A DNA stretch of 40,920 bases from Candidatus Ligilactobacillus faecavium (GCA_019120355.1 DWVG01000062.1:1-40920); one strand, 5' to 3'. Positions 1 to 40,920 are shown, counted from the first letter of the stretch. Translations and numbers: made by a program. The notes: generated by a model from the sequence alone, not told the origin.

Positions 1-145
<145 letters not shown>

Positions 146-295
146 TCATCCTTAACACGTTTTTAATTATAACTCTTTGTTAAAAAATTTAAAAAGAAAA
201 ACGCTTTGAATCTTGAAAATAAATTTGGACCATCGTCTACATATAGGAAGAAAAAATAAAATCAAAAATATTTCACTTTTGTGGAGTTCCACACT

Positions 296-322
296 TGTAA
301 TATATTACATATGTGATATACT
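296..322 (+). promoter_or_regulatory. Putative promoter (TTGTAA-N16-TATACT) with a 14-bp perfect palindrome TGTAATATATTACA (296-309) over the -35
   Basis: Palindrome read directly; -10-like TATACT at 317-322 upstream of the small HTH-like ORF. Confidence 0.5.
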
Positions 323-337
323 AATAAACGTAGGGAT

Positions 338-589
338 GTGATAGAGATGAAAATCGATATTAAAAGTTACCTCGATCACCAAGATTTGACGATCTACCGC
401 GTAGCTAAAATATCGGGCTACGGTTACACAACTCTACACAAGTCATTCAATAAGGAGCAGTCGAAGGCAACGTCGATGAATCTTCGCGACTTGGATGCGC
501 TGGCACAGGCGCAGCACAAGATGATGTGGGAGGTTCTCAAGGAGCTGGAAGAAGGCTACTTACTGAATGACGAAGAAAATGACGAATAG
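338..589 (+). CDS. Small HTH (Cro/CI-like) DNA-binding protein, putative
   Basis: ORF IKSYLDHQDLTIYRVAKISGYGYTTLHKSFN resembles an XRE-type helix-turn-helix; real start may be ATG at 347. Confidence 0.6.
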   Translation: MIEMKIDIKSYLDHQDLTIYRVAKISGYGYTTLHKSFNKEQSKATSMNLRDLDALAQAQHKMMWEVLKELEEGYLLNDEENDE

Positions 590-714
590 TAAGGTTTTGT
601 AACCGCGGAAAGTCTTGGTTGAGTCACTTTAGGTTTGTGTATCAGTCGGACTTTTTTTGTTGGAAAATCTCACTGACAGAATATGTTAAGAAAGAATTTT
701 TGGAGGGATAGACT

Positions 715-2886
715 ATGGCTAACATGGGACCATTTGATAATATGGATGATATTTTTAATGAATTAATGGGTGGCATGAACGGATTTAACTCAGAAAATAA
801 ACGTTATTTAATTAACGGTCGGGAAGTTACCCCTGAAGAATTTGCAGAATACCGGAAGACTGGCAAGTTACCAAAGGGTGTCAATGCTCAACAAGGTAAA
901 ATGGCTGGTAAAGGTAAAAAAGATGGCATTCTTGAAAAGTTAGGCCGGAACTTAACGCAAGAAGCACGTGACGGCAAACTTGATCCGGTAATCGGCAGAA
1001 ATAAGGAAATTCAAGAAACCGCTGAAATTTTATCACGGCGGACAAAGAATAACCCTGTTTTAGTCGGTGATGCGGGTGTTGGGAAGACTGCCGTTGTTGA
1101 AGGCTTAGCTCAAGCAATCGTGAATGGCGATGTTCCCGCAGCAATTAAGAACAAGGAAATTATCAGCATTGATATTTCAGGCCTTGAAGCCGGAACGCAA
1201 TTCCGGGGCAGTTTTGAAGAAAACATTCAAAACTTGATCAAGGAAGTTAAGGAACGCGGCAACGTGATCTTATTCTTTGACGAAATCCACCAAATCTTAG
1301 GTGCCGGTGGAATGGGTGACGGCAGCGGTTCAAAGGGAATGGCTGACATCTTGAAACCTGCATTATCACGTGGTGAAGTCACGGTCATTGGGGCAACGAC
1401 GCAAGATGAATACCACAACACGATTATGAAGAATGCAGCATTGGCACGGCGGTTCAACGAAGTAACGGTGAACGCCCCATCTGCTGAAGATACATTCAAG
1501 ATCTTGCAAGGAATTCGGCCATTGTATGAAAAACACCACAACGTTGAATTACCAGACAAGGTTTTAAAGGCTGCCGTGGATTACTCAATTCAATACATTC
1601 CGCAACGCAGCTTACCAGATAAGGCAATCGATTTGATCGATATGACCGCTGCCCACTTAGCAGCTCAACATCCGGTAACTGATGTAAAGGAAATTGAAAA
1701 AGAAATTGCTGCTCAAAAAGAAAAGCAAGAAAAGGCTGCTGAAAAAGAAGACTACGAAGCAGCTTTGAATGCCAAGACAAAGATCAAAGAGTTGCAAAAA
1801 CAAATCGATAATCACGCTGAAGAACAAAAGGTAACGGCAACGGTCAATGATGTGGCCGAAGCAGTTGAACGGTTGACTGGAATTCCGGTTTCAAAGATGG
1901 GTGCAAGCGACATTGAACGCTTAAAGGAAATCGGAACGCGGTTGAAAGGCAAGGTAATTGGCCAAGACGAAGCCGTTGACGCAGTTGCACGGGCAATTCG
2001 GCGGAACCGGGCCGGCTTTGACGAAGGCAACCGTCCAATCGGAAGTTTCTTGTTCGTTGGACCAACGGGGGTCGGAAAGACAGAATTGGCTAAACAATTA
2101 GCCTTGGATATGTTCGGTTCAAAAGATGCCATCATTCGGTTGGATATGTCAGAATATTCAGACCGGACAGCGGTATCGAAATTGATCGGAACATCTGCCG
2201 GATACGTTGGCTATGATGATAATAACAACACCTTAACCGAACGCGTACGGCGGAACCCATACTCAATCATCTTGCTTGATGAAATTGAAAAGGCTGATCC
2301 GCAAGTAATTACGTTATTACTTCAAGTGTTAGACGATGGTCGGTTGACAGACGGTCAAGGAAACACCGTTAACTTCAAGAATACCGTAATTATTGCAACT
2401 TCAAATGCTGGGTTCGGAAACGAAGAACCAAACGGCGACGAAAAGAAGGACGAAGACATTATGAAACGGATCGCTCCATACTTCCGTCCAGAATTTTTGA
2501 ACCGGTTCAACGCCGTTATCGAATTCTCACATTTGACAAAGGACGACTTGAAGAAGATCGTTAACTTGATGCTTGACGAAGTTAACCAAACATTAGCTAA
2601 GAAGAACATTGATTTAACGGTTTCAGACAAGGCAAAGGATTACCTGATCGAACAAGGTTACGATGAAGCAATGGGCGCACGTCCATTACGGCGCGTAATT
2701 GAACAACAGATTCGTGACAAGGTAACTGATTTCTACTTAGACAACCCCGATGTTAAACACTTGGCTGCTGACATGCAGGATGGTCAATTAGTAATCAGCG
2801 AACGGTCAGCTGAAAAAGCCAATGATTCAAAAGCAAAGGATTCAAAGGCAGAATCATCAAAGAACGATGATAAAGAAACTAAATAA
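715..2886 (+). CDS. clpL: ATP-dependent Clp protease ATP-binding subunit ClpL
   Basis: N-terminus [44 protein letters not shown], two Walker A motifs ([18 protein letters not shown]), no N-terminal zinc finger; fits lactobacillar ClpL. RBS GGAGGG. Confidence 0.93.
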
Positions 2887-2897
2887 TTAAGAATGAG

Positions 2898-2932
2898 AAT
2901 AGCAGTGTCATTTCTGGCACTGCTATTTTTTT
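2898..2932 (+). terminator. Intrinsic terminator after clpL
   Basis: AATAGCAGTG...CACTGCTATTTTTTT inverted repeat plus T-run. Confidence 0.8.
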
Positions 2933-2999
2933 GTCCCGAATTCTTAAAATGAATCTGTTATAATGAAAAACAGATACATTTCAGAAAGGAAACCTTAAA

Positions 3000-4181
3000 A
3001 TGGCGAAAATCAAGATTTCAGTGCCTGATGAACTGGTAGAGAAATACGACTTGCATAACGATGATGATTTTAAAATTACGGCGCGAAATGGCGAAATTCG
3101 GTTAAAAAAGAAAAATCATGACAGTAACAAGCGGCAGTTTAATGTGATTTGGATCCTAATCGCTTCGATTTTAACAAGCATTGCGTTCTGGATCTTCATT
3201 AACGCGGTGCATTTGCACCAAGTTCCGCTGGTTGGAACAAATTCGATTGCCAGTGGGTTGATCGTCCTTGGCGGATTGTCAGGAATGATTTTATTTAGTG
3301 CGTATTTCATTTCCAACCGGAAGAAAATCACGGTCGCGTATTCGGCAAAGACCTTCTGGCGAACATTTCCGGTTATTGTAATTTCATTTGTGCTGATTTT
3401 ATCTTTAGTATTAATGGGGATTGCGTGGGGCCTAAGCCGCTTATTTACCGGAATTACCTTCGGCCACGTGGTTGCAATGATGTTGTTTTTTGTATTTGTA
3501 ACGACGATCAATTACATTATGGTTCGAATCGGATTAGCCGTTAATTACGGAATCCTGACAACCATTATGATTTTGGTAATTACGAGTGGAACAGTTGTAT
3601 CAATGGCATCAAACGGCCGGAATTGGTGGCAACACAACCTTAGCTTTTTAGGAACCAAACATGCCAATAACAGCTGGCAATTTAACTTGACGCTGGTTTT
3701 CTCATCATTACTGATGGTTGCGCTGGTTGATTATATTTTCGTTTCGTTACGGGCGGTTGTAAAAAATACATGGCGGACGATCACTTTACGGATCATCTTG
3801 ACCGTTACGGCCCTTGACGTTGGCGCAGTCGGTTTATTCCCAAACAACGCTAATTTCCACGTTTTACACGACAAGGTTGCCGGTTATTTGGTTTACCTGA
3901 TTATTATTTTGATTATTGGAATTCGCTGGTTATTGCCGGAAGTCGGTAAACGGTTCTTGGCGTTGTCATACGGAATGTGCGTTGGCCTGGTGGTTATTGA
4001 TTTAATGTTTAAACCGTTGCATATCATTTCGCTGACGGCCTTTGAATTGATCGCATTTATCTTGGCATTTGGCTGGATCTTGATCCTTTTTGATACGATG
4101 ATTGGGATCGTTGAAGACGAAGATGATAAGTATGACGTCAAAATTGAAATTGATGAGCAGGTGAAGAAGAATGCTGATTAA
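3000..4181 (+). CDS. Multi-pass membrane protein, DUF998-like, with short soluble N-terminal region
   Basis: Multiple hydrophobic helices; motif VGLFPNN..FHVLHDKVAGYLVYL typical of DUF998-like proteins; N-terminus MAKIKISVPDELVEKYDL resembles a swapped-hairpin-like segment. Confidence 0.6.
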   Translation: MAKIKISVPDELVEKYDLHNDDDFKITARNGEIRLKKKNHDSNKRQFNVIWILIASILTSIAFWIFINAVHLHQVPLVGTNSIASGLIVLGGLSGMILFSAYFISNRKKITVAYSAKTFWRTFPVIVISFVLILSLVLMGIAWGLSRLFTGITFGHVVAMMLFFVFVTTINYIMVRIGLAVNYGILTTIMILVITSGTVVSMASNGRNWWQHNLSFLGTKHANNSWQFNLTLVFSSLLMVALVDYIFVSLRAVVKNTWRTITLRIILTVTALDVGAVGLFPNNANFHVLHDKVAGYLVYLIIILIIGIRWLLPEVGKRFLALSYGMCVGLVVIDLMFKPLHIISLTAFELIAFILAFGWILILFDTMIGIVEDEDDKYDVKIEIDEQVKKNAD

Positions 4182-4605
4182 TCAAATCGCCAGCGTTTTA
4201 AGAATCATTGCGTTTATTAATCTTTTTGGCTGGATGCTGTATTTGGGAGTAGTAATGAATGCCCAGTCAAAAGCTGTGAAGGTAAGGTTGAAGTGCAAGC
4301 ACTGCGGTCAAGAATTTTCAAAAACGAAAAAAGAGATTGAAAAGCTCCAATACCAGTTAGTTGATAACCAGCTAGCATATCAGTGCAAATGCCCGCATTG
4401 CCATCAAACAGAATGGCAAACGGTCGTTCAACATCACCCGGGAAATGATCAGGAAACGTTGACAAAGGCTAACCAAAAAATGTGGCAGCGAGCATTATGG
4501 ATTGCAATCTTACCCGCCATTTTTGCGGTGCTGCTGCCAATTATTTTGATTGGCTATGCGCCGCTGTTAGTAATCGTGTTAATAGTTAAAAAGGTTCGAA
4601 AGTAA
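4171..4605 (+). CDS. Small membrane protein with cytosolic zinc-ribbon (CKHCGQ...CKCPHCHQ)
   Basis: Two Cys-x2-Cys knuckles between N- and C-terminal hydrophobic segments; start overlaps the upstream stop by 11 nt. Confidence 0.6.
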   Translation: MLINQIASVLRIIAFINLFGWMLYLGVVMNAQSKAVKVRLKCKHCGQEFSKTKKEIEKLQYQLVDNQLAYQCKCPHCHQTEWQTVVQHHPGNDQETLTKANQKMWQRALWIAILPAIFAVLLPIILIGYAPLLVIVLIVKKVRK

Positions 4606-4629
4606 CTTGGAAAGCAAGGAGTAAGTTAA

Positions 4630-6465
4630 TTGAAAAAGAAGAGTAGGCGATGGTTCACGATTTTGATCGTGGCCTTTTTAGGAATAATTGGATTGAATTT
4701 TGGACACGTTCATGCCGATGACGATGATGATTATAAAATCAATCAGATGGACGTTGACGTTAAAATTCTACCCAATGGGGATGCTGAAGTAACCCGTTCG
4801 GTTTTGTATGATTTTGAAAATGACTTTCATGGCGTTTATTACCGTCAGGAATTACCAGGTAAAGGGGCATCAGATGTTAGCGTTGATTTGAATTATAATG
4901 ATAACGATTCAAAACCTCACAATTTAAACGTTCCGATTAATGACTCCGGTAAAAATAATACCTGTAAAGTTGTTCAAAATAACAATTCTTTAAAATTCAA
5001 GGTTTATCATGAAGTTTCGGATGATGACCTTACAGTTACTTATAACTATACAATTCATGGGGCAGTGACAAATTATAAAGATGCCGCTCGGTTGAACTGG
5101 AAAGTAATTGGTAACCATTGGGATGTTCCGTTGCATAATGTAACGATCAATATTTGGCTTCCGGGAAAGCTGCCTCGAAAGTGGGCAGCAAATTACGTAT
5201 GGTATCACGGACCAATGTTTGACTACCAGGCAACGGTTAATCCGGATTTCAACGGAGCACAGATTCAAAATACAAAGATTCCTGAAAATGATTTTGTTGA
5301 AGCTGATATGTTGATTCCGCTAAGTTTGATGAAGGATAATCCAAACAAGAAAAACTCATTCATAATAAAAAAAGTTGTTAAACAGGAAAAGAAAATTAGT
5401 CAAAATGAGGCGTTTCGAAAATACGGCGGATTGTATGGAATTCCGTTATTAATGGCCTTGTTTATGATTGGCGAGATTATTTTCTTAAATTGGAAAGGAC
5501 GGAAAAAGAAAGTTGTTAGTTGGCCGCACTTAAGTCGGATTCCGCACAACTTCGAAATTCCAGCGGTTTCAGTTCCGCTTGCACAAATGATTTGGCGTAA
5601 GGGCGATCGCCCAGACGGAAAAGCTTTTTCAGGATATTTGTTGTCATTGGTTGCTGAACATCGAATTAGTTTTGACGAACAAAATGGGGATTATCGAATC
5701 AGCATTCACGATGATGAATGGATGCAGGATTACTATCGGACGAATACAGCTGATGCAAAGCTGCTTAGGAGTCTATTTGAAGATGTTGGCGATGGAACGT
5801 CATTTACTTTAAAAGCAATCAAAAATTATGATGATATTAGCAATTTAGCGGAAAAATTCAGTGATTGGCAGCAGGATAAGATCGATCAACTCCAAGCGTT
5901 AGACGTCTTTAATGAAGATGAAAATAAGGTTGAATATAGTTTACGGTTGACTTTGCTGCATGCAATCGGCATTGCAATTTTGATTGCATGGGTATTTGAA
6001 CCGTTTAAAATCGAATGGGTAACGCTGGCAATTCCAATCGTTGCGCTTGGAATTTATTATTTATATTTTAAATTCTTGAAATGGCGGTTAACGGTCAGCG
6101 GAAGAGAACTATACATTAAAGTTATTGGATTTAAAAAGATGATTGACGACATCACTCATTTTGATACCGCTCAAATGGGAGACTTGACGTTATGGGCGGA
6201 TGTTCTACCATATGCAACGGCATTTGGAAACGCAAAAGAATTATCACGAAAATTAAGAATTGATTTTGGCGAAGACCTTGGTACGTCAGCGTTGTATAAT
6301 TATTTTTACTTTACAACTATGTACATTGATGTTTTTTCAAGTGCTTTCCATGATGTAAGTGTTAATAGTGGAAGTTCTTGGAGTGCCTTTGATGCTTGGG
6401 GCGATTCCTTTGGCGGAGGCAGTTCCGGCGGCTTCGGCGGTGGCTCTGGCGGCGGAGCGTTTTAA
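4630..6465 (+). CDS. DUF2207 domain-containing secreted/membrane protein
   Basis: Signal peptide, YKINQMDVDVKILPNGDAEVTRSVLYDFENDFHGVYYRQELPG, C-terminal Gly/Ser-rich tail GGGSSGGFGGGSGGGAF typical of DUF2207; TTG start with AAGGAG RBS. Confidence 0.9.
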   Translation: MKKKSRRWFTILIVAFLGIIGLNFGHVHADDDDDYKINQMDVDVKILPNGDAEVTRSVLYDFENDFHGVYYRQELPGKGASDVSVDLNYNDNDSKPHNLNVPINDSGKNNTCKVVQNNNSLKFKVYHEVSDDDLTVTYNYTIHGAVTNYKDAARLNWKVIGNHWDVPLHNVTINIWLPGKLPRKWAANYVWYHGPMFDYQATVNPDFNGAQIQNTKIPENDFVEADMLIPLSLMKDNPNKKNSFIIKKVVKQEKKISQNEAFRKYGGLYGIPLLMALFMIGEIIFLNWKGRKKKVVSWPHLSRIPHNFEIPAVSVPLAQMIWRKGDRPDGKAFSGYLLSLVAEHRISFDEQNGDYRISIHDDEWMQDYYRTNTADAKLLRSLFEDVGDGTSFTLKAIKNYDDISNLAEKFSDWQQDKIDQLQALDVFNEDENKVEYSLRLTLLHAIGIAILIAWVFEPFKIEWVTLAIPIVALGIYYLYFKFLKWRLTVSGRELYIKVIGFKKMIDDITHFDTAQMGDLTLWADVLPYATAFGNAKELSRKLRIDFGEDLGTSALYNYFYFTTMYIDVFSSAFHDVSVNSGSSWSAFDAWGDSFGGGSSGGFGGGSGGGAF

Positions 6466-6466
6466 C

Positions 6467-6505
6467 AAAAAAGATTGGATTTCGTTTTGAAATCCAATCT
6501 TTTTT
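6467..6505. terminator. Bidirectional intrinsic terminator between convergent genes
   Basis: AAAAAAGATTGGATTTC-GTTTT-GAAATCCAATCTTTTTT perfect inverted repeat. Confidence 0.93.
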
Positions 6506-6515
6506 ATCAATGAAA

Positions 6516-7181
6516 TTATTTAATAACTTCCAATACTTCATCTAACGGTTGCCGGGTCTTCTTTGGCTGTTCCTGATCACGGTAGCCCAGGCCAAGCATC
6601 ACTGAAACGCCGAATTCATTTGGATCAATGATTCCTTTATCAGCTAAATACTTATCGACCTTTGCCCGGTTGAAGCCCTCAATTGGGCAACTGTCAATTC
6701 CAAGTTCAGCGGCGACCGTCATCATGTTGGCCAACGGAATGTAGGTTTGTTTGCTTGCCCAGTCAAATAATGCCCGGTCGCTGTTTAAATCAAAGTCGTT
6801 TTCTTGGAAACTCTTGAATTTTTCACTGCGGGGTGAGTGAACGTCGAAATCAACGCCCATCACGTCTTCAACCATGTGTTTAACGTGCGGGCTATTGATC
6901 GTAACGTTCTTTCGAGCAAGGATGATTACGAAGTGGCTTGCCCCGTTCAGACTATTAACTGCGCCCCAGCAGATTTTTTTCAAGTCTTCCTTGATTTCAG
7001 GATTTTCAATTAAAAGAAACTTCCATGGTTCATAGCCAAAGGAACTTGGTGATAACCGGCCGGCTTCAATAATCGTTTGCCAATCAGCGTCACTGATTTT
7101 TTTATTCGGGTCGAATTTTTTGGTTGCATACCGCCGGTGAAAAACATCAAGAATGTGTTGGCGTTCTTCTTGTGGATTCAT
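6516..7181 (-). CDS. NAD(P)H-dependent nitroreductase family oxidoreductase
   Basis: RRYATKKFD...IIEAGRLSPSSFGYEPWKFLLI and GLGYRDQEQPKKTRQPLDEV are nitroreductase hallmarks. Confidence 0.9.
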   Translation of the reverse strand: MNPQEERQHILDVFHRRYATKKFDPNKKISDADWQTIIEAGRLSPSSFGYEPWKFLLIENPEIKEDLKKICWGAVNSLNGASHFVIILARKNVTINSPHVKHMVEDVMGVDFDVHSPRSEKFKSFQENDFDLNSDRALFDWASKQTYIPLANMMTVAAELGIDSCPIEGFNRAKVDKYLADKGIIDPNEFGVSVMLGLGYRDQEQPKKTRQPLDEVLEVIK

Positions 7182-7438
7182 TAATAATTACCTCACTTAC
7201 TTTTTGTTAGAATTATTTTACCATATTGAATCCGCAATGAATGCAAAAAAACTGCGAATAAATTTTTAAAATTTGCTAACGGGATTTCCGAAAAATCCGC
7301 TTTCTTACTTACCATATCTAGTGATTGGGTAAATCATGACCCCCAAAATGTAGCTTTATTTTTCGGGGGAATCGGCGTATGATTAAGAGTGCTTGTTAAC
7401 GGAATTATGAATCGCAAACAAGAAAATCAAGGGAGACA

Positions 7439-7474
7439 ATGAACCCGGAAGAAAGGATGCATCTATCATTTTGA
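7439..7474 (+). other. Putative leader mini-ORF (MNPEERMHLSF) overlapping the start of the deoxynucleoside kinase
   Basis: AGGGAG RBS 5-10 nt upstream of ATG 7439; TGA stop (7472-7474) overlaps the TTG start (7471-7473). Confidence 0.45.
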
Positions 7475-8214
7475 TTACACTTTCAGGAATTATTGGGTCT
7501 GGTAAATCAAGTTTAACGGAAATTTTATCAGATGAATTAGGGACTAAGGCATTTTATGAACCGGTAAAGGACAATCCGGTATTACCGCTTTTTTATAAAG
7601 GAAACGAAATTGCCGCTAAGAAACGGGCAGCCGGCGATGAAGAAGCAACTAACCCATACGCATACTTATTGCAAACGTTCTTCTTGAATCGGCGGTTTGC
7701 AATGATCAAGCAGGCAATGCAAGAGGACAACAACATTCTTGACCGTTCAATCTATGAAGACGAAATCTTCATGCGGATGAACACCGAAATGGGTAACGCA
7801 ACGGAAGTTGAATACGATATTTATAAGAGCTTGCTTGCGAACATGATGGAAGAATTACCATTTGCTTCCCATAAAAAATCACCGGACTTGATGATTACGA
7901 TCAAGGTTTCATATGATACGATGCTCAAGCGGATCGAAAAGCGCGGCCGTGAATACGAATTAGTTGAAAACGATCCGTCATTGGTTGATTACTATCACCG
8001 GTTGCTTAAGCAATACGATATTTGGCGTGATGAATATGATGCATCACCAATGCTAGTGATCGATGGCGATAAGTATGACTTTGTTACGAACATGGAAGAC
8101 CGGGTCGAAGTCTTAGAAATGATCGAAGATAAGTTAGTTGAACTTGGCAATTTAACAGCGGAAAAGGCTGCTGAATTGAAGGAAAAGCATAAGATTTTGT
8201 TGGATGAAGAATAA
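7471..8214 (+). CDS. Deoxynucleoside kinase (deoxyadenosine/deoxyguanosine kinase family)
   Basis: MITLSGIIGSGKSSLTEILSDELGTKAFYEPVKDNPVLPLFY P-loop; DRSIYEDEIF motif; TTG start. Confidence 0.92.
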   Translation: MITLSGIIGSGKSSLTEILSDELGTKAFYEPVKDNPVLPLFYKGNEIAAKKRAAGDEEATNPYAYLLQTFFLNRRFAMIKQAMQEDNNILDRSIYEDEIFMRMNTEMGNATEVEYDIYKSLLANMMEELPFASHKKSPDLMITIKVSYDTMLKRIEKRGREYELVENDPSLVDYYHRLLKQYDIWRDEYDASPMLVIDGDKYDFVTNMEDRVEVLEMIEDKLVELGNLTAEKAAELKEKHKILLDEE

Positions 8215-8344
8215 GCAATAAAGTTGAGGACTGTGACAGAGGTTGCAGTCCTTTTACTATATTCAAATAAATGAAAACCTTTACTTGAAAACTCAATATG
8301 ATAAAATTATCATGAAAATAGAAAAGTGGATGGGAGTGTTGGTC

Positions 8345-8851
8345 ATGGTATTAGGCTATAAAAATATTTTAGTTGGAATCGACGGTTCAAAGGGATCAGA
8401 AATTGCATTGATGGATGCGTTGAACATTGCTAAGCGAAATAACGCTCACCTTGATGTTTTATGGGTGCTCGATATGAATTCGCTGGAATACGGCAATGCC
8501 GGAATTACTCTTGATGGCGAACGTATCTATAAAGAAGAACAAGAATGTGAACAATACATCAATGATCTGAAAGAACACCTGATTGAAGAAGGATTGCCAA
8601 AGAATAAAATTTCCGTTCACTTGCGGTTCGGAAATCCGAAAACCGTTATTGTTGAAGATTTTCAACCAGAATATAAAAACGATTTGATCATCGTTGGTGA
8701 AACCGGAAAGAACTTCTTCAAGCGGATCATCGTTGGTTCCGTTGCATCATACGTAATGCGGACCGCGAAGTGCGATGTCATGATTGCCCGGACGCCAGAA
8801 TCGACGGCTAAAGAGATCCAAGCAGATATGGAAGATATTGAAGACGAATAA
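8345..8851 (+). CDS. Universal stress protein UspA family
   Basis: MVLGYKNILVGIDGSKGSEIALMDALNIAKRN...IIVGETGKNFFKRIIVGSVASYVMRTAKCDVMIAR; in-frame ATG at 8345 preferred over the ORF-track start at 8243. Confidence 0.9.
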   Translation: MVLGYKNILVGIDGSKGSEIALMDALNIAKRNNAHLDVLWVLDMNSLEYGNAGITLDGERIYKEEQECEQYINDLKEHLIEEGLPKNKISVHLRFGNPKTVIVEDFQPEYKNDLIIVGETGKNFFKRIIVGSVASYVMRTAKCDVMIARTPESTAKEIQADMEDIEDE

Positions 8852-8874
8852 CATTAAAAAGGAATAAGCCTTTG

Positions 8875-8912
8875 AGCGAGACTGGATTATAGGTTCCAGT
8901 CTCGCTTTTTTA
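8875..8912 (+). terminator. Intrinsic terminator after usp
   Basis: AGCGAGACTGGA-N8-TCCAGTCTCGCTTTTTT. Confidence 0.92.
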
Positions 8913-9006
8913 TCAATAAAATTAAAAATGTCAAAGAATTTTGTCATCTTTTCTTAGAGTGCTATAATTTTACCTGTATATTTTAATTTGAAGGGAATTT
9001 TAATTC

Positions 9007-10509
9007 GTGGAATCATCATCGAAAACGAAAAAAATCGGTTTGGCGACCCTGGTAATGATGATCATTTCATCAATCTACGGGTTTGCCAACACGCCCCGGG
9101 CATTTATGCAGATGGGGTATGCAAGTATTATTTGGTACATTTTAGCAGCGTTGGTATTCTTCTTACCAGTTAGCTTGATGCTGGCCGAATACGGATCATC
9201 TTTTAAAGAAGCAAAGGGTGGAATTTATTCATGGCTTGAAGGGTCAATCGGTGAAAAATGGGCCTTTGTTGGGACTTTCATTTGGTTGGCAGCCTGGATT
9301 GTTTGGCTTGTTCAAACGGCTTCAAGTTTCTGTATCCCATTGTCATCAGTGATCTTTGGGAAAGATACAACTTCATCATGGCACTTATTCGGCTTATCTT
9401 CAGTTGAAACTTTGGGGGTAATCGGAATCGTTGGGGTCTTGATCGTAACGTTCTTCTCATCACGCGGAATGGATGCGATCGCAAAGGTTTCAACGGTCGG
9501 CGGAGCCTTTAACCTTGCTGTTAACGGTCTGTTCTTGATTATCAGTATTTTAGTTTTGGCCTTCAACCACGGCCACTTAGCACAACCGGTTAGCGGAATG
9601 AGTTCATTCATTCACTCACCAAATGCCCAATTTACAACGCCGATCGCGATGATTTCATTCATCGTTTATGCCATCTTCGCATACGGCGGAATGGAAACCA
9701 TGGGCGGAATCATGGATAGTTTGGATGAACCGGAAAAGACATTTCCACGCGGAATCTTGTTTGCAACGGCGATCATTGCAGTTGGTTACGCCTTAACGAT
9801 TTTCATGTGGGGCTTCAGTACAAACTGGCGGCACGTCTTTGGCGGCGGTCAAGTAACCCTTGGAAATGTTACATATGTTTTGATGGGGAACTTAGGGGTG
9901 GCATTCGGAAATGCGATCGGCGTTTCACATCACACCGCATTGTTATTCGGAAGTTTAATGACCCGGTTCACTGGCTTCAGTATTTTACTTGCCGTTATCG
10001 GAAGTTTCTTCATTATGACTTACTCACCGATCAAGTCATTCATTATGGGTTCAGACCCAGACTTATGGCCTGAAAAGGTTACGAAGTTGAACAAGGCTGG
10101 AATGCCGGCGTTTGCAATGTGGATCCAAGCAATCGTTGTTTGTGTCTTTATCTTCTTCATTTCATTTGGGGGTTCAGCTGCAAGCAAGTTCTTCACGATT
10201 TTGACGAACATGTCAAACGTATCAACAACGTTCCCATACTTATTCTTGGTAGGGGCTTTCCCATTCTTTAAGAAGTTGAAGGACATTGACCGTCCATTTG
10301 AGTTCTTTAAGAATAAGTTCTGGACAAATATGATCGTTGCATTGTGCTTGATCGTTCTTTCAGGCGGAATCTTGTTTACGATTATTCAACCAATTCTTGT
10401 TCATCAGTACAGTACCGCGTTTTGGACAGCAATCGGGCCGATCTTCTTCGGGGCCGTTGCATTGATCTTCTATGAAGTTTCAAGCCGGAAACGGGAAAAG
10501 AAAAATTAA
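9007..10509 (+). CDS. APC-family amino acid permease, YjeM-like (glutamate/GABA antiporter group)
   Basis: MMIISSIYGFANTPRAFMQMGYASIIWYILAALVFFLPVSLMLAEYGSSFKEAKGGIYSWLEGSIGEKWAF; 12 hydrophobic segments; GTG start. Confidence 0.85.
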   Translation: MESSSKTKKIGLATLVMMIISSIYGFANTPRAFMQMGYASIIWYILAALVFFLPVSLMLAEYGSSFKEAKGGIYSWLEGSIGEKWAFVGTFIWLAAWIVWLVQTASSFCIPLSSVIFGKDTTSSWHLFGLSSVETLGVIGIVGVLIVTFFSSRGMDAIAKVSTVGGAFNLAVNGLFLIISILVLAFNHGHLAQPVSGMSSFIHSPNAQFTTPIAMISFIVYAIFAYGGMETMGGIMDSLDEPEKTFPRGILFATAIIAVGYALTIFMWGFSTNWRHVFGGGQVTLGNVTYVLMGNLGVAFGNAIGVSHHTALLFGSLMTRFTGFSILLAVIGSFFIMTYSPIKSFIMGSDPDLWPEKVTKLNKAGMPAFAMWIQAIVVCVFIFFISFGGSAASKFFTILTNMSNVSTTFPYLFLVGAFPFFKKLKDIDRPFEFFKNKFWTNMIVALCLIVLSGGILFTIIQPILVHQYSTAFWTAIGPIFFGAVALIFYEVSSRKREKKN

Positions 10510-10512
10510 TTA

Positions 10513-10679
10513 AGAAGGGTGACAAAACGTAAAAAACGAGTGTGGTGGAAGCGCGGATCATAGGTTTGGAGGTTTTTGAACTTCACTAGCTGCGCGTCGC
10601 AGCTCCGTTTGTTTTGGAACTCAATTATGCAGGGATAGCAAAGAGGTTGTGACTTATGTCACAACCTCTCTTTTTTTTT
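10513..10679 (-). repeat. Dispersed intergenic repeat, copy A (hairpin end at right)
   Basis: Reverse complement aligns across most of its length with copies at 12213 and 36498; ends in AGAGGTTGTGAC-TTAT-GTCACAACCTCT. Confidence 0.88.
10642..10679 (+). terminator. Intrinsic terminator formed by the hairpin end of repeat copy A
   Basis: 12-bp perfect stem, TTAT loop, then CTTTTTTTTT. Confidence 0.93.
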
Positions 10680-10680
10680 A

Positions 10681-10920
10681 CTATTGGTTTTCTTTTTGCT
10701 TTTTCCGTGCTTTGATTTTGCGAATAATGTACTGAACAGCAATCGTTAATAACGAGCAGAACGTACTTAAAACGATAAAATCAAAGATCAATAAAATGAT
10801 CAGTTCCAGCGACATTTGCGGGTGGTGAATAAATTTTTGAACCGTAAATGCAAGGCAAGCGATCAATAACAGGGTATCAGCAATGAAAATCAGGATTAAA
10901 TTGCGTTTAAGATGTTTCAT
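10681..10920 (-). CDS. Small membrane protein, two predicted TM segments, unknown function
   Basis: 79-aa ORF with hydrophobic N-terminal and central segments and a basic C-terminus. Confidence 0.55.
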   Translation of the reverse strand: MKHLKRNLILIFIADTLLLIACLAFTVQKFIHHPQMSLELIILLIFDFIVLSTFCSLLTIAVQYIIRKIKARKKQKENQ

Positions 10921-10935
10921 TATTGCACCTGCTTT

Positions 10936-11277
10936 TTATTCGCTGCCGACGATGCTGCGGACTTGGGTCCCGAGATTTTCCCAGAATTGATATGCGTCAT
11001 CCTTGAAGTCATCTTCAAAGGTTTCAAATCCTTTCCGGGGAACGAGTTCACCGACCCGTTCGCTTTGAACGCCGCGCACCCACATTTTTTTATCTTGAAC
11101 ATCCCACAAAACAGTCCAGTAAGATTCTTCAAGGGCTTCGTTAAAAAGGTCTTGAGTTCCTGAAAGAACCGTGTCGCGTAAGACGCCTTCTTCAGTTGCA
11201 TCTGGATATCCATGAGCTTTAAGCCAAGATAACTTAGCGATTGCTTCAGGATAATCGTCAGGAATCATTGTAAACAT
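10936..11277 (-). CDS. Conserved-looking soluble hypothetical protein
   Basis: 113-aa acidic ORF; GGAGGG RBS on the minus strand upstream (about 11283-11288). The overlapping ORF 10920..11213 is in another frame. Confidence 0.65.
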   Translation of the reverse strand: MFTMIPDDYPEAIAKLSWLKAHGYPDATEEGVLRDTVLSGTQDLFNEALEESYWTVLWDVQDKKMWVRGVQSERVGELVPRKGFETFEDDFKDDAYQFWENLGTQVRSIVGSE

Positions 11278-11396
11278 AAATATCCCTCCTTAGAATATCT
11301 GTTTTCATTTTACAAAAAAATCTTAAAGAGTGAAAGATTATATGGTAAGCTAAAATTAATTAGAAAACGATTTCAAAAATCGCAGGAGGCTTTCTG

Positions 11397-12212
11397 ATGA
11401 AAATTAAAATGATTGCAACGGATATTGACGGAACATTGGTGACGGATGATAAACGAATCATGCCGCGGACCGTTGCCGCTCTTAAAGAAGCCCGGAAACG
11501 CGGAATTTACGTTGTGCTGTGCAGCGGTCGGCCGGTTTCAGGAATTCAAGACTATTTAACAGAGTTAGGGTTAACGGGGAATGACGACTATGCAATCACA
11601 TTTAACGGAGCGCAGGTAATGAATGTTGGCAAGCGCGAAGTTGTATTTGAAAATGGTCTGACTGATAAAGAATGCATTGATTTTATTAAAATGGCGGATG
11701 ATTTGGGAATCAAAAGTCAAGTCGTGACGCTGAACTCTGAAATTTACGTTACGAATCAAGACATCAGCAAGTACTCGGTTGAAGATGCTTTTTATACTCA
11801 CATGCCATTAAGGTATCGGCGGCTTGAAGATTTACCGACGGGGATGGATGCCGCGAAATTTATGTGGGTCGATCAAGCCCAAAAGATTGCGGCGCAACTT
11901 GACCAAATCCCTGAAGAACTTTATCAAAAGTACGCAATCGTCAGAAGTGCACCGTGGTTCTTGGAATTTAACAACGTGAACGCAACAAAAGGCCATGCAG
12001 TGTTGGAACTGGCAGCTCAGCTTGGAATCAAATCGGATGAGATTATGGTCGCGGGGGATGAAAACAATGACCTTTCAATGCTTGAACAGATTCCATTCAG
12101 CGTTGCGATGGGAAATGGAAACCCGCATGTGAAGGAAGCTGCTTCAGTGATTACGGAAGATAACAACCACGATGGCTTAGGGTTAGCGGTTGAAAAGTAT
12201 GTGTTGAATTAG
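11397..12212 (+). CDS. HAD-superfamily Cof-type sugar-phosphatase (YidA-like)
   Basis: MIATDIDGTLVTDDKRIMPRTVAALKEARKRGIYVVLCSGRP...VAGDENNDLSMLEQIPFSVAMGNG. Confidence 0.92.
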   Translation: MKIKMIATDIDGTLVTDDKRIMPRTVAALKEARKRGIYVVLCSGRPVSGIQDYLTELGLTGNDDYAITFNGAQVMNVGKREVVFENGLTDKECIDFIKMADDLGIKSQVVTLNSEIYVTNQDISKYSVEDAFYTHMPLRYRRLEDLPTGMDAAKFMWVDQAQKIAAQLDQIPEELYQKYAIVRSAPWFLEFNNVNATKGHAVLELAAQLGIKSDEIMVAGDENNDLSMLEQIPFSVAMGNGNPHVKEAASVITEDNNHDGLGLAVEKYVLN

Positions 12213-12390
12213 AAGAGGTTGTGATGTAAATCACAGCCTCTTTGCTGTCTTCGCATAATCGAGCTCCAAAACAAACGAAGCTACGATGCGAAGCTAGTAA
12301 AGTTCGAAAATTTCCGAATCTCTGCTGCCGCGATTCGTTCGCTTTTCGGCTTCCACCACGGTCGTTTTTGATGTTTTGGCACACCTTCTT
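12213..12390 (+). repeat. Dispersed intergenic repeat, copy B (hairpin end at left)
   Basis: AAGAGGTTGTGA-TGTAAA-TCACAGCCTCTT then GCATAATCGAGCTCCAAAACAAACG...CTTCCACCACG...GTTTTGGCACACCTTCTT. Confidence 0.9.
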
Positions 12391-12432
12391 CTTTTTTTGA
12401 TTACTTTTGCTCATTTTTTGAATAAAAATGAA

Positions 12433-12480
12433 TGAATTTGACTGAATGTGATTGAATTTGATTATTAATAATGCTAAACT
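12433..12480 (+). promoter_or_regulatory. fru promoter with three tandem 10-bp repeats (TGAATTTGAC TGAATGTGAT TGAATTTGAT), candidate FruR operator
   Basis: Repeats at 12433-12462; -35-like TTGAAT 12452-12457, 17-bp spacer, -10-like TAAACT 12475-12480. Confidence 0.65.
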
Positions 12481-12504
12481 ATTGACGTGGAGGGAATGAA
12501 AGTG

Positions 12505-13254
12505 CTTGCAGAAGAACGGCAACAAATGATTTTGGAGATGCTGAAAGCCAATCAATTTGTGAAGGTTCAGGAAATTTGCGACCAAACCCACGGATCAGAA
12601 TCATCAGTCCGGCGCGACTTACAAACGCTTGAAGAGAAAGGAATGTTGGAACGGGTCCACGGGGGTGCAAAAATCAGTTATACCTTACAGAATGAACCGG
12701 ACATGTTTGGCAAAGCGTCCCAACATCCGCATGCCAAAGAGCTGATTGGTAAACAAGCAGCGCAGCATGTTAAACCCGAAGATGTGATTTTCCTTGATGC
12801 CGGAACAACGACCCTTGCAATGGTCGATTATTTACCGCAGAATCAAGGAATCACGGTGGTAACGAACGGAATTTTGCATGCTTCGGCTTTAGCGGAACGG
12901 CACATCAAAACGATTATGGTTGGCGGCCTTTTGAAAGAAACGACCAAAGCAATCGTTGGGGTCGATGCATTGAATCAGTTAAGCAAACTGCGATTTAATA
13001 AAGCATTCCTTGGAATCAACGGCATTGATCAGGATGGTTACACAACGCCAGATCCAGATGAAGCCGCAATTAAGGAACAGGCATTAACAAGCTCGCAGGC
13101 CACGTTTGTGCTTGCTGATTCATCGAAGTTTAATAAGGTATCCTTTGTGAACGTTGCCCCGTTAAATGCCGCAACGATCATCGTTGAAAAACTTCCGGCA
13201 AAGCTGCTTCATTCTTTTAAGAGTCAAACGAGAGTTGAGGAGGTTCAAGAATGA
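12505..13254 (+). CDS. fruR: DeoR/GlpR-family fructose operon transcriptional regulator
   Basis: MLAEERQQMILEMLKANQFVKVQEICDQTHGSESSVRRDLQTLEEKGMLERVHGGA is the DeoR HTH; followed by fruK and fruA. In-frame GTG at 12505; ORF-track start is 12487. Confidence 0.92.
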   Translation, partial: LAEERQQMILEMLKANQFVKVQEICDQTHGSESSVRRDLQTLEEKGMLERVHGGAKISYTLQNEPDMFGKASQHPHAKELIGKQAAQHVKPEDVIFLDAGTTTLAMVDYLPQNQGITVVTNGILHASALAERHIKTIMVGGLLKETTKAIVGVDALNQLSKLRFNKAFLGINGIDQDGYTTPDPDEAAIKEQALTSSQATFVLADSSKFNKVSFVNVAPLNAATIIVEKLPAKLLHSFKSQTRVEEVQE

Positions 13255-14162
13255 TTTACACAGTTACGGTCAATCCATCAATTGACTATATCGTTCAGTT
13301 ACAAAATTTAACGCTTGGCGAAGTCAACCGGATGGATTATGACAACATGCTTCCCGGCGGTAAGGGAATCAACGTTTCGCGGATTCTTCAAGAACTTGGT
13401 CACGAAAGTGTTGCTTGGGGATTCTTAGGCGGCTTTACCGGCAACTTTGTCGAAGATGCATTGAAGAAGGTCGGCTTGAAATCTGACTTCACTTCAATTA
13501 AGGGGAATACCCGAATCAACGTTAAGATTAAGGCCCAAGAAGAAACCGAAATTAACGGTAAGGGCCCGCAATTATCAGCTGACGAACTTGATCAGTTCAA
13601 GGCAAAATTTGATAACTTAACGGCAGATGACACGGTCGTGTTTGCTGGCAGTCTTCTTCCTGGATTGGGTGATGATTTTTACTTCGATTTGATCAAGATC
13701 ATCCGGTCAAAGGACGCTCAATTTGTAATTGATACGACGGGTGACAGCTTGTTGAAGACGTTGCCGGAACACCCATTAGTTGTTAAACCGAATAACCATG
13801 AATTAGCTGAAATGTTTCACGTGAAATTCAACGGGATGGATGACATCGTGAAATATGCCAAGAAGTTGCTTGAGATGGGTGCTCAACACGTATTGATCTC
13901 AATGGCAGGCGATGGCGGCTTAATGGTTACGAAGGATAAGGTTTACCGTTCATTAGCACCAAAGGGAACGGTCATCAATTCTGTTGGGGCCGGCGATTCA
14001 ATGCTTGCTGGTTTTACCGGAACGTTTGCTGAAACCAGGGATCCAGTCGAAGCATTCCGGTATGGTCTTGCGAGCGGATCAGCCACCGCATTTTCTGAAG
14101 ATTTGGCAACCCGCGCCAAAATCGATGAAATTTTGCCGCAAATCAAAATTACAGAATACTAA
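13251..14162 (+). CDS. fruK: 1-phosphofructokinase
   Basis: MIYTVTVNPSIDYIVQLQNLTLGEVNRMDYDNMLPGGKGINVSRIL...NSVGAGDSMLAGF; 4-nt overlap with fruR. Confidence 0.95.
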   Translation: MIYTVTVNPSIDYIVQLQNLTLGEVNRMDYDNMLPGGKGINVSRILQELGHESVAWGFLGGFTGNFVEDALKKVGLKSDFTSIKGNTRINVKIKAQEETEINGKGPQLSADELDQFKAKFDNLTADDTVVFAGSLLPGLGDDFYFDLIKIIRSKDAQFVIDTTGDSLLKTLPEHPLVVKPNNHELAEMFHVKFNGMDDIVKYAKKLLEMGAQHVLISMAGDGGLMVTKDKVYRSLAPKGTVINSVGAGDSMLAGFTGTFAETRDPVEAFRYGLASGSATAFSEDLATRAKIDEILPQIKITEY

Positions 14163-14180
14163 TTAAAGGAGGGAAAAATC

Positions 14181-16145
14181 ATGGATATTCGCAAGTTATT
14201 GATGAAGGATATCATGATCATGAACCTGAAAGCCACAACTAAGGCTGGAGTTATTGATGAAATGGTTCATCACTACTACGAAAAGGGAATCATCAATGAT
14301 GAAGAACTTTACAAAAAAGATATTTTAAAGCGTGAAGAAGAAGGCTCAACTGGAATGGGCGATGGAATTGCGATTCCGCACGCACACGATAAGGCAGTTA
14401 ATAAACCAGCCGTAATGTTTGCGCGCAGCGTTAAAGGGGTCGACTATGATTCGATGGATGGTCAACCAGCGCACCTCTTCTTCATGATTGCTGCTCCTGA
14501 AGGCGGCGACAATACTCACTTGCAGGCTTTAGCCGCATTGTCGCAAGTTTTGATGAATCCGGACGTTGTTGCAGCATTAAAGAAAGCTGATACGCCGGAC
14601 AAAGTTCAAGCCATCTTTGCCAAGGCCGTTGCCGAAAAGGAAGCTGAAAACAAGGCTGAAGAAGAAGCGGAAAAACAAGCTCTAGCTTCAAGCGATAAGC
14701 CATATATCGTTGGGGTAACAGCATGTCCAAACGGAATTGCCCACACTTACATGGCTGAAGAAAACTTGAAGAAAACGGCCAAGAAGATGGGCGTTGACAT
14801 CAAGATCGAAACAAATGGTTCAGAAGGGGTTAAACATGAATTAACTGCTGATGAAATCAAGCGTGCCAAAGGGGTTATCATTGCGGCCGACAAGAAGGTT
14901 AAGATGGCCCGGTTTGATGGCAAGCACTTAGTTAATAAGCCAGTTACTGCCGGAATCAAAGAACCGGAAGCATTGATTCAAGAAATCTTGGATGAAAAAG
15001 CTCCAGTCTTCCACGCAACTGGTGATGAAGGTGAAACCGCCGAAGAATCATCAAACGGCGGCGTATGGGCTAACATCTACAAGCAGTTAATGAACGGAAT
15101 TTCACACATGTTACCGTTCGTTATCGGCGGTGGGATCTTAATGGCCCTTTCATTTGTTGTTGAAAACTACATGGGCGGAAGCCACAGCTTGGCATTCAAG
15201 TTCTTGAACAATGCCGGGAATATGGCCTTTGCTTTCATGGTTCCGGTTCTTGCCGGATACATTGCTGAAGCAATCGGCGATCAACCAGCTTTGATGCCAG
15301 GGTTCGTCGGCGGTTTCATGGCAATGGTCTACAAGGGTTCATTTGGTGGCGTCTACCAAGCTAACTTCCATGCCAATGCCGGAGCATGTGCTGGATTCTT
15401 AGGTGGAATCGCCGCCGGCTTCATTGCTGGATACATTATGGTTGGCTTGAAGAAGTTATTTGCCAAGTTGCCAAAATCAGTTGAAGGAATGAAACCAATG
15501 CTGATTTACCCAATCCTTGGATTACTGCTGATTGCTTTGATCATGTTCTTCATCATCAACCCAATCTTCTCAGGCATTAACTTGGTAATTACGCACTTCT
15601 TGAACAGCATGGGAACCGGAAACCTTGTTCTATTGACAATGATTCTTGCAGGAATGATGTCAATCGATATGGGCGGCCCATTCAACAAAGCAGCTTATGT
15701 TTTCGCTTCAGGTGCATTTGCTAACGACCCACACTCAACAACTGCTGCCATTTTAATGGCTGCCGTTATGGTTGGGGGAATGGTTCCGCCATTTGCAACG
15801 GCAATCGGAACGGTCTTATTCAAGAACAAGTTTACTAAGCAAGAACGTCAAGCCGGGGTAACCAACTGGGTTCTTGGATTCTCATTCATTACTGAAGGGG
15901 CAATTCCATTCGCAACGGCTGACCCATTGCGCGTTATTCCATCATGTATCGTCGGTTCAGCAGTCGGCGGTGCAATCGTTGGCTTAATGAAGATCGGTGT
16001 CCCGGCTCCTCACGGTGGTTTATGGGTAACTCCATTAGCAACTAACTGGTGGGCATACATCTTAGCAACCGTAATTGGTTCAATTGTTGCCGGAATCATT
16101 ATGGGCTTGATCAAGAAGAAAGTTTCAGAAGATCCGTATGAATAA
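14181..16145 (+). CDS. fruA: PTS fructose transporter subunit IIABC
   Basis: EIIA (GDGIAIPHAHDKAV), EIIB (VTACPNGIAHTYMAEE), EIIC (GGILMALSF...SFITEGAIPFATADPLRVIP). Confidence 0.95.
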   Translation: MDIRKLLMKDIMIMNLKATTKAGVIDEMVHHYYEKGIINDEELYKKDILKREEEGSTGMGDGIAIPHAHDKAVNKPAVMFARSVKGVDYDSMDGQPAHLFFMIAAPEGGDNTHLQALAALSQVLMNPDVVAALKKADTPDKVQAIFAKAVAEKEAENKAEEEAEKQALASSDKPYIVGVTACPNGIAHTYMAEENLKKTAKKMGVDIKIETNGSEGVKHELTADEIKRAKGVIIAADKKVKMARFDGKHLVNKPVTAGIKEPEALIQEILDEKAPVFHATGDEGETAEESSNGGVWANIYKQLMNGISHMLPFVIGGGILMALSFVVENYMGGSHSLAFKFLNNAGNMAFAFMVPVLAGYIAEAIGDQPALMPGFVGGFMAMVYKGSFGGVYQANFHANAGACAGFLGGIAAGFIAGYIMVGLKKLFAKLPKSVEGMKPMLIYPILGLLLIALIMFFIINPIFSGINLVITHFLNSMGTGNLVLLTMILAGMMSIDMGGPFNKAAYVFASGAFANDPHSTTAAILMAAVMVGGMVPPFATAIGTVLFKNKFTKQERQAGVTNWVLGFSFITEGAIPFATADPLRVIPSCIVGSAVGGAIVGLMKIGVPAPHGGLWVTPLATNWWAYILATVIGSIVAGIIMGLIKKKVSEDPYE

Positions 16146-16146
16146 A

Positions 16147-16253
16147 AAGAAAGAGTAACAAAACGTTCAAGACGAGCTTCGTTTGTTTTGAAACCCGATT
16201 ATATGAAAAGCAGATAAAAAGAGGATGTGACTGCAAAGTCACATCCTCTTTTT
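16147..16253 (-). repeat. Dispersed intergenic repeat, copy D (internally deleted)
   Basis: Reverse complement AAGAGGATGTGACT..AGTCACATCCTCTTTTTATCTGCTTTTCATATAATCGGGTTTCAAAACAAACGAAGCTCGTCTTGAACGTTTTGTTACTCTTT matches both ends of copies B/C. Confidence 0.82.
16216..16253. terminator. Bidirectional terminator (hairpin of repeat copy D) between fruA and the DUF1002 gene
   Basis: AAAAAGAGGATGTGACT-GCAA-AGTCACATCCTCTTTTT, 17-bp perfect stem. Confidence 0.95.
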
Positions 16254-16271
16254 GTGTCTTATTAAATGAAA

Positions 16272-17315
16272 TTAATTCCAGCCAAATAAACTCTTGATCC
16301 AATCAATGAACCGTTCAAACCAGTTCTTGGCTTCTTGCGCAGCAGCTTGACCTTGTTTGCTGTTCATCCAGTTTTTGGCTTTATTCATCAAATTCCCGGT
16401 TGAATCTTTAACGTTTTGAATCGTGTTGTCAACGTTCTTAGTGTATGATTTATCAGCTGAAATTGGTGAATTTTGGAAATTGATCAACGCATTGGTGATC
16501 TGTTCCTTTTGGTTATTCGTTGTTTCATTTGCGATTCCATGTTCAGCTAAAGCCTTATTCAACATGGCTTGAATATCCTGCTTAGTTGCAAGATCTTGAC
16601 CGTTATTTTGTTGTTTTTGTTGTGAAATTTGCTTTGAAACTTCACCAACGGCAGCCATTAACTGACCAGGATACTTAGTATTGTTCTTGTTGGCATCGAT
16701 TGCTGATTGGGTCGCGTTCAGCATTTGGTTAGCACTGGCAGTATTTTGAGTATTCAATTGAATCCCGTTAGCTGCAAGGGCTTCGTAAACGCCGGTTAAA
16801 GCTGATTCCCCGGAAACGGGCCGGTTGGCAGTTACAACGATCGTGACGTCAGTCACCCCGGCCATTTGAGCAACCATGGCATATTGTTGGGCTGTTACTT
16901 CGGTAATGTTGTTATCGCCCTGGTAGTCTTTGATGTTGACCTTGACCCCTGAACCAGGATCACTTGGAGCGATCGCAACGGAACTGATCATTGCGGCATT
17001 TGTCGTGTCAGATGTTCCGTTGGCAATGTACTTATTGTAGTCAGCAGCCGTTGCGGTCAGTTCCTTAAATGACGAGTCAACGCCAAAAATCTTGTTTAAT
17101 TGTGAACGGACTTCACTTGAAGTTCCGGCCCCATAGACAACGTATGCTGAGCTTAAAGTTTTATCATTATTTGATTGACTGTTAGTGTTCGTGTTTGAGT
17201 CGGTTTGTTCGGTTTGCGCAGCTTGAATTTGGTTAAGAACCGTTGGTGCAGTTCCCATTAAGGTAATTGCCGCACTGGCAGTTACAATTGTTTTCCAGAT
17301 AGTTTTCTTTTTCAT
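16272..17315 (-). CDS. DUF1002 domain-containing secreted protein
   Basis: Signal peptide then SSAYVVYGAGTSSEVRSQLNKIFGV...VAIAPSDPGSGVKVNI..ITEVTAQQYAMVAQMAGVTDVTIVVTANRPVSGESALTGVYEA. Confidence 0.92.
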   Translation of the reverse strand: MKKKTIWKTIVTASAAITLMGTAPTVLNQIQAAQTEQTDSNTNTNSQSNNDKTLSSAYVVYGAGTSSEVRSQLNKIFGVDSSFKELTATAADYNKYIANGTSDTTNAAMISSVAIAPSDPGSGVKVNIKDYQGDNNITEVTAQQYAMVAQMAGVTDVTIVVTANRPVSGESALTGVYEALAANGIQLNTQNTASANQMLNATQSAIDANKNNTKYPGQLMAAVGEVSKQISQQKQQNNGQDLATKQDIQAMLNKALAEHGIANETTNNQKEQITNALINFQNSPISADKSYTKNVDNTIQNVKDSTGNLMNKAKNWMNSKQGQAAAQEAKNWFERFIDWIKSLFGWN

Positions 17316-17421
17316 CGCGCTTCTCCTTTCAAATATAGTTTGATTTTATCACTTTTTGGCATTGAACGGACGAATTTTACGAACCGTTTCAAGAATAAAA
17401 ATTAGGAAAGGGCCGAAAGAT

Positions 17422-17476
17422 GATTAACACAATATATAGATTTTTAGTTGATTAAACCACAATATGTATGTATAAT
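17422..17476 (+). promoter_or_regulatory. pnuC promoter TTGATT-N17-TATAAT overlapped by an imperfect direct repeat GATTAA(A)(C)CACAATATRTA
   Basis: Repeat 1 at 17422-17438, repeat 2 at 17450-17468; -35 17448-17453, -10 17471-17476. Confidence 0.6.
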
Positions 17477-17514
17477 GAGGGACGTTGTTTAAAAATGGAA
17501 AGGAAGTTGATTCG

Positions 17515-18285
17515 ATGTTTAGTCGTTATAAAGATGTGCTGACGCACTTACCAGAATATTCAAAAAACATTTTTCGGAAAGGCTATTTTAAATGGTTGAT
17601 CGATCAGTGCCGCGGGTGGGGCTGGTTTAGTTACGGCCTTTTGATTTTTAACTTTATTTTACAAGTGTGGTCAATGGTTCAGTCATTTAGTGCCCACCCA
17701 GTAACTTCAATCATTGCGTTTATTGGCGGGAACCTTTCAGTTGCATGTGTTATCGGAATTTCAAACCGTTCAGGAATTCAAGGCTGGGCGGGATTAACAA
17801 GTGCGATCTGCATTGCAACGACTGCCTTCATTGCGCATAACTATGCGAATGCTTGGGAACAAATCGGTTATATTTTATTCCTTGATATTTTCTGTATTTT
17901 AGACCCGAAGTGGAATGATGATATTAAAGCTGAAAAATTTGATAGTTGGTTTGACTGGATCAAGTACGGCATCTTCTTCTTGATCGCGTGGGCTGTTTTG
18001 CATTACATTTTCAGTTTAACCAATGATCCGCGGGTCTTTCTTGACAGTATGAGTTTAGCGATGTCAGTTACTGGATCACTGCTTGAACTTAACCGGAAGC
18101 GGGAACAGTATTTTGTTTGGACGTTATCATCAGTGATCACGATCGCATTATGGATTCAAACGATGCTTCAAGGCGCTGGCAACTTTGCATTGATCTTCAG
18201 TTATTCGATTTTCTTCTTGAATGACATGTATGCTTTCTTTAGTCGCAAAGGTTGGTTCCGGACAGCAAAGACGCATGAAAATTAA
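17515..18285 (+). CDS. pnuC: Nicotinamide riboside/mononucleotide transporter PnuC
   Basis: Hydrophobic protein with RGWGWFSYGLLIFNFILQVW and C-terminal FSYSIFFLNDMYAFFSRKGW; in-frame ATG 17515 preferred (ORF track 17485). Confidence 0.88.
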   Translation: MFSRYKDVLTHLPEYSKNIFRKGYFKWLIDQCRGWGWFSYGLLIFNFILQVWSMVQSFSAHPVTSIIAFIGGNLSVACVIGISNRSGIQGWAGLTSAICIATTAFIAHNYANAWEQIGYILFLDIFCILDPKWNDDIKAEKFDSWFDWIKYGIFFLIAWAVLHYIFSLTNDPRVFLDSMSLAMSVTGSLLELNRKREQYFVWTLSSVITIALWIQTMLQGAGNFALIFSYSIFFLNDMYAFFSRKGWFRTAKTHEN

Positions 18286-18361
18286 TCATAAAAATTTATT
18301 AAATTCAATGACAAACGAATTAATGAATTGTATACTAAAAACAATCAAATAACTCATAACC

Positions 18362-18396
18362 AAGAAGAAGCTCCGATTATTCGGGGCTTTTTCTTG
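18362..18396 (+). terminator. Intrinsic terminator after pnuC
   Basis: AAGAAGAAGCTCCGA-TTAT-TCGGGGCTTTTTCTT. Confidence 0.8.
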
Positions 18397-18505
18397 TAGT
18401 TTAAAGCCTTTAGCCGGGAGATTCTGAAGGAATTCCAGAATGTGGTAAAATACTTAATGGAAGTTTACCGCTAATTTTAGATTATGAATTAAAACGAGGG
18501 AAGTT

Positions 18506-20530
18506 ATGGAAAAGCGAAAGTCAAAAAAACTTTGGCGAATCCCAGGATTTATGCAAGACAGGCGGATGCGGCTGATTGCATTATTTATTCTCGGACTAGC
18601 AATTGTAAGTGATGGACTGGCATTTTTTATAAGTCCAATCGTTGGGATAATTGTTTTAGTTTTGACAATTGCCGCACTGGCAGTTGCATATACAATGTTG
18701 CAACACTTACAAGAAGAAACAAGTGAATATATTTCAGATCTGTCTTACCGGCTGAAACGCGGCGGTCAGGACAGTTTGATTCGAATGCCGATCGGAACGA
18801 TCTTCTTTAATGACAAGTATGAGATCGAATGGATCAATCCGTACATGCAGCGGTATTTTGGCAAAGAAGATGTTTTAGGCAAGAAGATCAGCGACTTGGA
18901 TGAAGCTCTTGCTACGATTTTACAGGACCATTATGATGATAAGGAACGCCACCGGATTCACTGGCATGACCATGATTTTGATTTGTTGATCCAAAAGGAC
19001 ATTGGCGTGGCCTACATGATGGATATTACCCATTACGCTGAGATTCAGCGCCGGTATGACGATTCACACGTTATGATCGGGCAGATTTTCCTGGATAACT
19101 ACGACGAAATTTCAAAGGCCATGAGTGATAAGGATATTTCAAACCTGAGTAACTTTGTTACCAGTGCCCTTTCAGACTGGGCTAAAAAGTTTGGAATGTT
19201 TTTGAAACGCGTTGATGAAGATCATTACGTTATGATCGGTTATACGGGAACACTGCGGGAACTTGAACAGCAAAAATTCTCGATTCTTGATAAGATTCGG
19301 GAACGGACGTTCAAGAGTAATTCACCGATCACGTTGAGTATTGGAATTGCATATGGTGAAGACGATTTAAACGAATTGACTGAATTGTCGCAATCCAACT
19401 TGGACCTTGCCCTTGGGCGGGGCGGTGATCAGGTCGTTGTCCGGGAATCAGATGGCGAAGCCCGGTTCTACGGCGGAAAGACGAACCCGATGGCCAAACG
19501 GACGCGGGTTCGGGCACGGGTGATTTCCCAAGCCTTGAGCGAATTGCTGAAGCAGTCTGATCAGGTCTTTGTAATGGGTCACAAACGGCCGGATATGGAT
19601 GCGATTGGGGCTTGTCTAGGAATTCGCCGGATCGCAGCAATGAACGGGAAGAAATGTTGGATCATTTTGAACCAGGATAACATTCACTCGGATGTCCAGC
19701 GGTTGATTGATGAGCTGGGAAAGTATCCTGAAATCAAGGATAGTATTATTTCACCGGCTGAGGCGTTAGAAAAAATTACTCCAAGCAGTTTGCTTGTTTT
19801 AGCGGATCATTCAAAGCCGTCGATTTCAATCAGTCAAGAACTGTATGATCGGCTTTCAAACCGGGTCGTGATCATTGACCATCACCGGCGGGGAGAAGAA
19901 TTCCCTGAAAATCCGATTTTGGTATACATTGAACCGTATGCCAGTTCAACGTGCGAGTTGATTGCTGAAATGTTTGAATATCAATCACGGGATAGTGAAC
20001 CGATCAATTCGCTTGAAGCAACGGCGATGCTGACCGGAATCATTGTTGATACGCAATCGTTCTCTCAAGGAACCGGGACACGAACCTTTGATGCTGCAAG
20101 TTATTTGCGGTCAATGGGGGCCGACCTGACAATGGCTCGGCACTTCATGAAGGAAAGTGAATCAAGCTACATGCAGCGGAACCATTTGATCGATCGGACT
20201 GAATTCATTGATAACGTTGCATTGTGTGTCGGTGAGGATGACAAGATTTACGATTCGGTAATTACTGCTCAAGCTGCCGATTCGCTTTTGCAAGTCAGCG
20301 GAATTCAAGCAACGTTTGCAATTACCCGGCGGGACGAACACACTGTTGGAATTTCAGCTCGCAGTGACGGGACGATCAATGTTCAGGTTATCATGGAAGA
20401 ACTGGGCGGCGGCGGTCACCTTGCAAACGCTGCGACCCAGATTAAAGATATTAGTGTTTTGGATGCACGTGAAAAAGTGCTTGCGATTTTAAATGAAGAA
20501 CAGGAACCTCAACCTGAAACGGAAGACTAG
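18506..20530 (+). CDS. gdpP: Cyclic-di-AMP phosphodiesterase GdpP (PAS, degenerate GGDEF, DHH/DHHA1)
   Basis: [63 protein letters not shown]. Confidence 0.95.
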
Positions 20531-20541
20531 GAGGAATCACA

Positions 20542-20991
20542 ATGAAGGTAATTTTTACACAAGATGTTCGCGGTAAAGGAAAGCGCGGCGAAGTTAAAAA
20601 CATGGCAGACGGTTATGCCAATTTCTTAATTAAAAGCGGAAAAGCCAAACAAGCGGATGCAGCCGCAATGAGTCAATTACGAGCTCAACAAAAAGCAGAA
20701 GCAAAAAAGGAAGCTGAAATTTTGGCTGAAGCCAAAGAATTGAAAGAAAGACTTGAATCAGGGAAATATGTTGTTGAATTGAAGGCTAAAGCCGGTGAAG
20801 ACGGACGCTTATTCGGTTCAGTCACTTCAAAACAAATTTCCCAAGCATTACAAAAGCAATATGGTATTAAGATCGATAAGCGTAAAATGGAACTTGCTCA
20901 ACCGATTCGGTCAATGGGCTATGTCAATGTTCCTGTTAAGCTCCACAATGAAGTTTCAGCTAAGATTCGGGTTCACATTGCTGAACAGTAA
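20542..20991 (+). CDS. rplI: 50S ribosomal protein L9
   Basis: [35 protein letters not shown]. Confidence 0.96.
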
Positions 20992-21013
20992 AAAAGCTTT
21001 GAAATTGAATTAT

Positions 21014-21048
21014 AAGGAGGTTGTGACGCGGGTCACGCCTTCTTTTTT
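21014..21048 (+). terminator. Hairpin of the GTTGTGAC family after rplI
   Basis: AAGGAGGTTGTGAC..GGTCACGCCTTCTTTTTT, imperfect stem. Confidence 0.65.
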
Positions 21049-21131
21049 ATTTGAATGAAATGGATTGGCGCGAAATCAATTTTGCGTTATGATTTTGATG
21101 ACAACTTCTTAAAAAGAAAGGAACCAGTTCG

Positions 21132-22523
21132 GTGGATAATAATTCAGAAATCGAAAATGTGATGCCGCATGATGCGCAGGCAGAACAGGCGGTTTTAGGG
21201 TCAATTTTTCTTGACGAAAATGCATTGGCTGAAGCAATTGAATTTGTGACTCCTGATGACTTCTATAACCGTGCAAACCAAGTGATTTTTAAAGCAATGA
21301 TTGCCGTGGATGACGCCGGCGACAAGATTGATCCGTTGACGGTCTCCAATGAATTGAAACGGTCGAATCAATTTGAAGATGCCGGCGGAGCGGTTTACCT
21401 TGACGAATTGCTAAGCAACATTCCATCAAGCAGTCACGTGCGGGAATATGCCAAGATCGTTCAGGGAAAGGCAGCTTTACGGCGGTTGATCAATACGGCC
21501 AATAACATTAAAAATGAAGCTCAAAACGGCGATGAAGAAGTCGACGATATCTTAGCAAGTGCTGAACGGCAAATCATGGACGTTTCTGAAAACCGAAATA
21601 GCGCCGGCTTTAAGCCCATTAGTCAGGTTTTGGATCAGGCGTTGGTCAAGGTGCAGGATCTTGCTCAAAGTGATGATGAAATTACGGGGCTTTCAACGGG
21701 CTATCATGATTTTGATAAGATGATTTCAGGCCTGCAACCGGATAATTTGATCATCCTTGCTGCTCGTCCAGCCGTTGGGAAAACAGCTTTTGCGCTGAAT
21801 ATTGCTCAAAATGTCGGGAAAGCATCAAATACCAACGTTGCAATCTTCTCCCTTGAAATGAGTGCCGAATCATTGGTTAACCGGATGATCTGTGCGGAAG
21901 GCGGGATCAATGCCAATCATTTACGGGATGGGAATCTTGAAGGCAATGAATGGAACGATTTGACGGTCGCAATCGGAACGTTAGCGAACACCAACATTTT
22001 TATTGATGATACTCCCGGAATCAAAATGTCAGAGATTCGGGCAAAGTGCCGGCGACTGGCCAAGGAACAAGGCGGCATTGGGTTTATCGTTGTCGATTAT
22101 CTGCAGCTGATCGAAGGTTCAAATAAAGAAAGCCGGCAACAAGAAGTTTCTGAAATTTCCCGGCAGTTAAAAAAGCTGGCGAAGGAATTAAATGTCCCGA
22201 TTTTAGCGCTGTCACAGCTTTCTCGTGGTGTTGAACAACGGCAGGATAAACGGCCGGTATTGTCAGATATTCGGGAATCAGGATCAATCGAACAGGATGC
22301 GGATATTGTTGCGTTCTTGTACCGGGATGATTATTATGAACGGGCGGATGCCGGCGACGATGATGAGGCTGATTCACCGGCAGAAGATAATGATCCAGAT
22401 GCAGGTGAAGTTGAGTTGATCATCGAAAAGAACCGGGCCGGAGCGCGGGGAACAGTTAAGTTGCTGTTCATTAAGTCGCACAATAAATTTGCGAACCTTT
22501 CCGCTCGGCAGGAAATGGCATAG
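21132..22523 (+). CDS. dnaB: Replicative DNA helicase DnaB
   Basis: MPHDAQAEQAVLGSIFLDENAL..AARPAVGKTAFALNIAQN..VDYLQLI..DIRESGSIEQDADIVAFLYRDDYY; GTG start. Confidence 0.95.
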   Translation: MDNNSEIENVMPHDAQAEQAVLGSIFLDENALAEAIEFVTPDDFYNRANQVIFKAMIAVDDAGDKIDPLTVSNELKRSNQFEDAGGAVYLDELLSNIPSSSHVREYAKIVQGKAALRRLINTANNIKNEAQNGDEEVDDILASAERQIMDVSENRNSAGFKPISQVLDQALVKVQDLAQSDDEITGLSTGYHDFDKMISGLQPDNLIILAARPAVGKTAFALNIAQNVGKASNTNVAIFSLEMSAESLVNRMICAEGGINANHLRDGNLEGNEWNDLTVAIGTLANTNIFIDDTPGIKMSEIRAKCRRLAKEQGGIGFIVVDYLQLIEGSNKESRQQEVSEISRQLKKLAKELNVPILALSQLSRGVEQRQDKRPVLSDIRESGSIEQDADIVAFLYRDDYYERADAGDDDEADSPAEDNDPDAGEVELIIEKNRAGARGTVKLLFIKSHNKFANLSARQEMA

Positions 22524-22551
22524 TTAATTTATATCTTAATTATAATTAAAC

Positions 22552-22590
22552 TGAAAGCTTATCATTGATCATTAAATGATAGGCTTTTTA
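22552..22590 (+). terminator. Intrinsic terminator after dnaB
   Basis: AAAGCTTATCATT-N8-AATGATAGGCTTTTT. Confidence 0.82.
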
Positions 22591-22863
22591 TGTTTTCATG
22601 CTGATTTTCAAATGAATAATTTTGAGATAAATTGAATGCTGAATGTTGATAAACCGGCATTTTAACAAATATTAATAAAAACTAAGAAATTTATTTTGCC
22701 AAAAATTTTTTTACCAAGGGCAAACGGGCAGAATTACGCTGATAATCCTGTCAAGTAAAATTTTTTAATTAATTTTAGGGCTTTTTTTTTAGAAAAAACC
22801 GCGCTAAAATAAATCAAGTAGTGATCAAAACAAACAAACGTTCGCAGTGTGGGGGCTTTGAAA

Positions 22864-22977
22864 GTGACAATTTCAAGTAAAATGTCAACGGAAGAATTGG
22901 TGAAGGAAGTTATGAATCAAAACCAGGTAAGCTACCAAGAAGCAATCTCAATTCTATTACAGTTGACGGAAAAATAG
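22864..22977 (+). CDS. Candidate 37-aa microprotein (not in the ORF track)
   Basis: GTG-initiated MTISSKMSTEELVKEVMNQNQVSYQEAISILLQLTEK, or TTG at 22858; G-rich RBS-like GTGGGGG upstream; followed by a terminator-like hairpin. Confidence 0.5.
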   Translation: MTISSKMSTEELVKEVMNQNQVSYQEAISILLQLTEK

Positions 22978-22980
22978 CGG

Positions 22981-23013
22981 CAAGGACTGGACGGATGACG
23001 GTCCTTTTTTTGT
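22981..23013 (+). terminator. Intrinsic terminator after the candidate microprotein
   Basis: AAGGACTG..CGGTCCTTTTTTT. Confidence 0.7.
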
Positions 23014-23107
23014 ACCCTCAGCAATCAAAAAATGCTGGGTCATGATTTTGCACAATCCCGTGATTAGGTTATAATATGGAATTAGATTTACATACGGAGG
23101 GAACGCA

Positions 23108-23854
23108 ATGAGATACGCTGGTGAAACCGTTGATGCAGCTTTAAGCAAAGGCTTAGCAGATTTAGGGGTTGGCCGTGATCAAGTTGAAGTGACTGTTATA
23201 AGTGAAGGACGCAAGGGCTTTTTAGGAATTGGGAGAAAGCCGGCGGAAGTTGAGATCACGGTTCTTGAATCCGATGATCAAATTGATGATCAATATTCAA
23301 ATCAATTAGAAGATGAAATTACGGCTGAAATTCATGAAAGTGAAGAAGAACCGGCAGAAGATTCATTTAAGGATGAAACTGTCAAAGAAGACGAATCAGT
23401 TGATGATGCTGTTCAAGCCGTTGGTAATTACCTGGATGACATTATCAGTCAGTTAGGAATCGACACTGAGATCTCGGTGACAGTTGATCGGCGCAACGTG
23501 TACTTTGACTTTGATACCGATCAGCAAGGATTGTTGATTGGCAAACATGGACGGACATTGAATGCTTTGCAGATTTTGGCCCAGGCCTGTTTTGATAAGC
23601 AGGTCAAACGGCGTTACCGGTTGATTCTTGATGTTGGTGATTACCGGGAACGGCGGCGCGAAGAATTGCAACGGATCGCGGCCGATTTGGCAGAGCGGGC
23701 AATCGTTGAGCGACGGGCATTTAAGTTAGGTCCAATGCCGGCAATGGAACGCAAAATTGTGCACAAAACCCTTGCTTCAAATAAACATGTTAAGGCGAAA
23801 TCACATGGAAACGATCCATACCGTTACATTGTGATCGCCCCCAAATTCAAATAG
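23108..23854 (+). CDS. jag: RNA-binding protein Jag/KhpB (Jag_N, KH, R3H)
   Basis: MRYAGETVDAALSKGLADLGV.., KGFLGIGRKPAEVEI, GLLIGKHGRTLNALQILAQ, R3H-type C-terminus ERKIVHKTLASN. Confidence 0.92.
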   Translation: MRYAGETVDAALSKGLADLGVGRDQVEVTVISEGRKGFLGIGRKPAEVEITVLESDDQIDDQYSNQLEDEITAEIHESEEEPAEDSFKDETVKEDESVDDAVQAVGNYLDDIISQLGIDTEISVTVDRRNVYFDFDTDQQGLLIGKHGRTLNALQILAQACFDKQVKRRYRLILDVGDYRERRREELQRIAADLAERAIVERRAFKLGPMPAMERKIVHKTLASNKHVKAKSHGNDPYRYIVIAPKFK

Positions 23855-23906
23855 ATGATTTATAGGGATTAATTCAAAGATTGAAGGATAATTTGGAGGA
23901 TTTATC

Positions 23907-24371
23907 ATGTTAGACCATAAACCATATCACCTTGAAGACGAATTGTGTTTTGCAATTTATTCAGCTCAGAAAAGTTACAATAAATTTTATAGTGAAGCGT
24001 TACGCCAATTCGGTTTGACTTACCCGCAATACATTACGATGCTGGTTTTGTGGGAGGAACGGCGGCCGATGATGATCAAGGAAATCGGCAAGCGGTTGAA
24101 CCTTGATACGGGAACACTGACGCCGCTATTAAGACGGTTGGAACATAACGGGTGGATAACGCGGACCCGGTCAGGGGTTGATGGCCGACGGGTTTACTTG
24201 GAATTAACTCCCATGGCAAAGGAAAAGGAGAAAAGCGTCAAGGAAGCCGTTTCGTATTCATTTCGATTGATCGATATGGATTCGGATGAATATACGACTA
24301 GTGTAGACCTTTTACACCGCATTGCAGCTAAACTTGATGATTTGAATAATACATTAGAAGACCACAAATAA
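23907..24371 (+). CDS. MarR-family regulator, OhrR-like
   Basis: EDELCFAIYSAQKSYNKFYSEALRQFGLTYPQYITMLVLWEE..GTLTPLLRRLEHNGWITRTRS..DGRRVYLELT; conserved N-terminal Cys context. Confidence 0.88.
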   Translation: MLDHKPYHLEDELCFAIYSAQKSYNKFYSEALRQFGLTYPQYITMLVLWEERRPMMIKEIGKRLNLDTGTLTPLLRRLEHNGWITRTRSGVDGRRVYLELTPMAKEKEKSVKEAVSYSFRLIDMDSDEYTTSVDLLHRIAAKLDDLNNTLEDHK

Positions 24372-24400
24372 AAGGCTAGGACAAGCTGTCCTAGCCTTTT
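24370..24400. terminator. Bidirectional terminator
   Basis: AAAAGGCTAGGACA-AGC-TGTCCTAGCCTTTT. Confidence 0.92.
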
Positions 24401-24402
24401 AT

Positions 24403-24657
24403 TTAGCTTAACCAGTCATACTGTAAAATTTGGTTTGTCCGCTGATTGACCGGAATCCATAAGTGGTGATGCCAAATATCCTTTAAAATTTGGGTGAAAA
24501 GCTGTCTGGTCTGATGATTTTTGCGTTGTTTCCGGGGATATTCAACGACAATTGTCTTTCCGTGTTCGGTTTTTAAAAAAATTCGTGATTTTAAAATTTT
24601 AGTAATCTGAGCTGATACGATGTCTTGGTTGCGTTCAATATTCATTTGATTGTCCAT
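24403..24657 (-). CDS. Hypothetical small basic protein
   Basis: 84-aa ORF bounded by a terminator hairpin at its 3' end. Confidence 0.55.
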   Translation of the reverse strand: MDNQMNIERNQDIVSAQITKILKSRIFLKTEHGKTIVVEYPRKQRKNHQTRQLFTQILKDIWHHHLWIPVNQRTNQILQYDWLS

Positions 24658-24862
24658 ATTAACATCTCAATTCTATTTAATCCATGAGTAACTGGTCGCC
24701 TTTGCGACACTACTATCGTATCCAAAAGATGTGAAGAACATATGCGTTATGTATTAAAAATTCACCATTATTAATTATGATTGTTTGAAAAATAAGAAGG
24801 ACTAGAAAAGATTTGAGTTTTAAATTTCAAAAATCATATAATGGAGGCAAGGAGGAGAGGTT

Positions 24863-25105
24863 ATGCCAAAGAAACGGAAACGGTTAACAAAATCAAATGA
24901 TAAGGTCTTTCTTGGAGTTTTTGGCGGGATTGCTGAATACTTCAACTGGGATAAGGCAATTACGCGGATTATCGGCGCATTCTTGATCATTTTTCCGGGG
25001 ACGGTGTTTGCAGGAACATTACTGTATTTAATTGCGGCGCTTGTAATGCCCGGCCCGAATGACCCGAATATTATCGAGGGTGAATTTCGTGAAAAAGATC
25101 GATAA
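24863..25105 (+). CDS. PspC domain-containing protein
   Basis: RLTKSNDKVFLGVFGGIAEYFNWDKAITRIIGAFLIIFPGTVFAGTLLYLIAALVMP; strong RBS AAGGAGGAGAGG. Confidence 0.92.
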   Translation: MPKKRKRLTKSNDKVFLGVFGGIAEYFNWDKAITRIIGAFLIIFPGTVFAGTLLYLIAALVMPGPNDPNIIEGEFREKDR

Positions 25106-25166
25106 ATTTTAATTGGCAGGAATGCTATAATGAAGACGAATGGTTTGTGAAAGGAAGCTTGAAAAC

Positions 25167-25658
25167 ATGATGGCACAAGAAATTAGTCTAACATTTGGAC
25201 CATTAGAAGAGTTAAAGAAGATTATTGCTGATCATCCGGACCGGCAATTTAAATTGTTTTTAGAAACGGATAGTAATTCAGAATACATGTTGCTTGATTA
25301 TTCTGGCAAGAAGACGATTTTCCATTCAGGGTTAAACTACACAATTGAAGGGGTCGTTGGTGATCAAAATGAACCAAGCGGATATATTGAATGCCGTTAC
25401 GTGACCCTTAATGAAGATGAACAAAAGGTCTTCAAATCAATTTTCAAGTCATGGGATTCGGTGGCTAAACGGCCGACCGGCTTGAATTCAAGCGTAATGG
25501 TTCATTCTGAAAAAGATAACTTTGAATTTTTATTGATTAATGCATGGGAAGATGAAAATACCTTTATGGTATGGAATAATAATTGTTCAAACCAAATGAA
25601 TCAATTTGGGCATGACGGGAATGCTACGCCGGTTGTTAAGACATACCGCCCAATGTAA
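25167..25658 (+). CDS. Hypothetical cytosolic protein
   Basis: Acidic soluble ORF; ORF-track start 25140, in-frame ATGs at 25167/25170. Confidence 0.6.
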   Translation: MMAQEISLTFGPLEELKKIIADHPDRQFKLFLETDSNSEYMLLDYSGKKTIFHSGLNYTIEGVVGDQNEPSGYIECRYVTLNEDEQKVFKSIFKSWDSVAKRPTGLNSSVMVHSEKDNFEFLLINAWEDENTFMVWNNNCSNQMNQFGHDGNATPVVKTYRPM

Positions 25659-25677
25659 ATGAACATAATTTGAGAGA

Positions 25678-25716
25678 AAAAAGACGGCTGTGATGTGAGT
25701 CACAGCCGTCTTTTTA
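25678..25716. terminator. Bidirectional terminator hairpin of the (G/C)TGTGA..TCACAG family
   Basis: AAAAAGACGGCTGTGA-TGTGAG-TCACAGCCGTCTTTTT. Confidence 0.93.
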
Positions 25717-25962
25717 AATCGCATTTTTATGTAAAGATAAACGATGTTGTAAATTTCGAAGCCACTTACTCTTTTTTACTAAATGATAATCGCCCTCAAA
25801 TGAATACCACGGAAAAAATTTAGAAATTCGTGCTTCCTTATTGCGGTATGAATTGATTGCATCAATTCGTTCCGGTTCGACGAAAAGGTGATGATGTTCT
25901 CCCGTTACATAATCAATTTCGTCAATGAGGACGTTTTCTTGATCATCAAGTAAAACGTACAT
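25714..25962 (-). CDS. Hypothetical small protein
   Basis: 82-aa ORF with terminator hairpin adjoining its 3' end. Confidence 0.55.
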   Translation of the reverse strand: MYVLLDDQENVLIDEIDYVTGEHHHLFVEPERIDAINSYRNKEARISKFFPWYSFEGDYHLVKKSKWLRNLQHRLSLHKNAI

Positions 25963-26071
25963 TGTAAACTTCCTTTGACAAAAATATTAATAACTTTAAA
26001 CATTCGTAACGTTTCGAATTTAATTATTAAAATGTCGTTAAATTAAAATTATAAAACGAATATAAAATTAA

Positions 26072-26103
26072 AAGAAAGCCGTGATCAATTCACGGCTTCC
26101 TTT
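26072..26103. terminator. Terminator hairpin downstream of the DUF4811 gene
   Basis: GAAAGCCGTGA-TCAAT-TCACGGCTTCC with A/T-rich flanks. Confidence 0.75.
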
Positions 26104-26107
26104 AATC

Positions 26108-26875
26108 TTATAATGATTCTTTTTCCAACTGCGGCATCAACTTGCCCATCATCTGCTGTTCAAGCTTGGCAACGAGTTGCTTTTCCTGTTGCACGGTAAT
26201 TTGTTTTTCTAATTGAGCTTTTTGCTGATCGTTCATTGTTGGATTCTTTTGCAATTCTTTCATCATTTGCGCCTTGACCAAGTTTGGTAATTGAGCTTTC
26301 ACTTGATCTTTGATTTGTGCTTTGGCAGCGGCTTCCTGACTCTTCATTGCCTGCAATTGACTGGTGCTCAAAACAAACCAATTTTGCGGAACCTTAAAAA
26401 TGTAGGTGTAATGATGGGTTTCCTTATTCAAGCCTAAGCCGGCAAACAGGGCCTTCCAAAAATCGTTCTTATATGTGTAACGACTCCGTTGAATAACGAC
26501 TTGCGGGGTTTGAACATTGCTGTGTTCAACCTTGGTCGTAACATCGTAATCGATCTTGGTCTTTTGATTCTTATTTGGCTGATCAGCTGTCCGATAAACA
26601 AAGACCTTTTCTTTGCCATTTCCAAGAGCTTTATAAACGGTCAGTTTTAACGGACTGTTGTTCCCCGTCGTTGAAACTAAAGTTTTTGTTTGCGTTTCAG
26701 TGATATTCTTCATTCCAAGGTGATGCGAATCATTCAACATCAGTGAAACTGAACATGCACCTGCAAGGAGTAAGAAGAAAATCGAAATTGGATAACGAAG
26801 TTTTGGCTTTTTAACTAATCCGATAAAGGTTGCGGCAAAAAGTACCATACTGATAAGTAATATCCATAAAACCAT
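26108..26875 (-). CDS. DUF4811 domain-containing membrane protein
   Basis: N-terminal TM segments, then KNITETQTKTLVSTTGNNSPLKLTVYKALGNGKEKVFVYRTADQ; adjacent to a DHA2 MFS as usual for DUF4811. Confidence 0.82.
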   Translation of the reverse strand: MVLWILLISMVLFAATFIGLVKKPKLRYPISIFFLLLAGACSVSLMLNDSHHLGMKNITETQTKTLVSTTGNNSPLKLTVYKALGNGKEKVFVYRTADQPNKNQKTKIDYDVTTKVEHSNVQTPQVVIQRSRYTYKNDFWKALFAGLGLNKETHHYTYIFKVPQNWFVLSTSQLQAMKSQEAAAKAQIKDQVKAQLPNLVKAQMMKELQKNPTMNDQQKAQLEKQITVQQEKQLVAKLEQQMMGKLMPQLEKESL

Positions 26876-26878
26876 TTT

Positions 26879-28375
26879 CTAAGCCTCCTTTGTTACTTTT
26901 TGATTAACGTCTTTTTTTACTAATCCGGCGTTCTTTTCAAGGCAGAATGCAAGGATTAATCCAATCAACCCAAAGACAACGGCGGTAAAGAATGCTCCGT
27001 GATATCCATTTAAAGCAGCGGTAATTGCTTGGTGCTTGTATTCAAGCGGTGCACTGTGAAGCAATGCTTTGCCAGGCATTTGCGCACTTTGAATATTTGA
27101 GTAAACCGTTGTAAAGATTGCCGTTCCAATTGCCCCAAGAGTCTGCCGTAACGTGTTGTTGATGGCCGTTCCGTCATTCATCTTATTGAGTGGCAATGAG
27201 TTCAAACCAGCCGTTGTTGATGGCATTAACACTAAGGTAATTCCCATTACCCGAACGGCGTATAACACAACGATTTCAATAATTGGCGTTGAAGTTGTTA
27301 ACGTGGTGAAATTGAATGTTCCCAATGTTAATAAGGTCAACCCGGTGATCGCCAATGTCCGGGCACCTAACTTATCGAATAAGATCCCTGAGATTGGACT
27401 CATCAATCCCATTAACAAGGCTCCTGGAAGAAGCATCAAACCTGAATGGAATGCTGATTCGCCGCGGACGATTTGGATGTAAAGCGGAAGAACCAATTCA
27501 ACCCCAACTAAAGCGATCCGGGCAATTGAGCCTAATAATGAAGCCAATGAGAAGTGCCAGTTCTTCAATAAACGCAGATCCAAGAATGGCGTTTCGAGTT
27601 TAAATTGCCGCCAGCTGAATAATGCAATGAAGATTACACCGATGATGATCGAAACAATAACGACCATTGATCCCCAACCATCATTTCCGGCTTCAGATGT
27701 TCCGTAAAGCAATGAACCAAAGCCGATTACGGCCATAATTGCTGAAAGAACATCCAGCTTAAGTTTCTTGGTTGGCAAAACCTTCTTCATGAAGAAGAAA
27801 CTCAATAACAAGTCTAATCCGATGAATGGAAGGGTAATTCCGAAAATCATCCGCCAGTTAGCGTTATCGATGATCCATCCTGAAAGGGTCGGCCCAATTG
27901 CAGGGGCAACCCCAATGGCGATTCCGACCATTCCCATAATGGTTCCCCGTTTTTCAGGTGGGAAAATTGACATCGCAATCGACTGTCCTAATGGAGTTAA
28001 AATTCCACCTCCAAGGGCTGCCACGATCCGACCTGTTAAAAGCATGGCGAAACTATTGGCACAGAAACAAATAATATTTCCAATAAAGAATAAGCCCATT
28101 CCAATAATGTAAAGTTTTTTTGAACTGAACCGGTTCATCATCCATGCAGTGATTGGGATCATAACTCCGGTAACCAGCATAAATCCGGTTGATAACCATT
28201 GAACGGTGCTGGCTTTAATGTTAAAGTCGTGCATTAAAGTTGGATATGCCGTCGCAAGCATTGTTCCGGCTAAGAATGTTCCGAATAGCCCGATAATGAT
28301 TACCAACATAAGTAATCCACGGCTATAAGGTTTGCCATTTATATCCAAGGCACGCTTGTTTTTTGCGTTGCTCAT
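26879..28375 (-). CDS. MFS transporter, DHA2 family (multidrug efflux, EmrB/QacA-type)
   Basis: GTFLAGTMLATAYPTLMHDFNIKASTVQWLSTGFMLVTGVMIPITAWMMNRF; 14-TM pattern. Confidence 0.92.
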   Translation of the reverse strand: MSNAKNKRALDINGKPYSRGLLMLVIIIGLFGTFLAGTMLATAYPTLMHDFNIKASTVQWLSTGFMLVTGVMIPITAWMMNRFSSKKLYIIGMGLFFIGNIICFCANSFAMLLTGRIVAALGGGILTPLGQSIAMSIFPPEKRGTIMGMVGIAIGVAPAIGPTLSGWIIDNANWRMIFGITLPFIGLDLLLSFFFMKKVLPTKKLKLDVLSAIMAVIGFGSLLYGTSEAGNDGWGSMVVIVSIIIGVIFIALFSWRQFKLETPFLDLRLLKNWHFSLASLLGSIARIALVGVELVLPLYIQIVRGESAFHSGLMLLPGALLMGLMSPISGILFDKLGARTLAITGLTLLTLGTFNFTTLTTSTPIIEIVVLYAVRVMGITLVLMPSTTAGLNSLPLNKMNDGTAINNTLRQTLGAIGTAIFTTVYSNIQSAQMPGKALLHSAPLEYKHQAITAALNGYHGAFFTAVVFGLIGLILAFCLEKNAGLVKKDVNQKVTKEA

Positions 28376-28462
28376 AAAATGACCTCCTATATGATTGATA
28401 TTTTTATTATCTATTAAATTAAAGAAGAATTTGTTAAAAAACGAAATTCTTTAAAATTAATT

Positions 28463-28512
28463 AACACATGTATATAATTACACTTGTGTTTCTTATTACA
28501 CTTATATATAAT
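28463..28512 (+). promoter_or_regulatory. TetR-gene promoter with inverted repeat AACACA-N16-TGTGTT, candidate TetR operator
   Basis: AACACA 28463-28468 and TGTGTT 28485-28490; TTGTGT (28484-28489)-N17-TATAAT (28507-28512). Confidence 0.5.
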
Positions 28513-28594
28513 AGAACATGAAAATTAGAATTGCAACATTTTTGAAAAGATATTATTAGGGTATGAAAATAATTGAAAAGGAGAAAAGGATAGG

Positions 28595-29137
28595 ATGGAT
28601 CGAAGGGTTGCACGCACAACTGGACGAATCAAAAAAGTATTTGGCGAATTGATTCAGGAAAAGGCGTTTGCTGACATTACGGTCAAGATGATCTGCGATG
28701 CAGCAGATGTTGAACGGAAGACATTTTACCTGCATTTCAAGGATAAGTATGACTTATTAGATGCAATTTTAAAGGAACATTTTGAGGCGTTTCGTGAAAA
28801 TGTCCGTCAGATTCCAGACGCAAAACCGATTGACTTTTACCGGGAAGCGCTGGCAATGCTTGGCAGACATCGGGAATTTTTTAAACGCGTTTATAATGGT
28901 CAAGCCTCGGCATTAATTCGGAAGAGAATTCAATATTATGTTTTGCAACGATTGCAATTAGAGTATGGAACAGACGTTGACCCGGCAATTCAGCATTTTA
29001 TTGCGGCCGGAATCGGAGGCGTTTTTGAATCATACATTAACGGTGAGATTGAGGGCAGCGACGAACAGATTGCCGCTGACATGGCATGGATGGTTGTTCA
29101 AGCCAAAAAGTATTTAAAGAAGAATTTAAACAAATAG
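28595..29137 (+). CDS. TetR/AcrR family regulator
   Basis: RTTGRIKKVFGELIQEKAFADITVKMICDAADVERKTFYLHFKDKYDLLDAIL. Confidence 0.9.
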   Translation: MDRRVARTTGRIKKVFGELIQEKAFADITVKMICDAADVERKTFYLHFKDKYDLLDAILKEHFEAFRENVRQIPDAKPIDFYREALAMLGRHREFFKRVYNGQASALIRKRIQYYVLQRLQLEYGTDVDPAIQHFIAAGIGGVFESYINGEIEGSDEQIAADMAWMVVQAKKYLKKNLNK

Positions 29138-29169
29138 TGGATGAGCATTGCTCATCCACTATTTGTTTA
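29127..29169. terminator. Shared terminator: 20-bp perfect inverted repeat spanning the 3' ends of both convergent CDSs
   Basis: TAAACAAATAGTGGATGAGC-ATT-GCTCATCCACTATTTGTTTA. Confidence 0.85.
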
Positions 29170-29635
29170 CACTCACTTTAATGATTGTAACTTGGTATGA
29201 CGAAGCCGGAGCAACGACATCGACGGTCGTGCCGGCTTTTTGATGCATGATTGCGCGTCCAATCGGCGAATCGAATGAAATCTTTTGCTCGTCAACGTTG
29301 GCTTCCTGTTTACCGACAATATGATATGTTTCGGTCTCGTTGTCATCTTCAAAACGAAGTTCAACGTCGGTTCCAATGTCAACTTCACCGTTATCTTCGG
29401 GTTCAATTACTTGAGCATATTGCAGTTGTTTGTTGAGATAACGCAACCGACTTTCAAGGTGGCGCAAGTCCCGTTTAGCAGCACTGTACTCGGCGTTTTC
29501 AGATAAATCGCCAAGCGCCCGGGCTTCTTGTAACTGTTTAATTTTGGCCGGCCGGTCAGCTTTGAGCGCTTCGATTTCGTCAACGATTTGCTGGTGACCT
29601 TCCGGCGTCATTTTTTGAAAATATACATCAGCCAT
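29159..29635 (-). CDS. greA: Transcription elongation factor GreA/GreB family
   Basis: MTPEGHQQIVDEIEALKADRPAKIKQLQEARALGDLSENAEYSAAKRDL...PIGRAIMHQKAGTTVDVVAP. Confidence 0.93.
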   Translation of the reverse strand: MADVYFQKMTPEGHQQIVDEIEALKADRPAKIKQLQEARALGDLSENAEYSAAKRDLRHLESRLRYLNKQLQYAQVIEPEDNGEVDIGTDVELRFEDDNETETYHIVGKQEANVDEQKISFDSPIGRAIMHQKAGTTVDVVAPASSYQVTIIKVSVNK

Positions 29636-29640
29636 AAAAT

Positions 29641-30021
29641 TTAACCTTCACTTTCTTCAAGCATTTTACGCTTCAGCGGAATGTAATGGTGCTGTTTGAT
29701 TTCGCGGTCGACCTTATGAATCTCTTTATCAGGAGTTTTCTGGGTCGTTTTGCGGAAAGCATGCATGATAAAGTAATCTCCGTCTTGGGCAATGAACATC
29801 AACCGGTATTTGCCTAACCGAATTTTGTATAAATGCCGGTAAGGAAGCCGTAAGATCATTCGTTTAACCGTTGGCCGGGTAAGCGGCAAGGTTTGTTCGT
29901 TCATTTGAGTCAGCATGTCATTGACTTTGCGGTAAATACTTTGGTCCTTTTCGCGAATTTTGCGATACCAGTCTAAAAATAGGACTTTTCCGCGATTATC
30001 TTCATACAGGTAGATTGCCAT
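29641..30021 (-). CDS. RelE/HigB (Gp49-like) type II toxin-family protein
   Basis: LYEDNRGKVLFLDWYRKI...TVKRMILRLPYRHLYKIRLGKYRLMFIAQDGDYFIMHAFRKTTQKTPDKEIHKVDREIKQH is the HigB-like signature (L..LY.IR.G.YR..F, ..L.AFRKK...TP..EI..A); in-frame ATG at 30021 preferred. Confidence 0.82.
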   Translation of the reverse strand: MAIYLYEDNRGKVLFLDWYRKIREKDQSIYRKVNDMLTQMNEQTLPLTRPTVKRMILRLPYRHLYKIRLGKYRLMFIAQDGDYFIMHAFRKTTQKTPDKEIHKVDREIKQHHYIPLKRKMLEESEG

Positions 30022-30048
30022 TTCAAAGATCCTCTCTAAAATTGAAAC

Positions 30049-30082
30049 TTGACATAGCATGATATATTTTAATTATATCATG
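30049..30082. promoter_or_regulatory. Divergent promoter region with 9-bp inverted repeat CATGATATA-N7-TATATCATG
   Basis: TTGACA (30049-30054) and TTATAT (30073-30078) toward the MATE gene; TATAAT on the opposite strand toward the toxin gene; inverted repeat 30058-30082. Confidence 0.55.
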
Positions 30083-30126
30083 GTCGTTGAAAAATAATGA
30101 AAACGACGCGGAAAGGGAAGAATATC

Positions 30127-31464
30127 GTGGAAGAACTATTTGAGAAAGCACCAATTAAACAGGTCTATTTTAAGATCTCGTTACCGGTCGTAATGGGGAT
30201 GCTCGCCAGTATGGTATATAACTTGGCGGACACCTTTTTTGTTGCGCAAACGGGGAATACAGACCTGGTTGCGGGAATTACGGTTTGTACTCCGCTGTTC
30301 ATGTTTATGTTAGCTTTAGGCGATATTTTCGGAATCGGCGGCAGCTCCGTGATCTCGCGGTTGTTTGGTCAAAAAGAACATGAACGCAGCGCCCGGACCA
30401 GCAGCGTCTGTTTTTACTATTCAATTGGCTTAGGGATAGTTGTCATGTTTTTGCTAATGATTTTTGAAAAACCGCTTTTACACATGCTCGGGGCAACGAC
30501 GGCAACATATCAGTATGCAGCCGCCTTTTACCGGGTTTACGTTTTGGGTGCGCCGATCATTATCACATCATTGACGCCAACGAACCTGATTCGGACAGAA
30601 GGATTAGCAAAACAAAGTATGCTCGCAACGGTTTACGGGATCGTTGTATCTTTGATTCTTGATCCGATCTTTATTTTCGGATTAAAGTGGGGCGCTGCCG
30701 GCGTCGCATTATCAAACCTTCTTGGGTATGCCCTTGAGTTGGGATTGTTGATCTATTACACCGTTCGCGACTGCAAGTACATTAACGTTGACATTAAACA
30801 GGCCCATATTAGTTGGAAGGAATTTCGGGAAGTCTTAGCAATCGGAATTCCCGGTTCGATTACGAATCTGATGCAAAGTTTCGGCATTGCATTATTAAAT
30901 AATTTTTTAGCAGCTTACGGAGCAAATCAGGTGGCCGCAATGGGAATCACGCAAAAGATTGCTTCGATCGTTACCTTAGTAATGGTCGGCTTTGCCTTTG
31001 GAGCGCAACCATTGATCGGATATAACTACGGAGCGAAGAATGTTAAACGGTTCAAGGAAGCCCTTGACTTTGATTTGCTGATCGAAGTCGGTTACGCAAT
31101 TGTCTTTTCGATTCTTCTGATGATTATTGCCCCGTTTTTGATCAAAATTTTCATGAATAAACCGGTCATTGTCAGTCTTGGAACCTACATGTTGCGGGCA
31201 TGTTTGACAACCACGCCATTTATCGGCGCAATTCTCGTATTTACAACCGTTTTTCAATCAGCTGGAAAAGCCTGGAGTGCATTTACAATGTCATTTGCCC
31301 GGCAAGGAATCGTTTACCTGATTACGATGCTTGCATGTTCTGCATTTTTCGGTTTCCATGGGGTTGTCTGGGCGCAACCAGTTGCCGATGTGATTACATT
31401 TGCAATTGGTTTGCTGTTATACCGCGGTGATTTTCATAAATGGATGCAACAAAATGAAAAATAA
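30127..31464 (+). CDS. MATE family efflux transporter
   Basis: PIKQVYFKISLPVVMGMLASMVYNLADTFFVAQTGNTDLVAGITVCTPLFM; GTG at 30127 has RBS GGAAAGGGAAG; ORF-track ATG 30097 lacks one. Confidence 0.9.
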   Translation: MEELFEKAPIKQVYFKISLPVVMGMLASMVYNLADTFFVAQTGNTDLVAGITVCTPLFMFMLALGDIFGIGGSSVISRLFGQKEHERSARTSSVCFYYSIGLGIVVMFLLMIFEKPLLHMLGATTATYQYAAAFYRVYVLGAPIIITSLTPTNLIRTEGLAKQSMLATVYGIVVSLILDPIFIFGLKWGAAGVALSNLLGYALELGLLIYYTVRDCKYINVDIKQAHISWKEFREVLAIGIPGSITNLMQSFGIALLNNFLAAYGANQVAAMGITQKIASIVTLVMVGFAFGAQPLIGYNYGAKNVKRFKEALDFDLLIEVGYAIVFSILLMIIAPFLIKIFMNKPVIVSLGTYMLRACLTTTPFIGAILVFTTVFQSAGKAWSAFTMSFARQGIVYLITMLACSAFFGFHGVVWAQPVADVITFAIGLLLYRGDFHKWMQQNEK

Positions 31465-31544
31465 GTTCGAGAAACTTGCTAATTTATGTTAAGATATTGT
31501 TCGTGCGTAATAAAAAAGAATTAATGTTTGGAAAGGTGATATAG

Positions 31545-32663
31545 GTGAAACGGATCGAAGAATCTGGGGAAATTTCATTCAAGCAAGCTTTTGTTGATTT
31601 TTGGCGCGGACTATTCAGTTTCGGCGGCCGGTCAACGCGGACGGGTTTTTGGTATGGAATTTTGATGATGAGATTGATTATTCCTTGTGGACTCTTAGGT
31701 TTACTTGTAGTTTTAGACGGAATGGTCTACGGAATGACGGGACCTGCTGGAATATTTTGGCCTGTTTTGATTATTTCATTTCTAGTTTATTCAGTTGTTT
31801 TGATTGTAATTCAAATTGGGACATGGGCATTATTTTTCCGCCGGATGCGGGATGTTGGTTTTAAAACCACTCCTTTGGTAATTTGGATAGTAATTTCTTT
31901 GGCAAAGGAAGCAATTCCATATTTACCAATTCTAGTGGGAGTCGTTGACCTTTGGTTGATCTATATTGTGTCCGTTCCGTCCGGCCATTTTGTTAAGCAA
32001 TATCAAAACGGTTTTATGAAATTCCTTTTTGAAAGTCCGGATACCTTTGAATTTCATGATGGCCTTCAAGTTATTAAATTTGAACCTGACGGAACAGAAG
32101 AAACCGTTGTGAAGGGCCGAATCATGGAACGCGGAAAGGTCAGCTTTAAGCAGGCACTCCATGACTACTTCCATGGAATGTTGAGCTTTGGCGGCCGGTC
32201 GACCCGTGCAGGGTTCTGGAAGGTAACTCCGATTTTTCAAATTATAATGATGATTTTTGGGGTTGGATTTTTAGGGTATGTGATGGTTCGAATTTATTCT
32301 TACCCAGCTGAAGAGGCAGTATTACTAACATTTATGACTGCACTAGGAGTAGGAATGATTATTTTGAGCGTCTTTGTTCCATTAGGATTTGCTAACTGGG
32401 CAGTGATGATCCGCCGGCTAAGAGATGTTGGACTGAAATTGAAGACAATGTTCATTGGCTGGGGTCTCATGGCAGTGTTAAATATTATTATTTTGATTGT
32501 TTTTTCAGCCGGTTATGGATTTACCCTTGGAATAATTTGGGGAACCATTTGGAATATTGGAATTGATTTAATTATTCAAATCATTTTCCTGTGCCTTCCA
32601 ACTGGAGCAATGGCAACGCAAAAGGAAGATTCAAAATTTTTTGAAAATAAAGCATTATATTAG
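31545..32663 (+). CDS. Tandem two-domain DUF805 membrane protein
   Basis: Two copies of the DUF805 signature: FGGRSTRTGFWYG...FFRRMRDVGFKT and FGGRSTRAGFWK...IRRLRDVGLK. Confidence 0.88.
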   Translation: MKRIEESGEISFKQAFVDFWRGLFSFGGRSTRTGFWYGILMMRLIIPCGLLGLLVVLDGMVYGMTGPAGIFWPVLIISFLVYSVVLIVIQIGTWALFFRRMRDVGFKTTPLVIWIVISLAKEAIPYLPILVGVVDLWLIYIVSVPSGHFVKQYQNGFMKFLFESPDTFEFHDGLQVIKFEPDGTEETVVKGRIMERGKVSFKQALHDYFHGMLSFGGRSTRAGFWKVTPIFQIIMMIFGVGFLGYVMVRIYSYPAEEAVLLTFMTALGVGMIILSVFVPLGFANWAVMIRRLRDVGLKLKTMFIGWGLMAVLNIIILIVFSAGYGFTLGIIWGTIWNIGIDLIIQIIFLCLPTGAMATQKEDSKFFENKALY

Positions 32664-32681
32664 AGAAAGAGGGATTTTAAA

Positions 32682-33245
32682 ATGCATCGAATTGAAGAAA
32701 GCGGAGAAGTAACATTTGGTCAAGCAATTAAGGATTTTATTCAAGGATGGGTAAGCTATGGTGGCCGCTCAACTCGTGCCGGATACTGGTGGGCAATCTT
32801 AGGAGTGGTGCTTTACGTACTTGCTGGAATGTTGCTTTCATTCATGTTAATGTTTACAGTTCGAATTTTGGGAGTCATTTTCATTTGCCTTTTGGGAATT
32901 TCAAGTATTTTTGTACTTATTGCAGCCTACGCGTTATTATTTAGACGTTTTCGGGATGTAGGTTTTAAGACGGCACCAATTGTTATTTGGTTACTTTGCT
33001 ACTTCTTTGTTCCATTTGTAAATGCAATTGCCGGAATTGCCGGGCTTGTCTTTATGTTCCTTCCAACTGACCAGTTTGTTGCCGAAAAGGAAAACTGGTT
33101 AGTGCGGGGCAAAGACACTGTTGATGAAACGCAAACAACAGCTGCTCAACCGCAATTAACAAAGGCGGCCCCAGCAACTGCCGCAAGTCCATCACTTCCA
33201 ACCGTTGTCTTTTATCCAGACGGTCGCGAACAAGAAGTTAAATAA
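32682..33245 (+). CDS. DUF805 membrane protein
   Basis: YGGRSTRAGYWWA...LFRRFRDVGFKTAPIVIW...LPTDQF. Confidence 0.9.
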   Translation: MHRIEESGEVTFGQAIKDFIQGWVSYGGRSTRAGYWWAILGVVLYVLAGMLLSFMLMFTVRILGVIFICLLGISSIFVLIAAYALLFRRFRDVGFKTAPIVIWLLCYFFVPFVNAIAGIAGLVFMFLPTDQFVAEKENWLVRGKDTVDETQTTAAQPQLTKAAPATAASPSLPTVVFYPDGREQEVK

Positions 33246-33256
33246 TTAAAATGAAG

Positions 33257-33297
33257 ATGAGGAGGCTGTGATTTACATCGCAACCTTCTTTTTTTGA
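33257..33297 (+). terminator. Imperfect terminator hairpin of the GTTGTGA family inside the DUF805 cluster
   Basis: GAGGAGGCTGTGA-TTTACA-TCGCAACCTTCTTTTTTT. Confidence 0.65.
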
Positions 33298-33361
33298 CCA
33301 TTCCATTTTAAGTGGAGTATCATTAATAGATAAAGAGGATTGAACTGAAAGGAAAGAGAAC

Positions 33362-33847
33362 ATGAAGCTTAAACAAGTTAATGAGAATCAAGATGTCACG
33401 TTAAAAGACAGCTTATTAAACTTTTGGAAAGGATTTATCAGCTATGACGGACGTTCGGTTCGAAAATCATTTTGGATTGGAATCGTTGAGTATTTGGCAG
33501 TGCTGATCGTGATCGATCAGTTGATTTTAGGATACTTTGCATCGGCTTATGCTGGTGGAACAAGTGGAATCGTCGTTTTGGTTATCCGGGCAATTTTCTT
33601 GTTGGTAATGTTGATTCCATTAACGGCGCTTGCGTTTCGGCGGTTGCGGGATGTAGGGTTAAAGACGTTGCCGATTACGGTTTTAGTGGTTATTAATGCT
33701 GTTTTAGCATTGTTCAACGTTTTGTTTACTTCAACGATTGCCGTTGCAGCATTAGTGGTTTGCCAAGCATTCTTAATTTTACTGTTCTGCATTCCAACTG
33801 ACGCAATGGCAGTTGATAAGGAAACAAAAGTATTTCGTGAAAAATAA
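33362..33847 (+). CDS. DUF805 membrane protein (divergent)
   Basis: YDGRSVRKSFWIG...FRRLRDVGLKTLPITV...IPTDAMAVDKE. Confidence 0.85.
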   Translation: MKLKQVNENQDVTLKDSLLNFWKGFISYDGRSVRKSFWIGIVEYLAVLIVIDQLILGYFASAYAGGTSGIVVLVIRAIFLLVMLIPLTALAFRRLRDVGLKTLPITVLVVINAVLALFNVLFTSTIAVAALVVCQAFLILLFCIPTDAMAVDKETKVFREK

Positions 33848-33867
33848 GATTAAAGAAGGATTTTAAG

Positions 33868-34959
33868 ATGCGGCGAATTAATGAAAAGGGAAAAGTTTCA
33901 TTTGAGGAGGCTTTTCACGATTATTGCCGGGGAATCTTAAGTTATGGCGGCCGGTCGACCCGTGCAGGCTATTGGTGGGGGCAAGTTGTTTGTTTGATTT
34001 TTATTGGTGCTTTGTGCACCATTTTCTATGGCAGCCTTGAATCATCAATGGCATCGGGTCATCAATCAATCATTATGGTTGGCAGTCTGATCGTTTCGAT
34101 TGGCGGCATGTTGCTGTACATTGCCGAATACGCCATTTTGGCCCGGCGCCTGCGGGATGTTGGATTTCAAACTTTTCCCGTAGTAGTTTGGATCATTTTA
34201 CGGTGGATGGCAGCCTTGATGGTTAAACTTTTCGGTTCGGCATTTGGAATTGTTTTACTGACAGTGTTGGCGGTTCAACTAGTTTTGTGCTGTTTGCCGA
34301 CAGATTATTTTGCCCGCCCAAAAGCCAGTTGGATTACCCGTGCAAAGGAAAACGAAGATTTACAAGGAAGCGATAAAATGACAAAAACAGCAGCAGTAAT
34401 GATTGCTCCGGGGTGTGAAGAAATCGAAGCGTTAACGCCAGTCGATGCTTTGCGCCGGTTAGGGGCTAAGGTCGATATGGTTGGTTTGGAAAGCATCGAT
34501 GTAATGGGAGCGCATGGCATTAAATTGACCTGTGATAAGGTAATGGATGAAAGCCTATTGGATTATGACATCGTTATTTTCCCAGGGGGTTCGAAGGGCG
34601 CTGATAACTTACGGGATAGTGATCAATTAATGGACTTGATCCAACAACGCCACGCCGCTGGAAAATGGAACGCTGCGATGTGTTCAGGTCCGGTTGCGTT
34701 TGCTCGTTACGGTTTGCTGGATAACTGCACGTATACGTGTTTTCCAGGAGTTGAAAAGCAATTTGAAAATGACGTTAAGAATGCCACACATTCAGATGAA
34801 ATCGTCGTTGTTGACGAAGTGGGAAAAATCATCACCAGTCGCGGCCCGGCAACTGCAATGGCTTACGCATTCAAGATTGCTGAAATCTTAGGCGTTGATC
34901 CGGCGCCACAAGAAGAAGCAATGCTTTACAACTACTTACGCGATGAAATGCGGAAGTAA
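33868..34959 (+). CDS. Fusion protein: N-terminal DUF805 and C-terminal DJ-1/PfpI-family domain
   Basis: YGGRSTRAGYWWG..ARRLRDVGFQTF..LPTDYFARPK then MTKTAAVMIAPGCEEIEALTPVDALRRLGAKVDMVGLES..PGGSKGADNLRDS..AAMCSGPVAFARYGLL in one uninterrupted frame. Confidence 0.85.
   Translation: MRRINEKGKVSFEEAFHDYCRGILSYGGRSTRAGYWWGQVVCLIFIGALCTIFYGSLESSMASGHQSIIMVGSLIVSIGGMLLYIAEYAILARRLRDVGFQTFPVVVWIILRWMAALMVKLFGSAFGIVLLTVLAVQLVLCCLPTDYFARPKASWITRAKENEDLQGSDKMTKTAAVMIAPGCEEIEALTPVDALRRLGAKVDMVGLESIDVMGAHGIKLTCDKVMDESLLDYDIVIFPGGSKGADNLRDSDQLMDLIQQRHAAGKWNAAMCSGPVAFARYGLLDNCTYTCFPGVEKQFENDVKNATHSDEIVVVDEVGKIITSRGPATAMAYAFKIAEILGVDPAPQEEAMLYNYLRDEMRK
34364..34380 (+). promoter_or_regulatory. Internal Shine-Dalgarno (AAGGAAG) and ATG (34378) at the DJ-1 domain start
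   Basis: AAGGAAG-CGATAAA-ATG, 7-nt spacing, in frame with the fusion. Confidence 0.65.
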
Positions 34960-34979
34960 AAATTAAATTTTGATAATTA

Positions 34980-35012
34980 CGAGGTTATGCAAGGGTCATA
35001 ACCTCGTTTTTG
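34980..35012 (+). terminator. Intrinsic terminator
   Basis: CGAGGTTATG..CATAACCTCGTTTTT. Confidence 0.85.
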
Positions 35013-35055
35013 GATTATAATGGAAAGTATCATTTTTTAAGAAAGGAAGAGGATT

Positions 35056-35760
35056 TTGCGCGCATATCGCGAAAAGATCAAGCGGCCGCACTTGTACCAA
35101 TTGCGGGAATTGGCATTAGCATTTACCTTTTGCGGCGGTTTTATTGATGCATATACTTTTACGGAACGTGGTGGTACGTTGGCTGCCGGGCAGACTGGAA
35201 ACATTATCTTTTTTGGAACGGATATTGCCAAGCGCGATCTTCCGGGATTAACGACCAAAGTTGCAACGTTTTTGGCGTATATTCTGGGACTGATCGTGGT
35301 AACGACGATTGCGTTGAAGGTAAAGTCGAAGTATAAACGGATTTTTTGCATTTTACCGATCATGTTTATTTCATTGGTCGTTGGCTTTGTTCCAACGAGT
35401 GTTCCAAACGTTTTTGTTGTTCCGTTTCTGGCGTTTGGTATCGCAATGCAGACGATCGCATTTAATAAGATCGAAGGCCTCGGTTACCGGAACACGGTTT
35501 CAACGGGAAACTTACAAAAAGCGGTAATTGCCTGGACGAAGTATTTTGTTAACCACGACAGCAGTCAAACGCGAGCGGCTTCAAACTACCTGTTACTGGT
35601 AATTAGTTTTATTTGCGGGGCAATCGTTTCGGCGTTGCTTGATAATTACTTTGGAATTCACACGATTTGGATCGCAGCTTCATTGTTAGTGATTATTAAT
35701 TTCTGCTATGGATTAATGGTTTATCACCGGGATAATTTTTATCCGGGAGAGAAACTCTAA
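35056..35760 (+). CDS. YoaK/DUF1275 family membrane protein
   Basis: ALAFTFCGGFIDAYTFTERGGTLAAGQTGNIIFFG; TTG start with GAAAGGAAGAGG upstream. Confidence 0.9.
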   Translation: MRAYREKIKRPHLYQLRELALAFTFCGGFIDAYTFTERGGTLAAGQTGNIIFFGTDIAKRDLPGLTTKVATFLAYILGLIVVTTIALKVKSKYKRIFCILPIMFISLVVGFVPTSVPNVFVVPFLAFGIAMQTIAFNKIEGLGYRNTVSTGNLQKAVIAWTKYFVNHDSSQTRAASNYLLLVISFICGAIVSALLDNYFGIHTIWIAASLLVIINFCYGLMVYHRDNFYPGEKL

Positions 35761-35802
35761 CCCGGAAAATGGTATAATAAAGGTGTAATCAAAGGCCGTG
35801 AG

Positions 35803-36489
35803 GTGATAATGATGAAATTTAAGAAATCAAGTTTATTAGTTGTTGCTGGAATGGCGGTTTTGCTTGCAGGATGCGGCAATCAATCAGCTTCAACAAATGG
35901 AAAAAAGGCGGACAACACACCAAAAACCGAAGCGGTTAAACGCAGTCAGAATGATCAAACGCAAACCGCTGATGATCAATCAACGGCGAATACCAACACG
36001 CCGGCAACCGATAATAATTCGCAGTCAAATCAACAGGTAGCAGCGCAAAATAATCAGAACGCCAATAACGCCCAAACAAAAGAATTTAATAACCAAGCTC
36101 AGGCAGCAAGCTACGTTACCAACCAACCGGGTTACACGACTGGCAATCAACAAGGGTTGCCAACCGTTAACCTTGGGGACGGCATTACAGGAACGTTGAA
36201 TTCTGGTGCTGGGCAACAGATGCTTCAATGGAATGAAGGCAACTGGTCATTTACGGTGCGAGCCTCGGCTGTTCAAGGGCAAGATCCAACACCAACGGCT
36301 AAACAGATCGTGAATGAATTACAAACCGTTTACCTTCCAGCACCGCAAAATCACGGGGTTGGAACGTTCGATATTGCAACGAACACGTACACGTTAACAT
36401 GGCAAAAGAATAATAAGGTTTACAGTGTCAGCGGCAGCAGTCCAAGTGATGTAATCGCAAAGGCGGTTAATGCTGGTAAGAATGAATAA
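35803..36489 (+). CDS. Putative lipoprotein with Asn/Gln-rich low-complexity linker
   Basis: Signal peptide with lipobox LLAGC; N/Q/T-rich stretch; small C-terminal domain. Confidence 0.8.
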   Translation: MIMMKFKKSSLLVVAGMAVLLAGCGNQSASTNGKKADNTPKTEAVKRSQNDQTQTADDQSTANTNTPATDNNSQSNQQVAAQNNQNANNAQTKEFNNQAQAASYVTNQPGYTTGNQQGLPTVNLGDGITGTLNSGAGQQMLQWNEGNWSFTVRASAVQGQDPTPTAKQIVNELQTVYLPAPQNHGVGTFDIATNTYTLTWQKNNKVYSVSGSSPSDVIAKAVNAGKNE

Positions 36490-36497
36490 TTTAGGGT

Positions 36498-36672
36498 AGA
36501 GGTTGTGATATAAATCGCAGCCTCTTTGTTATATTCGCATAATCGGGTTTCAAAACAAACGGTCTACGACGCGAAGCTAGGAAAATTCGAAAACCTCCGA
36601 ATCTTTGCTCTGCGATTCGTTCGCTTTTCTACTTCCACCACGCCTGTTTTTACTGTTTTGTCACACCTTCTT
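36498..36672 (+). repeat. Dispersed intergenic repeat, copy C
   Basis: AGAGGTTGTGATATAAATCGCAGCCTCTTTG...GCATAATCGGGTTTCAAAACAAACG...CTTCCACCACG...GTTTTGTCACACCTTCTT; collinear with copy B. Confidence 0.9.
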
Positions 36673-36743
36673 TTTTCGTTCCATATGAAACATTTTCTGA
36701 AAAGATGTACAACGGCTAGATAGTCTATTTTAATGAAGGAGGA

Positions 36744-37682
36744 ATGAATGTGGACAACGCAAACGATATTGCCCATACGATTGATTCCCGAAAACGGATT
36801 GTAATCTCAGCAATTTTACTAATTTCAGATTTTATTTGCTTGATGAGTCAAACGATGATGGTTACTGCATTACCGGTAATTCAATCCGACATGCATCAGG
36901 CAATGACGACGGTCCAGTGGTTAACGACCGGATATACTCTTTTGATCGGGATCGTGACCCCGTTGGCAGCTAACTTGTATGAAAAATTTACTAATCGGCA
37001 AGTATTTCTCGGAACGATTGGAATTTTTACATTCGGAACGGTTCTCGGATGTGTGGCCTAAAGCTTCTGGATGCTTCTTTTAGCTGATCCGATGCTGAAA
37101 GTTTCGATTTTTAAAGTTCAATCATTTCGGTTAATGACGTTGATTGGAATTGCAGCCTTTATGGTTCTGTTAGGAACGGAACAAATGGTTTCGATTTTTG
37201 CTCAAGATGTGACGCATTTGACAAGTATGCAAGCCGGAATGGTGTTGTTTCCTGGTGCCGCGTTAATGCAATCACGGCGGCAATTGTTGGTCGTTTATAT
37301 GATGAATTTGGACCCAAGCAGTTGGTCCTTGGCGGAACGGTTTTAATGCTTTTCGGGACTTTTCCATTTGTGATGATCAAGGCAACGATGCCGGTTTGGC
37401 TGATGACAACTGCATATGCCGTTCGAATGGTGGGGAATGCCACCAGTCATGTCAGAAGCATTTAAAGATCTTACCCCATTGGAAGTCAGTCATGCAACAG
37501 CCTTGAACAACGCTCTTCGGCAAGTATTTGGCTCAGTTTCAGTTACATTATTGATTGTAATCGGTGAAATTCCGCATTCATTTGTGATCGGAATGCGGTG
37601 TTCAATGTGGATTACATTGATTTTAACGGTTCTGGTTCTGATTTTGTTTATTCGGTATTTAAATGTGAAGAGACGCGCATAA
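36744..37682 (+). pseudogene. Decayed DHA2-family MFS transporter
   Basis: MFS N-terminus (MSQTMMVTALPVIQSDMHQAMTTVQWLTTGYTL), in-frame TAA at 37059 (CVA*SFWMLL), apparent loss of middle TM segments, then frameshifted C-terminal fragments (GPKQLVLGGTVLMLFGTFPFVM; ALNNALRQVFGSVSVTLL). Confidence 0.9.
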
Positions 37683-37743
37683 TCAAAAAACTTCTAACTT
37701 ACTAAAAGATAGGATAAAATGAAAATGGTAAGGAGGAAGAATA

Positions 37744-38103
37744 ATGGAATTAAAAATTACAGATGAAGCTCAAGCAAAATTGAAACCATATTTTGACGAT
37801 CCAAATGCGGTTGTCTTATTAGACTTTGATGATGGTGTTGGCTACCGGCCGGAAGAAGCCATCTCATGCACGCTAAACCAAGAATTTCGGTTGTTGATCG
37901 TGCGTAAAGATCGTGATTATCACGAATACAACGCTAAATTGCCAACGGTTTTAGGCGATTTTTACTACAAGGATTACTCAAAATCGTTTATGGATGAGGA
38001 AATGACGATTGCGGTTAATTCATATCAGCAATTAACGTTAAAGGGTAAATATCGCGGACAGCTAACCCCGGTATTGAATGTTCTTGATTTGAGAAATGAG
38101 TAG
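37744..38103 (+). CDS. Iron-sulfur cluster biosynthesis family protein (HesB/IscA/YqkB-like)
   Basis: MELKITDEAQAKLKPYFDDPNAVVLLDFDDGVG... 119 aa. Confidence 0.75.
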   Translation: MELKITDEAQAKLKPYFDDPNAVVLLDFDDGVGYRPEEAISCTLNQEFRLLIVRKDRDYHEYNAKLPTVLGDFYYKDYSKSFMDEEMTIAVNSYQQLTLKGKYRGQLTPVLNVLDLRNE

Positions 38104-38106
38104 ATT

Positions 38107-38190
38107 AAAAAGAGATTGTGACGGAGAATCGCAATCTCTTTTTAGTTTTTTCCATTTTTCATTAAGAATCGAGATCTCCAAAACAGCAAT
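38107..38190 (+). repeat. Degenerate/partial copy E of the dispersed intergenic repeat (hairpin plus AATCGAGATCTCCAAAACA)
   Basis: AAAAAGAGATTGTGA..TCGCAATCTCTTTTT then AAGAATCGAGATCTCCAAAACAGC, compare AATCGAGCTCCAAAACAAAC of copy B. Confidence 0.6.
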
Positions 38191-38461
38191 TGGGTTATAA
38201 ATCGTGCCGCTCAGGTTGACGCTGGATTAATTCGCGCTTGAGCGCCATTGAAAAGCTTAATTACTAAATACTATCCCAATCGTATGGCAGTTTCAATTTT
38301 TTAAATGTTCAACGGTGGGATGAAAGCCGGTAATCATGTAATTTTAGTAATTGAAATTGCAAAAATGGAAGTCAGTCCAATCGTTGCGCTGATTGTTGCC
38401 CGAAACTAAAGGTTAATTTCATGGCTAATGCTTCATAAAAAAATGAGGTTGAACTTTGAAG

Positions 38462-39870
38462 TGAACCCCAAAAGTTGGACACTTTATTAGCTAGGCAATC
38501 TGGGACTGAGTTCTGTATTGGACAGGACTCAGCCCTTTTAGTTTTACCTTAATTCTGTCGTTATTATAATACTGGATATACTGGTGAATTGCTTGAATCA
38601 ATTCATCAGTATTTTTGTATTGATCTTCATAACCATAAAACATTTCACGTTTCAGAACACTGAAGAAATTTTCCATCATTCCACTATCTAAGCTATTTCC
38701 CTTACGAGACATACTTTGAATAATCCCATGGCCTTTCAAAAAGCTTTGGTAAGCTGAATGTTGATATTGCCATCCCTGGCCACTGTGTAAAATCATTCCA
38801 TTTAATGATCCATATCGATCAAGCTGATTTAACATCTTAAATGTCTGATGGAGAGTAGGTGAAGTTGAGACATCGTAAGTAATGATCTCTTCATTATATC
38901 CATCTAGTATTGGCGATAAATAAACCTTCTCTCCAGAGTTTAATTTAAACTTAGTAACATCAGTGTAGCATTTAGTCTTAGGCTGACTTGCGCTGAATTG
39001 ACGTTTAACTTTATTATCTGCGATTTTACCAATTGTTCCTTTATACGAGCTATAACGATTACGTTTACGGATTACTTTGCCAAATAAGCCCATGACTTTC
39101 ATCAAACGTTTAACTTTCTTATGGTTAATTATTATGCCGTTGTGACGCAAAACACATGTTATTCGACGATAGCCATAATTTCCATGATGCTTATTAAATA
39201 TCTTTTTAATTTGAAACATCACATCTTTGTTTCGCCGGTCTTTTTCATGAGAACGTTGATAATAAAAAGTTGAACGACTCATTTTAGCGGCCTTTAATAA
39301 AGCGGACAACGGGAACTGACAACGTAGTTGTTCAATTACTTTTGCTTTGATTGCCAACTCCCTTAATGCTTTTAAATAGGCATTTTCAGCTCTTAGATAT
39401 AAGAGTTCTTTTTCAAGTTCCTTAATTTTCTTATCTTTTATATTGATTTTCTTTTGATTATGCTTTGTGATGATCTTTTCCCTCGGTCTTCCTATTGGTT
39501 TATCAATCACATTATAACCGTTTTTTCGATAATCTCGAATCCAATTGGATAACATTCCAACACTAGATAGTCCCAAATCTAAGGCAACATTCCCGCGAGA
39601 TTCATGATTGATCAACACTCGATCAATGGCTTCCTTTTTCTCTTGATTAGTCCACTTATGACGAGGTCTATCAAGCCATGCGATGCCATAACGATTTAAT
39701 ATTTGAACCAAATAGTAAAAATTTCTTTTTCCAATTGGATAATATCCTTTTATTTCTGAGTATCTATATCCTTTTTGATACATGTGATACATATTTATTT
39801 TATCTTCTTTTGAAAATCGCATAAAAAACACCCCAAATCTTAGATTTATTTGTCCAAGATTTAGGGTACA
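38462..39870 (-). mobile_element. IS3-family (IS150-group-like) insertion sequence, about 1.41 kb
   Basis: Ends TGAACCCCAAAAGTTGGACA and (reverse complement) TGTACCCTAAATCTTGGACA form imperfect terminal inverted repeats around a transposase ORF. Confidence 0.88.
38491..39822 (-). CDS. IS3-family transposase, OrfA and OrfB regions in one continuous frame; second catalytic Asp replaced by Gly
   Basis: N-terminal HTH and coiled coil (ELEKELLYLRAENAYLKAL), DDE core CYTDVTKF...LHSGQGWQYQ...SGMMENFFSVLKREM; in-frame ATG at 39822 (ORF track 39876). Confidence 0.88.
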   Translation of the reverse strand: MRFSKEDKINMYHMYQKGYRYSEIKGYYPIGKRNFYYLVQILNRYGIAWLDRPRHKWTNQEKKEAIDRVLINHESRGNVALDLGLSSVGMLSNWIRDYRKNGYNVIDKPIGRPREKIITKHNQKKINIKDKKIKELEKELLYLRAENAYLKALRELAIKAKVIEQLRCQFPLSALLKAAKMSRSTFYYQRSHEKDRRNKDVMFQIKKIFNKHHGNYGYRRITCVLRHNGIIINHKKVKRLMKVMGLFGKVIRKRNRYSSYKGTIGKIADNKVKRQFSASQPKTKCYTDVTKFKLNSGEKVYLSPILDGYNEEIITYDVSTSPTLHQTFKMLNQLDRYGSLNGMILHSGQGWQYQHSAYQSFLKGHGIIQSMSRKGNSLDSGMMENFFSVLKREMFYGYEDQYKNTDELIQAIHQYIQYYNNDRIKVKLKGLSPVQYRTQSQIA

Positions 39871-40245
39871 TATCATAAGCCTACTGATATTTTATTTAAA
39901 ACACAAGTTCGAGATAAAGATGCTTATATTTTATTTGCTGATATGTTTCCTGTGAATGCTAAATATTTACGGCTATATAATCGAGATAAGAGACCAGTGG
40001 AAACTGATCCTAGAGATAAAAATAAAGCTTTAAAAGAGGCTGGTAAGGTTGTAACTTTATTGAATAAAGGAATAAAACTTACACGGACTTCGCCAGATGT
40101 TAAGAGAATTGCAAAAGTTCAGATAGAACATGAGAAAGAATTGAAAGCAGAACGTGAAGGTGATGTAATGAAGAACTTACAAGATTTTGTAGATAAATAT
40201 AATATTAAAATGCCTAATGATAAAGAACAAGAACGTAAAAGATAA
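39871..40245 (+). pseudogene. 5'-truncated ORF of unknown (possibly plasmid/ICE) origin, cut by the IS end
   Basis: Open frame runs upstream of the ORF-track ATG (39943) to the IS boundary: YHKPTDILFKTQVRDKDAYILFADMFPVNAKYLRLYNRDKRPVETDPRDKNKALKEAG..., with no start codon or RBS at the junction. Confidence 0.6.
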
Positions 40246-40247
40246 GT

Positions 40248-40376
40248 ATGAGTAAGAAAAAGCATAAAATAGTTATAGAGGATAATTATGTTCCAATTCA
40301 TGCAATCGGTGGTTATTTATCACAGTTGAAATTGAAGAAGAAAAAAGAACAAGAGAGTTTAAATAAAGAGAGATAA
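40248..40376 (+). CDS. Candidate 42-aa Lys-rich small protein following the truncated ORF
   Basis: MSKKKHKIVIEDNYVPIHAIGGYLSQLKLKKKKEQESLNKER; starts 2 nt after the upstream stop. Confidence 0.45.
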   Translation: MSKKKHKIVIEDNYVPIHAIGGYLSQLKLKKKKEQESLNKER

Positions 40377-40436
40377 AATAAATAAAGATATGTTAATATA
40401 GTTTAAGTTAGTTTTCATTAATATTTTGTCGAGCTG

Positions 40437-40467
40437 AAAGACGTATATTTTATACGTCTTTTTTTGT
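40437..40467 (+). terminator. Intrinsic terminator
   Basis: AAAGACGTATA-TTT-TATACGTCTTTTTTT. Confidence 0.92.
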
Positions 40468-40836
40468 TGTGGAAAATAAAAAAGTATGGGATAGATCCAT
40501 ACTTATAAGGATTTTGTATGATATATTTTAATACAGAATTTTATCTTTATATTGATATTACATATATATCATTTGGAGTTTGAGTATAAATTAAGAATTA
40601 AATATATAAAATTATATAATAATTCTTAATATGTATTTTATGACTCTAATATATAAGAGTTAATTATTATATTTCTTATTTATATTTAAATAAAAATATA
40701 TAAGAATATGTTAATATAATAGTCAAGTTTTTATTAATAATTGAAGTATCTATTTATATAATTCGTAATTATAGTAGAGAAAGAGGAGTAAAAGAGACTG
40801 TGACATAAGTATTCAATAAACAGCCTCGATTATAAA

Positions 40837-40880
40837 AATAGCGAAATTCAATTTAAAAAATTGGATTTCGTTATTTTTTT
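40837..40880 (+). terminator. Terminator-like hairpin near the right edge
   Basis: AATAGCGAAATTCAATT..AATTGGATTTCGTTATTTTTTT with two G-U-compatible differences. Confidence 0.7.
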
Positions 40881-40920
40881 CCTTTAGATTAAATTGATAT
40901 TTACAAAATTGGCCAATCTT

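Follow-up and report, generated by a model that had tools for sequence, protein, structure and literature searches.

A recently active family of terminator-like repeats in the Ligilactobacillus aviarius group

The described repeats closest in kind to those reported here appear to be the SPRITE and BOX repeats of Streptococcus pneumoniae; the likeness lies in how they would work, and we claim no homology. SPRITEs are dispersed, resemble Rho-independent terminators, end in A- and T-tracts, are over-represented near gene 3' ends and in the gaps of convergent gene pairs, and have been proposed to be co-opted terminators (PMC3049150). SPRITE-like terminator repeats are suspected to be co-opted mobile DNA, and comparable empty sites are lacking for them (PMC3049150). 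Here we describe a family of repeats of about 170 bases carried by gut lactobacilli of the Ligilactobacillus aviarius group, in dozens of copies each. The element consists of a hairpin of ~26 nt (H1), a short spacer and an imperfect hairpin of ~115 nt (H2) with compensatory changes. We compared copies across relatives, among them L. aviarius DSM 20655 (G002) and UMNLAv11 (G018).

Copies in the window and in related genomes

The window is the whole stretch of 40,920 nucleotides analysed, on contig C44 of the Candidatus Ligilactobacillus faecavium source genome (G000, 1.36 Mb, 85% complete), a member of the L. aviarius clade. The original prediction named three near-full copies, a shorter one and a partial one. 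Copies A, B and C are indeed full elements that align end to end (over 10512-10669, 12213-12390 and 36498-36672), B with C at 85% over 177 nt (E 3e-51) and A with B at 74% over 176 nt (E 2e-28). Copy A (10512-10679, minus strand) lies between convergent genes, an APC permease gene with its stop at 10509 and a small membrane-protein gene on the minus strand ending at ~10681. Its H1 occupies 10642-10669 and forms, together with the adjoining T-run (10670-10679), a predicted terminator for plus-strand read-through; its left and right ends are at 10629-10623 (CATAATT) and 10512-10519. Copy B (12213-12399, plus strand) follows a HAD phosphatase gene (stop 12210-12212), with H1 at 12214-12241, left end CATAATCGAGCTCCA at 12254-12268, right end CACACCTT at 12380-12387 and a T-rich tail to 12399. 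Copy C (36498-36678, plus strand) follows an ORF at 35803-36489; its H1 is at 36498-36525 and its left end at 36538-36552, and the right end is followed by a T-run to ~36678.

Copy D (16147-16253, minus strand), between a PTS gene (stop 16145) and a convergent DUF1002 gene, proved a true copy that has lost most of H2 by internal deletion and keeps H1 as a strong two-way hairpin (16216-16253). Its orthologues in DSM 20655, UMNLAv11 and G010 are degenerate too, and that in G010 retains more of the element. The partial copy E at 38107-38190 did not stand: site E is a simple terminator hairpin (38107-38143, plus strand) with a weak nhmmer tail of 16 bits, and each related species has a different simple hairpin there. 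Two solitary H1-type hairpins without body lie at 25681-25713 and 33262-33286. Such hairpins are present in the non-carriers G003, G020 and G028 too; H1 is therefore not specific to the element.

The repeat family proved genuine. The genome-wide BLASTN check proposed with the original prediction gave 39 matches in G000 (E ≤ 0.01), of which ~29 are near full length, and no fewer than 26 matches per genome in four relatives, well above chance expectation; related genomes carry ~40 copies. Left-end motifs, with up to one mismatch, numbered 24 in G000, 39 in DSM 20655, 46 in UMNLAv11, 37 in G009, 9 in G010, 1 in G001 and 4 in G088. Exact core matches in named genomes came nearly all from DSM 20655 and UMNLAv11, the others being one Candidatus Ligilactobacillus excrementigallinarum and one Candidatus Gallilactobacillus contig. 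By BLAST, 6 of 26 genomes of the genus, including G000, are carriers (stray motif matches and the tandem relatives in G088 apart), whereas the order's other families, sampled with 12 genomes, yielded none. Exact or near matches to the end motifs in G239, G196, G203 and G006 were set aside as unrelated sequence without the right end or fold of the element. A single copy in G057 was set aside for another reason: the contig that holds it (7 kb) is homologous to L. aviarius and probably misbinned. Rfam gave no match, either for the whole window at the gathering score or for three loci at E ≤ 1. Copy B and a related unit from G247 had no match in phage and plasmid collections, nor had the tandem junction in viral contigs, and the openly accessible literature yielded no description of a repeat of this kind in Lactobacillus.

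Fold, placement and U-tracts

Read in the orientation of copy B, the element runs from an A-run through H1 (GAGGTTGTGAC-ATAA-GTCRCARCCTC), TTTGCTATATCC and CATAATCGGGTTCCAAAACAAACGAGC to a middle with several interchangeable variants, CTTCCACCACGCTCGTTTTTAACGTTTTGTCACACC and then TTCTTTTT; CATAATCGGGTTCCAAAACAAACG and CTTCCACCACGCTCG are strongly conserved. H2 pairs GGGT with ACACC (one bulge), CAAAAC with GTTTTG, AAACGAGC with GCTCGTTT, GTGGAAG with CTTCCAC and CGAATC with GATTCG, and in the G009 lineage the stem is rebuilt as AAACAGGCATG/CATGCCTGTTT. RNAalifold returned 8 pairs only on the gappy full alignment, so pairs were counted over a named structure, in which 88% of cells pair among 56 diverse copies. 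Two-sided changes were seen in 97 cells vs. 38 expected from shuffles (0 of 500 shuffles as high), and the covariation score of 0.179 fell to 0.05-0.09 when partners were slid, with loss of the signal. H2 alone gave 0 of 500 for both measures, although much of its covariation is a single contrast between the G009 lineage and the rest, which limits independence; H1 alone has two-sided changes at seven pairs. The minimum-energy fold of copy B does not form the consensus H2 stem.

The ends had been described as TIR-like, with a left arm able to pair either locally or with the far end. As sequence this is correct, AAGAGGTTGTGAC matching the complement of GTCACACCTTCTT. As pairing it was not supported in the folds tested, where closing the whole element by these arms costs 6-12 kcal/mol more than local pairing. 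The outer arms are imperfect inverted repeats, local folding is favoured over their pairing, and the left arm is missing from distant relatives.

For placement we examined 106 distinct copies; since orthologues are included, these counts are not independent. Convergent genes flank 45 copies, 27 have only their left end and 27 only their right end at a gene end, and in 7 the contig ends before one of the neighbours. No copy was placed between divergent genes. In 1.19 Mb of DSM 20655 the element regions comprise 16 convergent, 14 tandem and 0 divergent ones, vs. 57, 400 and 98 among its element-free intergenic regions (convergent enrichment, p 3e-8; divergent depletion, p 0.005). Placement at gene 3' ends in either orientation is thus as predicted, and the proposed start within 0-9 nt of a stop codon holds approximately, the distance being mostly 0-30 nt. 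None of three contrary outcomes, namely no further copies, random position or stems without covariation, was seen.

The runs outside the hairpins differ with the neighbouring genes. Outside H1 lies the A-run, which becomes the U-tract of transcripts coming from the right. It is long in convergent copies and in right-hand ones, and short in copies into which a left-hand gene alone reads (p ~1e-4). Past the right end, copies with a left-hand gene reading in have a long T-run, and right-hand copies a short one (p 5e-4 and 3e-3). The feature of an intrinsic terminator, a stable hairpin (the H1 and H2 folds) directly joined to a U-tract on the read-through side, is present. Because the U-tracts track the direction of read-through, the element is predicted to be a bidirectional double terminator, in keeping with the terminator role first suggested. 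The directional U-tracts are the decisive hint at function, being as expected if H2 ends forward transcripts at the right end and H1 reverse transcripts at the left end; they do not fit the requirement of a mobile element for fixed ends.

We consider that the family probably consists of non-autonomous, recently mobile, bidirectional intrinsic terminators. Each copy would be two terminator modules back to back. H2, a long imperfect hairpin closed by GGGU/ACACC and joined to the right-end U-tract, would stop transcripts arriving from the left; H1, a short GAGGYTGTGAC hairpin with a U-tract on the opposite strand, would stop those arriving from the right. A copy could therefore serve a gene on either side, or both convergent genes, in any orientation. 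The family, its structure, placement and U-tracts, and its polymorphism of presence and orientation are read from sequence, and from them we infer termination in the cell.

Turnover between relatives and possible machinery

When flanks were mapped to DSM 20655, 45 orthologous sites were recovered: 16 with the element in the same orientation, 4 with it inverted and 25 without it, which points to recent gain or loss. Mean flank identity was 88-96% by group. For the UMNLAv11 set, the element was absent from DSM 20655 at 15 of 25 sites with flanks 95.6% identical on average, and two of the ten shared copies were inverted. At almost all "empty" sites a simple terminator hairpin stands in the element's place, often with an unrelated stem. 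The hairpin is related to H1 at the copy C site, L073 and L005, and unrelated at the copy A site (AAAACGGTTATGG..CCATAACCGTTTT), at L015 (GACCTCAGGA..TCCTGAGGTC) and at L088, L066, L099_6501, L038, L033 and L099_2933. L096 and L026 hold deletion derivatives in which H1, the spacer and CATAATC remain, and at L062 the remaining hairpin is built on the right end (AAGAAGGATGTGCCATTGTCACACCTTCTT). With the class assigned by eye, unrelated hairpins occur at ~9 of 24 element/empty sites vs. 0 of 55 element-free terminators (p 6e-6). Among these 55 orthologous hairpins, 48 have at least 75% identity, 6 are intermediate and 1 had a low score over its flanks, although its hairpin is conserved.

Three sites in the window illustrate the turnover. 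At site A, the simple hairpin is found in DSM 20655, UMNLAv11 and G010, and G000 alone of these has the element. G010 is the outgroup to the other three (88% vs. 92-98%). Since the hairpin is common to DSM 20655, UMNLAv11 and this outgroup, copy A is most simply explained as a gain, and most likely replaced the resident terminator. At site B, the element of DSM 20655 is reversed relative to those of G000 and UMNLAv11, and G010 has a simple hairpin; since the middle variant of DSM 20655 differs, the two orientations are not one sequence simply turned round. At site C, DSM 20655 and UMNLAv11 have only the hairpin AGAGGTTGTGAC..GTCACARCCTCTTTTTT. We propose that a copy is gained when the element replaces, or is added to, the terminator that a gene 3' end already has, and that it may be lost by internal deletion that leaves a simple hairpin.

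No target duplication was found in the 25 empty/filled comparisons; the resident terminator hairpin was replaced or joined, not split. This speaks against the MITE-like origin first suggested, in its classical form either a relic of a DDE insertion sequence able to recognise the outer AAGARGKTGTGAC-like inverted ends or a sequence that such an IS mobilises in trans, with gene 3' ends merely tolerating insertion. A length of ~170 bp without an ORF, imperfect inverted-repeat ends, convergent-gene enrichment and presence/absence polymorphism would all suit such an origin, and many bacterial MITEs have no detectable parent. However, the right end is constant and H1 varies independently of it (L037 and L090 combine the H1 variant GGTCATGG..CCATGACC with a standard right end), and relatives in G088 and G247 share only the body ends, without the AAGAGG outer arm. 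We regard a classical MITE as unlikely.

Body identity at orthologous sites is 0.903 vs. 0.882 among paralogues within a genome, and often a body finds much better matches in the other genome than its own orthologue; with H1, the orthologue is the best match more often. The bodies are hardly more alike at orthologous sites, and therefore appear to be exchanged or replaced faster than their neighbourhood. The edges of replacement coincide with A- and T-tracts, and a different subfamily predominates in the sampled G009 copies. These observations would also fit ordinary terminators that are homogenised, with no dedicated element, through gene conversion, DUS-like transformation drive or template switching at microhomologies between A-tract/T-tract hairpins. 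Against it, element-free terminators were not swapped (0 of 55), copies occur at sites with no prior homologous body (A and C), and the family, stray motif matches and the G088 tandems apart, is confined to six of the 26 genomes compared within the genus. As a full account it seems quite unlikely.

The family of mobile terminators favoured above would need some means of movement. The original prediction proposed a search for a full-length IS or RAYT sharing the ends; no transposase, RAYT, intron reverse transcriptase or autonomous copy linked to the element was found in the carriers tested. Y1_Tnp had no match in DSM 20655 or G010 (99% complete) and only broken or partial matches in G000 and G009; RVT_1 (reverse transcriptase) had none in DSM 20655, G009 and G010 and one in G000. 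All 40 left-module matches in DSM 20655 are paired with a right module except one adjoining Ns, and no orphan halves or ends of a longer parent were found in the 1.19 Mb covered. Near the IS3-type transposase gene of the window (38491-39876) there was no 18/24 match of the inverted ends. A REP/REPIN-type element moved by a RAYT or IS200/IS605 Y1 transposase, the other origin first suggested, is hence very improbable: the repeats are palindromic, extragenic and hairpin-forming, and recognition as single strands would suit conserved ends on variable stems, but the carriers DSM 20655 and G010 lack the transposase and no GTAG/CGTC-tagged palindrome foot was seen. A functional structured RNA selected for its sequence, whether a regulator in the 3'UTR or the precursor of a small RNA, would suit the two conserved motifs and the covariation. 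It is likewise highly improbable, given fast gain and loss and the failure to match Rfam at the three loci; moreover, as both orientations relative to the gene occur, transcription would have to read opposite strands.

A covariance model of H2 was run on 251 genomes of the family. Outside the clade it matched the G057 contig and G247, a different genus. G247 and G088, another Ligilactobacillus, carry 123-bp units, single or in tandem, with the ends CATAATCGGGTTCCA ... TCCACACCTTG as in the element and different stem sequences. The right end of the unit adjoins a stop codon at L322 and L316, and the G247 array lies behind a lysozyme-like gene (so named from its sequence) and its terminator. This suggests that the ends and the hairpin shape are recognised, possibly as single-stranded DNA, and that the stem sequence is free. 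Movement may rely on single-strand hairpin recognition or on microhomology-guided terminator exchange. We raise only tentatively, as a doubtful possibility, a new kind of mobile element: a structure-recognised hairpin cassette with ends CATAATCGGGTTCCA ... CACACCTT and free stems, single or as 123-bp tandems and differing in orientation at one site between relatives, which would spread through Lactobacillaceae by terminator replacement without a transposase or with other machinery.

Comparison with known systems

Taken together, the repeats appear to be a new, recently active, terminator-replacing family, terminator-like in working and like a small mobile element in movement. A basic element of gene punctuation appears to behave as a mobile element and to swap with ordinary terminators between close relatives. 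If replacement of resident terminators is confirmed, the punctuation of gene 3' ends could be exchanged horizontally or ectopically without gene disruption, and this would point to a mechanism acting on hairpin DNA.

Group IIC introns insert just downstream of intrinsic terminator hairpins, a position that the present element also seems to target. Unlike these introns, the element has no ribozyme match in Rfam, measures only ~130 bp and often replaces the resident hairpin, and the tested carriers have no RVT_1 except the one match in G000. Like REP/REPIN sequences, the family comprises extragenic palindromes that could form single-strand hairpins, with tandem forms in G088 and G247; it differs in having no RAYT in the best carriers, other ends and another size, and in being tied to terminators (PMC3116915; PMC2817692). 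Because target duplication and RAYT features fail, we do not file it as a MITE or REPIN. BOX and RUP are as a rule <200 bp, modular, tightly folded and non-coding, and are suspected MITEs, and BOX has a variable middle module, as here; their TIRs are paired in the fold and they make target duplications, whereas the present element shows no duplication and strict 3'-end placement (PMC3049150). This comparison is by description, with sequence relation checked through Rfam only.

As with SPRITEs, dispersed repeats with a terminator fold lie at gene 3' ends and are enriched between convergent genes. A SPRITE folds into one duplex of 18 bp and has a long U-rich tract; no comparable empty sites were found for it (PMC3049150), whereas the present family has two back-to-back hairpins, covarying stems, many empty sites, in-place differences of orientation and terminator replacement. 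The 25 filled/empty pairs and the 4 differences of orientation found between close relatives therefore allow direct study of how terminators arise and turn over.

Element copies and tandem arrays in other genomes

One element is present on the 7-kb contig JADIMP010000020 (G057:C102; loci L051 / L276) of a Candidatus Gallilactobacillus MAG, and its flanks show 91% identity to L. aviarius. This contig is probably misbinned. At site A (the locus of copy A) in G009, a carrier of a separate lineage, two diverged elements are stacked at one site with opposite-looking remnants (L121). G088, another Ligilactobacillus, contains a second tandem array of a 74-bp unit (4.8 copies, L328:698-1052), which adjoins the 123-bp array.

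Neighboring genes in the window

An apparent MFS-type transporter gene at 36744-37682 is split into three ORFs (36744-37061, 37071-37346, and 37416-37682), which is consistent with this genome undergoing decay. At site E, the simple terminator hairpin at 38107-38143 (+), the terminator and the downstream gene differ from species to species; in the window an IS3-family-like transposase ORF (38491-39876, with HTH and rve domains) lies immediately downstream.

H1-type hairpins without the element body

A few hairpins of the GGYTGTGAC..GTCACARCC type occur without the element body in distant genera (non-carriers G003, G020, and G028), and therefore the H1 sequence is a terminator motif of wider distribution.
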